In this document: in pieces, positions 1 through 64,000 of the stretch
Layout: each line of letters starts with the position of its first letter
Numbering within the stretch: position 1 is the stretch's first letter
Assembly (NCBI GenBank): GCA_002077065.1
Contig: NAJO01000044.1
Coordinates: forward strand, 186,001-250,000
Origin: Cryoendolithus antarcticus
Taxonomy: Eukaryota; Ascomycota; Dothideomycetes; Cladosporiales; Cladosporiaceae
Length of the DNA: 64,000 nucleotides
Reading direction: 5' to 3'
Notes under the pieces: generated by a model
Database searches by the model: none
What the model was told of the DNA's origin: nothing
What the model saw: the letters and a program-made list of their open reading frames with translations, nothing else
Program-made: the position numbers and the translations under genes

Positions 1-2
1 TC

Positions 3-809
3 AGCCTGGAGGAGACTATTCTCGCCACCAAATACAGTCTCGCTCAACAAGTACTTTACAACCCGGTGCTGGGCCTGGTGAAAGCATCGATGGTCGTCTT
101 CTTCTTACGGCTCGGCGATCGGCGCAAGGCTATCAAATGGACGCTACTCGTATTTGGCGCCATTAACATCGGCCACATGATCTCGGTCTTCATCGCAGCC
201 CTGTTTCAGTGCATCCCGGTCTCCGCTTATTGGAATCGCTACCGTCCTGTGCCGCCGGATGACTTCCAATGTATCGACGAGAAGGCGTTCTCGCTTGTCA
301 CCGCGGGTCTCGCCATCTTGACTGACGTGGTCGTCCTCCTTATTCCAATGGCAATGCTGTGGAATTTGCAACTCAATCTTCGCAGGAAAGTCATCGTCGG
401 CATTGCGCTCTCACTCGGCTGGGTGGTCACTATCATCAGTGCGATCCGCTTCAAGGTCTTTTACAACTTCTGGATGGGGCTTGATAACGACGGAACATAC
501 GGCTACAACCAGGTGATCTCAGGGATAGAGATCAATGTCGCACTTATCACGTGCTGTGCGCCTGCACTCAAAGCCATGATCACGCTGTTCATGCCGAGAT
601 TTTTCGGCACCGTTGATGGCTCGCGGAAACATGGGAATGTGTCGTACTCCCGCGAGGCTTATGCGATGCAGAATCGGAGTCAATCGAAGACCAAGCCGCA
701 TTCACGGAGGGAGAATGTGAGTGGGTTATATGGTCGTGACGATGATGCGGAGAGTCAGGAGGCGATTGTCAACACTGGTCAGTCATTGAACGGGGGTCCA
801 TCGAGATGA
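3..809 (+). CDS. Rhodopsin-like fungal integral membrane protein (3' part)
   Basis: The reading frame is open from base 3, so the 5' end lies outside the window; 268 codons are visible before the stop at 807-809. The protein has several hydrophobic segments, including around 'WTLLVFGAINIGHM', 'LVTAGLAILTDVVVLLIP' and 'IALSLGWVVTIISAIR', then a polar Ser/Arg/Gln-rich tail. The order of an F-x-C-x-P loop after one helix, a 'D-V-V-V-L-L-I-P' helix and a polar cytosolic tail is what is known from the fungal rhodopsin-like (SAT4/PTH11-related) family, which are plasma-membrane proteins mostly without assigned ligands. Family assignment is from motif order; role is unknown. Confidence 0.85.
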   Translation, partial: SLEETILATKYSLAQQVLYNPVLGLVKASMVVFFLRLGDRRKAIKWTLLVFGAINIGHMISVFIAALFQCIPVSAYWNRYRPVPPDDFQCIDEKAFSLVTAGLAILTDVVVLLIPMAMLWNLQLNLRRKVIVGIALSLGWVVTIISAIRFKVFYNFWMGLDNDGTYGYNQVISGIEINVALITCCAPALKAMITLFMPRFFGTVDGSRKHGNVSYSREAYAMQNRSQSKTKPHSRRENVSGLYGRDDDAESQEAIVNTGQSLNGGPSR

Positions 810-1284
810 AGACGGCCTAAGCTTACCAGTGTTTGCTCGTTAACAGATCTCCATCGAATTTAGTACTTGCACTCCAAGGTAGCCTGATTCAATGTGCGCG
901 TTCACCGCACATCAACATCTACGACAAACACTCTATACTTCCCAGAAAGTTAGCTTTGTTAAGCCACTCAAGCGGCGCTTGCGTTTGGCTTCGTTAGTCC
1001 CTTACATGATAAGCAATATTCCCGTTATCTGTCAATGTGCACCGAACGTACTGACAGACATTGGCGACGTCGTGACGTTCAAGAAGGACACTGTCTCAAG
1101 CCGTCACCGCAATTGCATGCTATCATAGCGAGCGTGTCGTTGTGTCTGAGGCAAGTACGACCATCTGTCGAATTGCCACGGACCTATCGCGAAATTGCTG
1201 TGATACTTTGACGTATAAAGAGGATATGTAATCACTGTGCATTCTAATGGATCAAGAGTCATCTTGCGACCTGATAACCTTCAG
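810..1284. other. Intergenic, no gene seen
   Basis: This 475-base stretch separates the rhodopsin-like gene from the next start codon on the same strand. A short open frame at 892-1128 has no family resemblance and irregular composition. A TATA-like 'acgtataaag' lies near 1211-1220, about 70 bases before the proposed start at 1285, and could be promoter sequence. Confidence 0.5.
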
Positions 1285-2210
1285 ATGTCAGAGCCTAATC
1301 CGCTGCGTTCGGCGAAGACGACATCCACACAAGCAACATATTGTGGCCCAGACCACACAACATCTTTACACCACTCCATCTACGAAAGCATCTTCGAAGC
1401 TTTCCGCAAGAACGAGCATGTGAGAGCGCTATGGAACGCCGCTGGTCAGCTCCTACCCGATGGCGTCCGAGCTCTCGCCAAATCGGTCACCGCAATCATC
1501 ATGTCCGCTCACGACCACAGCGAGGGAGGCGAGTGGATCTGGGACCATGAGGTAATGTCTGAAGCCATCTGGCAAGCTCAGTCCTGCGAGCTGGCCGCAA
1601 CGCTAGACAGTCTGCCCCTGGCTGCTGGCTTCGAAATTGTGCGGAGTTTGTCAGAGAAATTGCTACGCAGAGTGGACGTACTACAGGGAGGTTTGCCTGG
1701 GGAGACCGGCAGGCTCGTTGAGAGCATCGACAAGGGGGTGATGGAATGTCCAGCAGCAGATTGCCATTGCCATGATGGCACGGCACAGTCTGCATGCATG
1801 ATCACTGGGCCGCTGCAAGCTGACAAGTCGCGCGCGCCAGTGCCGAGCATGAGTGGGGACGGAAAGTCGGGCGGAGACTCAGCGGACGACGCCATGCAAG
1901 AGCGCTTATATGTGCTTGTGTTCGCGTCCATCGAAAGGAAACTGAATCTGATCTTGCACAGACATGCCAGTGAGCTGCGCGCTCGTTCATCATACAGCGT
2001 GGCGGACTGTCGCGACGCAATGATAGGTGAGCACTAATTCTGTCCGACGGCTTACCTCCACCTGCTGATCAGCTTTCAGTTATTACACACGCCGTCCTGT
2101 CGATATATCTTGTGTCGGGACGCTCTGCTGGCGATCTTGCTCTCGAGGCAGCATGCTGGGTGTATTCGATGCTGTCTGGAGGCGTTGAAGGGTCTTACTC
2201 GATGTTCTGA
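1285..2210 (+). CDS. Unknown protein, type B paralogue 1
   Basis: Two exons, 1285-2026 and 2080-2210, give 290 aa. The intron (53 nt, donor gtgagc, branch ctgat, acceptor tttcag) is phase 1. I start at the ATG at 1285; an in-frame GTG lies at 1237 but fungal nuclear genes rarely use it. The protein resembles the gene at 29825-30670: both have a helical stretch, then 'E-W-I-x-D-x-x-V-M-x-x-A-I', then about 20 residues on 'V-(x)6-L', and near the C terminus '(A/V)-(D/N)-C-R-D' immediately before the intron, which falls at the same codon and phase in both. After the intron come the residues VITHAVLSIYLV, a short hydrophobic run that may be membrane-associated. No known domain recognised. A type A gene follows 0.5 kb downstream on the same strand. 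Confidence 0.6.
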
Positions 2211-2711
2211 TCGGCCTGGGGTTTGGCGAGCTCTGGCGACGCTCTTTATCAGGTCTGGTAGCAGGTCGACTAACGTCGGGTTGGAACTTGTGCCGGACCG
2301 CCGATGCGCTGCTTGGCCATGCTGTTTGCGGGATCGGGATGTAAGGTAATGAAATATTGGAAGTGAGGACATTCTTGCAATATTCCCATGTACACAATGA
2401 CACCTCCATGTCAATGAATGAGTCCAGGAAGATGAGTATCAAGGCTCCTCCGCTTGTGCCTCGAACGACACTTCGCTTCGCCGTCACATCGAGACATCAT
2501 GACGGGTGGCTGATCGCTCAGACCAGGCACGTAGCCGTCGTACTACCAACGTGACCAAACGCATTTGGTTTGCACCATTCTGGTCCCGCACGAGCCCAAT
2601 TTTCCGTGAACACCCAGTCTTCCTCCCCTTCACTCGGCCATACAAGTCCTTTCTTGCCCAAATACCACGTAGCAGACACGTGCTGAAAAATGGCTTTGAT
2701 CTTACGCAACC
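2211..2711. other. Spacer between type B and type A genes
   Basis: No supported gene. Several overlapping short frames on both strands lack consistent composition or homology. It must contain the terminator of the upstream gene and the promoter of the gene at 2712. Confidence 0.45.
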
Positions 2712-3348
2712 ATGGACGATAGACTCAAGCTCACTGAAATGGAGCACAAGACCAAAGCCAAGATCGAGGAGACTCTACAGACCCTCAACGCGGACATGGA
2801 GGCGCCCGTACTTGACGAAGAGGCCATCCAGTATATCGCCACACATACTGCTCGTCTCATTCAGCAAGCCCGACGTATCACCATTGATCGGAAGAGTCCC
2901 TTTGTCTGGTCTAATCATGTCGAAGAAGCACTGCAATCTATGGCAGCAAGCGCACATGGCGATACATCGAATGTCACGGTCGACAAAGAGCAGTCAGGCA
3001 TCGATAAGGTCAAGATTCAGTCAATGCAGGGTAGTGCCTGTCTTGCGCTTCGTCAGCAGATCCTCGGTATGTGACGCAGCCAAACATGGGAGCGTGCTAG
3101 GACACTGACGACAAATCCCAGCTAATGCGCGTGTGACACTTGTTGGAAAAAGCAGCAAGGGCAACTTCGAGTTGGTCCTGAGATCTGCTGGGGCTGATGC
3201 AGCAGTCACGGCGCTTGTGGTGAGCGACGCCGAGGATCCGAAGCACTGCATGGTGCTTGTCAAGGGCAAAGCCTGCCACTCCGATTTCGCTGCTATGCAG
3301 TCCGCCGACGAGGTACTGAAGCATGCAGTGGTGGAGCGCTTCGTTTGA
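2712..3348 (+). CDS. Type A family protein: histone-fold-like N terminus plus NAR core
   Basis: Exons 2712-3066 and 3122-3348, 193 aa; the 55-nt phase-1 intron (gtatgt...cccag) interrupts codon 119. Residues 8-26, 34-59 and 67-79 read as three helices separated by short loops, with 'EEAIQYIATHTARLIQQA' as the long middle helix and 'VWSNHVEEAL' as loop plus third helix; this is the layout of a histone fold (inference). After a linker comes 'LALRQQIL', the intron, 'ANARVTLVG', two predicted strands and a final helix containing 'CHSDFAAMQS'. The genes at 26823, 27752 and 28860 share this whole plan and five shorter genes share the part from LRxQ onward. Function unknown; a DNA-binding or dimerising role is only a guess. 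Confidence 0.75.
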
Positions 3349-3952
3349 ACTGTCCAATGTAAGCGAATGAGGCGTCGACGTCGTTATACGCGGTCTACGT
3401 GCTGACTTCTCGGCCAGAAGAGAGCGATTGCGCCCGTGGTCGTGTAGCGATGCAGAATTAGCATTCGATGGTGGCTTCAGGGCTTGCATGACCTTTGGCG
3501 AAAGGGCAGAGAGGTGGCACTCCAATCCTACGATAAGCAGTCGATGACCCGACATGGATGGGATCTTGGTGAAACCGGTGCGAAAGTTCCCGAGACTTGG
3601 ATTGATGTCAATCCCGTTACATTGCTGCCTTGTCCCACATCTCTAATATTACATCCTCTCATTCATCCGCCATGTATCTGTCCGTTTCAGAGCGTATTAT
3701 ACATCATCAGGGGAATATCATACAGCCAGCCCAAGTCTTCGTAAGGAAAGTCAAGTCGTGATACAATAGTCCGCGTCCGTTCAAGTTCGTCTTGATGGTA
3801 CATCGTTGTGCAGAACCAGATCGTTAAGGAAAGCAAAATTCGAAGCAAGGTGTTGTGTTGCCGTGTGGCAGTGTCGGTGAGGAAGTTCTGGTCGCATCAC
3901 AGGATTATGGCAAAGCTGAAGCGATTGCAAAGTAGGCGTAGAGACTTTGCAA
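3349..3952. other. Intergenic between convergent genes
   Basis: This 600-base gap lies between two genes that converge on it, so it holds two 3' untranslated regions. Open frames at 3484-3744 (+) and 3781-4032 (-) show no homology or splice support. No repeat seen. Confidence 0.5.
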
Positions 3953-4880
3953 TCATGTCTGAGATCGGGTCGGCTCAGTAGGACCAGAGGAGGGAGGCCT
4001 ATCGGGTCCTGCAGTGACCATGCGAGGTTCACTCGGTTGCTGTGTCGCCTGCTCCAAAGCCGGCGCAGGAGCTAGCGGCGGGCCTGGGATCATCGAAGGT
4101 ATTGTACCAGCTCCACTCGTTTCTCTGTGACGCGTTATAGCTGCTAGAGCGGGTGAATCCCTCTGCTCCGCCTGTACGGCATATGGACTCTCGTAGACCG
4201 GTGGCTGCATCTGCGCCATGCTACTGGGCTCCAGACGCATGCTTCTGCCTCGTTTCCTCTTTCCCGAAGATGAGCTGGAATTGCTCGACGTCTTCTGACC
4301 TGTGGGCGTGCTAATCATACCGGAGATGGGCACGCGTTGAAGCGGCGGGAGCGAGGCGCGAGGATCGGGAGCTGAGGGACCCGAAGGGTAAGAAGTCTGC
4401 ATGGAAGGCAGCGGCGCGGTGTATTGTAGTGCCTCGCGCGGCGCATATGCTGGTCCAACAGTGCCAATCGAGGCCGCAAGCGCGGCGGACTCAAGTTGCG
4501 CTGGAGGTGGATTCTTCGGCGGACGTCCGCGCTTGCGTTTCGGTGGCTGCGCTTGACCGATTTGCGATGACATTTGCGGTGGCAGACTCATTCCAGATGT
4601 AGACGTGAGCTTGGGCATGATCGCGCGAGGTGGGGCTGCGTCAGAGCCCCAGGGTCTTTTGAGGGAGCCGCCGATTGGTGCTGAGAGGGGTGTGTGAGGA
4701 ACGTTCTGGGATAGTGGGGAGTGTGCAGCGCGTTTGAGCTCTTCGAAGGCAAAGCGACAGGCATTGAGGGACCGGCCTGTTCGGTATTAGCAACCTGCCA
4801 CGAATTGGACTCCAACGCAGGATAGCCGCACCTGGCGGGAGAGGCATGTCCTCCCATCGTGGTTGTATTTGATTTGCCAT
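3953..4880 (-). CDS. AT-hook, Pro/Ser-rich nuclear protein
   Basis: Exons 4832-4880 and 3953-4776 on the minus strand, 290 aa; the 55-nt phase-1 intron has donor gtgcgg and acceptor gaacag. Splicing produces a continuous N terminus running 'RWEDMPLPPG' into 'RSLNACRFAFEELKR', which supports the model. At about residue 100 is 'KRKRGRPPKNPP', an AT-hook core (GRP flanked by basic residues) known to bind the minor groove of AT-rich DNA, and a second basic cluster 'GKRKRGRSMR' follows later. The rest is low-complexity Pro/Ser/Gln/Ala sequence, probably disordered. A chromatin or transcription role is likely from the AT-hook; the exact identity is not recognised. The short N-terminal W...R...A...F motif could be the end of a Myb-like helix. 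Confidence 0.75.
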
Positions 4881-6127
4881 TACCACATTAAGTAGGTTCG
4901 TGGACGATATGGAAGCGCATTTTATGATCTCTGCCAATAGGTAATTCTGCGTTGTGATGTAAGTCCTGTGCCTTGTGCCCAGCTGCGGTAAAACGGTATA
5001 CCTTTTCGTCATTAGAGAAGCCCGGTCCGTCGCGAGGGCCATAGCCAGCCATAGGTTGACAGATAAAGGGGAACAGTTCGGATCGTCGTGTCGCAGACTC
5101 ATGAGAAACATACGTCGCAAAGGTCGGGAAGTCGTACAGATATGAAGTCGCTCAAGGTGCTGAGGCGCGTACAGCTCGTCAAGTCATTAGGTCGGGCCGG
5201 TCGAAGACAAAAGAGAAGTGCTCTGTGGTGCGCGCTTCGAAGGTACAGATCCAGGCAGATGCGCTCGGCGTGAGAAGCTCGTGAGGAGAGGTGCAGCAAG
5301 ACTGCAGACGCTGTGTAGGAGGTTCAAACGAGTGTGTGAGAAGTGCGTCGGCGTCAATGCAAGGGGACTAGGAAAGATGCATGGCGGGGGCCATTGTAGA
5401 AAAGCGCGGTCTGGTGCACAGAAGACGAGAGTAATACGCAGCGCCTGCTGAATAACTTGCAGGGAGCGCGGGTGATAGGAGATGGAAGGAAAATGCGTCC
5501 GCCGTCTGGAGATGAAACGCGCTGCAGGAGCATGCAGAGGGTGCATTAGTCGCGATCTTGTTTTCAACTCGTGCATGAAGTGATGAACGGACCGTGTGAG
5601 GACCTGAACATATATACATGATCGACTTACAGACAGAGGCTGCCGAAGCCATTGCTAAGTCTCAGGTGACAGGCTCGGCGTTACATTGGGCATTGCAACA
5701 TGATTACACTCGGTATGCGATGCCAACAAATTTCTTGGGATTGACGTGTGTTGTCAAGAACCGGGTGGAGCCATGGCGCAAGACCTGCAGGAGGCACGGC
5801 ACGCGCCGACCCAAGATTGTTCTTCGAGTATTCTTCCGTGCTCGTCAGAGTACTGCCGAACCGGGACGAGGTCCGTTAGTCCATTCCGACTGCACGGGAC
5901 GTGGACGATACAAAGTAGAGAACCCGTCGCTCGCTCAAGTGCACTTCTCTCACACTCCGCCAGCTGTGCAACTAGCCATTTCGCCATGGTTTGAAGAAGC
6001 AGTCACATTGCCAGTTTGGTTTCGAAATACATGCAGTCTCGGCCCTGCTGTTACACCAGCCGCCGAAGTCTCACTCTACGCGCCGCATGAACGCCATGAT
6101 GCAATGCGATATCATACATGCAGCATC
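4881..6127. other. Intergenic, long 5' flank of the AT-hook gene
   Basis: About 1.2 kb without a supported gene. Many overlapping short frames occur on both strands (5187-5652 minus, 5618-6145 plus), none with a recognisable domain or a convincing splice partner. The part next to 4880 should be promoter and 5' leader of the AT-hook gene; a TATA-like 'acatatatacatg' lies near 5608-5620. The part next to 6128 is the 3' flank of the GH39 gene. Confidence 0.45.
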
Positions 6128-7871
6128 TTATCGTTCGAACACTAGCAACGAAGTGCCGTGTATCGGCAAGTTCAAATCTACCATCACCTTGCCACCCCTC
6201 AACCTGAGCCACTTCGGCCTGCCCACTGTCTGCAATTGCCCGGCAGTCCGCAGTGTCTCATACTGCTCCGATGTAGGCTGTTGCGGCGATCCCATACCTA
6301 GCCATGTGGTGTAAGAATTGCTGTGGTTGTCGTCGATGCGATAGTGCGTCAACTTTACGGACTTGCAATTCTTCGCCAGTCCGTGCACATCAACTTCGAT
6401 CTGGGCATCTGGCTTGGGCAGATCATCGTCGTGGTAGTGCCATATCATGACAGCAACTTTGCCGGAGCCCTCATCGGAGCTTGCAAGCACACCGACATCA
6501 GTAGCTCTCTGTACACTATTTACCACGACATCCTGCAGTGCCAGCTGAGCGCTGCTTTGGGCCTTCACGCGGTCTCCAGTCATCTTGCCAAACATTCGGA
6601 AGATGTTGAGGATTGGCTTATCGATGCCGTTTGTTGTGAGCACTCGTAGCCCGTCGAAGTACTTCCGGCCGTCATACTCGAATGCCCAGGTCAATGTGCC
6701 TTGGAGATCTATCCCATATTCTGCAGCAAGATCAAGCTGCCGCACGAAAGACTCGGCGGTGTAGCTGGGGAACACAATGCCATTACGGTAGCCATACGCT
6801 GGGCTAGCGCAAGCCGCGCAGCCATCAGGGTCATCCTCGCCGATGATGACTGGGAGGTGCTCAAGCGTGGGAAACTCCTTGATGACATTGAACGCATCTC
6901 GAGCATTTTGTAGCGCCGCAGACACATTCATCTGGAGATGTCCTGGCGTGGCAGCACTAGCGTTGATGTATGTCGGTGAGCCCTTGGCATGGAAGCTGAT
7001 GAAATCGAGCTCTGTTCCGATCTGGCCTGTAGCAGCATTCTGACCATCGACAGTATGCTGCAGGAACTGACGCAGGTAGTCACCACTTGCACCAGTGCCC
7101 CCGCCTGCGATCTCTGGCCCACCTATACGAGCAGTCGGTAGAGCGCGACGGACTGCATCTACAGCGTAGTCGTGGAGGGTCAGGAACTCATGCTCTGTGC
7201 CATTGAAGTACGGAATGTTGGGCTCATTCCAGCTGCACCATGATTGTCAGTACGTTTGCGTCGACCAAGGGGATGTCGGACTAGACCTACACTTCCCAGT
7301 ACCAGCTGTTCACTTCTTCAGCTCCGTATCTCTCTACAGAATGCTTCACCCACTGGTAGACCAGCTCCGCCCACTTTTGGTAGCTCTTCGGGGGATAACT
7401 CCAGCCCGTGAAGATCACATTGTACGAGAGAGTCTCGTCGAAGTAGAACTCGTATGGATCGGGATTGTTACTCAGCGCCTTCGGCATGAAGCCAATCTGC
7501 GCGTACGGCTTGACATTACGCTCAAGGTAGGTGTCAAAGATATCGTCAACGATGGTCCAATTGTATATGGGATTCCCAGTCTCGTCCTCGGTGTAGGCAT
7601 TAGTGCTACCCCACTTGAGGCGTGGCGAGCCATCTCCAGTAGTGAGCAGGTTGTGTGTTCGAAAGTACGTCTGTGATGGACCAAGTTCGCCAAGCTCCTT
7701 GATCAAGGCAGAGCCATTCAACTGAGTGGCTTCATTCGGTTCATCGCAGCCAAAGAAGCGAGAGGTTTGTGGGAGAGGACCAAGAGATTTGGATGCATCA
7801 ACTGTGACCGACACCCGATGTGTTGCGACACCGGAAAGACAGGCTATTGCCAGGTATGGATGTGTGATCAT
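6128..7871 (-). CDS. Secreted glycoside hydrolase, GH39-like beta-xylosidase
   Basis: Exons 7291-7871 and 6128-7232 (minus), 561 aa; 58-nt phase-2 intron (gtaggt...gtgcag). Splicing rebuilds 'SWYWEV-WNEPNIPYF', where WNEPN carries the acid/base Glu (E197) used by clan GH-A enzymes such as GH39. 'VIIGEDDPDG' (E326) is the likely nucleophile site. The N terminus 'HPYLAIACLSGVATHRVSV' is a weak signal peptide followed directly by a beta-rich start 'VTVDASKSLGPLPQTSRFFG' typical of GH39 proteins. Known GH39 members release xylose from xylo-oligosaccharides; substrate here is not shown. The length fits the family. The start could be slightly different because the signal is poor. It is the only clear plant-polysaccharide enzyme in the window. 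Confidence 0.88.
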
Positions 7872-9480
7872 GATCGAGTTTTAGAGTGCAAGTCGTGAGA
7901 CGCGAAATACAATGACTGCGGACCTACCTATGTATTTACCTTATGGGTCACAATAGGATGTCTCCAACCCCGCCATGCTCCTCGCCTGACCCATGTCAAC
8001 GATCGGTGTCTATCGTAGAGGCAGAGTGACATCTTGAATGGTAAGTAAGCTCCTCTGGGTAAATCAACGAATGATTGAGAAGATCTGCAAGGACGATCTG
8101 CTAAGCATTCTCGAGTGTGCCGAAAAGGCAGTGGCTGCGGGGTTCGACCGGCTCATTGATCTGAGCCGGCCATGGTGGCATTCGCAATGGTGACATAGCG
8201 TGCATCCCACTCTTCGTTCGGGATAGGGAACTTGGACAGCAAGTCTGATTCTATACGCTCCGTCCTTGACCACAGGGTGTGTCGTGGAAGGCATTGAATG
8301 CACCAAGAGACGTGATCGAATAGATGGAGTGGTCGAAGCCGGAACGGCACGAAGCCGCGTCCGGGGACTCGTGCACCTCCACTCTGCGCACTCGCGACAC
8401 CAACCTTCCGTATGTTTCAATACCTATTGCATCAGAAGTCCGCACCATCGTGATATGGAAGTCCATTGACAGATGCTTAAGTAGGTCAGATGACGCTTGA
8501 TTTTGCGTCAGCTGTTTCACTCCAGGCGATGTTGCGAGAGGCAATCTTCTCCGGCCAATCGATGTGTCTCTCGAATCACCATACTAACTATGAGCGATTC
8601 AGACTGTTATAAAGCGGCATAATCTCATGCGATCGACAAGCCTGCAAGCGAGCCCTCGAAGCCGCAATCTTTGAGGTGGTCTCTCATACAGCAATACTAG
8701 GATCTAGGCTTCTGCACGAAGGAGATCGCCTTTTTAAGCCTTTGAGCAGCTCGGAAACGAAGGTATCTTCCAAAGGTCCAGCACGCCAACGAACACCGAC
8801 AGCCGACAGTCTATGAGCACAGCTCGGGACGCTGCTTCCCAGGCTTGTCAAGCTCTTGTGAGGACAAATCTGCCTCTGTCGACGCTTTCCTTGCTTTAAC
8901 GGGTGAAGCCGTGGTGGCTTGGCGTTGCCCAAAGAGTTCATTCCCAGGCACAAGTCTACCAGCTTCTTTCACTTACAGCGCGGCTTTCATTGCCATCACA
9001 TATCATTGTAGGGGCGGTGTCGTCCATCATTCCCTCAGCGACCGCCTGATACCGATGAAGATGCTGTGCAGAGAGCAGTAGACCAGCAAGATCTTACGTA
9101 GTGGGTACCGATCACGTAGCGGCGTAGACAGATCAAGTCACTCATTACCGTAGATCATCTATCTTTCTACGGTCCAAACGCTCTGGCCGAGCATCCTCCC
9201 ACCCGCGCGCAATCTCTACATTCACTGCGGACTCTCACGAGGCTGCGTGTCGGCTGTGTCTATGTTGCAGCAATCTGTGCATCCTTGAGTTCGGTTTCGA
9301 CCAGTGTCGAACTTTGCTTCACACTCCGCACCGCCTTGCTCCTTCACATCCCGTACATCGCAAATTCGAATACTCGTGCTGCCACACTTTGCACATGCCG
9401 TAGACAACCTTCGGTAGTCCCGCGCGCGAGACGGAGCACCTCCCAGCACCATCACCCGCACCCCCGTACGGCACGTCACT
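7872..9480. other. Intergenic 1.6 kb between divergent GH39 and SET2
   Basis: Contains the promoters of the GH39 gene (minus) and SET2 (plus). Minus-strand frames at 8064-8544 in three different phases have a slightly protein-like look but need at least one frameshift to join and match nothing I recognise, so I leave them uncalled. No repeats or RNA genes seen. Confidence 0.45.
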
Positions 9481-12465
9481 ATGGCAGAAGTACCGTCAAG
9501 CCGGTTGGCATCAGAAGTGCGAGGCATGAACCTGAAAGAGGAAGGAAGCGATGCAGAAGATATGGACACTATACCCGTGGCACTACCGGCGGACGGTGAT
9601 CGGTCGCCGGCACTGGCCCCAGCGGTGGACAGCAGCACACCGAGAGGCGTCAAGCGACCTTCGCGGTCACCGACGAAGATGCAGAGTGCCACGCAATCGC
9701 CCATGCCTAAGACGGAGGAGGAAGACCACATCGGCGGCGGAGTCTCGCTGAAGCTCGAGCCTGGCAAGCAGCCGAAGCTGTCGCGATCAGTGTCACAGAA
9801 GGTGGAAAAGCGGGCGCCACAAATGTTCCTGGAGTACGAGAACAAGACGTCAGAAGCCACGAGTAGCTTTCAGGTGCTGCCGGAATGCATTTACGCCAAC
9901 AAGTACATGGGCATCACTGATCCAGCGCTTGAGTGCGACTGTGCTGAAGAGTGGGGTGAGTGGCAACAGCATATTTGACAAAGTGTTAATACAGCATTCA
10001 CAACATGGCTGACACGTCTCATAGATGCAGCAACCAAGCACAACAATGCCTGTGGCGAGGATTCAGACTGCATCAATCGCGCCACCAAAATGGAGTGCGC
10101 CCGAGATTGCGGGTGTGGCTCGGCTTGCGAAAATCAACGCTTCTTACGAAAACAGTGGGCAAACGTTTCTGTCATCAAGACAGAGAAGAAAGGCTATGGC
10201 TTGCGAGCAGACTCTGACCTCGAGCCGAATGACTTCGTCTTCGAGTATATCGGCGAAGTCATCGGTGAGCAGGTGTTCCGGCGGAAGATGCAGCAGTACG
10301 ACGAGGAAGGCATCAAGCACTTCTACTTCATGTCACTCAACAAAGGCGAGTTTGTCGACGCGACGACGAAGGGTAACCTTGGACGATTCTGCAATCACTC
10401 GTGCAACCCGAATGCGTATGTTGACAAGTGGGTGGTCGGCGATCGATTGCGAATGGGCATCTTCGCCGAGCGACACATCAAAGCTGGCGAAGAGATCGTC
10501 TTCAACTACAACGTTGATCGATATGGTGCAGACCCACAACCTTGCTACTGCGGTGAGCCTAACTGTACTGGCTACATCGGTGGCCGGACACAGACTGAGC
10601 GCGCTACGAAGCTGTCTAAAGCTACGATCGAGGCTCTCGGTATCGACGACGCAGATGCATGGGATACAGCAACCGCGAAAAAGCCGAGGAAAAAGAAGAC
10701 TGGCGAGGATGACGAGGAATATGTCAACAACGTCGAGCCTAGGGAGCTTGATGAAGGTGGCGTGCGTAGTGTCATGGCTCAGCTGCCGCAATGCAAGGAG
10801 AAATGGATTGCAGTCAAGCTTCTCAACCGATTACAACGGGCGACAGATGCGCACATCATCAACCAAGTGGTACGCATGCACGGCTATCGACATCTTAAGA
10901 CAGCTATCGGGAACTTCTCGGAAGATGTCAACATCTGCTTGCAAATACTGGATGTGCTCGATAAGCTGCCACGCATCACCAAGAACAAGATCCAGGATTC
11001 GAAGATCGAGGACGCCGTACTTCCGCTGGTCGAGAATGAAGATGAGCGCGTGTCAAGTCAAGCGAAGGCACTACTAGAGGCATGGAGCAAGCTCGAGATC
11101 GGATATCGGATACCACGCGTGAAGCGCGACCCAGCGTTGGACAGTGGACGCAAAGCTGATCGTCGCGATGACACCCGACGACGAACACGGTCACGATCGC
11201 GAAGCAAGTCACCTGATCGGGTAAGTGCACCCACTGGGCCGCGAACAAACGCACCCATGCGGCATGCATTCCGTCCACCACCTCGCTTCCGTCCACCTCC
11301 GCCTGCTGGCGATCTGCCACCTGGATGGTTCCAATCGATAGCACCGAATGGCTCAATCTACTACTACGATCGAGGTGGAAACACGTCATGGCAGCGTCCG
11401 AGCATGCCAGCCATGCCGGCACCGCCTCCACCGCCACCGAAAGCCATCTCGGATCAGCAGGCGATACAAGATCTTATCAAGAATATCGTCGGCACGCAGA
11501 CTGACGCACCGAAGCCTGTGCAAGTTATCGCACCTGTGGAGACCCCCAAGAAGGAGAAGAAAGAGGACAAGTGGAGATCATTACCCGAAGACAAACAGAA
11601 GAAGCTATACGAAGGCACACTTCAACCACATATCATGCACGTCGTGAACAAGTTCAAGAAGAAGATGGAAAAAGACGATCTGAAGAAGCTGGCCAAAGAA
11701 ATCAGCAAGAAGATCACTGCCACAGATTTCAAGAACAAGCGAATCGAGCATCCCTCCAAGATCAGCGATAAGCATGCGAAGAGTGTGAAGAAGTACGCAC
11801 ACGAGACGTTTGCGCGAGCCATCAAGAAGAAGGCAGAGCATGAGAAGCGTAAGAACGTGAAAGCTGCCGCAGGCGAGGAGAGCCATACACCGCCTGGCTC
11901 GCCGCAAGCTACTGCTGGTTCCGCGGACATCGACGAGCCTGTGCTGTCTGATGATGAGGATGACACACTTGGGCCGGAAGCAACGCCCGCGGGGTCAGAG
12001 AGCTCAACGGCGCTGAAGAGACACCGAGAAGAGGATGACACGAACGATGCTGCTGATGATGCGGTCTTGAAGAAGCTACGCACCGAGCAAAGTGACTCCG
12101 CGCCTCCTGCACCGCCACCTCCCCCGCCGCCTGCGGACTTCGATCAAGATCCCATGGACACTGATATCGACACAGTCCGCGACATCACCGCCACTGACGG
12201 CGAGACGATCGCAATCGACACCTCGCTTGACGTTCCGGATGCAGATGATGCTAATGCCGGTTTTTCCATTAAGGGCGCATCTAGCAGACCTGGCTCAGCC
12301 CACGCTGATTACAAGTCTTTCGAGCCAATGCAGACCGCTACACCGCCCACCACTGGGTCTCCAGACCAAGATGAAGCGGATAAGGCTGCGAAGAGGGCAG
12401 CGTTTGGTGGGATGAACCCGGCTAGGATGAGGCAATTAGGGTTGCTGGATGGAAGCGTGGAGTAA
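9481..12465 (+). CDS. SET2: Histone H3 lysine-36 methyltransferase Set2
   Basis: Exons 9481-9955 and 10025-12465, 971 aa; 69-nt phase-1 intron (gtgagt...catag) joins 'CDCAEEW' to '[10 protein letters not shown]', the zinc-binding AWS region (about 150-200). The SET domain follows (about 200-325) with 'EYIGEV', '[12 protein letters not shown]' at 280-290 and 'FNYNVDRYG', then the post-SET cysteines '[14 protein letters not shown]'. A WW domain sits near 588 ('LPPGWFQSI...W'), and a lysine-rich SRI-like region near 690-770 would bind the phosphorylated RNA polymerase II tail. This is the full Set2 domain order; the enzyme methylates H3K36 during elongation. The C terminus is acidic and poly-proline rich. 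Start ATG at 9481 is the first in frame. Confidence 0.97.
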
Positions 12466-12728
12466 ATCGCTGAGTTTGCTTGGAGGTCGTTGCACACGGC
12501 GGTTGCGGCGAATCGAGCAAGCCATGTAAGTCAGGTTGGCAGGAGGCGATAGCGTTGTAATGTATTTGAGCGTCCAGCGTTGGCGATGAGCATGCCTCTT
12601 TACCAATTGCCATGCGACGCCTGTCAGGCCTTGGAGTGCGCCAACGCAATTGCTTCGCATGCGTGCCAGATAGTCAGGACGCACTGTAGGATAGACACAA
12701 GTCATAGGCGCGAACCCACATCAGTGCC

Positions 12729-13202
12729 TCAATCCCCGAACAAGTCTCTCCCTCCATCCCTCCCACTCGCGCCAGCACTCCACGAACTCCACCCCACGAC
12801 TCTCCATCCCTCGCCACCTCTACCCACCCAGCCTCCCATAGCTGCTACAAAGCCCACGCGATCGTCGGCCGGGATGCGGACCCACACATCCTGACCCTCA
12901 AGTTTGAGGATGTCGATCGGGATGGCTCCGCCGTGAAGACCGAGGAATTGTGACAACGCAGACGTGAGGTGGAGATGCGCTGTGAAGGAATCTAGAGGCG
13001 GGTAGTTCGGGTATGAACTTGGAAATTTGGCCGTGACAAGGGAGAGATGGATATAGGCCCATAGTGGATTGCGCAGAGTGAGGTTTGCGAGAGTCTGAGT
13101 CTTTGGGGTCCGCACTCGTTTTCTGGATGATGTGGACGTCTGCGTAGCTGGCTGCACGGGAGCCGTGATTGAACTGTCCGTCATCGAGACGTCCTCTGCC
13201 AT
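12729..13202 (-). CDS. POP8: RNase P/MRP subunit Pop8-like
   Basis: Single exon, 157 aa, convergent with SET2 (263 bases between stops). After a disordered Ser/Thr-rich head of about 35 residues comes a compact alpha/beta domain: 'TLANLTLRNPLWAYIHLSL', then 'LTSALSQFLGLHGGAIPID', 'DVWVRIPADDRVGFVAAMGGW'. This order (first strand, two helices with F-L-G-x-H-G, a strand and D-x-x-x-F helix) matches the fungal Pop8 domain, related to the Rpp14/Pop5 fold. Pop8 is a small protein subunit of RNase P and RNase MRP that processes tRNA and rRNA precursors in the nucleus. The C-terminal Gly/Arg tail is species-specific. Identification is by pattern memory, not alignment. Confidence 0.8.
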   Translation of the reverse strand: MAEDVSMTDSSITAPVQPATQTSTSSRKRVRTPKTQTLANLTLRNPLWAYIHLSLVTAKFPSSYPNYPPLDSFTAHLHLTSALSQFLGLHGGAIPIDILKLEGQDVWVRIPADDRVGFVAAMGGWVGRGGEGWRVVGWSSWSAGASGRDGGRDLFGD

Positions 13203-13679
13203 GATCTTGGTTCATGATCAAGAAACTTTGATGCATGTGTCGAAGACGCGATAGCGCGCTTGACGCAGTGGTAACATTGCGTACCGGCAGTAGCGCCGGC
13301 AATCGTGAGCCAATCAGGTGATTTTCTCTCTGGACTGACATCGGAGTTGGCAAGCTGCATACTTCTCTGGACGACCTGATTCAAAGCAAAGCAGACCGTA
13401 GGAGTTGACCGGAGAAAAGGCCTGTAGGCAATGATACAATTATCCTGTAGACTAAGATCTGAAGCTCACTACCCGTGAGATCGCCACATTCCGACACGAT
13501 GTAGTAAGATCGCCTCCTAGATCCTCTTTCTGTGCATCTTCAAGATGGCGGAGCACAAAAACATCTCAAGCAGATGCGTTGCAGATGGCCGAGCGGACCA
13601 TGGAATCTATAGGTGTGGTTGAAGCGTACTTTCATCACTTGTAGACGCGAGGCTGCTGAACCATACCCGCGCGAGATCA
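13203..13679. other. Divergent promoter region, POP8 / type C gene 1
   Basis: POP8 is transcribed leftward and the first type C gene rightward from here. No gene supported. Short minus-strand frames up to 13384 overlap the POP8 5' side without splice evidence. Confidence 0.45.
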
Positions 13680-14191
13680 ATGTCCAACATCGTGAGCTTC
13701 TTTGATGTCCGCGGACAGGCCATCGGTAAGCATCTCCCTCTGTTACCAACGTCCTCATCACTGACTCCTTCGCCAAAGCCAACGCAAGACTTCTCTTCAG
13801 GGCTGTCCTACCCAAGCGTTCGATACAGCTCGAGAAGTTCGACCCAGTAATCGACATTGTACTAGTGCACAGTACCGACAAGTATCGTGCCGTGATAGTA
13901 TGGCAGGACACGTCTAAGTTGCGTGCCTGGCATCAGTTCCTCGTCGGACCGGGACACAGTGCCCCAGAGGAAGCGCTCCATCTGCTACTGCAAGAGAGTG
14001 TACGACTGCTGATGAAGTGCGATAGCTGGTCAGCGCCCATCCTCCTGGATGCCGAAATCATGAGCATACAAGGTGACAGCTGGCTTGCTATGGACTCAGA
14101 GATGCTAGAAGGCCAGTGTGGAATCAGACGACGGCTCGTGCACATGACGTCGGTCCTCCCCATGATAGCGATCACTTTTCTGCGTATTTGA
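13680..14191 (+). CDS. Type C family protein 1 (NAR core)
   Basis: Exons 13680-13725 and 13779-14191, 152 aa; 53-nt phase-1 intron (gtaagc, branch cactgac, acceptor caaag). Exon 1 encodes only 'MSNIVSFFDVRGQAI'; exon 2 starts 'ANARLLFRAVLPKR'. Shared core landmarks with the genes at 15020 and 16244: N-A-R-x-L-F-R, F-D-P-V-I-D-I-V, 'YRAVIVWQ', 'WHQFLVGPG', 'LLLQESVRLL' and 'LAMDSEMLE'. Unlike them it stops early after the core. The same frame reopens directly after the TGA at 14189-14191 and stays open to 14623 with a Thr/Asp/Ser-rich sequence resembling the low-complexity tails of its neighbours, so the gene may have been shortened by a nonsense change or have an unseen intron. Function unknown. 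Confidence 0.65.
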
Positions 14192-14623
14192 ATCCTGACG
14201 CCTGTTTGGCTTTTGGACTGCCATGGCCAGGAAGAGGGGCTATTCAGGCGCAAGAGCCGTTTCTTTCCAGCGAAGACTTCCACTGGTACTGCACTGATCC
14301 CACATATAATCGATATATGGCCCCGTGCGATGTCCGGCATGCCAGTGGTTGCCGTCACAGAGCCAAATACTACAGATGCTGACCTCACAGATACTGACAT
14401 CGCAAACCTTGAAGTCGGAGACATTAGTATCCCGGGCACCAGCACTCCAAGAATTGAGACATTAGAACACAACACATCAAATCTGGGTCTCGATGCCATA
14501 GTCACTACAGACACCATCACTGCGGATCCCAGCGCCGGAGACTCAGACGTACAGAGCTTCCACACCCCACCGCAATCATGGGCTCAGATCGTCCGCTCTG
14601 GAGGGTCTGCAAGAAGAGCTTAG
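14192..14623 (+). pseudogene. Possible detached tail of type C gene 1
   Basis: In the same frame as exon 2 of the preceding gene, 143 codons are open after its stop, ending 'SWAQIVRSGGSARRA'. Composition is rich in Thr, Asp, Ile and Ser, similar in spirit to the disordered tails of the next two genes though not alignable. An alternative splice (gtattt at 14182, acceptor near 14228) would avoid the stop but enters another frame that ends at 14382. I cannot decide between a decayed tail, a separate exon, or chance. Confidence 0.3.
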
Positions 14624-15019
14624 ATATGGGAGACCGTATTGGTCCGAGATCATCAGACACTAGCTTTGAGAACAGTGGCCTAGCGTGGGTACGCCCCATG
14701 TCCCTCGGTCCCAAATCCTATCCCAGACCATGTCCAAGGTGATTACGGTGGCCCTCAGGTTCTAGCTGCGTTCAGTGATATGTCACGTGCGGCCCAGAGC
14801 TATGTACGCAGCACCCGCAGTAGACTCGCACAGAATTCAGGACGCTTCTACGGTCATCTAGTCCCGCGGAGACGCTACTCACGACAAGAAAAGAGCGAAA
14901 TCACCAGATGCCTGTCTCTGAGGCGGAAGTGAAAGATGTAGTACTACATACAAAGTCCTACAGCGGGACCGTACAGCATCTCGCTACACCCGGCCCACTC
15001 CTGCGGCTCAGATCAGACA
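14624..15019. other. Spacer between type C genes 1 and 2
   Basis: About 400 bases with no supported gene; promoter of the next gene is expected here. Confidence 0.4.
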
Positions 15020-15809
15020 ATGTCAAACTCCACCTTCTACTTATCAATACGCGAGCAGGTCATCGGTAAGGACAGGCTCCTCCTCGCTTCCGCAGCCGCA
15101 CAAAGTGACACTGATCCGTGCAGCCAACGCCCGTCCGCTCTTCAGAAACCTCCAACCACAGCGCATAGCGATGGAACGTAACATGGATCCGCGCTTCGAT
15201 GTTGTGACTACTCGACCAGACATTGGGTACCGCGCTACCCTCATTTGGCAGGCCGTCCTCGCACCTGATCAACAATGGCATCAGTTCATCTCCGGTCCCG
15301 GTGCTGAGACGCCAATACTTGCTCTCATTGCCCTTCTGGTGGAGACTGTACAATTACTTTCAACAACTAGAGGGTGGCTCGCACCTCTCCGACAGGACTT
15401 CGAGACATTGGTGACTTTCCAGAATGGTTGCACGGTCACGATGGACATTGCGATTGCCCAGAGTACGGCATGGAACCAGACTGGTGGGCAAGGTCCGGGA
15501 GCAGGAACAGGTTTGGCGTCAGCTCCATCGAGCGGTGCTGCACCGCCAACACAGCAAGCTCCGAGTGGTGCCGCTGCTGGACTCAACCCGTCCCAAGCTG
15601 CGAATGAAAACGACGCACAGGTTTCGCATGCGGCATCGATCTCGAACGCCCCCGGTCACCAGCCTTACGCCTCACGTCCTCATCATCCGCATCCCGAGCA
15701 ACGGGCGCCTGCTGCAGCTTCTGCAAACGAAGCCACGGCGCCAAGGCCTGTGAGGGCCACCAATGTCAAGCAAGAGACGTCGAGTTCGGACGATGAGATG
15801 AGCACTTGA
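15020..15809 (+). CDS. Type C family protein 2 (NAR core, disordered tail)
   Basis: Exons 15020-15065 and 15124-15809, 243 aa; 58-nt phase-1 intron (gtaagg...gtgcag). Exon 1 encodes 'MSNSTFYLSIREQVI', exon 2 begins 'ANARPLFRNLQPQRI'. The core (about residues 16-115) carries 'DPRFDVV', 'YRATLIWQ', 'WHQFISGPG' and 'LLVETVQLL' like its two tandem neighbours. The last 125 residues are Ala/Pro/Gln/Ser-rich and end in an acidic 'NVKQETSSSDDEMST'; the lysine there sits in a V-K-x-E context that fits a SUMO acceptor consensus (inference). The 46-nt first exon has the same length as in gene 1. Function unknown. Confidence 0.75.
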
Positions 15810-16243
15810 GAGTAGTGATGCTGATGGACAGTGATGATTCGCATGGCACACTTGATGTGAGCTGGGGCGAGCGGTAGGTAGAGCAGTCCTAGTCGCAGCT
15901 CTGGAAGCAAGTGAGTTCAGTGGATGTGTCTGTACACGTATGGCCAATGGATCTACCAGTGAATCAGCGCACTTATCTTGGTGACTAAGCTATGTCCAGT
16001 GGAAAGGCGCATCAAATCCGGAGGTGCTACGTCTGCGGAGGCTAATGTTTGCAGATCTCCGTCTCGCGTTCCGAAATCTCCATCTGAGATCAACTCAGGA
16101 TCGGAATATCAAGTGATCAAGATCGCGATGAGCATCTGCTAGATGAGCCGTGAGTCACTGAGCTAGAGGTGGCCTTCATAAGGCCGCCAGAGTATGAGCC
16201 CATGTGGCCCTGAGGAAGAGCTACATTCTGCACGACTTCGAAT
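15810..16243. other. Spacer between type C genes 2 and 3
   Basis: Short overlapping frames only; no gene supported. Holds the terminator of gene 2 and promoter of gene 3. Confidence 0.4.
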
Positions 16244-16932
16244 ATGGCTGCTACCGAAAATGTCAATATCTCACTTGTTCGCGAACAGGCTCTGGGTAAG
16301 CTCGTCATTCCCGCGCATAGAATTGTCCATCACAAATGCTGACAGATGCAGCTAATGCACGAATCCTCTTCAGAATCTTGAACCCCCAGCAGATCGCAGA
16401 CGAGCAAGGCGTAGATCCGACCTTCAACGTCGCCATCACTCATTTCGACGATCGTTACCATGCTGCGGTCGTGTGGCAGAGCAACACGCATCCGATTCCG
16501 AGGAAATGGCACATGTTCATCCATGGTCCACCCGAACGCATCATTGGTCGCGCTTACATAATGCTTCTGCACGAATGCATCCGTTTACTGACGCTCAGTG
16601 GTCGCTGGACAGCTCCAGACCATCCCAGATCCGAGACCATGCGCTATCAGAGCGGTGCCCAAGTCACACTGGAGTCTGAGGTCGCAAAGAGGATGCTGAG
16701 GCTGCGTTCGAATGATGGCGTCCCTGAGCTGCGGTCAGAATCACGACAAGCAAATACTGCTAGCGGAGCCAATCAATCGGGTCCTGGCCCTCAGGCGTTG
16801 GACGCTAGCAGTCTTACTGCACCAAGTGCTCCAGCCGTCAATGCTGGGAATGCCCGCGCCCAGATGCCAGTTTCTCCTGTCAGTGCTGTAGCAAAGACGT
16901 TGAAGAATGAGAATGAAGAGATGAGCAACTGA
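16244..16932 (+). CDS. Type C family protein 3 (NAR core, disordered tail)
   Basis: Exons 16244-16295 and 16352-16932, 210 aa; 56-nt phase-1 intron (gtaagc...atgcag). Exon 1 ends 'SLVREQAL', exon 2 starts 'ANARILFRILNPQQI'. Core landmarks: 'DPTFNVAITHFDDRYHAAV', 'WHMFIHGP', 'MLLHECIRLL', 'VTLESEVAKRML'. It aligns by eye with the gene at 15020 across the core and, like it, ends in a low-complexity tail finishing with acidic 'KNENEEMSN'. The similar ends (EEMSN here, DEMST in gene 2) suggest the terminal motif is conserved. Function unknown. It is the last of three tandem same-strand copies, followed by the convergent SPT4. Confidence 0.75.
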
Positions 16933-17146
16933 GAAGTCCGGGTAGGGGTTGAAACCTAGTATAGTGCAGGATAGCCAGCAAAGTGATTGCCTTCAATAGT
17001 AGCTGAACAAATTCTGATGGCCTCAGCCGTTGGCCGTGCTTTGACTCCTCTCCTTCGCGAAGTCCGCTGCGAGCTCCCAGTTCGCCTCATTTTCTCACAC
17101 CTAACGCCACGCTAATCACGCAGAAAACAGCCCGCATGCTCGGATT

Positions 17147-17536
17147 TCAAATATCTTCGCCCGTACTGCCATCTCTCGGGATGTAATGCACGCCCGCATT
17201 CTCAGCCGCGTTGATATACTCATCCGGCAGCTACACACCAGTCAGCAACTTCTCCCAACATCACATCAACACATCACTAACCACTCCCTCGACCTTCACA
17301 GCATACGTCCCTGGCGTGTAGCCTTGCAGGCGCTGCCACTTCGCCACCCAGCTGCTCTCCGGGTCCGCCAGTGCGATCATGCCCTCGAAAACTGCACTAG
17401 TGCATTCTTGTAAGCTGTCGGGATTTTGCCGGATCTCGAGAAAGTCTTCGCAGTTTGGACAGCCGTTTTGGAGGAATTTGGTCGCTGACTGGACGAACGA
17501 GCAGACCATGCAGGCGCGGAGACCGCGGTTGGACAT
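17147..17536 (-). CDS. SPT4: Transcription elongation factor Spt4
   Basis: Exons 17282-17536 and 17147-17230 (minus), 112 aa; 51-nt phase-0 intron (gttagt...gtgtag). The N-terminal zinc finger is C9-x2-C12 and C26-x2-C29 ('RACMVC', 'GCPNC'). The second exon gives 'LPDEYINAAENAGVHYIPRDG', restoring the usual Spt4 C terminus that an unspliced reading would miss. Spt4 pairs with Spt5 (DSIF) to keep RNA polymerase II processive. I chose the ATG at 17536 because the zinc finger follows immediately at the normal distance; an upstream in-frame ATG at 17602 would add 22 non-conserved residues. Confidence 0.96.
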
Positions 17537-17911
17537 CGTGAGATGATTTGAATTGTAAAGTCGAGAGTGGTGATTGCGATGGCGAGTTCCCGGTTTCTTC
17601 AATGGAAGTTGTAGTGATTGTCAGAGGAAGTTGACAAAGTGGAAGAGGTGCAGTCAACTTGTCTGAGGACAGGCCGCACAGACCTTCTGCGGCTCAAATA
17701 AGGTTCCACGAAGGCTAACATTTGACTTCATGCGTGAAGGGCCAGATTTGACCTCACACGATACTTTTGCAGAGCTTAGCAGAGCATCGATACTGTCTGG
17801 AATAGCTTGCAGAACTCAGAAGCGAAATACACAAACCTTTCCGAGCCCTGCTTCGCCCATAGAAGGCACTCCAACGGCTACACGCCACTCTCACAGTCAC
17901 CACCACCCACC
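17537..17911. promoter_or_regulatory. Divergent promoter SPT4 / PPT1
   Basis: A 375-base region from which SPT4 is read leftward and PPT1 rightward. In-frame sequence upstream of the PPT1 start (from 17807) is open but not conserved. No specific factor site is recognised. Confidence 0.5.
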
Positions 17912-19396
17912 ATGGCCGCCGAAGACGCCGTCTCGTTGAAGAACAAGGGCAACGATGCTTTCAAAGCCCATGACTGGCCCTCGGCAGTCGACTACTACAG
18001 CAAAGCCATCGAGGCGAACGACCAGGAACCCTCATTCTACACGAACCGAGCGCAGGCATATATCAAGCAAGAAGCCTATGGCTACGCAATAGCAGACGCT
18101 TCGAAAGCCATAGAACTCGATCAAAACTTCGTGAAAGCCTACTATCGACGAGCCATGGCGAATACGGCTGTGCTGAGACATGCGGATGCGATACATGACT
18201 GGAAGATCGTCGTGAGGAAGAACCCCGCCGACAAGACAGCGAAGATGCAGTATGAGGCTTGCCAGAAGATGGTGAAGCGAGATGCGTTCTTGAAGGCGAT
18301 CGAAGTCGCCGACGCGCCAAGTGCAGCCGAAGGTCTGGATCTAGAGAATATGGTCGTAGAATCCTCGTACGACGGCGTACCATTGAAAGAAGAGATGACC
18401 CAAGACTTCATAGACGACATGATCGAGCGCTTCAAAACCGGCAAACTCCTGCACAAGAAATACGTCTACCAGATAATCCTCAAAGTGAAAGACATAGTCT
18501 ACAACGAGCCCACGATGGTGGAAACGCACATTCAGTCTGGGAAGAAACTTACAGTCTGCGGCGATACGCATGGGCAGTACTTCGATCTGCTCGAGATCTT
18601 CCGGTTGAACGGATACCCTTCAGCAACACACGGCTACCTCTTCAACGGTGACTTCGTGGACCGCGGATCCTGGAGCTCGGAGATCGCACTCCTGTTGTAC
18701 GCGTATAAGTGGATGTATCCCTCCTCTTTCTTCCTCAACCGGGGCAACCACGAGACCGACGATATGAACCGGATGTACGGGTTCGAGGGCGAGTGCAAGC
18801 ACAAGTATAACGAGCGGGTGTTTAAAATCTTCTCGGAGTCGTTCTCCGCTCTCCCCCTGGCAACACTCATAGGCGACAAGTACCTCACGCTTCACGGTGG
18901 CCTGTTCTCAGACGACAAGATCACGCTAGACGATATTCGCAAGCTCAATCGGCACAACCAGCGGCAGCCAGGGCAGTCGGGCTTGATGATGGAGATGCTC
19001 TGGACTGATCCCCAACCCCAACCTGGTCGCGGACCGTCGAAACGAGGCGTAGGGTTGCAATTCGGGCCGGACGTCACGAAGCGCTTCTGCGAAGCCAATA
19101 ACTTGAAGGCGATCATCCGGTCACATGAAGTGCGAATGGATGGCTACGAGGTTGAGCATAATGGGCACTGCATCACAGTCTTCTCTGCACCACGGTACTG
19201 CGACTCAACGGAGAATAAAGGCGCGTACATCAACTTTGACAACTCGTATGAGCCGGAGTATCACCAATTCGACGCGGTGCCGCACCCGGATATAAAGCCC
19301 ATGGTAAGCTCCCCTCTGTCGCACACCAAGCATGAAGAGCCCGTTGTTGACTGACACTCACAGGCATACGCGAATAATGGCATGATGGGGATGTAG
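17912..19396 (+). CDS. PPT1: Serine/threonine protein phosphatase 5 (PP5/Ppt1)
   Basis: Exons 17912-19303 and 19364-19396, 474 aa; 60-nt phase-0 intron (gtaagc...cacag). Three TPR repeats occupy about residues 6-110 ('LKNKGNDAFKAHDW...' onward), the module that docks Hsp90. The PPP-family catalytic domain has 'GDTHGQYFD' near 217, 'GDFVDRG', 'RGNHE' near 276 and a C-terminal 'SAPRYCD'. The second exon replaces an unspliced tail with 'AYANNGMMGM', which is the usual autoinhibitory-helix end of PP5. The ATG at 17912 has a good context (ccaccATGG) and puts the TPRs at the very N terminus; an upstream in-frame ATG at 17807 is unlikely. Dephosphorylates Hsp90 and its clients. Confidence 0.97.
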
Positions 19397-20215
19397 CGAC
19401 TTTGCATAAGATTAGTTCACGACATACGCATCGCGATGGCAGCTTTAAGCATAGCGTCGGCGTTCACGGGACAGCTTGGAGTAGATGACCACTGGGCGGG
19501 CCTCATGGAAAGATTGAAGAGGCATGTATGACACTGCGTGGTCCGGAGAGAGTGATATATACCTTACATCGTTAGATGATCTGTACATATTGTGTTCCGC
19601 ACTGAATGCTCGCTCTTTATACTGCGATGTGATGATTAGTGTGCGCGGTTGGCTTTACCTGTGCACTGATCAGGAGACGTCTAGTACGATATGAGGTATT
19701 CTGTTCGAGGTGCAGAAGCGGAAAGTGGTAGAGGTATATCGAAGCTATGCAAGTAAGCGGACTGGTTTCCGCCATTTGATCGAAGCAGATCCCAACCGTC
19801 AGATGCTCATTACCATTACGCCGTTGCGCCAGCCCTCCCAAGTGGCCGTTGCCACGCCTCGCCACGGCTTATAAGCCCAGATTCCTCGCGCCTTGACGCC
19901 AGCACATCGGTGTACGGTAGACCCATCGCCCGGGTCTGGAGACCTCGCGAGGTGTCCATGATGATGCAAGCTTCGACTTGCCCCACGTATGATGGTGAGA
20001 TTGTGTAGTAAGCTCCGCCCGTTGACGAGTAATGCTGGTTCTGGAGCCATCGGAGCTCACGCCAGCAAGCAAGATGCCGTCCGCAGTCGGCCAATACGGG
20101 AGATCTCCATGTCTCTCACGAAGACCTCCCCAGCATAGCCGAGCTTTGAGTCATGACGGTTACTGAGCCGAGTTGTCACGCATGCAGCCCTCCTCAAGTT
20201 CGCAGTTCATGTCCT
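19397..20215. other. Intergenic between convergent genes
   Basis: About 820 bases, 3' flank of PPT1 and of the minus-strand gene ending at 20216. Minus-strand frames at 19617-20094 overlap each other in three phases without homology. Nothing else seen. Confidence 0.45.
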
Positions 20216-21803
20216 TCACGAATGAAACAAATCCCAAGCCCGTTCGCAAAGCCTCAGAAACTCCTCCCTCTTGCCCTCCCCCTCCCCCAAACCGCGTCTC
20301 CAATCCCCCTCCTCCCGTACACTCTTCTCATACCTCTCCTCCTCGCCCCTCACCGCGAACGCGGCCCTCTTCACGCCCCCAAATCCACCGCTCCCGCCAA
20401 GCGGCGGACTACTGCCTTGATCCCGCTCGTACTCCTCTCGCCCGCGTCTTCGGCCATTCATGGAAGCCGTGCGGTCGAGGATATCTGGTCGCGCCATGGG
20501 GGCTGAAGGGGGAGGGGGAGGGTGGTCGTAGCCGTTTGACATGGCGCCGGGGCCGGCGTGAGGAGCTGGGCGTTGGTGTATAGCTGAGCTCGGCATGGGC
20601 GAGGGTGGCGTGGGAGGCTGCACGCCGCGGTAGTGGACTACCTTCGGCATCAGCTCGTCCCTACCGCCGCTGAGTGAATGCACCGCCTCGTCTGCGGAGC
20701 GGAATTCGCGGCTCCTGCTGCTCAGTGGCGCGGGAGCACTGGGGTGGTGGTGCGAGGATGATGGTGGGAAGCCGGGCGACGGCACGGGCGGACGGATGTC
20801 AGAGTGAGAGGATGGTGAATTGCCGGCGTACTGGCGTGGGGCGTCGAGACGGTCGTTGGCGAATACATCTGCGATGGGAGGGAGACGGTTGTTGGTTTGT
20901 GTTGCAGGGACGTGGTGGATGTGGGATGTTTGGCCAAGGGCTGAGGGGCCAAGCTGGGAGTGGCGGGTGTATGGGTGGTCACCTGGTCGTAAGCCAGTGA
21001 ACGTCTGGTGTAGAGGGGCGGACTGGATCACGCGGTCGTTCGCGAATTGATGTGCTGAGGGCGCGTTGATGGACAACCCCGGCGGCGGACCTTTCCTTCG
21101 CGAAGTCTGAGGTGTGCGAGTCTGTACGCCGAAGAGCGTTGTGTCTTGTGGTCCTGTCCTTGCGCTTCCTTCACCGTTGTCGTTCGCGCTGCCTGGCTTT
21201 CCGCCCTTCTGTCTCGCCTCGATGATTTGACGTTGTTGGTCGCGGACGTCGAGGCTGCGTTGGAGCTGTTCTCTCAGTTGTGGGTCGTGTGTCTGGAAGC
21301 CTGGTGACAGACAGGCGAGTCCAACATCTTGTATGCCCAGTCCTGCGCTGTCTCGTGAAGTGAGTGGTGCAGACGGACGCGCCGTTTGTGGGCCTCGCGC
21401 AGTCGTGCTCGATGACAGATCGAGTCTCTTCGGTCGCGGGCGTGCCGAAGCCATACTCGGTGATCCTCCTGGCTCTTTCTTCACCTTAATCATAGGTGGT
21501 GCGCCTGCTCGCAGTCTACACCTGAACGTTAGTACACGAGCTGTCCAATACTTTACTGACGGGCCAAACTCACGTGCTAGGCGACACCTTCGCTCCTCCC
21601 GTCACGCGCTCCTCAGACGTCCTCTGCTCCCCCGAAGACGCACTCCCATTGCTCCTCGCTCTCGACCTAACCGCAGGCGGCGCAGCAACAATCGCAGGCG
21701 GCGCGGATGTGGTGGAAGGCAGAAGTGTCGCGAAGCGCCGTGGTGAGATGTTGCGTTCGAGCGCGCCTGTCGTGGCCGGTGGTGCGGCTACAGCTGTTGA
21801 CAT
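20216..21803 (-). CDS. Large disordered Pro/Ser-rich protein, unknown
   Basis: Exons 21574-21803 and 20216-21515 (minus), 509 aa; 58-nt phase-2 intron (gtgagt, branch ctaac, acceptor gtgtag). Exon joining gives 'KVSPST-LRAGAPPMIKVKKEP'. The only ordered-looking parts are 'GIQDVGLACLSPGFQTHDP' followed by a charged helix 'LREQLQRSLDVRDQQRQII' (about residues 120-165) and an Arg/Glu-rich C-terminal helix ending 'EEFLRLCERAWDLFHS'. The middle is Pro/Ser/His low complexity. The conserved central block plus a 'KVKKEP' SUMO-like site suggests a nuclear regulatory protein (inference); I do not recognise the family. The downstream ATG choice at 21803 gives 'MSTAVAAPP'; one at 21839 is also in frame. 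Confidence 0.7.
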
Positions 21804-23338
21804 GATTGTATCTGTATGCGTGTATCTCGATGACAGCACGGCGGGCCTTTGTGCTGGGAAAGCTGGATGCTGGCTGCTGGGCTCTCTCCACTCTTTTCGC
21901 GTGCTGTGCAGATCGGGCTTCCGATTAGGGCGGCGCTACTGTACCTCGACCCTTCTCGGCGGGTATCTCAAATGCTGTCTTCGAAATTCGATGTGATGAA
22001 CTTCTCTGTCAGTGTCGTCGTTCACAGTCTCAACAACACAGCAAGGCAGATGGACGGCAGGTGTATATCAGACAACAAGATGTGTGAGAATTGCAAGGGA
22101 GTGCGAGGGGCAGGGTGCGGCATGAAACGTGGTCGGCTCGCTAGCTGAAGCCCATCTTGATGGGCCATGTTTCGCAATCCGGGGCATGGACGAGAATTCA
22201 TCGAGGCCAGCTCCTGCGACACCCGCCAAGCAGCGCCTGTCCAACCAATCTGCTGCGAATGCTTGCACTCGAATATGCATGTGAAAGGCGTCAGCTTGAT
22301 GCTGCACCGATGGCTACCTGCACTGTTCGAGAGTTATCACCGACGCAGCTTCATCTCTCGATGGTGCTGTATGCACAACATGCGCGAATCCCCCAGACCG
22401 ATCATCCCCGCCTGTCACTCCCTCACACTTGAAGATCCCTCCTCGTCATGTCGCGTACAAACACCTCCGACACCTCAACCCGCTCATCCCAGTATGCCAA
22501 CCCGCGCCCCTCGCCCCTTCAAATACACACGCCATAGCCCCCGCTCCTCTTCCACACCAAACTCCTCATCCTCCTTCTACATCTGACAAAGTCGACACAG
22601 CGATATTCATTCGTGTCGCCTCCTCTGACCAATTAGAGGACAGCATGCTGTAGCTGAAACATGCGGGAACTATCAAATGCCCTGGCGGCATTCCGAACAG
22701 GGGCTTGCTGCAGATCATTGGTGAGGGGACCGGGGCCGGGGGTTTGGGAAGCGAGCGCAGGATTTGGGTTTTTGTTTGACAGTTCGTGAGTTGCTTCGAG
22801 AGTCGTTTGACATGGTGGTCATCGGTATTTGATCTACTGTGGCGAAAGACGTGTACTCTGCAGTGGTATTGCAACCTTCCGCGTCGACAACTATGTTGCA
22901 GCGATGCGATTTATCATGGATTTTGGTATTGTTACTGTGCCACAGGGCACGCTCCAAGAATAGTTCCACCCCATGCATGCGGTGCATGTTCCCAATGCGA
23001 CGGTCAGGACATTGTACCTCCGTACCACCCATGCAATAGAACTGTACAACCCTCGTCAAAACCATATGCACATGAAGAACATCACCACGTCTTGTCCTTT
23101 ATCCACATCGAGCATGCACCGCGACGGTACCGGTCAAAGGTAGCGAAGCCGTACGCGCCTATATACACACCACCAACAAGTGCTTGACGTGCCGGACGCT
23201 TGACGCGCATGAGCGCTTGCGCTTCACGTGGTATTCGTCAAGGTGACCATGGAAGCGCTAGAAGGCCTGCGAGGTGAAGTGCCGAGCACTTTACTCTCCT
23301 GTGCCATTGTCGCGTGTGCTATCTATGCTATCTTGCGT
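21804..23338. other. Intergenic 1.5 kb, no gene supported
   Basis: Lies between two minus-strand genes, so it holds the promoter of the 20216-21803 gene and the 3' flank of COG1. Several overlapping frames (21849-22148, 22157-22653, 22786-23187 plus; 22566-23071 minus) show no domain, and none extends with clear introns. No repeats or tRNA recognised. Confidence 0.45.
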
Positions 23339-25603
23339 CTATTGCTCCCGCGCGGCGAGTAACCCGAACAGCAAGTAAGTCTTCTTCCAGTACTCCTTCG
23401 CACTCTTCTGGAGACGCTGCTGGGCTGCTTCGTCGAGTTGTGCGCGGGATTGAAGGGCTGTGCGGACTGCGTCGAGGGGATGAGGTGAGCTTGATGGGTG
23501 GGAGAGAGGGTGCTGGAGGTAGATGATGTCGAAGGAGCGCTGCGTGGCTGCTCGTTCAGCTCGCGACGTGAACTTCTGCTCGGCCGTCTCATCCTTCTCC
23601 GTTTCATCGTCCTTCTCGCCTGTAGCGTCCTTGTCGGCTTCGACACCCCCGTCAAAGCTCTCCGCCAGCGCTGCACTGATATGTCTCCGCACGGCGTCAA
23701 CAGCGTCGCGACTCCACAGGTCTTCGCCCATACCCGCCATACTCCTCTGCAGCGCTGTCAAGAACTTGAACGTTGCCGGCGAAGGCTGCATGGGCAGCGG
23801 CGGAGAGCCATCCCACAGTGTGCTGACGACTTGCGTCGCGTTCTCCAGCGCAGCTCGGTACTCGCGCAAAGGATGCTCGCATGCCTGCTTCGCGATGGCT
23901 TCGTACAAAGACGCGTGTAGTGAGGCGTTCAGAGAGGGGCTTTCCTTAACACGAGATCCAAGCGCTCTGGTCCGCGCCTCTAGCTCACGCAGCACACGTA
24001 GATGGTATGCTGCGTTGTCACCGTCTTTCGCAGCACCCGCAATCTGCTTGTACGCCGCACCCAACGCTTGAGTTGTGTCCAAGCGTAGCCTCTCCTCGGC
24101 AGACCGCGGATCGTCCTTGTTTAGCAGAGCGCGCAGCTCAGCATCACCCTCATAGCCTACATCATCAAGGTCGAAGTCCAGATCATCAGTCTCCCATTTC
24201 GTCGTCCGCATGGTGGCGATGACAGCCCAGTGCTCCTCAATTCGAGCGGACCATGAAGCGAGTGAGCTGTGGACTCGTTGTACATGCTCATCGCGGCCAT
24301 GTCTCTGGTCAATGACAGCTTTGCGGAGCGTCGCTGCGCCATTCGTGGAGTCTAGAGGCTTTGCTGCTAGCGTCCAGACGGATGGCTGATGGGTATCTGC
24401 AACAAGTTTCCCAGGTTCAGTGAGATCGAGCTGTAGCTGTGTAGCTTGTGCGAGTAGCCTGTCCGTCCGCATCGAGATTGCCGCCCGCAGCTTATCGAAC
24501 ATCGGAGACGGATCCTCATTCCGGGTCTGAACGCTGACGACGAAGAACTTCATAAGTACTGCGTGTCTGAAGTCTAGCACAGCTTTGATGTCAGTCTGCG
24601 CCGCTAAGCTGGCCGTTACACTTCGCATGATGAGCCTTTGCACCTCGCTGGACCAGGCTTGGAGTCCCTTATCTACATCGCTAGTCGCCATGGAGGTGCT
24701 GTACGTGGAGTAAGTGTACGTCCGGATATTTTCGGGGATCCAGCGGCCGTGGACATCGAGACCCAGCTCTGTCAGGGACGAGACTTCGGGGTCTTGGAGC
24801 AGAGGTGCTTTCGACAACTGCGCAAGTCCTTCGGCGAGACGACGAGTAAATGCATCACGAGCCTCGAGTATCGTATTGCTGTACAGCTCTAGCATCTCCA
24901 GGACAGTAGCTTGGGAAGGGTCTTGTGACTTCGTCTCCAAAGCCTCGAGCCTGAGCTCCAGGAAGTGCTGAAGGACGTCCCTCTGGTTGGAGCTAGTAAT
25001 CATGGCATGTGCACATAGCGCCTTCACCAACTCTCCACGCTCGGTCCCAGGCTTGACGAGCACACTGTCGATATGCCGTAATAGCTTGCCTTTCAGTGCT
25101 GTGACCCTCCTGCCCAGCTCCTTCACCAGTAGCCCATGGTCCTCAGAGCCATCGAGACTCGTGAGCAGCAACCTCACCACGCCAAGCACCTTCGCCGCGA
25201 CCAACGCATTCCCACCCCTTCTCACGATCCTTCCTACGGCCTCAATCCCTCCCTTCGCAACTTTGACCCTCGCAATCCTCTCCAATCGTCCCCGCTCCCC
25301 ATCCCGTCCTTCATCCCATCTCTCCCCTCCAATCCTCCCAGTAACGATCCTCGAATCGCAACCCCTCCCGATGTTCCCCAGATTACTCTCTACAGTCCTG
25401 ATCTGGGTCTCCATCTCAATGATCTTGTCGGCCGTTGACAGCAGATCGCGGTATGACGAGCCAACTAAGCTTCGCAGCTTCTCGCGGTTCGAGGAGATCT
25501 GAGAGGTGAGCTGGGTATGTAGGGACCGGACCACGGGCAGAGGGTGGGCGAATGCTGCCTCCCAGGAGGGTAGGGTGGAGGGGTCGGGTGGTGGAGGTGC
25601 CAT
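23339..25603 (-). CDS. COG1: Conserved oligomeric Golgi complex subunit 1
   Basis: Single exon, 754 aa from the ATG at 25603, which has a strong context (ccATGG); the frame is open further to 25732 but those residues are not family-like. The N-terminal signature 'LPSWEAAFAHPLPVVRSLH', then 'NREKLRSLVGSSYRDLLSTADKI' and 'METQIRTVESNLGNIGRGC' is the Vps51/COG1 coiled-coil start that assembles tethering complexes. The rest is alpha-helical throughout, as in COG1. COG tethers retrograde vesicles at the Golgi and thus maintains glycosylation enzymes. Acidic 'KDATGEKDDETEKDETAEQK' near residue 680 is a disordered insertion. Length fits fungal COG1. Confidence 0.92.
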   Translation of the reverse strand: MAPPPPDPSTLPSWEAAFAHPLPVVRSLHTQLTSQISSNREKLRSLVGSSYRDLLSTADKIIEMETQIRTVESNLGNIGRGCDSRIVTGRIGGERWDEGRDGERGRLERIARVKVAKGGIEAVGRIVRRGGNALVAAKVLGVVRLLLTSLDGSEDHGLLVKELGRRVTALKGKLLRHIDSVLVKPGTERGELVKALCAHAMITSSNQRDVLQHFLELRLEALETKSQDPSQATVLEMLELYSNTILEARDAFTRRLAEGLAQLSKAPLLQDPEVSSLTELGLDVHGRWIPENIRTYTYSTYSTSMATSDVDKGLQAWSSEVQRLIMRSVTASLAAQTDIKAVLDFRHAVLMKFFVVSVQTRNEDPSPMFDKLRAAISMRTDRLLAQATQLQLDLTEPGKLVADTHQPSVWTLAAKPLDSTNGAATLRKAVIDQRHGRDEHVQRVHSSLASWSARIEEHWAVIATMRTTKWETDDLDFDLDDVGYEGDAELRALLNKDDPRSAEERLRLDTTQALGAAYKQIAGAAKDGDNAAYHLRVLRELEARTRALGSRVKESPSLNASLHASLYEAIAKQACEHPLREYRAALENATQVVSTLWDGSPPLPMQPSPATFKFLTALQRSMAGMGEDLWSRDAVDAVRRHISAALAESFDGGVEADKDATGEKDDETEKDETAEQKFTSRAERAATQRSFDIIYLQHPLSHPSSSPHPLDAVRTALQSRAQLDEAAQQRLQKSAKEYWKKTYLLFGLLAAREQ

Positions 25604-25824
25604 GGCTCCTAAGATCTGAGATAGGCCGCTCGCGGCGTTCGTTGAGGTTGTCAGCTCATCGTTTCTCGCCTTATAAGGTCCATGTTTGAAGTGAGGGGAG
25701 GGCATTGGAAGACATGTAGCAGTAAATGCCAAGACCTCGAAGGCTGACTAAGATTGGGCCGAAGTGAACTTCATGTGCATCTTTGCCTGTACCGCATTCA
25801 ATAGACTTCCACATCTGCTTCAGC

Positions 25825-26464
25825 ATGGATCGCAACGGCACGCGAAACGATCGGGGCGGTCGCCGTGATGATCAAAGAACGCATAAACCCAGATACGGTA
25901 AGCTTTAAAAGACTACAGGTTAGCAAGCAATCGACTGACCAGCACACAGAACGAGATCGATCACGCTCCCCACGCAAAGAGCGCCCCGACGAGCGCAGAC
26001 GCGACCGATCACCCATAGCAAGCAGCCGAGGACAGAGTAATCGAGGCGGTCGCGGCGGTGACAGAGGAGGAAGAGGCGGCCCCAGAGGCGGCGCAAACCA
26101 CATGAACGACCACGAAGGCAACAACGCCCGAACCCCCCATCCCCGGCAACCTGAACCTCCTCGCCCAAACTCCCGCCAAGCACCTTCACAGCCTCGACAG
26201 AATGGCAACGCCCCGAAGCCCTCAGCTGGAAAGGAAGTCAAGCCAACCCCCGATCTTGTCATGGACGACCCACCTTCTGATGAAGATGAGGAGGCCGCCA
26301 TGCAGCGCTTAATGGGCTTTCAGGGGTTCAAGAGCACGAAGAATACGAAGGTGCCCGGGAATGATCGGAATTATGCGGTTAGCAAGGTGAAGAAGGCGGA
26401 GTATAGGCAGTATATGAATCGGGTTGGAGGGTTCAATCGGCCGTTGAGTCCGGGGAAGGGGTGA
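25825..26464 (+). CDS. U4/U6.U5 tri-snRNP-associated protein 3 (SNRNP27-like)
   Basis: Exons 25825-25897 and 25950-26464, 195 aa; 52-nt phase-1 intron (gtaagc...cacag). The N-terminal two thirds are RS- and RGG-rich ('RDRSRSPRKERP', 'GGRGGDRGG'). The C terminus carries the diagnostic block 'MQRLMGFQGFKSTK', 'NYAVSKVKKAEYRQYMNR' and 'GGFNRPL', the conserved domain of the 27K tri-snRNP protein family, which helps 5' splice-site handover in the spliceosome. The unspliced frame begins upstream with a poor N terminus; splicing to the ATG at 25825 gives a basic 'MDRNGTRNDRGGRRDD' start. Divergent with COG1 across 221 bases. Confidence 0.93.
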
Positions 26465-26822
26465 GGAGGGGCGCGGGCTGAACAACACGTTTTGATGGGT
26501 TGACAAGGGATGAGAGAGGGAAGACACGGGAGGTCAGCGGGTGGAATGAGCATTAGCGAGGCGTTTGGGGAGTGGCTTTGCTGAGTATGTGCATCCTCTC
26601 TTTACTTTATTTCAAGGATCAGCCCCTGCACCAGGTCTCCTTCTTAGTCCGCCACTTCCCTTTCAGTACTCTAGTTGCATTGACGCTCTGCGAGCTGCAA
26701 CAGTGAAGAGATATGCAGCCCTTTTCTGCTACATCTGCATCAGTGTCTGTGAATATGCGAGCAACGTGGAGGGTTCTCGACCAATCTCGCACAAGTTCAA
26801 CAACCCGTTCAGGACCAGCCAC
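26465..26822. other. Intergenic between convergent genes
   Basis: 3' flanks of the tri-snRNP gene and of the type A gene at 26823. No gene supported. Confidence 0.45.
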
Positions 26823-27508
26823 TCAGATTCTCCGCTCCGCCATCATCTCCTTCAGCGCGCTGCTGACTGCTCTCAAAGTCTTGAGATCCGAGGTATCGCT
26901 AAGCTTGCGTGCGTCGGCTATCCTGGGTGTTAGTCGCGAGAGATCCAAGATGCGCGACTCACAGTCATACATACCGAGAATCTGCGCCCTCAGCAGCACC
27001 ACCGCGCCCTCCTTCGACTCCGAATCCATCTTCGCTCTTTTCCTCCGGAATTCGGGATCCCACACCGACTGCAACTTCTTCCTCACTGTCAATCCTCCCG
27101 GCGGCGCAGCCTTGATGACCTCTGCGATCGCCTCCTCCGCATCCTTGGACATCACGTACTCTTTCCAATGATCCATCCGCCCACTACGGCACTTCTCCAT
27201 CACCAGTGCGACATGAGCGCCGATGAGTTTCGTCGCCTCTTTGGTGAACTGCGGCTCGTCGGGCTGCGGACGAGTGCATACTTCATTCTCCCAGTCGTCT
27301 TCGTCCTCGGTGTCGTAGCGGCCTGGAAGCTCATTCCATAGGTTATCGGCGGCCTTCTGGAGGACATCATGGATGGTTTCTTTGATGCTGTGACCGAAGG
27401 GGGTGAGGGCCAGGTTCGGATTGGAAGAGGACATGGCGTACGGCTGGGGGAAATGATCAGCGTGAGGCATGCGATGTCATTGTGTGGATGTCCGATGCGA
27501 CTCACCAT
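26823..27508 (-). CDS. Type A family protein with an ATG-only first exon and shortened core
   Basis: Exons 27506-27508, 26975-27443 and 26823-26917 (minus), 188 aa. The first exon is just the start codon (ATG, then gtgagt; 62-nt intron, acceptor cccag), followed by 'PYAMSSSNPNLAL'. The second intron (57 nt, gtatgt...gatag) is phase 1 inside 'LLRAQIL|ADARKL', exactly as in its paralogues. The N-terminal part has 'PFGHSIKETIHDVLQKAAD', then 'EATKLIGAHVALVMEKC' as the long histone-fold-like helix and 'YVMSKDAEEAIAEVI' as the third. The core after the intron is only about 31 residues, keeping the last helix ('SDLKTLRAVSSALKEM') but lacking the beta part, so it may be degenerate. Function unknown. 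Confidence 0.65.
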
Positions 27509-27751
27509 GTTTACGGTATCGGAGGTTGATGTGGAGTGTTGCTGGTCAGAGAGTGTTATAGGTCAAGAGCCAAGTGAGCGGAGGTTCAAGTACAAGTGAT
27601 GGGAAGACTTTGGCATGTGATTGTTCAACCTACAGCTTCATTTGCATATCTACTGCTTGCGGGAATGTCGACTCCTTCAATAGGCGTAGATGAAGCCTTC
27701 TGCTATGCCAGTCACTGCGCACCAACCCGCACGCCATCTGCTGGCAAGGCT
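27509..27751. promoter_or_regulatory. Short spacer between two type A genes
   Basis: Both neighbours are on the minus strand, so this must hold the 3' end of the 27752 gene and the promoter of the 26823 gene. No motif recognised. Confidence 0.4.
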
Positions 27752-28480
27752 TCACTTCCACTGCTTCGCGACGTCTCCCTTCAGCTTGCGGTCAAGCGAC
27801 TGCAGCGCAGCCAGATCCGACTCGCAGGCATCGCCTTGCGCAAGGCATTCCACGGACGCACCCTGGGACGTCTTTCCCACGTCCATGGCGGTGGTCGAAG
27901 TCCCGATGGACTTGAGGACGAGCTCGGTGAACGCCACCTTGCGTCCATAGCCTGAGTCTTGCACTTCCACTAGTGCGCGCGCGTTGGCTGTGATCTGAGT
28001 TAGATTTGTTGTTACTGCTACCGCATGGATGGAAGTGCGCTTACCAAGGATCTGCTTCCTCAACACCGCAGCGTCACCTCCCACCTTCCCTCCATTCTTC
28101 GCCTTCGCCACCGAAGCGGCTCTTGCCGCTTCCTTCCCCGGCACCTGCTCCTCCCTCGGCCCGTTCTCCACAGCATCGATCGCCTCCTGCGTGTCGAAGT
28201 CGCAGACGATGTCCTGCACATGGCTGTCGCGGGAGGTGATCATGGCCTTTTCCATGACGAGAGCGGCATGCGCTCCGAGCAGTCTAGTAGCGCCGTCACT
28301 GCATGGATCCCACTCATCGCGGTCGAGGGTGTCGACGGCGGCTTGCAGGGCTTTGTCGACGAGGTGCTTGGTGGTGTGGCCAAACTCTGTGAGACCGTGA
28401 GGTCAGGATTCATCGCGTAGGCCTGTGAGATGTGTAAGCATTTATAATGCATGGGAGATTACCAAAACGAGGCTTACCAT
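27752..28480 (-). CDS. Type A family protein with an ambiguous 5' splice
   Basis: Proposed exons 28478-28480 (ATG only), 28045-28384 and 27752-27987 (minus), 192 aa in frame. The second intron (57 nt, gtaagc...cacag) is phase 1 in 'VLRKQIL|ANARALVEV'. After the start codon (ATG, then gtaagc) two acceptors compete: the one after 'gtctcacagag' gives M-FGHTTKHLVDKALQ and stays in frame; the one at 28422 gives 'MAYAMNPDLTVS', matching the paralogue at 26823, but then runs out of frame by one base before FGHTT. The conserved middle helix reads 'GATRLLGAHAALVMEKA', and the core ends 'ACESDLAALQSLDRKL'. Either splicing moved to a new site or the gene has a small lesion. Function unknown. Confidence 0.6.
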
Positions 28481-28859
28481 GGCTGCGATAAGGGAAAATG
28501 TTAAGGTTGTTGGTAGTCAAGAGCTAGATGAGGGTGAAATGAAGTCGAAGTGGAAGTACGATTGGGAGAAAGCAATGGCATGTGATGAACTCGTCAACTT
28601 CTTCACTTGCTACTTCTTCACTTACTACTCCTTCACTTACTACTCCATCGTTTCCGGCAACTTGGGCGCATCGAAAGTGATGCACGCTATGCCAGTCCGC
28701 CATAGATGCAGAACCCGTACTTGGAGCAGACGCTGAATCAGAGCGACGACAGCTACTCCCACTTCTGAGTACTGCCACTCATTCGCCAACAATGCTACAT
28801 CTGCGAGCCTCAATGACAATTACCCCTCCTACCACACTCCAGTGGGTGCTGATCTCCGT
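28481..28859. other. Spacer between type A genes with a 15-bp tandem repeat
   Basis: About 380 bases upstream of the 27752 gene and downstream of the 28860 gene, all on the minus strand. Apart from the short repeat at 28599-28643, nothing is recognised. Confidence 0.45.
28599..28643 (+). repeat. Three tandem copies of a 15-bp unit
   Basis: Units at 28599-28613, 28614-28628 and 28629-28643 share the form t(t/c)cttcactt(a/g)ctac and differ at only one or two positions. It sits about 120 bases upstream of the type A start codon at 28480, so it could vary promoter spacing. Confidence 0.85.
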
Positions 28860-29469
28860 CTAAGGAAATCTGAAAGCCACCTTCAGCTTCACAAACGCGT
28901 CGAGCGATCGGAGGGCCGCAAGATCACAGTTGGTAGGACGGCTCTCCATCAGCAATTGCGGATCCGTACCTTCCTGCGATCTGTACACGATGAAGGCGAT
29001 GATCTTGTCGGCGGATGACTTCACGAGGAGGTCGAGCTTGCTGTGCTGGCTAAACAACACCGCCGCATTTCCTGTGCTATATGTCAGCTGCCTGCGAAGG
29101 GCTGTTTTTCCGTCCGTTCGGCTTACCCAAGATCTGCTCGCGAAGCGCAAGGCTGTCGGCCACCTGCACTGGCTTAAGTTTGGACCCTTGGGCTCGCCCA
29201 GTCTCATGACCCAGGAACTTCCCCGTAGTAGACTGGTCTCTCCGCAGTGCCGACTTGACATGTCCCACCCCTATATAAGACTCGTCGCCCTCCTCGCGCC
29301 AGAGTTGACACGCAGACTCTGCCACGCGACCAACGTGGTTGGCAATGTGCACCATGGCTTCGTCGGTGAATCTGGCGTCGGTGCGGACCTTGTTGAAGGC
29401 TTGGAGGGTCCTTTCGATCTCTGCTCGCATGTGGCCCTCGAAGTCTGTGAGTCTGATGTTTTCGTCCAT
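28860..29469 (-). CDS. Type A family protein, closest match to the gene at 2712
   Basis: Exons 29127-29469 and 28860-29071 (minus), 184 aa; 55-nt phase-1 intron (gtaagc...cacag) in 'LALREQIL|GNAAVLFSQ'. It starts 'MDENIRLTDFEGHMRAEIE', matching the start of the 2712 gene (MDDRLKLTEMEHKTKAKIE) residue by residue, and carries the histone-fold-like helices at about 8-26, 35-58 ('TDEAMVHIANHVGRVAESA') and 67-78 ('IGVGHVKSALRRD'). The core ends 'NCDLAALRSLDAFVKLKV'. Intron length (55 nt) equals that of the 2712 gene. A type B gene lies just upstream on the same strand, as at the other locus. Function unknown. Confidence 0.75.
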
Positions 29470-29824
29470 GGTGGCGGGTACTGTGTTATCGACGTCAGTA
29501 AGCTATGCGGGCAGTCGTGTATGCGGGGAGTTCACTCACGCGAAATGAGAGGGACTAGATGTGTTGTTGTGTGTGAAGAAGGGAGTCTTAGTGTCTCTCT
29601 GTATCAAAGCTGGAGGACAGCAAACAAGACCGTTTGTGCTGGGTACGTCCGCTGCGGATAGGTGATGGATTCGCAGCGGGCGAATGTTCCTTCCTGTCCC
29701 TCGCATGAGCTGGGAGACAATTCGTAAAGGTAGAGGAGGAGAGGAACCGAGACATTCCTTGCTGATGATTGACATTACGCCGCACCAAGACGCAATTCCC
29801 TTCGTCAATCTATGCTAAGCTGGC
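29470..29824. other. Spacer between type B paralogue 2 and type A gene
   Basis: 355 bases, promoter of the type A gene at 29469 and terminator of the type B gene. No gene supported. Confidence 0.4.
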
Positions 29825-30670
29825 TCAAGGTCGAGCTCCGCTACACCGGCCTAGCCACATACAAGATCGTAGCGCATACTTCCACGACTCCATTCCCGCT
29901 TCATCTGAATCAGGCCCATCATTGCCTGTGAGCGTCCTGTATGGCAAGGCCACACGGGCGCCTCTCATTTCAGCATCTGCTGCAACAGGTACACCGAGAC
30001 GATCGTCATCGCAATGCCTACGCGTTTGTCAGTGGTCAATTGAATCTCTCTGTAGCACGCAGCATGACATACAGATGAGTAGATCTCGGCAATTAGCTAA
30101 GGCGATCAATGTATCTTGCGCGGTAGTTCCAGTGTCATCAGCAGCCACAGCATCAGCCTGACTTCCAGCAAGTCGTAGCACGGGCGTCGTCAGCGCTTTC
30201 TCGGCGGTGTCGCTGATTGAGCAATCGATGAGGTCAGCCCCGGCATTTGGAGTTGTCACCTCGTCTGCCTTTGATACGTCCACAGGACTACTTGCTACTC
30301 CCACCGATTTTTGCGCCTCATCATCAAGGGTCTGTTGGAATCGTTTCACTACAGTGAGCCTCGTGTCCCGTGGCAGGTCTCCGATTCCCTCCACCAGCTC
30401 ATCCAATGCCATCATGACTATCGCTCTATCCATCACATCAGCATCGGCGATCCACTCTGCTTTCTCGCAATTCGTCTCAACTTGTGACAGGATCGTGCTG
30501 ATATGATCGATAAGGGCAAGGATGCCATCACATTCCTCGATGCTATGGTCTTCAACCAGGCGCAAGATCTCCAAATCGTTCTCGAAGGCAGCGGATAGCC
30601 TAGTACGGACCGATGCGATGAGTGCGCTCATCTGCGGAGGAGCGGAGTCGTCGTGTTGCTTGACTTCCAT
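29825..30670 (-). CDS. Unknown protein, type B paralogue 2
   Basis: Exons 30073-30670 and 29825-30018 (minus), 263 aa; 54-nt phase-1 intron (gtatgt...gcgtag). An unspliced reading stops at 30029. The protein is mostly helical and acidic: 'VRTRLSAAFENDLEILRLV', 'CDGILALIDHISTILSQV', 'AEWIADADVMDRAIVMM', 'LPRDTRLTVVKRFQQTLDD', a disordered middle, then 'ALANCRDLLI' before the intron. The E-W-I-x-D-x-x-V-M-x-x-A-I block and the C-R-D block with the intron two codons later are shared with the gene at 1285. After the intron it reads 'CIAMTIGLGVPVAADAE', whose length and end are less certain. No known domain. Confidence 0.6.
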
Positions 30671-31116
30671 TCTGCCGAGGAGTGGTGATAGCAGTGGTCA
30701 GCGAGGCACGATGTGGAGACAACTCAGATTGGGGGCAATCAGGCCCATTATATGCGTGCAGGGATAACAGATAGTAGCATGACAAGGCTTGTTTCGAAAA
30801 CATTGTCTCGGGTGCAGAGAAAGCTCATCGAACAATTGTCAATACAGTGCAGGCTGACAAAAGGGCAAGCGAAACAAGGAAGTAATGCCAGAACTTACGA
30901 GAAACAGCATACTTCCGACGCTTGAGACGTTTGGGATTCGAGGGAAATCTACCGCTCGCTGCCGGTCGTGGGCTCGAGGAATGTTAGCCGGGTGAGATAA
31001 AGACTCCTCAGGACACATGGATTTCGGCAAGTCTTCTGATCCGGGTTCAGCTTTGCTGCGGCAGCTCTACGTAATTGTTGGCGAGAAGCTTGCTCCTTCC
31101 AGAGTTTACCGTGCAA
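30671..31116. other. Intergenic, no gene supported
   Basis: Between two minus-strand genes: promoter of the type B gene and 3' flank of the Zn2Cys6 gene. No repeats or RNA genes seen. Confidence 0.45.
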
Positions 31117-33071
31117 TCATGACTGTGGTCCTGTGCCATCGAAGAAAGGTACGGAGAAGTCGCTCAACAAGCCCCAATCTTCCACTTGTATGGGCGAGTA
31201 GTACAGCGAATCGGTGTTTGTCGAATAGCTGTCCGCTTGCAGTGCATCCTGCGCACTACCCGGCTGACCGTGTTCCACGCCCATAGCTGCCGCCCTTGCC
31301 TTGCGTGCTCGATGCGCAAGCTTCTCGAGCGGTCTGCACATCTGTCCGCGTTGCCCGCCGCCATCGACAGCCATAAGATGCTGGAAACTGGGCTCTACAA
31401 CCTCCCAGGCGCGATCCGCCAAGGCTCCTGTGGTTATGGTCGTCATCGCTGCGAAGGAGACAGCAATCGCGTGCCAGTGTGTCCATAAAGCCCATCTCCA
31501 GCCTGCCATTTTCGCATCGGTATGACATTCCCGAGAATAGCTCAACGTGTCGACGGCAATCAGTAACAAATTGTCCGAATGTACAGAAGGTAGCGGGCCT
31601 GGTGTGATGGGCTCTGACGTCCCTCGCAGCGAATGCAAGCGGCAAGCACCGAGCGTACTGCGCGCGACGGCGATGGTGAAGGCTTGCAAGGAATTCTCCG
31701 GATCGCAATGATCCAGATATCTTTGCTGTATTGTCTCGTCCAGCGTATGTATGACTTCCTGTCTCTGCTCCCACAGCTCTGAGTTAATAGCATGCGCGCG
31801 ATGTGCCCTCTTGCTTATCTCCTGTAACATGAGCGAGAACGACATGTCTGTCCACCCAGTCCGCGGCAGGATGATCTCTGCGCTGCCAAATGCAATATCG
31901 GAGTCATTGATGTTCATGGGCAGTGATACCACGGATCTCTCGGGCGCAATCAGTCGGTCAGACGCTAGGTCTACTGCGAGATTGAGGTCCAGGATACACA
32001 GCGCATGCCACGTCCGACGTCTCTGCTGTGTGTCGAAAATATCATGTCTTGTCGCTTGCCGCTGAAGACCGATGGCAAGTGCTATCCGGACAGCGACTGT
32101 GGCTGTAGTCCAGGTCCGCCGAGAGTGATCTTCCTGACGTTGAACGGCCTGGATCATGTCAGTCATCGGTTTGGTCGTCACTTGTGACCCACACTCACCA
32201 GAAATACCACGAGCGCTTGTAGCGTGGTCAGATCTTCGGTGACAATATAGTCTGCCCTTGCTAAAGCGACCTCGGCCATCTCTCGGAAGTGATCCACAGC
32301 CTGAGCCCTGGGCTGCCAGAGAGTCTTTGCACACTCCTCTTCATCCATTGTGCATACTGCAGCGTAGTAGATGACATACACAAGTGCAGCCACAGATCCA
32401 TGACCTCGGCTGTAGTCGAGGTATGGCAAACCTTCCTCGATGTGCGCGCGTACTGAAGGTGCATGAAGGACCTTGAATATCGGATCAACATTTCTGAAGT
32501 AGACTCTGCTCAGGTGAGCGCTTAGCATAGGCAGCGGCGGTCGTAATGCATCAGAGCCTGGTATGGTGCCAAATACAGGGTCTGTGCCGCCACGCGAAAT
32601 GCCTCTCTCTGCCTCGGGCGTGGCACTGTTCAAGTCGTCCGTGAGGCTGACGGATCGCCCATCGTCCAGATCTGTCTCCAGTTGTTCGAGCTCATCCTGT
32701 AGTGATGCCCAGAAGGAAGTGCCTAGAAATTGGTAATTGCCAGCAGGCTGAAGCGCCGTGGGTGTTTCCGCACTCGCGCTTGCGATTGTGCCTTGAGACG
32801 AGTTTTGATGTCGATAGTACGTCTTGATGAGCCCTTCGAGCCTTTCGATACGCTCATGCAAATTCTCATTCTTCGTCCGCCCGCCAGCACGTCCTCGAGG
32901 AATGCGCTGATTAGCGATTGGGATGCATGGTTTGCCACTGGCCCGGCATGTGGAACAAGGTAGTTCGCGATCGCACCGCACCTTTCTCCGCTGGCATGCT
33001 TGACATGCAAGTCTCTTCGCCGGCTCCTGCGGCTGTACCTTAGCTTTGCCAGATCCAATCTCCATTGCCAC
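31117..33071 (-). CDS. Zn2Cys6 fungal transcription factor
   Basis: Exons 32199-33071 and 31117-32133 (minus), 629 aa; 65-nt phase-0 intron (gtgagt...gtcag) joining 'ALVVFL' to 'EDHSRRTW'. The zinc cluster is C23-x2-C26-x6-C33-x5-C39-x2-C42-x6-C49 with the basic 'QRRKVRC' helix, followed by a short coiled-coil dimerisation stretch 'ENLHERIERLEGLIKTY'. The middle homology region (about 190-420) has the fungal-specific regulator pattern 'VYFRNVDPIFKVLH', 'YYAAVCTM' and 'AIGLQRQATRHDIFDTQQRRRTWHALCILD'. It is read divergently from the MFS transporter starting 625 bases away, so it may regulate that gene (inference from context). Target unknown. Confidence 0.93.
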
Positions 33072-33696
33072 ACTCTCAGCTCTCCCCAGTTCCCCTATTC
33101 ATATATGAAGCCACAGTACCGAGCACATGGCCAAGCAATGGCGATCTCGCTCGCCACATCTGCTCGCTAATGCGAAATCACGGCGGACAGTCTTGTGCGG
33201 CCGACAACCCGATACTCCGGGACTGCATCGCATACATGATGCTCGCGTACCTAGATCTGCGTGTCTAGATCGAGCACGATCGAGCAAGGATAGCTGCCTA
33301 AGCAGAGATCCATGATGTAAGCCAGAATCAAAGTCCGCCCCGAAAAGTCTAAATCCCGCCCGAGCGCACGGTCCTCATCTCGTTCTTCGCAACCTCACTT
33401 CGGAGTATGAATGTCTCAACGTCGATCCGCATGCCTCAATCCTTCACACTCGCAGCGAAGCCCAAGATGCTGGTCGTCACCGTATCCCCGACTCGATCTG
33501 TGACGGTGGCTGCTACGTAGTCAAGGGCTCACGATGGAGGACAGGAGGACGCTCCGACGCTATACAGATAAGTAGGCCATTTCTCTCGATCAGGCCCGTC
33601 CTTTGCACGCTCTGTACCAGACTCTCACGTACCGCGCTCTTTGATCGGCTTGGTTGTCCTCCCAATTCTGCTTTCCTTACTCTCGAAATCGCCCTC
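33072..33696. promoter_or_regulatory. Divergent promoter, Zn2Cys6 factor / MFS transporter
   Basis: This 625-base region is the only sequence between the two divergent start codons. Zn2Cys6 dimers typically bind paired CGG triplets; CGG and CCG triplets occur in it (for example around 33170-33225) but I cannot assign a site. Confidence 0.5.
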
Positions 33697-35614
33697 ATGT
33701 CTGCCCTAATACGCGACACTGCCTTCGGGCAGCTCGTCCGACTGCTCACGGGAAAGCGTATCTTCCAATACGACGAGGAGAGGACCGATGTGCCATCGCC
33801 ATACAACTCTGCGAACGTGATCGAGAAGAACGAGTATCCATCGCGCGCACCAGACTCAGATTCGACCGACCTGCCAGAGCTTGAGAAGCATGCCAACGAA
33901 AACCTTGTCGACTGGTATGGACCGAACGATCCTGGTACGTCTACACAAATGCACCGAGAGCCTCTCAAATGATACAGGTACCAATGTAACTCGTAGAGAA
34001 TCCGATGAACTGGTCCACTGCGAAGAAGTTCCTCGTCACAGCAGAGGTGGGTTGTCACGCTCTAGGATTGCCGCTTAATTACTGATGTGTCCATTTCTTA
34101 GATCTGTCTATTGACCGTCTCCATCTACTCCGGCTCCTCCATTTACGCACCCGCCGTCGAATCCGTATCCGAAACATTCGGCGTCTCCACCGTCGCTGCC
34201 ATCCTCGGCTTGACTCTCTTCGTTCTCGGCTACGGTCTCGGACCCATGATCTGGAGTCCGATGTCAGAGGTACCTTACATCGGCCGCATGCCAGTCTACA
34301 TCGCTACACTCGCAGTCTTTGTGGCTCTGCAAGGTCCCACGGCGAGATCCAGCAGCTTCGGCATGCTCATGGCCATGCGGTTTCTTACTGGGTTCTTTGG
34401 GTCTCCTGTGCTTGCGACTGGAGGCGCTACTTGTGCTGATCTGTACACGCCGGCAAAGAGGACGTATGCAATCGCAATTTGGGGCGTTGCTGCCGTGTGT
34501 GGACCTGCGCTTGGCCCTGTGATCGGTGGCTATGTCACGGAGTATGGTCCCATCACCAGCACCTTTCGAGCTGCCTGGGAGTGGCCTGTGAGCTGGTTCC
34601 ACTTCAATTTGCGATATGGACAATATACTGACAGCAATACAGATCTACACGCTCATGTGGATCGGCGGCGCCTGCCTCATCGTCCTCTTCTTCACCCTCC
34701 CCGAAACAAGCGCAAGCAACATTCTCTTCCGCCGCGCCAGCCGACTCCGCGCCCGAACCGGCAACTCAAAACTCATGTCCAAGCCTGAGATCGACGCCCA
34801 AGCCATGTCCACACGCGACATCCTGAACATGACGCTCATCCACCCCTTCACACTGAACTTCACGGAGCCGATGGTGTTCCTGTTGAATCTATACATCGCA
34901 CTTATCTACGGCCTGTTGTACATATGGTTTGAGAGCTTCCCTATTGTGTTCATTGGGATGCACGGCTTCACACTCGGACAGCTTGGACTGGCTTATCTAG
35001 GATTACTGGTGGGCGCTCTGGTCATTGTCCCTCCGTTCTTCTGGTGGATGCATAAATACCTTGAGCCGCAGTTTGATGAGAACGGAGAGATATACCCGGA
35101 GAAGCGTTTGATACCTTGCTTTGTTGGGGCGTTCTTCATCCCGATGTAAGTCGCTGTTTCCCTCCTGAGGACCTTATGCTTTGACTGACAGCACTCCCAG
35201 CTGCCTCTTCTGGTTCGGCTGGTCCTCCAGCCCCGATATCCACTGGATCATGCCCATCATCGGCAGCGCTTGGTTCTCCATGGGCGCTTTCCTCTTGTTC
35301 ATGGCCATTCTCAACTATCTCCCCGACGCATATCCCAATCACATCCCGAGTGTACTTGCGGGAAATGATCTCATGAGAGCTAGCTTTGGCGCGGGCTTCC
35401 CGCTGTTCGCAAATGCGTTTTACACGAAGCTCGGAGTCGGGTGGGCGAGCTCGGTGTTGGCGTTTATCAGTATTGCGTTCATTCCGATTCCGTTTGTGCT
35501 GTACAAGGCAAGCCCTTCGGTTCCTGATTGTTGACCTGACATTCACTAACACGGTCTTAGTATGGACCCCTGCTTCGCAACAGGTACAGCAAGATTGCTA
35601 AGAAGGACTTGTGA
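33697..35614 (+). CDS. MFS transporter, DHA1-like drug/polyamine family
   Basis: Six exons: 33697-33934, 33997-34046, 34102-34587, 34643-35145, 35201-35507 and 35561-35614, 545 aa. Splicing rebuilds the 'ENPMNWSTAKKF' motif that precedes helix 1 in this family, joins 'FLVTAE' to 'ICLLTVSIYSGSSIYAP', and gives a 12-helix pattern. 'RFLTGFFGSPVLATGGA' and 'GVAAVCGPALGPVIGGY' are the DHA1 motif C region characteristic of proton antiporters. The last intron is GC-AG (gcaagc...cttag); without it the protein would end 'ASPSVPDC', with it 'YGPLLRNRYSKIAKKDL'. Known relatives export drugs, polyamines or secondary metabolites at the plasma membrane; substrate here unknown. The adjacent regulator suggests inducible expression. 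Confidence 0.92.
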
Positions 35615-35773
35615 TACAGGCGACTATGGTCGGCTGGCGCAGTGTAGCCTAACGATGGGCAAGGCAGAGCTCGAGGAGCGGCAGCAGTCATCTCAGATCT
35701 CATTCTCTATACGACTTTAGAATTGTCGCCGCAATTAGATCGCAGTACAAGCCGCACATCCCACACTCGGCTT

Positions 35774-38098
35774 CTACTCCCCTCTTCCACGGAACATCCT
35801 CGTCCGGATATCCTTACCGGCAGTGCCCTGCAACCCAGCCACGTACTCTGGCTCCGCAACTCCAAAGACGCCTCTCGCATCGCCAGCAACGATATGACCA
35901 TATTGCACGCGCTGGTGCCCGACCTGTTGTAATACTTGATCGATATCTGCGTTTGCCGCGCTAGCGGTCATGGGCGAGCGGAAAGCGTGGGCGATCTCGA
36001 ATGGTCCAAGGCTGACTTTGCGGCCGAGTTGCCAGTAACCTGGTTTCACGATGGATTAGTACCTGATGCGAGCAGAGAACGGAATTGCTGCGTGGCTTAC
36101 CCCAGTATGTTGGCAAGACGCTCAGAACGCACACGACTGTCGAGATGATGGCGCCCATGACGTAGAGGAAGCGGGTATTATAGTGGATGCTCTCCGTGTA
36201 CATGGTGGCTTGTACGGTCTTGTACTGGTGCATTGAGCTGGGGTCGGAACCGCTGGCGTCAATGGCAACTAGAAACCTGCAGGGCCGCGCTGTCAGTGCT
36301 TCAGGATACTCGAGCGCTTAGCGGAGGCTCGGAAGCTTACATGATTTCGTTGATCATGGCGACTAGGCTTTGTATATTCCTCCGCGAGGTGTCCGGATTC
36401 ATTGGGTCGCTCATCCAGTAACCACATAAATTCGAAGCAGTAAAGTTCGCAGTGCCGACTGGAAGATTTGTAAAGTACTCCTGGGCATTACCTGACGGGG
36501 TGAGCTCGAACCCTTGTTTGTAGGTGCAGTTCAATTCCGCCTGCCCGGCAAAAAGTGTAGTAAATTCGTTCAAGAGTCCACCGAGTCGCGAAACGTCGTC
36601 CAAACCGTTGTTGTTTTGGTATACATTGGTTCTCTCGATTACACGGAAGCCCCTCTGTTGCTTCACGTGAATATCGAATGGCAGCGGTAAGCCTCCGGCA
36701 TCCTTAGTGGTCAGCGTGACAGCACGGACACTGCGCGATCCTCCGTAGGCTTGAGCCATGACCGGATAGCCTATGATCGCTGGACGAAGTACACATGACT
36801 GATTGAAAACGTAACCTGGACAGGAGTAGTTCGAAACATCTGTGCCGCCCTCTGGATAGAGTGATAAGCCGGCGTCGCTGGCCTGAGCGTATAGTACATT
36901 GAGCAAGAGTGCTCCAGATGTAGTGCCCTGTGTGTAGTCATCTTCAACCAAAGGCTCGCTGTACTGCATATCGAAGCCGATATTGAATACGCCGACTCCC
37001 GGTTTCTCGATGACTGTGCCACTCGGGCCGTCCGGGGTCGTAGTCGTGAAAGCCACCATTTCAGGCTGTGGAGTTCCATAGTAAGCTACACTTCCATCGT
37101 TCTCGAGCTTTGAGGCGAGGACTTACCTCCAAGTCCATATAGTTGGTAGCTGTCTTTGTTGGCACGGAGCAGTCGAATTCGAAACCAGCAGCTGGGATCT
37201 CAGTGAAGCAGGTGGCGTTCTCGCATCCATCAAAGCCGACGTAGGGAAGAGTCCGCGGGCTTTGCTTCCATATTGACACGTCGTCAACAAGGAAAGTATT
37301 GGTGTGTACGCTGCCCGATCCAATCCCTTTGAAAGCCGTATCCGGGAATGTTGTGTTAGCCCAGGAGCGAACATCGTGTTGCGTGGTCGGCGGGTCTTCG
37401 GCGATCCCTGTGACTGTGGCAGATTGTAGAAGAATCCCATCAATGATAGTACACCTGTGGTAGAGCAACGTCAGCGTTTGTCCACCCACTCGGGATTTGC
37501 TACCAGTCATCGAAAGTCGCAGTGCGAGGCCCTCCCTTGATGTCCACTCAGGAACGTAACACGCGCAGCATTGCGCGCCGAAAATGCTGGCGCGAGGTGT
37601 TGAAGCGCTTTGTAAAGGGCAGAGGATCTGGCAAATGGAGTAGGAGGAAACACACTTTGCAATCAGCGCAGCTAGAGCGATAGTATTGAACCCCTTGAAA
37701 GTCACAGCAGAGAGCGCTGCGGCCTTCACGCTCGAGCTGAAGTTCCACGAATCATGCAGGTCTTCGATAGTAGAACCTTTCAATGCTTTCCTCCACCAAG
37801 CGATAGCGACGCCATTAGCGATAGCCAGGGAAAAAGCGAGGTTCGCTGCGCTGTTGAGGATTGTGACGATGACAGAAGGCCGGATCTGCTTTGGCCAGCG
37901 GCCTCTCGTCAAGCCGTCGCGGTAAAGTTCCTTCCACGACTGTTCGCCCTGGATCTTGCCATCTGAGACAGTGAGTACGGCTACGTTACCTGCCAGGCAG
38001 ACGAGCACGAGGAACAGAGCTCCAAGACCTAGCCAACTGTGGAGCACCACTGTTAGGGACCGCATACGGGCTTGCTGGTGATTTGGATCATCACTCAC
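35774..38098 (-). CDS. Large fungal membrane protein with extracellular domain, unknown
   Basis: Five exons (minus): 37656-38098, 37127-37454, 36341-37065, 36101-36276, 35774-36039; 645 aa. Near the N terminus is a helix 'LGALFLVLVCLAGNVAVL', then 'ILNSAANLAFSLAIANGVAIAWWRK', 'GSTIEDLHDSWNF' and a helix rebuilt by splicing, 'IALAALIAK-CTIIDGILLQSA'. A Cys-rich loop domain of about 350 residues with N-glycosylation sites follows, then a last helix 'VMGAIISTVVCVLSVLP' and a cytosolic tail 'QQVGHQRVQYGHIV'. This arrangement matches an uncharacterised ascomycete family with the A-W-W-R...L-H-x-x-W motif. The first intron (201 nt) is a multiple of three with no stop, so retention would still give protein; I splice it because the join restores a smooth helix. 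Function unknown. Confidence 0.8.
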
Positions 38099-39051
38099 GG
38101 AAAGCGACTCAGAAAGCCAGGGCTCCAGCTCGTGTTCTCCTGTTCGTGGGGAGCGTTTATTGTATCAAGGTCGTTGGACACCGGACGCACTTCTTCGGCG
38201 GCCTCCTTCTTCTCCGCGTAGTATGGAGCACTAGGTGCTGCGTAGACCGACTGCATTGCGCTCCTGCACCGAGCCCGAGGCGTATTAGTTTTGAGGGAGT
38301 CGAGTGCAGGACAACGGGGAGATCATGCTTCCTTTGGCCGGGAGTCCAGCACGTTCATATAACAGCGGCCCAGACGACCTAGGCCTGATGAGCGAGGTCC
38401 GGTCTCGACCGTGACCCGCATCTCAGCTGTCAAACCTCACGTGGCTTGCGGTAGAGTCCGAGGCGCGCCAGACAGGGACATTGGACTCCTCGCAAGGTGG
38501 CCACCTTCCGTAGGTCATGGATGGAAACATGGAGTCTATCCCCATGGTCGTGTCGGCAGAGCAGCATCCCGACTACCAAAGTGCGTTGTGGTTAGTTCTG
38601 AGAACTCTCGATCAGATAGTTCGGTCACTCAGATAAGCGAGTAGGTGGCGCCAGGGTCTTTCCGCAACGGCTTTGGCGTCTGATCTGCACCAGCACTCGG
38701 ACACGTGCAAACTAATTATAAACTAACGCGGAACGTGGGAGATACGATGGTAAGGGCATAAACGGATACAGTACTCGATTGGCTTGCTCTAGGGTCACCA
38801 CGATACCTGCTTATCGCCTTGCTTTTCCCAGCAGAGCCGCTCAGATTATCCATCGCGCAGTCTTCCCATCAGCATGCCCGCTCGTCTCTGGTCTCGCAGA
38901 AACGTTGTGTCTTCGTAGTGATACTGCGTCGCAGCAACGCTGGCGATGCTTCGGCATACTGCCACTGCGACCTTGAAGACCGCTCCTTACACGCTGTCTT
39001 CAGCGGCCTATACTTCAGCCTCGCACTGCTTTTATCTCCCACAATCGTCAG
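38099..39051. other. Intergenic, no gene supported
   Basis: About 950 bases between two minus-strand genes: the promoter of the membrane protein and the 3' flank of the gene ending at 39052. Short plus-strand frames have no homology. No repeat seen. Confidence 0.45.
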
Positions 39052-40011
39052 TCAGTCGTCTTCCGTGAGGTCGACCTCCTGCTTTTCGATCTTCACACGT
39101 GGCTGCCTTGCGGGGCGTGCAGCTGATCCGGTCTGTACCGCAGCGATCGTAGCAGTCTGGCGCCGCATGCACATCCGCTCCCAATGGATCCACGCGCTCG
39201 TTTCGTCAACTCGGTGGCCTCGAGCACGCTGACGCCACGCGATGCGCAGCGTGGCGATATCTGGCACCACCATGGTGCTTCCGGTGCTGTGACTGTAGTC
39301 TGTGATGACTTCCTGGAGCTCGCCATCGTTGTTCGGGTTGCCTTGCCAGGTGCCGTAGAGGAAAGAATCCCATGTCTCGCCGACGTCGCTGTCCAGTGCT
39401 ATTGGTTCCGAGCGATCGCCGCTACTCTGCTGAATGGCAGCGCTCAGCAATTCTTGCTTGACCGCTGGTTCGTGCCCACGATGCGGCAATATGTCCGGAG
39501 TGATGCGGGTGGATCGAGAGTCGTTGTGGGCGTAGACTGTTCCTTGGTCCTCAGATCTTTGCCGCTTCCGTGTCGCGCGCATATCCGAAGAGCGTGAAAG
39601 CTCCGGGGAGGCTGAAGGCAGCTGTGTCGGCACGCTGCGCCGAGTGTCCGCATTTGAAGCATCTGGCGACTGAATTGCCTGGTTCTGTATGGTGTGCTGC
39701 GCAGTAGTAGTCCGTGGAAGTGGCAGCAGTGGGTCCCTAGCCCTGTTTTCTGTCAGGTAGGCGTCCAAGGTCCCAAGTTGGGTCATCTCCCTCGCGACTC
39801 CCTTCGGAAGCAGCTTCTGACTTGCTTTTCCGCCTTCAGAATCTGTGGCTACTGGCAACGGCTCGCCAGTCCGAACGGTCCAGATATCGGCTATCCACTT
39901 ATTCCACGTATTCGCAGCAATAGAACCGTAGACACGTAGAAGCGCAGGATTGCGTGCGAGCTCGCCAGATGTTTTGATCGCACTGCCGCATTCCCAGAAC
40001 GAAGGGTCCAT
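39052..40011 (-). CDS. Unknown protein with SUMO-related motifs
   Basis: Single exon, 319 aa. The first 60 residues look folded ('LARNPALLRVYGSIAANTWNKWIADIW'), the middle is disordered, and a second ordered block is 'TLRIAWRQRARGHRVDETSAWIHWERM'. The end 'RVKIEKQEVDLTEDD' combines a V-K-I-E SUMO acceptor pattern with an acidic-flanked V-D-L-T, the form of a SUMO-interacting motif; 'PIALDSD' earlier is a second candidate. These are pattern matches and inference only. No family recognised. It starts 38 bases after the small gene at 40050-40337 on the same strand. Confidence 0.6.
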   Translation of the reverse strand: MDPSFWECGSAIKTSGELARNPALLRVYGSIAANTWNKWIADIWTVRTGEPLPVATDSEGGKASQKLLPKGVAREMTQLGTLDAYLTENRARDPLLPLPRTTTAQHTIQNQAIQSPDASNADTRRSVPTQLPSASPELSRSSDMRATRKRQRSEDQGTVYAHNDSRSTRITPDILPHRGHEPAVKQELLSAAIQQSSGDRSEPIALDSDVGETWDSFLYGTWQGNPNNDGELQEVITDYSHSTGSTMVVPDIATLRIAWRQRARGHRVDETSAWIHWERMCMRRQTATIAAVQTGSAARPARQPRVKIEKQEVDLTEDD

Positions 40012-40049
40012 AGAGATATGGACCCAACTAAAGCCATTAGGAAGTTGTC

Positions 40050-40337
40050 CTACGCTCGGTCTGAGGATCCATTGAGCATTGTCTTCATCTGGTACCTATT
40101 CATGGAAAAACCGCCACCTTTCGGAGCTAGCTTCACCAAGCCGTACCATTTGTCTTCATCAGTCTCCACCGAGCTGTCCCCAGTGGCGCAGCCCGAGTAT
40201 ATGTACTTGCGCGTCGCACCACCGACCACTGCCTCCACCACGTCAAGATGCGGGATCTCCGCAAAGCGGGTGGCCAGATTGAGGATACGATCGCGCATGG
40301 TCCGCTGTTGTTCTGGACTTGGTAGTGAGGCCATCAC
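40050..40337 (-). CDS. Small unknown protein
   Basis: Single exon, 95 aa. Begins 'MMASLPSPEQQRTMRDRILNLATRF' in effect (split here as MMASLPSPEQQRT then MRDRILNLATRFAE), then 'HLDVVEAVVGGATRKYIYS' and 'KWYGLVKLAPKG'. The M-R-D-R-I-L-N-x-A block faintly recalls the LRxQIL-xNAR junction of the type A/C family but without an intron, which may be chance. No homology recognised. The stop is 38 bases before the next start on the same strand; a splice joining the two would need an intron too short to be real. Confidence 0.4.
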   Translation of the reverse strand: MMASLPSPEQQRTMRDRILNLATRFAEIPHLDVVEAVVGGATRKYIYSGCATGDSSVETDEDKWYGLVKLAPKGGGFSMNRYQMKTMLNGSSDRA

Positions 40338-40568
40338 AAAAGCCTTGGTGTAGTGAGGGTGGAAAGATATATGAAAGCAACAAGTTCGGGCAGGGTAGGT
40401 AGCTGAATGTAGCAGTGCTTTTGAAGTGAGCCAAGTCCAGTGAGTGAACGTCGAAATGTGAGCTAGCGTTATCCTCGAAGCATGTGCGCGGGGCCACCCG
40501 TGCCCTCATCGCGCTCACAACTTGGTCATGACTTCTGAAATGGCAATTCAGAGGGTGCGGTTGCCGAC

Positions 40569-41561
40569 TCATACATCGACCCTCCTCGCCCTCGGCATAC
40601 GCCTCTTCTCCCTCTGATCCTCCCTCTTCCTCTTCTTCTCCACAACCTTCTCCCGCTCCTTCCCCTTCATCCCCTCAAACCTCTTAACCTGCACCCGTTC
40701 CTTCAGCTCCGCCCTCTTCAAATAGTACGGCGTCTTGCCCTGCTCGACTTTCGTCTTCTCCTCTCGGCGATGCTGTCTGATGACCTCCTGCTCCCGCTCC
40801 TTGGCAGCTTTGCTGCGGAGGCGGTTCTCCATGGCGCCGATGGTGGTTTTGAGTTTGTCCTTTGCGTCGGGGTCTGCGGTGGTCTTGAGCGCGGCTTTCA
40901 GGTCGGCTATCTCGGAGGTTTGGTAGTCGCGGAGGAAGGAGTAGGCTTTTTCCGTGTTGTCGCCTGGGTGTTGAGCGTGTGCATTCAGGGCATCGAAGCG
41001 AGGATCTCGCAGTCTGCGGTTTGGCAGATCGATGACTTGTCGCTTGCGAGTAACTTGATGTTTGGATGACTGCGCCATGGGTGCATGTTTGGAGCGTGCT
41101 GTGGGAGCATCCTCTTCTGAAGGCGCAGAGTCGTAGTCTGAATTGTCGTCCAGCTCATCGTCTCCAACGTCAGTGGCTTTGACCCGGATCTTACTCTCGC
41201 TTGCCTTCACAGGCACACCCTTCTTCTCCCTCAACTCCCTCAGCCTTGCTCTCAGCACCTCAAGCCTCCCATTTTGCTCGTCCGTCTCATCGCTCCCTCG
41301 CTTCCGCTTCCTTGCCAGACTGTCCTGTGCCTGCTTCAACGCTCCGAACGAGACACTGCCAAGCTGCACCTCTGCATCACCTCCCTCCTCGCTCGCACCA
41401 CCGTCAGCCGCACTGTCATCGCTCCCATCTGACCGATCGTCGCTGACCTGACTCAGCTCGTCGCCGTCCACTGAGTCGCCGTCTAGACTGCCAATCTCCT
41501 CGTCTTCCCGAACGTCAATTGGCCGGACATTGCGGGTCAGCATTACTCTGTTAGGCGCCAT
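40569..41561 (-). CDS. RRP36: rRNA biogenesis protein Rrp36
   Basis: Single exon, 330 aa. After an acidic disordered N terminus come 'NRRLRDPRFDALNAHAQ', 'AYSFLRDYQTSEIADLKAAL', 'KDKLKTTIGAMENRLRSK' and the basic end 'KTPYYLKRAELKERVQVKRFEGMKG' with Lys/Arg-rich tail. This is the domain order of Rrp36, a nucleolar 90S/SSU processome protein needed for early cleavages of pre-18S rRNA. The motif R-D-P-R-F near 190 and P-Y-(Y/F)-L-K near 280 are the family's best-known anchors. Divergent with RCF2 across 322 bases. Confidence 0.95.
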   Translation of the reverse strand: MAPNRVMLTRNVRPIDVREDEEIGSLDGDSVDGDELSQVSDDRSDGSDDSAADGGASEEGGDAEVQLGSVSFGALKQAQDSLARKRKRGSDETDEQNGRLEVLRARLRELREKKGVPVKASESKIRVKATDVGDDELDDNSDYDSAPSEEDAPTARSKHAPMAQSSKHQVTRKRQVIDLPNRRLRDPRFDALNAHAQHPGDNTEKAYSFLRDYQTSEIADLKAALKTTADPDAKDKLKTTIGAMENRLRSKAAKEREQEVIRQHRREEKTKVEQGKTPYYLKRAELKERVQVKRFEGMKGKEREKVVEKKRKREDQREKRRMPRARRVDV

Positions 41562-41883
41562 CTTGCCTCGCAGGACGATCAGAGCACTATGATCAGTGGT
41601 CTCATAATGTTAAAAAGTTAGCTTTCCTCGGCTCGCACGTGGCTCGGCAGTTTCATGCGCCGGGCTGGCCCGTAACAGAGCGATGACAGAAGTATGACGT
41701 AAGCGGCTCGCAATGAAGATGCTTCTTCGAGATAGCGCGAGTCGCTGCTTGGGAGAGCTTCGGCGACGAGGTGGAGCTATCGCGGTAATCGTGATTTTGC
41801 GTTGTACATCTTGCTGACTCGGTCTGAGTGTTTCTTCGCAGCAAACTTCTTGAGGTCTACAAGCGCATTGCTGTACCACGATC
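41562..41883. promoter_or_regulatory. Divergent promoter RRP36 / RCF2
   Basis: 322 bases between two start codons read in opposite directions. No specific site recognised. Confidence 0.5.
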
Positions 41884-42847
41884 ATGAAGATTCTCACGCC
41901 CGAGGAGGAGCAAGCGCATTACAAGTACGCACGCGACCAGATCTGCACCCCAGTAATGATACACTGACAACGTTCCAGTGCGACGCTCAAAGGCGGCATA
42001 GGCGGTGGCGTCGCGGGCGTACTCGTCGGCACTGGCGCAGTAGCAGCAGCATCAGCCCGCTACCCATTCTTCCGCGGCCTGACCCTGCCCTTCCGTACTT
42101 TCCTTGTCGTCTCGTCAGGCACATTCGCAGGTATGAGTTGATCCAGTAATCAGACTTCTGCTGGAGCTCCTTACTAACGTCAGGACAGCCATCATCTCCG
42201 CCGACAAATACTCTCGCTACTACGAACAATCCCGCCACCCCGAATCGCGCTACGAGGATGAGTCGAAATCACTGCAAGACCAACTAAACTCGCAAAAGTC
42301 CACCCAGGAGCGCACAGTCCAATGGGCAGAAGACAACAAATATTCCATCGTCTTCGGCTCCTGGGTCGCCTCCATGGCCACAGCCCTCGGCATAGTCGGC
42401 CGCAGCCCTTACCTCACAGGCCAGCAGAAGTTGGTGCAAGCACGTGTCTACGCCCAAGGCCTTACAATGGCCGTCGTCATCGCCTCACTGGCACTCGAAG
42501 GCTCAGACTCTGCTCGCGGCAAAGGGCGGTGGGAGACGGTGAAGATTCTGGACCCGAATGATCCGACGCACAAACATGTGATTGAGAAGAAGATCCACCA
42601 CGAGCGCTACGCAGGAGAGGATCAATGGAGGGATATGGTCGAGGCGGAGGAGGAGCGGATCAAGGAGCGGGAGACTGCTGTGAACCATGAGAGGGAGAAG
42701 GAGCATAAGAAGAACGGCTCGTCGGGGAAGAAGGGCGATGGCAATGGACACAGCGAGGGTAAAGGCAAAGTGGCTGAGAAGAAGGTTGATCTGGAGCATG
42801 GGAAGAAGGTGGAGGAGGCGAAGGATAAGAAGATTAATGCGCCTTGA
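41884..42847 (+). CDS. RCF2: Respiratory supercomplex factor 2 homologue (HIG1 domain)
   Basis: Exons 41884-41924, 41979-42130 and 42189-42847, 283 aa; introns 54 nt (phase 2) and 58 nt (phase 1). The N terminus 'MKILTPEEEQAHYNATLKG' leads into a Gly/Ala-rich helix 'GGGVAGVLVGTGAVAAASA' and a second helix 'TFLVVSSGTFAAIISADKYS'. A HIG1-type helix pair follows: 'FGSWVASMATALGIVGR' and 'ARVYAQGLTMAVVIASLAL'. In yeast Rcf2 binds cytochrome c oxidase and the bc1-oxidase supercomplex in the inner mitochondrial membrane. The C-terminal 90 residues are a charged Lys/Glu tail, longer than in yeast Rcf2. Confidence 0.92.
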
Positions 42848-43236
42848 GGGGAGTTCTGCTCGCTTGTGTGTTACACTCAACTGGTTGAATTTCAATGCAT
42901 AGATGACGAGGTTGGCATGTTGGTGGTGGGACGATGTAGGGTATTTCGATGAGCACATGGCGGACTTTGTATATATGGAACATTTCTCCTTTCCTTGCGC
43001 TCATGCAGTCACACGACGCTATCCTGCTGTGTAATTGAAGGCGGACATGGCACACTGGCGGTTGGCGAGTCGAAGTGGGTGCTTATACCGATGTAGATTC
43101 ATGGGAGAACGGAAGATGCGACTCCATGCTGCGGGGTACGTCCATAAATATACGAAGCCGCTAGCCAACGACCGTCTCATCCCTTCCCGCCGTTGCCGGC
43201 ATCAAACATATATCATCCACCTCCTCCCAAACGCAA
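42848..43236. other. Intergenic between convergent genes
   Basis: 3' flanks of RCF2 and PNS1. Nothing supported. Confidence 0.45.
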
Positions 43237-45508
43237 TCAGTCTCCTCCAAACATCTCCCCCGCCTCCCTACAATACCTGGCCTCCCCCCTGCCCCCCGCA
43301 GTCTCACTAGCCCAACACACAACACCCGCGTCAAGCGTAGCCCCAACGACATTCTCCACAGCGCCCAGCACCGCAAAGCCAATAGTTCCCGCTATGAGCG
43401 CCACAATGTAGGCGTACAGACTGCCCTTCAGCCCTGCGCCGGACTCAGTGGCGATCTTGAGATTGTGCGCTGTGCGGACCCAGCCGCCGAAGGCTAGTGC
43501 GACGCTCACGAGCCAGCGCGTGGCTTGCAGCAGGAGCTTGGCGAGGCGGTAGGGCAGGAGTGGCGAGTCTGGGGAGCCGACGGGGCTGAAGGAGGAGGGG
43601 GAGAGCGTGTTGGAGGGATTGGTGCGGGAGACGAAGTTGAGTGTGCTCATGTTCCGGGCGGAGATTGAGAGCGGCTGCGAGTGGATTGCGGCGTAGGTGA
43701 GGGTTAGAGGATTGGTGAGAGTAGCGAGTGAGGTCGGGATCAGGGCGTAGAAGCACATGTTTAGCAGTCCGGAGAGGCGGCCGGGCAGGATTATGAGCGG
43801 CAGGCGGACGAGGAGGGAGAGGAAGGTTGAGAGGCAGATCGTGCCCAGCAGTGCGCCGGTAGCGTGCAGGAAGGACGCTTTGACTACGGCTTCGCTTGTG
43901 GGTTGCGCGGGGGCGTAGCGGTGGAAGTACCACTGGCTGACTGTTGCAGCTGTTGTCGCGCGCTGGATGCCCGAGATGATACCTAGGGTCCAGAGATACT
44001 GCAGGGCAAAGAAGGCGCCCAGCCACCAGGCGTTGGCGTCGAGCAGAAACTTGCGTGCGCCTACTAGCGTGCCGTTCAGGAAGATGCGCTCGAACATGAG
44101 CATCCAGATCCAAGTGCATGTGACCGTCGCTGCGAGCGTGCCGAAGCCGAGAACGACCAGCCAAGGCGATGCGGTCAAGATGCGTGTGCTAAACTCGAGT
44201 ATCGAGATCGACTTTGCGAGACTATGCCGCGATTTGACGACGGACATGATCCAGAAGATGGCGAGCATGGCTGGGATGAGAGACAGCCATCGCATCGCCT
44301 TGTCTTGTATACTCGTGCCGTGCCACTCGCCCTTGAAGCTGCTGATCAGCGGGTACAGGGCGAATGCGATCAGCACAGTCGGCACTGCGACAATGAGGGT
44401 ATACACCAGCGGTCGGACGTAGTGTCGCAGTAGTGACAGCCAGATACATGCGACGATCACTGCGATCATAGTGTCCCACAACAGCATGCTGGTGCTTCCT
44501 CGCAGTGCACTGTAGATCGAGTCGCCAAGCGGCTTCTTCGACGAAGGTGTTGATGTATGGAACCACGTCAAAACGAAAGCTCCGAACATCGCGAACAGCG
44601 ATATCTGCCAGAGAGTCGCCCAGAAAGCATCGTGCTTCGGCGGCTCCAGCGCTGGTAGTATCACAGTCGGTGGCACACTCTCTCGATCGGGTGACTGCGG
44701 TCTCGGCATGCCCAGCAGAGCTTCCTCGTCCGTTTCTCGTGGCATGAAGGCGCTGTACTGTGTGTCTTGCTTCTGTGGTCGCAATGTCTGTATCGGCGCA
44801 GGTCGATCGTCCAGATCGCTGATTGGTGACAGATTTGCAAGTGTCTCGGGCACATCAGCCGTCATTGTGCTCTCCAGATCCACATCGACGAGCCTGCCTT
44901 TTCCTTTCGTGCTTGCCTCCGACCCAGGAGTACTTCTAGAGTCCTGCAGCGGCAGCTCCTTCGATGTCCGTGTCCTGCCCCTTGGCGCACTTCGATCTCT
45001 GTCGTGGTCCTGCCCTTCCGGTTGCCGCTCCAGCTTCTCCACAGTATCATCCTCCATCTCCGAACTTTCAGTCATGTGGCTCCGCCCGAAGTGCTGTCGA
45101 CTTCGCTGCAGCGCGTACATGTCCTCCACCTCCCTCTCATGCTCATCGCCCTCGTCCTCCTCTTCGAAGTCGCCGTGCGCGGAGTAGAAGAGTGGCGCTT
45201 GCGGATCTTGTCGCGATAGTCGTCCAGCGAAGGGGAAGCGCGATTGTGAGGATGCCTGCTGCTGTTGCTGGTATGGGTTCGGCATGCCGGGTCGCTGGAC
45301 ATAGCGGGAGTTCGTGTCTAGTCGTCGGCGGTCGAGAGGTTGTCGCGAGCGACTTGAGCGATCGCCTTGTTGTGAGAAGGAGAGATGTGCGTTGGATTGC
45401 TGGAGAAAACGGGAGGCATCTGTGCTTGAGATTAGTCACGCGATCATGGCGGGAGTGATGAGTGGTGTTTCGTGAGTGACACTCGCTAGGCTTACATTCG
45501 GAGAACAT
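43237..45508 (-). CDS. PNS1: Choline transporter-like protein PNS1 (SLC44/CTL)
   Basis: Exons 45496-45508 and 43237-45419 (minus), 731 aa; the first exon is only 13 nt and the 76-nt phase-1 intron (gtaagc...cacag) joins it to give 'MFSEYASRFLQQSNAHLSF', the start I know from ascomycete members. About 210 disordered acidic residues precede the transporter domain, which begins at 'ATLWQISLFAMFGAFVLTW' and has ten or so membrane helices, with 'MLLWDTMIAVIVACIWLSLL', 'WTLGIISGIQRATTAATVSQWYF' (the conserved CTL region, split here across two helices) and 'GFAVLGAVENVVGA' at the end. CTL proteins sit in the plasma membrane; some move choline or ethanolamine. Confidence 0.94.
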
Positions 45509-46052
45509 GGTGTTAGAGAGCTCAAGGCTCCCTCTGAGTGTGCCGCAATCGGCCACTCAGTGATGCAGTGTATGCTCGCTCACAGCTCAAGTGAAGCTGG
45601 TCGAGTCGGTTGTAGACGCCGGATGCAGCGAGCTCGCTCTAATGATGTCGTAGGCAGCACCGTGAAAGTCGACAGCAGTGTATGGATGAGTATGTGCGAT
45701 GAAGTGTGGGAGATGTGTAAGAGAGTAGGATTAGCAGCGTAGGTGTACAGTTCGTGAGTCAGTAGGAGCGATCACACTGCGCCTGGGTTGACGTGGATAA
45801 GGCGACCGGGTGACGATACCAGCCATGCGGAGTACCGAAGTCTATTGGGTCCTGCGGGCCGTGCCGCACATGCATGATCAACTTCGTCTTTGACAGACGC
45901 CCGAACATGTAGCATGACTTTATATTCCCCAAACAAAACTTAGCGTTTCCAGCATCTTCCTCTTTGATGGCCAAGCTGACTGTCGTATCTTGTGTCTCCT
46001 CCTTCATCGTCGCCTGCCATTGATTCTGCCCTTAGAGTGCCTAGTTGCCATA
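45509..46052. other. Intergenic upstream of PNS1
   Basis: 544 bases containing the PNS1 promoter and the 3' flank of the type C gene at 46053. A minus-strand 82-codon frame at 45759-46007 begins with an acidic 'MKEETQDTT' and contains 'GNAKFCLGNIKS', faintly like a core start; there is no LRxQ or intron before it, so I do not call it. Confidence 0.45.
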
Positions 46053-46504
46053 TCACTGAGAAGTACACCCCTCAAGAGTGTGGCCATGGTCCACGCGCAA
46101 AGCACCTGCGCAGGAATGACAGATCGTTTCGTCTGTTCGCTTTGCAAGTTCGGCCATCGCTGCCATGGTCGAGTCGTAGTCCCCGGGCGCGGCCATCAGA
46201 CAATCGAGTTGGCGATGATGAGGCTCGAAGTACACTACGCCTGCCACATGTCTCCCACCCTTACTTGGAGTAAGGACGTAGAAGGTTGGAGAAGCAGGTG
46301 AGCCAGCGGGGCCGCCGATATGGGGAAAGGGTTTGCGTCCGTATGGCGATGCTGTCATGGACATCTGGTACAGTACTGTGATGTTGTCTGTGTTTGAGGT
46401 CAGCAAAGGCGCGCAATCGACCTTTGACATTGCTCACTGATTATTCGCGCGCGGAGAGCCTCCACTTCGACACAGCGGCTGGCGTGAGCTGCGGCAGCCT
46501 CCAT
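46053..46504 (-). CDS. Type C family protein 4 (NAR core, divergent)
   Basis: Exons 46438-46504 and 46053-46387 (minus), 133 aa; 50-nt phase-1 intron (gtgagc...cacag). Exon 1 is 67 nt and ends 'EVEALRARII'; exon 2 starts 'NNITVLYQM'. The core reads 'PTFYVLTPSK', 'HVAGVVYFEPHHRQLDCLM', 'DSTMAAMAELAKR'. It resembles its neighbour at 46813 in exon 1 length (67 nt), junction and 'T-x-L-Y-x-(M/I)', and more loosely the 13-17 kb genes. The first in-frame ATG after an upstream stop is at 46504. Ends in 'CHSCAGALRVDHGH', absent from others. Function unknown. Confidence 0.65.
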
Positions 46505-46812
46505 AATGGCGTTGGTTCCGACTCCACTGATAAGTCGTTGATTCCTTATTTGCGTGGCTATTGCCAATGAGTGGAGTTTCAATTTGGTAGATCTTGGTGA
46601 ATCTTTGGAAAGCAGTGCTGATGCAATTTCCTGCGCGGCCGCGATGCACGTCACACAGGAGGAAAGCACGATCGGCTTTCGAGATGATGGGAGTTAGGGA
46701 GGTACAAGCGCTACATCCAGTCTGTGCCAAAACTTAGTGTACGCTCAGAACCCACGATAACTGTAGGCAGAAAATTTGCTGCAAGCCTCGCACTACCATT
46801 GTTCGCGCAATT
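46505..46812. other. Spacer between type C genes 4 and 5
   Basis: 308 bases; frames here overlap in three phases on the minus strand but contain in-frame stops before the ATG at 46504. Promoter of gene 4 expected. Confidence 0.4.
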
Positions 46813-47306
46813 TCACCAGCTGCCAGCCCGCCAAACGTCTAAGCATTCACCACGCGCCTGGACTTCTCCCCGTCCACAGACCCTCCGCCTCATGCCGATC
46901 CCAAGGCGAAGTGGGTAACCTAGCGACGTTTGCGTCTTTCCCAGCAGATCCCCCAAAGCTGCAAGATCCGAGTGCACCGTGCAAGTGGTCAAGAGGTAGA
47001 TTATCTTGCCGTCGCGGGTATTGCAGTAGGCAACGTTCGCCCAATAGCGGCCTTCGGTCTCGGCAGTGATGACGAAAAGTTGGGGAACTGCAGCAGGCGC
47101 CAGTAATGGCAACGCAAAGGGTCCCTCGATGCGGGGAAAGTCCGCGACCCGTTTGGCGATGTGGTATAAGATGGTGGTGTTGTCTTGATCACTGTCAGTA
47201 CTCCGTATCGGTGAGACTGCGATGTCAGGATAGACTTGCCGATGATTTGGGCGCGGAGATTCTGGGTCGCCATGTGGCGGACGAGTGGTGGATTGTGATT
47301 CTCCAT
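46813..47306 (-). CDS. Type C family protein 5 with a GC-AG intron
   Basis: Exons 47240-47306 and 46813-47183 (minus), 145 aa. Exon 1 (67 nt) encodes 'MENHNPPLVRHMATQNLRAQII'-type sequence ending NLRAQII; the phase-1 intron starts with gcaagt (a GC donor) and ends atcaag, 56 nt. Exon 2 begins 'DNTTILYHIAKRVADFP'. Core: 'PQLFVITAET', 'YWANVAYCNTRDGKIIYLL', 'TVHSDLAALGDLLGK', the last matching 'CHSDFAAMQS' and 'CDLAALRSL' of type A proteins. Using any nearby GT donor breaks the frame relative to its paralogue, so the GC donor is the best fit. C terminus Arg/Gly-rich. Function unknown. Confidence 0.65.
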
Positions 47307-47962
47307 CTTGGTTCTGATGGTGTTTTTCTTGGAGCGATGCTTGGTTCGTGTGTGATTGCAGGAGAGAGTGAACTACAGTCCGTGGCACTCGGCCTCTTCT
47401 GGGAGCGCATCGAAGATCGACGCAACATGTCAAGTATGAGAAGGCAGGTGCGATCAAGATCCATCGAGCGCTTGGCTCGTCCAGCACGACAAGGCATGCT
47501 TCCCGCGTCGACCTTCACTTCGCCTACCTCCGCATCGTAAGAGACGCTACTTCAGCTGACCAGCTTTCCCGAGCAGCTTCTCCGCCCCAGCCAACTGCGC
47601 CTCCAACGCAGCGAGCATGGTCCACATGGCTCAGAAGTCATTAAATACTATATCTCTCGGAAAACACAGCATGCGATGCCACACTGGCCTGTTACATTCC
47701 CGTTGCCTCTGCAGTCTCGATATAGAAGCGTGGACTAAGCTCGTAAGTCGTACCTCCAGAGCATAGATCGAGAATGCGCTGCTTTCGCCCATAACTTGGG
47801 CGTAACATCACTGAGCTGAGACCTGAGTGAGTCCTTCTGGACGTCGGCGAAGATGCTCGGTATAAAGCTGTCGCATTGTCTGGTACACGGATCAGCTGAT
47901 GGAGTAGCCAAGACACGAGTGATTGCATGCTGTACCATTTCTACCTGGCAGTCTGCAGACAG
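47307..47962. other. Intergenic, no gene supported
   Basis: 656 bases between minus-strand genes. Longer overlapping minus-strand frames reach 47518 in other phases but lack a splice to the family core. Nothing else recognised. Confidence 0.45.
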
Positions 47963-48676
47963 TCACTCCATCTCCCGCTGGAGCTGCAGATCCGCAAGTT
48001 GCTGCTCACCATGCCAGTAGTGCTGCTGCAGAAGCCGATGCTCCTCCATGAGTTGCTGATGCTCGCAAACGAGACTTTGGTGGTCGTCTTCGAGCTGCAA
48101 ATGCTTCCTGGTGAGGAGCAAGTTCTCGCTGGTCACGCGGTGATTGTCCGCTATCATCCGTTGATGAATCCCCAACAGCCGCGTGTGTTCTGCGCCGGTC
48201 TTCTTTTGCGTGTCTAGGAGTCGCTCGAATTGCTCATCGTGCTCCTTCATTTTGATTTCATTGGCAGCCATGATCGGATGGAGTCGGTCTTGAAACTTCT
48301 GAACCTCGGACGCCAACATATCTTCAAACACTTTCTTCTCGGCCCGCATTTGCTCTGCTGCGCGTTCCCTCTCCACCCTTTCGGCTTCTTGCCGGCGCCT
48401 TTTCAGCACCGTCTCATATATTCCTCTCGCTGCCCGAATACCCTCTACAACGCGCTCCTCACTCGCGGGTACTTGAGTATTAATGGAGACAAGTACGTTG
48501 TCGATCTCCTGCTGGCATACCACCTTGATCGCATTTTCATAAACCTCGAGGTCGCGGTCGGCTATACCACCGTTCTGTGAACGGGATTCGACGATTCTTT
48601 CCTCGCAGCGCGATATCATTGCGCGTAGGCCGTTCTTCCATGTACCTCCTGGGAAAATGAGCGGATTGGGATCCAT
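47963..48676 (-). CDS. Coiled-coil protein, unknown
   Basis: Single exon, 237 aa. From about residue 90 onward the sequence is an almost unbroken charged helix with heptad-like spacing ('RRRQEAERVERERAAEQMRA', 'EHDEQFERLLDTQ', 'LQLEDDHQSLVCEHQQLMEE'). The first 60 residues ('GTWKNGLRAMISRCEERIVE') also look helical. No catalytic or targeting motif seen, no family recognised. Same strand as the type C genes downstream and the putative tail-anchored gene upstream. Confidence 0.65.
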   Translation of the reverse strand: MDPNPLIFPGGTWKNGLRAMISRCEERIVESRSQNGGIADRDLEVYENAIKVVCQQEIDNVLVSINTQVPASEERVVEGIRAARGIYETVLKRRRQEAERVERERAAEQMRAEKKVFEDMLASEVQKFQDRLHPIMAANEIKMKEHDEQFERLLDTQKKTGAEHTRLLGIHQRMIADNHRVTSENLLLTRKHLQLEDDHQSLVCEHQQLMEEHRLLQQHYWHGEQQLADLQLQREME

Positions 48677-48902
48677 CCTAGCTAGCGAGAGGAGTTGTAG
48701 GCTAGGTTAGGGCAGGTTGTGTGAGATTCGCGACGCAGGTGTAGTGATGCCTTGGATGGTAGGTATTGGCCGTCTGACCGTGAAGTACAAGCGTTGGCGG
48801 TATTATAAAACTGTAATTTAAAACGTCCTGAGGTGCGCTGTGTGACCACCGCTCAAGTCGTACCTTCCTTGAGAGACAGACTTGGCACGTGCTACACCTC
48901 CT

Positions 48903-49447
48903 CTACCAGATCAACAAACAAAGCATGCTGACCAGCACGATGGCTGAAGCGACCCAATGCACCTCGTCTAGAATCACTGGACACTGTAAGCAATGAAGGT
49001 GTCGAAGGACGGGGAAACGAACTCACTGGCAAGCACTAAGAGCATAATATCCATTACTTCAGTCCCGACTGCCAACCAAGTCGGACAGCTTGAGTCGAAG
49101 TCATCTCCGGAGCTACCTGGCTCCAGGCACGTCTGTGCCATAGACGTAGCATCAGGTTGAGTACCAGTCTCCATCACCACCACTCGATGAAGATTCGCTG
49201 TGTGACTCCTATGTGCCACATCAAACTCTGCGAAGCTTTCGTCGAGCGAGACAGTCTCATCGAAGGGGAAGATGGTTTCATCGTCGTCGCTGAACTCATC
49301 GGTGTGCCGTTCGGGATGTGGTCTGTGGAATGGGACGTCGTGGCGCGCATTTTCCCATGACTGGAACTTTCTCCACATACTGCCGCCGATCGATGAGCTT
49401 GAGCGAGAGGGTTTCGGCATGCTGATAACAGGATGTTTCCCGTACAT
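48903..49447 (-). CDS. Putative tail-anchored membrane protein, unknown
   Basis: Exons 49027-49447 and 48903-48976 (minus), 164 aa; 50-nt phase-1 intron (gtgagt...gtccag). Splicing replaces a meaningless tail by 'DEVHWVASAIVLVSMLCLLIW', a clear membrane helix ending two residues from the stop, preceded by a first hydrophobic run 'EVMDIMLLVLA'. The N-terminal 130 residues are soluble and acidic ('DEFSDDDETIFPFDE', 'SLDESFAEFDVAHRS'). Starting ATG at 49447; another in frame at 49420. The topology suggests a protein held in a membrane by its C terminus (inference). Family not recognised. Confidence 0.6.
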
Positions 49448-49571
49448 GAGAGTGTGCAGCGAATAGACGAAAGTTTGAGGTAGTCTGATGGGCGAAGCCA
49501 CCAAGCAGTCACTGTTCTAGCCAGGATAGGTCCGTAGTGAATGAATTCGTGAAAGATGTATCGTAATCGCC

Positions 49572-50423
49572 TCATGGTCGGCGGTCAGCATCCTTGTAAG
49601 GCGATCGGCTTCTACTGCGTCTTTCACTGTAGCGTCGAGGCTTATCGGTGCGCTCCCGGCTCCTTGACCCAACATGCGAATCACGATGATCTCGTGATCT
49701 CGCATCCTTGTGATGCCGCCTAGTCCCCCGCTCTCGTGAACGTTGATCGCTGCGCCTGTCGTCCCTTCCGGAACGCCGCCGATGCTCTCGCGACCTTGAC
49801 CTTGACCGCGAGTGATGCGTATGGCTCCTTCTCCCATCTCGAGATCGTGACCTCGAACGATGTCGATGACTTCGCTTTTTGTCGTAATCGCGTGATCTCG
49901 AGCGTGATCGGTGCTTGCGCTTCTCCCGTCGTCGGTCCTTTCCTTGCTCACGATCCCGCGCCCCGCCTCTGCTCCGACTGCGAGACCTTCGCGCGTCTGT
50001 GCCCTTCAACCCAAGCTTCGCCCCGTCCCCGTCTTCCTCCTCGACATTGAGCACCTCTCTCAATGCCTCATTGATCTTCTTCTGACTTGCAGCATCTCCA
50101 ATCGGGACTAAGTTCGCATTCTCGCGATCTGGTACAGGCAGTCCCAATGCCTTCGCCATGGCATCCTCCTCAGCCTCCTTCACCTTCCGCAGCTCCTCTT
50201 TCCTCGCGATGCGTGCCAGTTCAGCCCTCTCCTCGGGCGTCTTGTCGGCGTCGTCAGCTTTGGCGTACCAATTCAGATCCTTCCCCTTCTGCCAACGGCC
50301 GACTGGTGCCATGAGAGAGTGGCCCAGGTAGTTCTCCCGCTGGGTGTCGGTCTTGACGGCATCCCAAGAGAAATTGACGCCGCCGCGGGAGCCCGACTTG
50401 CGGACTGACTGCAGTAGGTCCAT
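49572..50423 (-). CDS. MMtag-family protein (multiple myeloma tumour-associated 2 homologue)
   Basis: Single exon, 283 aa. The N-terminal domain '[20 protein letters not shown]', '[19 protein letters not shown]' and 'NWYAK' is the MMtag (kinase phosphorylation) domain, near-identical in spacing to animal members. A helical '[20 protein letters not shown]' region follows, then 'ALGLPV'. The C-terminal 140 residues are Arg/Ser/His-rich with many RS dipeptides, pointing to a nuclear-speckle or splicing association (inference). Biochemical role is poorly known in the family. Divergent with glucosidase I across 231 bases. Confidence 0.9.
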
Positions 50424-50654
50424 GGCGCCGGTATTGAGTGAAAGCTGAACTGGATCAACACCCAGGATACAGCATATAGCTCAGCAATTTGAAGGGGCAA
50501 GTGAAGCCGAGAGAGATCTGCAGACGTTGAAACAAGAAGTTGTACCTGCATCAGCGGGGCGGGGCGGGGCGGAGTGTGGGGGCGGAACACCTCCACGCCT
50601 CGAAAGTCGAGTGTCGGCCATTGGACAAGTGTACAGATTCACGTTCTAGCAAGC
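50424..50654. promoter_or_regulatory. Divergent promoter with GC-box-like tandem
   Basis: Short shared promoter of the MMtag-family gene and glucosidase I. At 50554-50574 a ggggc pentamer is repeated three to four times, forming GC-box-like sequence that zinc-finger activators could bind (inference). Confidence 0.55.
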
Positions 50655-53215
50655 ATGGCGTGGAAGATATGGAGCATCGGCGTGCTGCTGGCAGCAAGCT
50701 CAGCACTTGCACAGGAAGGCAGCGAGGTCTTCACTAAGTCCAGCAACGACTCGCTGCTCTGGGGACCATACAAGCCGAACCTATACTTTGGCGTGCGCCC
50801 ACGCATACCCAAATCCTTGACCACAGCGCTGCTATGGGCGCGGGTGGAGGACTTCAGCAAAGTCCAGAACAGTATTCGCCACACGTGCGAGCAGAATGAT
50901 GGCATGGCAGGCTATGGCTGGGATTCCTATGACCCTCGGAGTGGAGGTATCCAGACTATACACGACACTGGCAATGGCATAGACCTGGAGACGAGTTTCG
51001 TCAAGCTGGACTCGGGAGCTTGGGCGGCAAGAGTGAAGGGAACACCACGAGAGGATGCTGAGCCTCAGGGCGGCAGTCAGGGAGGGATTCAAACGCTCAA
51101 GTCTGCGGTCTGGCTAAATGTCGGCTTGGAGGGTCTGGGTAGTCTGGAAGTCAGAGATGCTGAGAGCGGGGAGGAGGCTGGCTTCGAAGGCGATGTGGTC
51201 ATTGAAGGGCAGTCGACAGATCTCGGAGACTTTGTTTTGAAAGTCACGGAACCCAGTAGCAACTCACATCCCATGCACAGCCATGCATCCTACCAGGCTA
51301 AGCCACTCGATCACACACTTGTTCACTCACTGCAAATTCAGGAAGAAGCGCTATGGCAAGCAAAGCGTGAGTCCATACTAGCATCTCTATGACACTTCAG
51401 TCATGCTGATTCTGACCAAGCATTGTTCCAGCCATTCTTTTCAGCTCGATGAAGTCCACGATCGACGGATATGTCGAGGAATATACTACCGAGAAGATGC
51501 CCCCGCCGTGGCAGACTTACACGATCCAGAACAACCCTGGGCAAGGCAACTCACATCTCGTGCAGAAAGTGTTCGAGGGCGCATTTGAGTTCGACATGAT
51601 CTTTGCATCGGCTTCACAGGAGTCATCTATCACGGCGGAGTCAATCGGCGAACGTATCTCGGAGGTGCAGAAGTCATTCGACGACAAGTACCTGCAAGTC
51701 CTGAAGCCACAGGCGCCTTTCACAGCTTCGAAGTACATCCCATTCGCCAAGAGTCTGTTCAGCAACCTCATAGGCGGCATTGGCTATTTCCAAGGCGATC
51801 AGGTCATCGATCGATCCTATGCCAGCGAGTACGACGAGGAGAGCGAAGGTTTCTGGATCGAGACGGCCGAAGCTCGTGGCCGTAACCAGCAGAAGGTCGA
51901 AGGACCTTACGAGCTGTACACTGCGATCCCATCAAGGCCGTTCTTCCCGCGAGGCTTCTTGTGGGATGAAGGCTTTCACTTATTGCCGATCCTTGACTGG
52001 GATCCAGAGCTAGTGATGCAGATCTTGTCGAGCTGGTTCAACCTCATGGATGAAGACGGCTGGATCGGACGAGAACAGATCCTAGGAAATGAAGCTCGAT
52101 CGAAAGTTCCAGGCGAGTTCCAGGTCCAGTATCCTCATTACGCAAATCCGCCTACCCTTTTCATGGTCCTCGAATCCATCCTTGACAAGGCTGATGTCGG
52201 GAGTGGCGCGACCAACAGCGCCCAGAAGCCACTGACCCCAGCTTCCTACGACTCAAAAGCAACGAAGCAGTGGTTTCGTACGCTCTACCCTCTTCTCAAA
52301 CGCCACTTCGCCTGGTACCGCCGCACCCAAATCGGCGATCTAAAGTCGTATGATGGCCGCGGCGATGCACCCTCACAGAAGGAAGCCTATCGCTGGCGCG
52401 GTCGCAGCGAACGCCACGTCCTCACCTCAGGTCTAGACGACTACCCACGGCCTCAGCCACCGCATCCAGGTGAGCTTCACACCGATCTGATCTCGTGGAT
52501 TGGCATGCTCAGCAGAGCTATGACGCGCATCGCAGGATACTTGGACGAGATTGAGGATGAGGCAAGCTTCACTAAGATCACGCAAGCTATCAAGAAGAAC
52601 GTCGATGCGCTGCATTGGGATGCAAAGGCGAAGACTTACTGCGATGCTACTGTTGATGAGTATGAGGAGAGCGTGCATGTATGTCACAAGGGATACATCT
52701 CGATCTTCCCATTCATGACTGGCTTGATGGGACCGAAGCATGAGCATCTCGGCGCTGTCTTGGATTTGATCGCTGATGAGGAGGAATTATGGAGTCCGTT
52801 CGGGATTCGAAGTTTGAGTCTGAAGGATGAGTTCTACGGTACCGATGAGAATTACTGGAGAGGACCGGTGTGGATGCCGTTGAACTACTTGATTGTGAAG
52901 GAACTTCTGGTATGTTCGACATCGTATAAGCACCGTGTCCGTTCAGCTTGCTTACTGACATTCATCCAGTCCCTCGCTCACACCTCTGGTCCACACCAGA
53001 AGCGCGCTGCAACGATGTACACGGCTCTTCGCAGCAACTTAGTAAACACCATCTACAACTCGTGGGAAGAGACTGGCTTCGCATGGGAGCAGTACAATCC
53101 CGAGACTGGCAAGGGACAGCGGACGCAGCACTTCACTGGCTGGACGAGTCTGATTGTCAAGGTGATTGCGATGCCGGATCTGAGTGGGAAGAAGGGAGGG
53201 CGTGATGAGTTGTAG
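50655..53215 (+). CDS. CWH41: Mannosyl-oligosaccharide glucosidase I (GH63)
   Basis: Exons 50655-51366, 51432-52909 and 52970-53215, 811 aa. Start chosen at 50655, giving signal sequence 'MAWKIWSIGVLLAASSALAQ'. N-terminal domain: 'SNDSLLWGPYKPNLYFGVRPR', here as SNDSLLWGPYKPNLYFG then VRPRIPKS. Catalytic (alpha/alpha)6 barrel: 'PFFPRGFLWDEGFHLLPI', 'SWIGMLSRAM', 'FYGTDENYWRGPVWMPLNYL' split at G-T/D, and 'WEQYNPETGKGQRTQHFTGW'. GH63 glucosidase I removes the outermost glucose from N-glycans in the ER, the first trimming step. The second intron (60 nt, gtatgt...tccag) is a multiple of three and stop-free, so an unspliced reading also stays open, but splicing restores 'VKELL-SLAHTSGPHQKR'. Confidence 0.96.
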
Positions 53216-53519
53216 GGCGTTAGGCTGAATCTGAAATCTTATTGCAGACATGTCATGCGTACCAGCATGCTCTCGCCGGAAAAGCAATCATACAATAAGG
53301 TAGTGTTCATAGGTAGTGAGTATACAGATACAGTCGCATGGCTCAGCGATGCCTGCACGCCACAAGGCACACGTCAGCGACCGTGTCGATGGTTTGACTA
53401 GATCGATAAGACACCTGCTCGTGGCATTTTTCCTTCGTCAAGGAACCGGCCCCGCTCTTGCGTGCAGCCTATTGTGAACCTTACCATTCGAGCATAATCT
53501 TTCTTGGTCGTCTCGAGCC
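53216..53519. other. Intergenic between convergent genes
   Basis: 3' flanks of glucosidase I and the PSD-family gene. Nothing supported. Confidence 0.45.
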
Positions 53520-54761
53520 TCAAGACACAGTAGCACCCTGCACAACTGCCTGTCCGACCCTCCACCCGACCTTCACATACGTCTCACAGTTCTTCGCCGT
53601 ATCTGCCTCATCCACCGTAGAGTTCGCCACCAGATCCTCGTCCAGCACAGCCGCTCCGGGCGGGAACAGCGTGATGACTGTACTCCCACCGTAGTAGAAC
53701 GCACCCAGACATTGCCCTCTCTGGATCTCCGAACCCGGAGCGATGCCGGGATTATACTTGATGCTGCCCACCAACATCGCGCCAACGGCGATGATCGCCA
53801 CAAGCGAGTTCGGATTGGAAGTCGGGCGTACAAGCATCACTGACCTGCGATTCTCGCAGAAGACGTCCAGCGTTCCCGCCTCGTTGATAGCTTGCGGGTT
53901 AACTGTGTAGTACGTGCCCGGGATCTCGGTGATGGATTCGACTCGTCCGGAGATTGGTGCGTGCCAGCGGTGGTAGTCCTGTGGTGCTAGACGGGCGATG
54001 ACCATGCTGCCTTGATCGAAAGTCGAAGCCGAGGGTTCGGAGCCCAGCAGACGAGCCATGGTGAAGCCGAAGCCCTTGATCCAGTACCTCGTTGCTGCGT
54101 CTGTAGTAGGAAAGGCAGTAAGACGGCAATCCGCTGGACTTGAGATGGCGAGAGCGTTCTCGGGCTCGGCCACAGGCCTCGCAGAAGTCTTGATTTCCCT
54201 CGCGAAGAAAGCATTGAAAGTCGCATACTTCGTCGGATCCGGCTCCACCATCTCGCCCAAACTCCCCTGCAATTCAAAACTCTCAATGAACGGCTGAATA
54301 TGCGCCACGGACTCTGGCGAATCATACTGCGCGCCCATCTTCTCGCTCTGAGCTTTGAGCAACGCCTGAGTCTGGTGCGATTGCAGCGCTTTGGCCTGCA
54401 CGGAGCCGTAGTAGAGCAGATGCATGCCCAGACGGACATACACGCTCATGGGCTCGAAGGACTTCTCGCCTGTTCCGCGGTCGATGACATAGTTTCCGAG
54501 ATGCCACTCGGCCTCAAAGTTAGTGAGGGAGTCGTAGGGGAAGACGCTACGGAAGAGGGAGTGGGCTGTGTCGTGGTGTCCGGGGATGTGCAAATGAGCT
54601 TTGGGAGGGGTGGCGTGGTCGCCAGCTTGGGTGGTAAGGCTGTCGAGGGTTGTGGCTGCGGCTGAGAAATGGTCCTCTGGAAGGGGTTTACCGGCGGGGG
54701 TCGCAGGTGTGATGGAGGAGAGCATGCTGCCGTCGAGGGTGTCGTTCGGTTGAGACGCCAT
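53520..54761 (-). CDS. Phosphatidylserine decarboxylase-family protein
   Basis: Single exon, 413 aa from the ATG at 54761 (MASQPNDTLDG); an in-frame ATG at 54869 would add 36 residues. The catalytic domain has 'YATFNAFFAREIKTSARP', 'AISSPADCRLTAF', 'DYHRWHAPISGRV', 'YYTVNPQAIN', 'NRRSVMLV' and the self-cleavage site 'YYGGSTVITLFPPGA'. In this family cleavage before the Ser of G-S-T makes the pyruvoyl cofactor; mitochondrial enzymes have L-G-S-T, the G-G-S-T here is like the Psd2-type. There is no mitochondrial presequence and no C2 domain, so it is a short soluble or membrane-peripheral member. It probably converts phosphatidylserine to phosphatidylethanolamine, though related enzymes act on other substrates. 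Confidence 0.88.
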   Translation of the reverse strand: MASQPNDTLDGSMLSSITPATPAGKPLPEDHFSAAATTLDSLTTQAGDHATPPKAHLHIPGHHDTAHSLFRSVFPYDSLTNFEAEWHLGNYVIDRGTGEKSFEPMSVYVRLGMHLLYYGSVQAKALQSHQTQALLKAQSEKMGAQYDSPESVAHIQPFIESFELQGSLGEMVEPDPTKYATFNAFFAREIKTSARPVAEPENALAISSPADCRLTAFPTTDAATRYWIKGFGFTMARLLGSEPSASTFDQGSMVIARLAPQDYHRWHAPISGRVESITEIPGTYYTVNPQAINEAGTLDVFCENRRSVMLVRPTSNPNSLVAIIAVGAMLVGSIKYNPGIAPGSEIQRGQCLGAFYYGGSTVITLFPPGAAVLDEDLVANSTVDEADTAKNCETYVKVGWRVGQAVVQGATVS

Positions 54762-55304
54762 GATGATCTCGGATTGGTGATGGTTGGCGGAGGAGGATAC
54801 CGTGGAAACTGAGAGTTTGTAGATCACAGGGAATGACAGCGCGGTTCGCCAGCACACATTTGTTTTCACTTAGGTAGATGATCTCGCCAATGCAAGTCGG
54901 TAGTGATGCCTTGGCTTCGCGAGGTCTGAAGCTGGCAGCAATCGCAGCTCGTCATGCAAGCTGACGTGATGCCGCGCAATTGCTCGTGATGCCGTGCGTC
55001 CATTGCGATGCCGACGGCGTTAGGCCATCTGTAAATTGAACCCTAATGATCCGAACGCCTACTCCAGATAAGCAATGTCAAGCACTCACAAGAATTTGCT
55101 AGAATTTATCTATAGAGCTATCCCATCGCCCATTGTCCTTCTCACTTCCTTGCGACCATTACACTGATCTGACTAAGAGTGGTCGAAGCAGCTCCATACA
55201 TAACATACTCATGAAAATGGTGGACTTCGGCCGATGATAATCAAATCGTGGCCAGAGGCATTATGCCCGGCCAATGGAGGGACCCTCTGCGGCTTCCAGC
55301 ACTT

Positions 55305-55402
55305 GCTGGGTTCGAACGCAGGACCTACGATACCACGAGCACCAGCAAAAGGGAAGAGATGACATTGCTGGCACCTTATCACTGTTGGCTAGCTACTTCC
55401 CT
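55305..55402 (-). repeat. tRNA-like/SINE-like element, copy 1
   Basis: Read on the minus strand it ends in GCGTTCGAACCC, a Pol III B-box-like sequence, with 'cttcccttttgctgg' about 35 bases upstream and 'agggaagtagct' at its 5' side. The same ordered blocks recur in copies 2 and 3. No intact cloverleaf can be folded by eye. Confidence 0.45.
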
Positions 55403-55770
55403 GCAGCGCTGTGCGCTTCTTATGTTCATATACCAGCATCCTGCACCATCCGACCTGCCGCCGTTTTTGCCGGGTGCGTGCAGCGATAGCTTGAGCAATG
55501 GGCACGACTACGGTGGACTTAAGAATCACAACGACAACAATTCGACGTCTGTCGAATTCCATGAGTGGCCGGCTGGTATACTATGCATCTTGAGCTTCAA
55601 TCATTAGGAACCCGAAGTACGAGTCACAATCTCGCCTAGCGTTCGTCAGCACCCTGGAAGATGCTCTTGTCTCGAAGGAGGATTCCACTAGCATAGAGCA
55701 CTTCTGCGGCTATTGCGAAAGTCCATGTTACCTCCGCGCCGTCACAATAGCCCTACACTCGTTACATCGA

Positions 55771-55900
55771 TGCTCGAACTCAGATCAAAGCAGATTTGAT
55801 CCTTTGACCGCACCAAAAGGGAAGCAGCGCCAAGCTGAATCAGACCGCTCCTTTAGTCCCCTAGCCATCATCGGCTGCCCTGATAGTAGCTGACTTCCCT
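55771..55900 (-). repeat. tRNA-like/SINE-like element, copy 2
   Basis: On the minus strand: 'agggaagtcagct', then 'gatTCAGCTTGGCGCtg' (A-box-like), 'cttcccttttggt' and a decayed 'GAGTTCGAGCA' B box. It shares these blocks in order with copies 1 and 3 and is the most diverged at the B box. Confidence 0.4.
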
Positions 55901-56261
55901 AGCACCAATGCTTTGGAGCCCACGACCCATGTACGAGGTGTAGCGTGCGATGGAAGCAGACGAACTGGTGCGACCCGTACTCGCCCCGGAGGACGGAGCA
56001 CAGCATCTCACTGGGGCGAGTGTATAACACAACTATGCTTCCTGAGGGGATAGAACGCACTATGAATTCCGTGAAGTCAACGTGGACGCATCATGGATCG
56101 GCAAGCGTTTGTTAAGCTGCGATGTTGCCTCAATCTGGTTTGAGGCGAGGACGAGCTGGAGTAGTATCTAGTCGCGTCAGACCTTCTCTCAATCCAGCAA
56201 ATCCAGAATTCGGCACGAAGCAGTGTGTGATACCGAAAGACAGGTACGGAAGATCCCACAC

Positions 56262-56415
56262 GGGAAGATTCGAACCCAGGTCAACGCTTTCCCGTGTCGG
56301 CAAAAGGGAAGAAGCCACGGCTGATCAGACCGGGACTACCACGTTGCAAGTTGAATTCCAGGTCGCAGGGTCATAAGCCGCGCAGGCTTGCCACGTTGGA
56401 GCAGCTAACTTCCCT
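56262..56415 (-). repeat. tRNA-like/SINE-like element, copy 3
   Basis: The best-preserved copy. Minus strand order: 'agggaagttagctgc', 'ggtctgatcagccgtggc' (A-box-like), 'cttcccttttgccg', 'ctGGGTTCGAATC' (good B box), about 50 bases from A-box-like to B-box-like sequence. That spacing fits Pol III type 2 promoters of tRNA genes and tRNA-derived SINEs. Confidence 0.5.
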
Positions 56416-57196
56416 GACGGACCTGTCGGACAATTGCAGTATATAGACAGTGGCCTTTGAGCTGTAGCGGTGAGCAGACGTGCAACGGATACCTGCAGAT
56501 GCGTAGGGGATGGCAGGCATTTACCAGTGTGCTATGCTAGCATGATAACATCAACGAATCGCTTAGGAAAGGTGGTAGAGACATCCTGGTATGACGGACA
56601 CTGTAGCGTGGACTGATTTTCCAGCATGAACAGCTCCTGATACCAAGAACTACTTCAATTCTCCTCATGACTGGGATGTCAACATCACTGGCCGTATCCG
56701 CAGAGCACTACAACGCTATTTCGGTCAGAGACTGCAATCGTGTAAGCTCTATCAACATATGCACTCCAAATCTTTGGTGTTTGACTCCCCAGCTTCCACG
56801 GACTTTTCTGTCTGCATCATCGTGAACGGCGCTCCTGGTACGCGCAGGAGCGAAGCTGAGCCAACCATCCCCTTCGAGAAGTAGGCCTGGAGAAGACCAC
56901 ATCTAAGGTCAGGGTGACGTCCGAGAGGAACGGTTGCCTTGGCCGAAGTGGTGCGTCTTTTCGAATGCTTCAAAGCGAGGTGGAGTCGACGACACTGACG
57001 CTCATTTGATCACGGTCCGTGCTGTTCTGATTGAGTCGATAGTAACCTGGAAATTGAGTGCCTGCTACAGTTCACAAGGGCGCCAATCATGATTCTCGCT
57101 AGGTCGCAACGATGATTCAATGGGGTGGACTCATTCAGTAGCTACGGACGCCCGTAGAAGCCTCCATAAGCGCCACACTAATCCAAGCAGAGTCCC

Positions 57197-58887
57197 TCAT
57201 ATACTGATGAGTCTTTGTACTGTACTTGAAGTCCTCGTGACCTGGCAATAAGATACCCCAGGGTCTACCATGAGCTCTGCGTCCGCTTCCGCAACCGAGG
57301 AGCGAGATGGCGTACGACACGGCGTGATCGCATAAGTCGCCGGACCTACATTGATGACATTGCCAACTTCATCGTTCGCCCAGGAATCACTGTGCTTTGA
57401 GCCAACCGACAGCGTTCGGAGTGGCGGCAACTCAAGTTGCAGACGTCTGCAGTTGGCGTGGTTGGCGAGCGCACGCACCCAATCGTCCAGTAATGCCATG
57501 TAGTACCAAGCAGTGTCCTCTTCTACGAAGTAGACTACGCCCCATGGTAGTAGGGCTTCGGTGAATTCGTCGCCTTCGTCACTGCTGCCGAAGCCCTTCG
57601 GGTATATATCGCCGCTTGCGACTGGCATATTCACCAAAGTGACAGTGTCAAGCTTTGGCAATGCGACAATGGTGTTGATGTATGGTTTCAGTTGATCGAA
57701 GTCGGGAATCGTGCCCAGTGACGGTAAGTTCGATATCGGAATGCTGATAGTCAGCTCTCGTAGGTCTCGATGATGATGGCTGATCAGTGACAGGTCCTCG
57801 AGAACTACCGGAAGTACCTTGTACGTCCCAGGGAGCAAGGTCAGATTCGTCAATGCGCTTGGCCGATCGAGCAATAGGTGCATAGACCAGGGCTCGTCAT
57901 GCCAGTCACGATGGTAGGTGACGTCCAGACTCAGCAGCTTGGGGCTGGCGTGTGCAAGCCGTCCCAAGAGTGAGATACAGGGAGATCGAGCGCCGTCCCC
58001 ACTGATGAACGAAAAAGACCGCAGATTTGAAGGCGTGGATTCATACAAGTCGGAAAGCGACGAAAGCATTTCCGACATGCCGTAGCACTGGTGTAAGGCA
58101 AGATGCTCCAGCTTCGTGAAATCAAATGGCCACTCAAGCCGACTTGAGATGCTGGGATAGCCGGTAGAGATGAATTGTAGCGATTTGAACGGTCTCGGCG
58201 GTGACCAGTCAAACATGAATAGCGGTTCAGCGCCTCCGGCTGCCTCGTTATCCGCGTCACCCACACTCAAGTGCTGCAGTTGAGGTGCGTATTGTAATGC
58301 TTTGGTGGACTGCATCATGTCGTGGCGACATACGTTGGGGTAGTATGGGAGGTACAGCCTTTGTAGAGAATGTAAGTAGTCGCCTGCTGGGAGTGGGCTG
58401 TCGAGCCTGGCGTCCAAAGTCTGTAGTGTCGACTGCCAGGAGAGAATGCATATCAGGGTAGCGTTGTCGACTCGAATGTCGGAGGAAATACTGCAACATG
58501 TGTCAAAGGTGCTCATCCACACAATATGACAGCCTTTGTCACTCACTACAGCTCTTGTAAGCGACTTCGCGGTATATTGCAGACGATGTGTCGGATGGCA
58601 TGACATACTAAGGCACGGTCGGGGGCACTACCAAAGCTGTCACAAGCCGAGAGGCATCTCAGTATGCGAGTGTGCTTCAAGCTACTGTTTGTGAGCAGGG
58701 AGTGTATAGTGCCGGCATTCAGCAACGCGCGAACGTCGATAGTCATGTCGCGGTAAAGAGCCGGCGTTGCTGCACGATAGAGGTCTCTGCTGGTCAAGCA
58801 TACTTGCGCGAGATCAAATGGATCGGTGATGTGCTGTATGATGTGGCAGAGTAGCTCAGGTGGTAGACGAGGAATGGAATCACTCAT
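57197..58887 (-). CDS. F-box-like protein with LRR-type repeats
   Basis: Exons 58547-58887 and 57197-58490 (minus), 544 aa; 56-nt phase-2 intron (gtgagt...ttgcag) giving 'RLQEL-YISSDIRV'. The N terminus 'IPRLPPELLCHIIQHI' followed by 'LAQVCLTSRDLYRAATPALY' is the F-box pattern (L-P-x-E-(L/I)-(L/I) ... L ... L ... V-C ... R ... P-x-L-(Y/W)), which binds Skp1 in SCF ubiquitin ligases. The rest has recurring L-x-x-L units ('LQRLYLPYYPN', 'LEHLALHQCYG', 'LRELTISIPI', 'LDTVTLVNMPV') typical of leucine-rich arcs in such fungal proteins. Specific target unknown. Confidence 0.8.
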
Positions 58888-59213
58888 GTTGGCTGCGACT
58901 AACGCCTCAGGTATTGAAAGGAATGTGCCAGCAACGAGTCCCTGTGCGAGCGATGAAGTCAGGCAATTGAGACGTCAGGGCTCATCGATGCGCTTGGGGA
59001 CAACATCGCAGACGACGGCGATGTCTCTTCCCGCCCCTAGTAAACGACAGCCTAGTGGGAAAGTCTGGTTGAGATGACGTGAGGTAGCAAACGGTCTCCC
59101 ATATAGTCGGCTACACAATCCGCATTCGGCAAATCTCGGGGCCGGGACATCCAACAACCTTGGACCAAGGGCCCATCGTCTTGGGGTCACGACACTACAT
59201 CGAGTACTCCATA
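58888..59213. promoter_or_regulatory. Divergent promoter, F-box-like gene / thioredoxin-like gene
   Basis: 326 bases separate the two divergent start codons. No specific motif recognised. Confidence 0.45.
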
Positions 59214-59732
59214 ATGTCGTTACGAGCACTGCGCACGCTAAGGATTGGTCTCACCACCCGCCACTTCAGCACCTCGCGGGCAGTCCTGGCCAAGAACCGC
59301 ATCTACCCCAGCACCATCCGCAACGAGGATGAGCTCCAGACGCTCCTCCTCATGTCTGCTAGCAGTCGCACACCTCTACTGACCTTCTGGATGGCCAATT
59401 GGTGCAGCTCATGCAAAGTCGTCTCACCACTGCTGAAAGAGCTCATTGAGAGGGACGGCATTGGTGAACATCAAGGCGGCGTTGCATTCGCTGAGGTGGA
59501 GATGGACAGCCCGGATCTGGGCGGCGTGGGTGGTATTGGCATGCGATACATGATCAACTCGATTCCGACGCTGCTGGCTTTTGACCGGCAGGAGCCACAG
59601 ATCGAGACGAAGGTCAGCAAGCTGGGTGATCTGAAGAACAGGGAATTTTTGGTGCGGTGGATTGAGACGGAGGCAGCTAGGCAAGGGCAGGGTGGTGCTG
59701 GTGGGAGCTTGTGGGGGCTGTTTGGACGATGA
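59214..59732 (+). CDS. Mitochondrial thioredoxin-like protein
   Basis: Single exon, 172 aa from ATG 59214. The first 30 residues 'MSLRALRTLRIGLTTRHFST' are Arg/Ser/Leu-rich without acids, a mitochondrial presequence (inference). The thioredoxin fold follows: 'TPLLTFWMANWCSSCKVVSP' with the active-site C-S-S-C, 'VAFAEVEMDSPDL' and the cis-proline strand 'MINSIPTLLAF'. The redox motif CSSC differs from the classical CGPC, so it may act as an oxidoreductase of a different potential. C-terminal Gly-rich tail. An in-frame upstream ATG at 59160 lacks targeting character. Confidence 0.88.
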   Translation: MSLRALRTLRIGLTTRHFSTSRAVLAKNRIYPSTIRNEDELQTLLLMSASSRTPLLTFWMANWCSSCKVVSPLLKELIERDGIGEHQGGVAFAEVEMDSPDLGGVGGIGMRYMINSIPTLLAFDRQEPQIETKVSKLGDLKNREFLVRWIETEAARQGQGGAGGSLWGLFGR

Positions 59733-59858
59733 GCATGACACAGCGAGTTTGGGCCGCGCAGGAATTCAAGCCCTCCATGATCGAGTAATGCACTCGGTAT
59801 CAAAGCTTGTAAGCCCCACAGTATGGCCTTGTAGCACAACGGAGGCAATGCCGCTACT

Positions 59859-60179
59859 ATGCCTACGAGCCAGCAAGACTCCGAATTACACGTCGATGGA
59901 ATAGCCGTGCGCACAGTCAATCAGGTGCCCATACACGCAATGGGCCACGAAGATCGCAATGGCCAGCATTTCTTTGTTCGATATCAGTCCGCATGCGTCC
60001 GCTGCAACAGATCTCCAGGAATGTCTTTATCATGCATTGCTATGCTTGCGACATGCACATTTCGCATACTGGGCTTGACTCATGTCCTGCAATCGTTGAT
60101 CCAACACCGTCAGCTGATGCACAACGACCATGGCCGCCTACACTGCCCCGGCTGCAACGGGACCGTCAGCGAACTGTGA
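59859..60179 (+). CDS. Possible small cysteine-rich protein
   Basis: A 106-codon frame with two C-x2-C pairs, 'SACVRCNRS' and 'LHCPGCNGT', spaced as in a small zinc ribbon, plus single cysteines between. An overlapping frame (59993-60316) also contains 'HCYACDMHI', so the true exon structure is unclear; a spliced or frameshifted zinc-finger gene is possible. It overlaps the start of the broken gene at 60130 in another frame. Low confidence; no family recognised. Confidence 0.3.
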   Translation: MPTSQQDSELHVDGIAVRTVNQVPIHAMGHEDRNGQHFFVRYQSACVRCNRSPGMSLSCIAMLATCTFRILGLTHVLQSLIQHRQLMHNDHGRLHCPGCNGTVSEL

Positions 60180-61130
60180 TCAGAGGAGCACGCATCCCGG
60201 TTTCGTCGTTGGCGCTTGCTCGAGCCTCACAAACCATCCTATACCGCTACTGTTCGGCGTTGCTCTTGCTCGGTATGCTCCAGTGCGCTGCTCTCATCTC
60301 GGGGGCCATCCAATGACTCCGGTCCCGCCAGGCTATTTGATCTGCAAGTATTGCGAGGAGAGGAATCATCTTCGGCCATACGTGGTCAATGATCTCAAAT
60401 GCTGCGCACGCTGGTACCACGTGGGGTGTTTGCGCCACCATTCCTGCCCGCATGGGAGCCGCCAGATGCCAAGTTCTTCATGACTCGGCTATGCTCCGTC
60501 TGCGAGATTCGAGAGCGTATTCGCGAGAGATGGTTATCGGGAGCTGTGGGTACTGGGCATGGACCGCCGCCGCCAGCCCCACCACTAGCAGTGCAAGCTC
60601 GGATGTATGCATGGCCTCGAGATACCTGTACTTGTTGCACTCCTCTGCTTGGTCCTACCAATTCCCGGACATGCAGCGACCATCTTGAACAAGACTGGAA
60701 AGCTGCGAGAACGACCTTGATGCGTAATGTAAAGAACACTAGAAGATTCTTGCGCTCCATTACCATGCATCAAGGCACTCGTGCTACTCACCTAGCCACA
60801 AAGCGTACTATAGCCGCCCGCGACATGCTTCATCCCATGCAGACTCTAGCCCAACGCAATGGGCTGCCACGGAACTTGTACATGCAAAGCCGGGCTTGTC
60901 GATGCGGAGACGACACCGTGACACCTGGTATGGAGACAGTTTTGCAGTGCATGGCTTGCGAAGGGATCAGAATAATCTCGAGATGGGCTGTATTACCAGG
61001 GACGATGCCGCCTGCTGTGTGGCCCCCGTTTGCGCTGCCCGGCGTCGCTGCGGGTTATCATATTCCAAACTCGGTCACGCATCCTGCGATGTTTGCGTTC
61101 CATCGTGCAGCAATTTTACCGCGCATCTAG
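60130..61130 (+). pseudogene. Frameshifted copy of the cysteine-rich gene at 62884
   Basis: The first part lies in the frame that runs to 60483 ('GACSSLTNHPIP', 'ICKYCEERNHLRPYVV'), the second in the frame ending at 61130 ('MTRLCSVCEIRERIRERW', 'CTCCTPLLGP', 'CSDHLEQDW', 'ACRCGDDTVTPGMETVLQCM'). Each half aligns in order with the single open frame at 62884-63972, so the switch near 60400-60440 looks like a one-base deletion, possibly at the GGGG run there. No intron of reasonable length fixes the frame. Either a pseudogene or an assembly error. Function of the family unknown; the paired cysteines suggest zinc binding. Confidence 0.6.
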
Positions 61131-61417
61131 ACAAAGTGCCATTGGACTTGGACGGATGTGTACTCTTTGCTCAATACTCATGTCGCTCCCGGAGGGAGGT
61201 TGTAAGCCGCTTTCCATGCCCGATTCAACGAATCAGTCGGGGGCGCAAGTGAATGGTTGGCTCGATGTATGGGTCGCTCTTGCCTGGCGGGATGTCTCGG
61301 TTCACTACTAGCGTAATCGACAAGAGTCTGCCCAATCCTTATCAAATTCCTTAGCCACACCGAGATCATTGTTCGGCCAGTAACAACTCAACTCGATTCA
61401 TCACACTATCTGCCATC

Positions 61418-62533
61418 ATGGAGGCGTCAATTGCGTCTCGAGACTCGGCCGTTTACTTTGACAAGCTCTCCTCCGAGTTGCGAGTCCTCATCTATGCAAA
61501 CCTTCGCGCGGAAGATTCGATACTCTACTTGCATGCCCGACCAGTACTTGGATCCGACCCGTCTTCTGCGATGCCTTTCACAGCGCACGTCGGTCCCAGT
61601 CCTGGACTCTGCGGTGTCAACAAAGAGTACCGATCCGAGTATCTCGATCATGTCGTTGGAAACTTCCTCAAGCAGCAAGAGACTGTGACAGTCGAGGCTC
61701 AGGTGGTCGATCTCGACTTCACGCATATTGCAGCGCTCCTCGCCCACGCCACGATCCAACACCAAGTCCGCATCAAACTTACTTTCACGAAACACTTCGT
61801 GCGCACTGCTCTTGACTTAGTGCCTTTGAGCATCTTTCTCGACAACAAGACTCAGCTTCCCCTGTTCGCCGCGAACGCCTTTACCTGGGGGATTTGCCAA
61901 GTGGGCGACTGCACCAAGACCCTCGACCCAGTAGACGGCGTCAAAGATGTCCTCGCCCTCAACACAGCACTCAACGACATAGACTGGGCCGATCGGCTTC
62001 AGCTACCACCCGACCTCGACGCTCTCATCAACGCCACATTTGCGTTCAATAAGCCTTTGTACGTGCAGAATGATCCCGTTAGCTACGAAATCGTAGATGA
62101 GCTGGACGATCCAAGCTCAATCTCGTGGACATTCCGCCATGTGGAGAACAAGCATCAGCCATGCGAGAGCGGTCCAGCGCTCGAGACGATGACGCCTGGT
62201 ATGCGGAAGTACTTGCAGGAGTGGCATGAAGTGCTCATGGAGAATTGCGAAGGGCATGGTCTGCCTGGGACGGCTCCTTTGCCTTTCCCTGCGTTCCCGA
62301 GCAACATCAACGGAGTGCCTGCAGCACGATATGGTGGAGCAGGGTGCGGAACTCGCAGTGGCAGTGAGGATCAGGATGTTCATGTCAGCGAGTGGGACTT
62401 GCAGCGGAGCGCTGATAGGATGGAGCAGGAGTTGCAGGAGCATGGTGTTGAAGTGAAGACTGATGAAGACGAGGGCAAATCTATCAAGGTGGAGGACGAG
62501 AGTACTAGCACTCAAGCAGAGCATGGCGAGTGA
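61418..62533 (+). CDS. Unknown protein, F-box/2EXR-like fungal family
   Basis: Single exon, 371 aa. The start 'SAVYFDKLSSELRVLIYANL' resembles the F-L-x-L-P-x-E-L-R-x-x-I-Y opening of fungal F-box-like/2EXR proteins, and 'GLCGVNKEYRSEYLDHV' matches the following 'L-x-x-V-C-(K/R)-x-(I/Y)-R-x-E' step. The rest of the protein is mixed helix and coil, ending in a charged acidic tail 'EVKTDEDEGKSIKVEDES' with an I-K-V-E SUMO-type site. These families are large in ascomycetes and mostly uncharacterised. Lies between the broken and intact cysteine-rich genes. Confidence 0.65.
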   Translation: MEASIASRDSAVYFDKLSSELRVLIYANLRAEDSILYLHARPVLGSDPSSAMPFTAHVGPSPGLCGVNKEYRSEYLDHVVGNFLKQQETVTVEAQVVDLDFTHIAALLAHATIQHQVRIKLTFTKHFVRTALDLVPLSIFLDNKTQLPLFAANAFTWGICQVGDCTKTLDPVDGVKDVLALNTALNDIDWADRLQLPPDLDALINATFAFNKPLYVQNDPVSYEIVDELDDPSSISWTFRHVENKHQPCESGPALETMTPGMRKYLQEWHEVLMENCEGHGLPGTAPLPFPAFPSNINGVPAARYGGAGCGTRSGSEDQDVHVSEWDLQRSADRMEQELQEHGVEVKTDEDEGKSIKVEDESTSTQAEHGE

Positions 62534-62883
62534 TTCACGAGAGATGGAGCGGAAAGAATGCGAATGCTTGAATTTCCCAGGCTAATCCCCTACATCCATG
62601 CAGACCATGACCGAGTGCACCGGCTATCGTCGAGTGTCAACGGGGCAGATATATGCAGAGTAACGGTGGATGGAATGCAGACAATGAGGTTCAGTACTGC
62701 ATCATGGTATTCATTGTGTCCTCTCAGAGCAACACTTTCCTTTGTGCAAGTAATACCGGATGCGGTCCTTGACCACGAAAAGCAGTATCTCCGACATGGC
62801 CATCATGCTAATCCTCCCTCCCACATGCGCAGGCCCATCGGTAAGGTGCCTGTCATTACTGATTTGCTGCATCGGAAACTGTC
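62534..62883. other. Spacer, no gene supported
   Basis: 350 bases; the frame at 62558-62980 has no homology and overlaps the next gene. Promoter of the gene at 62884 expected. Confidence 0.4.
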
Positions 62884-63972
62884 ATGGCTTGGGAAGCGCC
62901 GCCTGCAACCGCAGTCGGTCCTCTCTGTAACGAACGACAGCTGCACAACGTCTACAACAATCTTTGCTCGTCCTTTCTAAATACGGAGGTTCCTCCTCGC
63001 GCAGGTCGTGTGTATACTGTTCAACGATGCGTAGCCACAGACCCTCTGCCCCATGACCACAATGGGCGTCCAGCCACCAGCACATGGCACGACATCTGCC
63101 TCTATTGCGAGCTCGCCGAACGACACTCGCCACATGTTGTAACAAACACTCAACTCATTCAAGGCATTCCACTGCCTCTGGAGACAAATCGACAGAAGAC
63201 ATTCTTGACTCGCATGTGCCGGAAGTGCGAGATTCGTGAGCAGCTACTACAGCATCGCTACATGGGAACGCTGGGTACGGTATTCCCTGGGGTCATGCCC
63301 AAAGAGCATCTGATGAGAAACCTGGCACGCTCAACCTGCACTTGCCTGTCCCACCTTCTAGGGCCGCCTCGCCGTAAGCGCCAAAGGTATTGTCGGGACC
63401 ACTTGCGTCGAAGGTGGAACCTAGCGACGCCCAAGTACTCTGGTATGCACATGCCGCCTCAATTGGTCCCCAGAGCGAAGCGACCGGCCGCAGAGGTTGC
63501 GGCAACACGGCTTGGTCACGGGCGTGATGCGACGCCGAATAGCAAGCGCAAGACTCTTGAAGAAGGCGTCAAACGCACTAAAATCTTTCTGCGCAGTATC
63601 GCCTTAGCGCCGGACGGGACTCGACATCTCGCGACCACAGCGAGGCGCGAGGCGAGGGAGTACGCTACAGAGCCGATTCCGCCGGTTCCAACTGCGCTGC
63701 GGCGATCACCTCGGTTTGCCGCACGACAGCAGCCTCGAGAACAGCCGAAGCGAATGTGTCGCTGTGGCGACATCACTGTGGTGCCTGGGACTGAGCAGGT
63801 GCTCCAGTGTATGGTTTGCCATGGCTTCTACTTCCTCAGGCTGCCGGCGCAGCCGAGACGCACTGAACCTCGCTTGCTCGGGGTCCCTACCGTGGAGTTG
63901 AACCAGAACAGCCTGACGCATCCGCAGAAGTTTGCTATTGACTTCAATCCTGTTGATCCGACGCCAGTGTAG
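62884..63972 (+). CDS. Cysteine-rich protein, intact paralogue, unknown
   Basis: Single exon, 362 aa. Four cysteine clusters in order: 'DICLYCELAERH', 'RMCRKCEIREQ', 'STCTCLSHLLGP' with 'YCRDHLRRRW', and near the C terminus 'RMCRCGDITVVPGTEQVLQCMVCHGFYF'. The C-x2-C pairs and histidines suggest several zinc sites, the last resembling a treble-clef or PHD-like half. Middle part is basic (KRKTLEEGVKRTK). The end 'QNSLTHPQKFAIDF' is also conserved in the broken copy ('NSVTHPAMFAF'). No known family recognised; the single open frame and conserved spacing argue for a real gene. Confidence 0.7.
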   Translation: MAWEAPPATAVGPLCNERQLHNVYNNLCSSFLNTEVPPRAGRVYTVQRCVATDPLPHDHNGRPATSTWHDICLYCELAERHSPHVVTNTQLIQGIPLPLETNRQKTFLTRMCRKCEIREQLLQHRYMGTLGTVFPGVMPKEHLMRNLARSTCTCLSHLLGPPRRKRQRYCRDHLRRRWNLATPKYSGMHMPPQLVPRAKRPAAEVAATRLGHGRDATPNSKRKTLEEGVKRTKIFLRSIALAPDGTRHLATTARREAREYATEPIPPVPTALRRSPRFAARQQPREQPKRMCRCGDITVVPGTEQVLQCMVCHGFYFLRLPAQPRRTEPRLLGVPTVELNQNSLTHPQKFAIDFNPVDPTPV

Positions 63973-64000
63973 GTTATCGTTACAACACAATGATTCATTA

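What the first reader, a model, noticed from the sequence alone, without database searches (positions are those of the whole stretch)
2712..47306. Dispersed family of nine unknown genes sharing one intron position
Seen in sequence: genes at 2712, 13680, 15020, 16244, 26823, 27752, 28860, 46053 and 46813 all read L/V-R-x-Q-(I/A/V)-(L/I), then a phase-1 intron of 50-58 nt at the same codon, then A/G/D/N-N-A-R-like residues and a core with a strand ending near L-(V/L)-(K/S)-G and a final helix often written (S/C)-D-L-A-A-L-x-S-L. In the 15020 and 16244 copies the core landmarks are NARxLFR, YxAxxxWQ, WHxFxxGP and L-x-E-x-(V/I)-(R/Q)-L-L. They occur at four loci between conserved housekeeping genes, in tandem sets of 3, 3 and 2. 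Such spread with high divergence and a fixed splice site points to an old, fast-evolving fungal family. I know of no described name for it.
Basis: partly seen in the sequence, partly recalled or inferred. Interest (0 to 1): 0.85.

Follow-up and report, generated by a model that had tools for sequence, protein, structure and literature searches.

The report
Fast-changing fungal histone-like, RNA-binding-like gene family
Nine small genes in an Antarctic rock fungus belong to one undescribed family with a shared intron and a predicted fold resembling an RNA-binding domain, some of them joined to a histone-like domain, and most of them sit in patches of unusually strong divergence between conserved genes; what they do is unknown.

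Summary
All nine genes exist at the stated places, each with a phase-1 intron of 50-58 nt at the same codon. The window is Cryoendolithus antarcticus. Profile comparisons join the subgroups B/C/D, A/F/G and H/I: 0 of 200 column shuffles reach the real score in each of three comparisons. No Pfam family matches. Two AlphaFold models from disjoint alignments give the same helix-three-strands-helix core, whose nearest solved folds are double-stranded-RNA-binding domains (dsRBDs) and, for A, also HPF/YfiA; the dsRBD lysine signature is absent. A, E, F and G add an N-terminal domain; in the model of A it resembles a histone fold. Contig C92 carries eight counterparts, five disrupted. Five further members lie elsewhere, with the same intron. 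Of four gaps over 1 kb in the window-C92 alignment of 1-30,308, three hold family genes; the H/I locus is similar. Best reading: an undescribed family turning over by birth and death, whose A/E/F/G members may be nuclear histone-fold adaptors. That function is inferred.

The parts
2712..3348 (+). Gene A (public model B0A48_15380), exons 2712-3066 and 3122-3348; histone-fold-like domain plus dsRBD-like core, 193 aa
   Evidence: identical to P0005; structure
3067..3121 (+). Phase-1 intron of A, 55 nt, GT-AG
13680..14191 (+). Gene B, exons 13680-13725 and 13779-14191; core only; frame departs from P0003 after the core, so this copy looks disrupted
13726..13778 (+). Phase-1 intron of B, 53 nt
15020..15809 (+). 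Gene C (public model B0A48_15385 with another first exon), exons 15020-15065 and 15124-15809; core plus low-complexity tail ending in VKQETSSSDDEMST
15066..15123 (+). Phase-1 intron of C, 58 nt
16244..16932 (+). Gene D (public model B0A48_15386), exons 16244-16295 and 16352-16932; core plus tail ending in LKNENEEMSN
   Evidence: structure
16296..16351 (+). Phase-1 intron of D, 56 nt
26823..27434 (-). Gene E (public model B0A48_15392 adds a four-residue leader), exons 27434-26975 and 26917-26823; N-domain kept, core strands lost
26918..26974 (-). Phase-1 intron of E, 57 nt
27752..28393 (-). Gene F, readable exons 28393-28045 and 27987-27752; no in-frame ATG ahead of the conserved domain, probably disrupted
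27988..28044 (-). Phase-1 intron of F, 57 nt
28860..29469 (-). Gene G, exons 29469-29127 and 29071-28860; N-domain plus core, 184 aa
29072..29126 (-). Phase-1 intron of G, 55 nt
46053..46504 (-). Gene H, exons 46504-46438 and 46387-46053; core with a longer first loop
46388..46437 (-). Phase-1 intron of H, 50 nt
46813..47306 (-). Gene I, exons 47306-47240 and 47183-46813; core
47184..47239 (-). Phase-1 intron of I, 56 nt, GC-AG
14900..17100 (.). Stretch of strong divergence from C92 holding C and D: 49-66% identity in eleven 200-base bins; 72-92% in the adjoining 14,100-14,899 and 17,100-17,699
800..3690 (.). Stretch of strong divergence holding A (and the uncounted gene J): 40-54% in nine of ten bins from 801 to 2750, 65% in 2001-2200; beyond 2750 only the blastn gap
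27621..30308 (.). Stretch without blastn alignment to C92 holding F and G; one end of the inversion; sampled by global alignment only to 27,900
45900..47500 (.). Stretch of strong divergence holding H and I: 44-63% in 200-base bins (a 143-base patch at 46353-46495 is 74%); 82-90% on the low-coordinate side

Best explanation
The nine genes are one undescribed, probably lineage-limited fungal family. Its defining unit is a domain of about 80-90 residues with the order helix-strand-strand-strand-helix (dsRBD-like fold); an ancestral phase-1 intron cuts the first helix at L-R-x-Q-I-L | A-N-A-R. It comes in two architectures: the domain alone or with a tail (B, C, D, H, I), and the domain behind a three-helix, histone-fold-like domain (A, F, G; E keeps the N-domain but has lost the core strands). 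SHOWN by computation: common ancestry, fixed intron, predicted fold order, copies on C89 and C92, five further copies, disrupted copies, strong divergence at most family loci. INFERRED: the core lacks the lysine patch with which dsRBDs grip RNA, so it more likely serves as a protein-pairing module, as some non-canonical dsRBDs do (recalled); the N-domain pairs with a histone-fold partner (TAF, NF-Y or CENP type) in the nucleus; the family turns over by local duplication, divergence and decay. Probabilities: one family 0.95; dsRBD-like core 0.75; histone-fold N-domain 0.65; nuclear adaptor role 0.35.
Confidence: 0.5

Rival explanations
1. The core is a true RNA-binding dsRBD and the family works in RNA interference, RNA editing or antiviral defence, which would explain its rapid change.
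For: Fold matches of D are led by dsRBDs of MLE/DHX9, Dicer, HYL1 and DRB proteins; a Rachicladosporium strain (CGMCC 3.30118) has core RNAi genes (PMC12560822, passages seen).
Against: None of nine cores tested (A, B, C, D, F, G, H, I and C81) has a K-K-x-A-K-type patch; GPxH occurs only in B, and there after the third strand; net core charge is -2 to +3.
Confidence: 0.2
2. The loci behave like idiomorphs or other long-kept alternative haplotypes (self/non-self or mating-type-like), so the two homeologous contigs carry anciently split versions rather than fast-mutating copies.
For: Divergence rises sharply at the edges and covers spacer as well as coding DNA; dS of C is 1.75 and of D not measurable, against 0.22-0.85 in 14 frames outside the family loci with dN/dS below 0.2.
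Against: Duplicate replacement, gene conversion or local loss and gain gives the same pattern. B and E in the same clusters are ordinary homeologs. Two non-family frames are also high (22718-23098, dS 1.05; 30032-30697, dS 1.24), one gap over 1 kb holds no counted family gene, and some spacers outside the islands go down to 60-68%. No population data.
Confidence: 0.12
3. The family is a decaying remnant without present function: relaxed constraint after genome duplication.
For: B and F look disrupted here; B', D', E', F' and H' carry stops or frame breaks on C92.
Against: dN/dS is 0.15 in E, 0.28 in B and 0.2-0.4 where measurable in A, C, F and G, below neutrality although rough at such divergence; A has a homologue of 83-84% identity in Oleoguttula sp. 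CCFEE 5521.
Confidence: 0.15
4. The subgroups are unrelated small genes and the shared intron motif is convergence or selection by the reader.
For: Identity between groups is only 17-21% to G; the C76 and C105 copies match the profile weakly (18.4 and 16.5 bits, C76 in two separate pieces).
Against: 0 of 200 column shuffles reach the real score in each of three group comparisons; same predicted core from disjoint alignments.
Confidence: 0.03

Closest known systems
Double-stranded-RNA-binding domain (dsRBD/DSRM) fold, e.g. HYL1, DHX9/MLE, DRB4
   Different: No Pfam match, no K-K-x-A-K patch, GPxH not at its usual place
Histone-fold proteins (TAFs, NF-Y, H2A-H2B, archaeal HMf)
   Different: No Pfam match; no partner known; joined to the dsRBD-like core
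Ribosome hibernation factor HPF/YfiA (protein Y) N-domain
   Different: HPF has an extra first strand and is a bacterial/plastid ribosome factor (recalled)
Lineage-limited fungal gene families that turn over by birth and death (recalled kind)
   Same: Small, tandem, divergent, with disrupted copies, no Pfam match
   Different: Fixed intron inside a structured domain, two domain architectures, loci that mostly coincide with stretches of strong divergence

Membership tests
dsRBD (DSRM) domain | helix-strand-strand-strand-helix fold | tested here: inconclusive
dsRBD (DSRM) domain | Sequence match to the Pfam dsRBD models | tested here: not met
   No Pfam family at all for 9 rows of A3; 5 families, none of them dsRBD, for 12 rows of A5; limit E 10, though HMMER's filters drop most matches above about 0.1
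dsRBD (DSRM) domain | K-K-x-A-K patch at the start of the last helix (recalled signature) | tested here: not met
   Absent in 9 of 9 cores searched: A, B, C, D, F, G, H, I, C81
dsRBD (DSRM) domain | Binds double-stranded RNA | not testable with these tools
   Needs protein
Histone-fold proteins | Three-helix fold with long central helix | tested here: inconclusive
Histone-fold proteins | Sequence match to a Pfam histone-fold family | tested here: not met
Histone-fold proteins | Pairs with a second histone fold | not testable with these tools
   No complex prediction available
The family defined here | Phase-1 intron directly after L-R-x-Q-(I/A/V)-(L/I) followed by A/G/D/N-N-like residues | tested here: met
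   9 of 9 window genes; A', B', C', D', H' on C92 by script (H' has an altered motif), E' and F' by reading; C81, C123, C76, C105 and C92:47 kb (selected by a pattern for this motif); I' not resolved

The most novel reading that the evidence does not exclude
A new protein architecture, a histone fold joined to a dsRBD-like module, belongs to a family whose loci behave like idiomorphs: sharply bounded islands of ancient divergence in otherwise collinear homeologous contigs. The family would then be a self/non-self or drive-like system that acts on chromatin.
Probability: 0.09. Interest if true: 0.8.

Novelty: new variant of a known kind. Interest (0 to 1): 0.55.

Why it matters
Families like this are nearly invisible to ordinary annotation: my three protein searches returned public models for four of the nine window genes (A, C, D, E), one with a different first exon; H and I were included only, which also missed known members. 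The fixed intron served as a handle that found five relatives which six protein searches of the genome had not shown. If the histone-fold plus dsRBD-like architecture is real, I know of no described case (recall; paper searches found none). The stretches of strong divergence allow a direct test of how such genes turn over after genome duplication.

Tried and rejected
Gene J at about 1285-2210 (+), next to A: its N-terminal part resembles the N-domain by eye and it has a phase-1 intron after R-D-A-M-I, but 57 of 1000 shuffles score as well against the N-domain profile, so it is not counted. Several searches cannot prove absence: the third protein search scored only the 7996 candidates sharing most words and missed even known members; six genome protein searches pointed to C89 and C92 alone, apart from one row on C2 at E 0.515 that I did not follow; the intron-pattern search then showed that to be too narrow. 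The pattern is weak: 30 matches against 27 for the reversed control; 13 of the 30 are family members (eight known, five new) and 17 are not. Two further patterns gave 19 matches (control 11) and 8 (control 7), with one and three known members; C89:104187 and C63:760622 could not be read. Rows Bx2 and Cx2 were in a wrong frame and are dropped; the open-frame rows were used for B and C. A's second exon gave no row. dS above about 1.5 is saturated and only shows 'more than the neighbours'. Sequence searches of solved structures gave only weak rows (best E 0.92, H-NS; 0.017, Nic96). Paper searches: none holds histone fold, double-stranded RNA binding domain, fusion and fungal together, none dsRBD with histone fold domain; one unrelated plant paper for lineage-specific gene family with conserved intron position and fungal.
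Full report
WHAT THE WINDOW IS. Proteins found in the databases and identical to window genes A and D are records of Cryoendolithus antarcticus, family Cladosporiaceae, formerly Rachicladosporium antarcticum (PMC10739867, passages seen). The window is C89:186001-250000 of a 46.97-Mb assembly in 149 contigs. The published draft was 47.4 Mb with 18,781 genes, from Illumina reads (PMC5502844, part 1 of 2 read, which holds the whole announcement); 'massive gene duplication' is mentioned for Rachicladosporium (PMC7325674, passages seen). That C89 and C92 are homeologs is my inference from about 83% identity and collinearity.

THE OBSERVATION. I modelled all nine genes. In 9 of 9 a phase-1 intron of 50-58 nt follows (L/V/I)-R-x-(Q/R)-(I/A/V)-(L/I). 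Eight introns are GT-AG and one (I) is GC-AG. Where more than one acceptor kept a long frame (C, D) I took the one that aligns with the others; public models of A, D and E agree with the choice. Seven of nine genes read from ATG to stop. B leaves the frame of its CCFEE 5018 homologue P0003 after the core, and F has no in-frame ATG before its conserved part. The public model of C has a different first exon (P0002), while the C92 counterpart of C has an exon 1 like that in my model.

ONE FAMILY. Three subgroups were aligned separately with homeologs: B/C/D, A/F/G and H/I. Profile comparisons score 39.2 (BCD-AFG), 29.4 (BCD-HI) and 53.7 (AFG-HI); in 200 column shuffles for each, the best scores were 18.7, 17.4 and 16.6. 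A joint alignment of ten members has three invariant and three nearly invariant columns. Pfam gives nothing above its cut-offs: best E 0.037 for the nine window proteins and for the 12 rows of A5, no row for the 9 members of A3.

HOMEOLOGOUS COPIES. Window 1-30.6 kb aligns to C92:161.6-191.0 kb in five pieces (88.6, 69.5, 83.3, 82.8 and 72.3% identity), with an inversion whose ends lie at the A locus and the F-G locus. Counterparts: A' (C92:164307-164927; it resembles both A and G), F', E', D', C', B', and H' and I' near C92:318-319 kb. A' and C' are open. B' (stop and frame change), D' (frame change), E' (stop), F' (frame change) and H' (stop) are disrupted: 5 of 8; I' is unresolved. The intron is at the same place in A', B', C', D' and H' by script and in E' and F' by reading (the script did not resolve these two).

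STRETCHES OF STRONG DIVERGENCE. In window 1-30,308 the blastn comparison leaves four gaps of over 1 kb: 780-1996, 2181-3691, 15301-17085 and 27621-30308. Three of the four hold family genes (A; the rest of C with D; F and G); the fourth, separated from A's gap by a 186-base patch, holds most of the uncounted gene J. Global alignment shows sharp edges: 80% to 44% at 800, 88% to 61% and 53% at 27,600, 59% to 76% and 92% at 17,100; a shuffled control gives 44%. Outside these stretches the lowest bins are 60-68% (13,300-13,699 and 26,600-26,799), so the C-D stretch (49-66%) overlaps the poorest spacers slightly. The H-I locus is similar: 82-90% below 45,900, 44-63% from there to about 47,500, with a 143-base patch at 74%. 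Synonymous divergence agrees: 0.22-0.85 in the 14 frames outside the family loci with dN/dS below 0.2 (some overlap one another), 0.32 for B and 0.72 for E, but 1.75 for C, not measurable for D, 1.4 for exon 2 of F, 2.7-3.2 for exon 1 of A and 1.9-3.2 for G, the last two against A'. Against a special link to the family: the frame of gene J (1.67) and two other non-family frames, 22718-23098 (1.05) and 30032-30697 (1.24), are also high.

OTHER MEMBERS. Six protein searches of the genome pointed only to C89 and C92, apart from one unfollowed row on C2 at E 0.515. A pattern for the exon-1 motif plus donor gave 30 matches against 27 for the reversed control. Reading each splice continuation: eight are known members, 17 are not family, and five are new: C81:29510 and C123:32187 (a pair starting MSDL-GIREQII | ANA), C76:473473 and C105:134656 (a second pair), and C92:47154. 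Against a profile of ten members they score 23.1, 21.5, 18.4, 16.5 and 23.0 bits; none of 500 full and 500 motif-keeping shuffles of each reaches its score. C89:104187 is a likely further one, unread.

DISTRIBUTION. Relatives in other strains: Rachicladosporium sp. CCFEE 5018 (P0003, P0009) and Oleoguttula sp. CCFEE 5521 (P0004, P0006). The search needs shared five-residue words, so wider absence is not shown.

HOW IT MOST LIKELY WORKS. The N-domain is the constrained part of E, which has lost the core strands in C. antarcticus, in its C92 copy and in the CCFEE 5018 relative. A histone fold normally needs a partner (established knowledge), so a nuclear adaptor that pairs with a TAF-, NF-Y- or CENP-type protein is my first choice. 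The core probably mediates protein contacts rather than RNA binding. C, D and their homeologs, although only about 44% identical in the best aligned parts, all end in Psi-K-x-E followed by acidic residues (4 of 4), which would fit SUMO attachment; this is a lead, not a test.

Noticed in passing
window about 1285-2210 (+): Gene J beside A, with a phase-1 intron after R-D-A-M-I and an N-terminal part that resembles the histone-fold-like domain by eye; also divergent from C92 (31% identity, dS 1.67). Profile support is not significant (57 of 1000 shuffles as good).
   Followed up: partly
window about 2.2-3.7 kb and 27.6-30.3 kb: The two ends of an inversion relative to C92 coincide with inversely oriented family genes (A on +, F and G on -), so recombination between paralogues may have caused it.
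   Followed up: partly
C89:104187-104209 (-) and C63:760622-760644 (-) of G000: Further matches to the exon-1 motif with donor; the first reads LREQIL and is probably another family member. The sequence could not be fetched.
   Followed up: no
window 15020-15809: The public model of C (B0A48_15385, P0002) has an upstream first exon in place of the conserved one; the homeolog suggests that the public model is wrong.
   Followed up: partly
C92 copies of B, D, E, F, H: Five of eight C92 counterparts are disrupted against two of nine in the window, a possible bias of decay between the homeologous contigs.
   Followed up: partly
window 30032-30697 (-) and 22718-23098 (-): Two open frames that are not family members also differ strongly from C92 (dS 1.24 and 1.05).
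   Followed up: no
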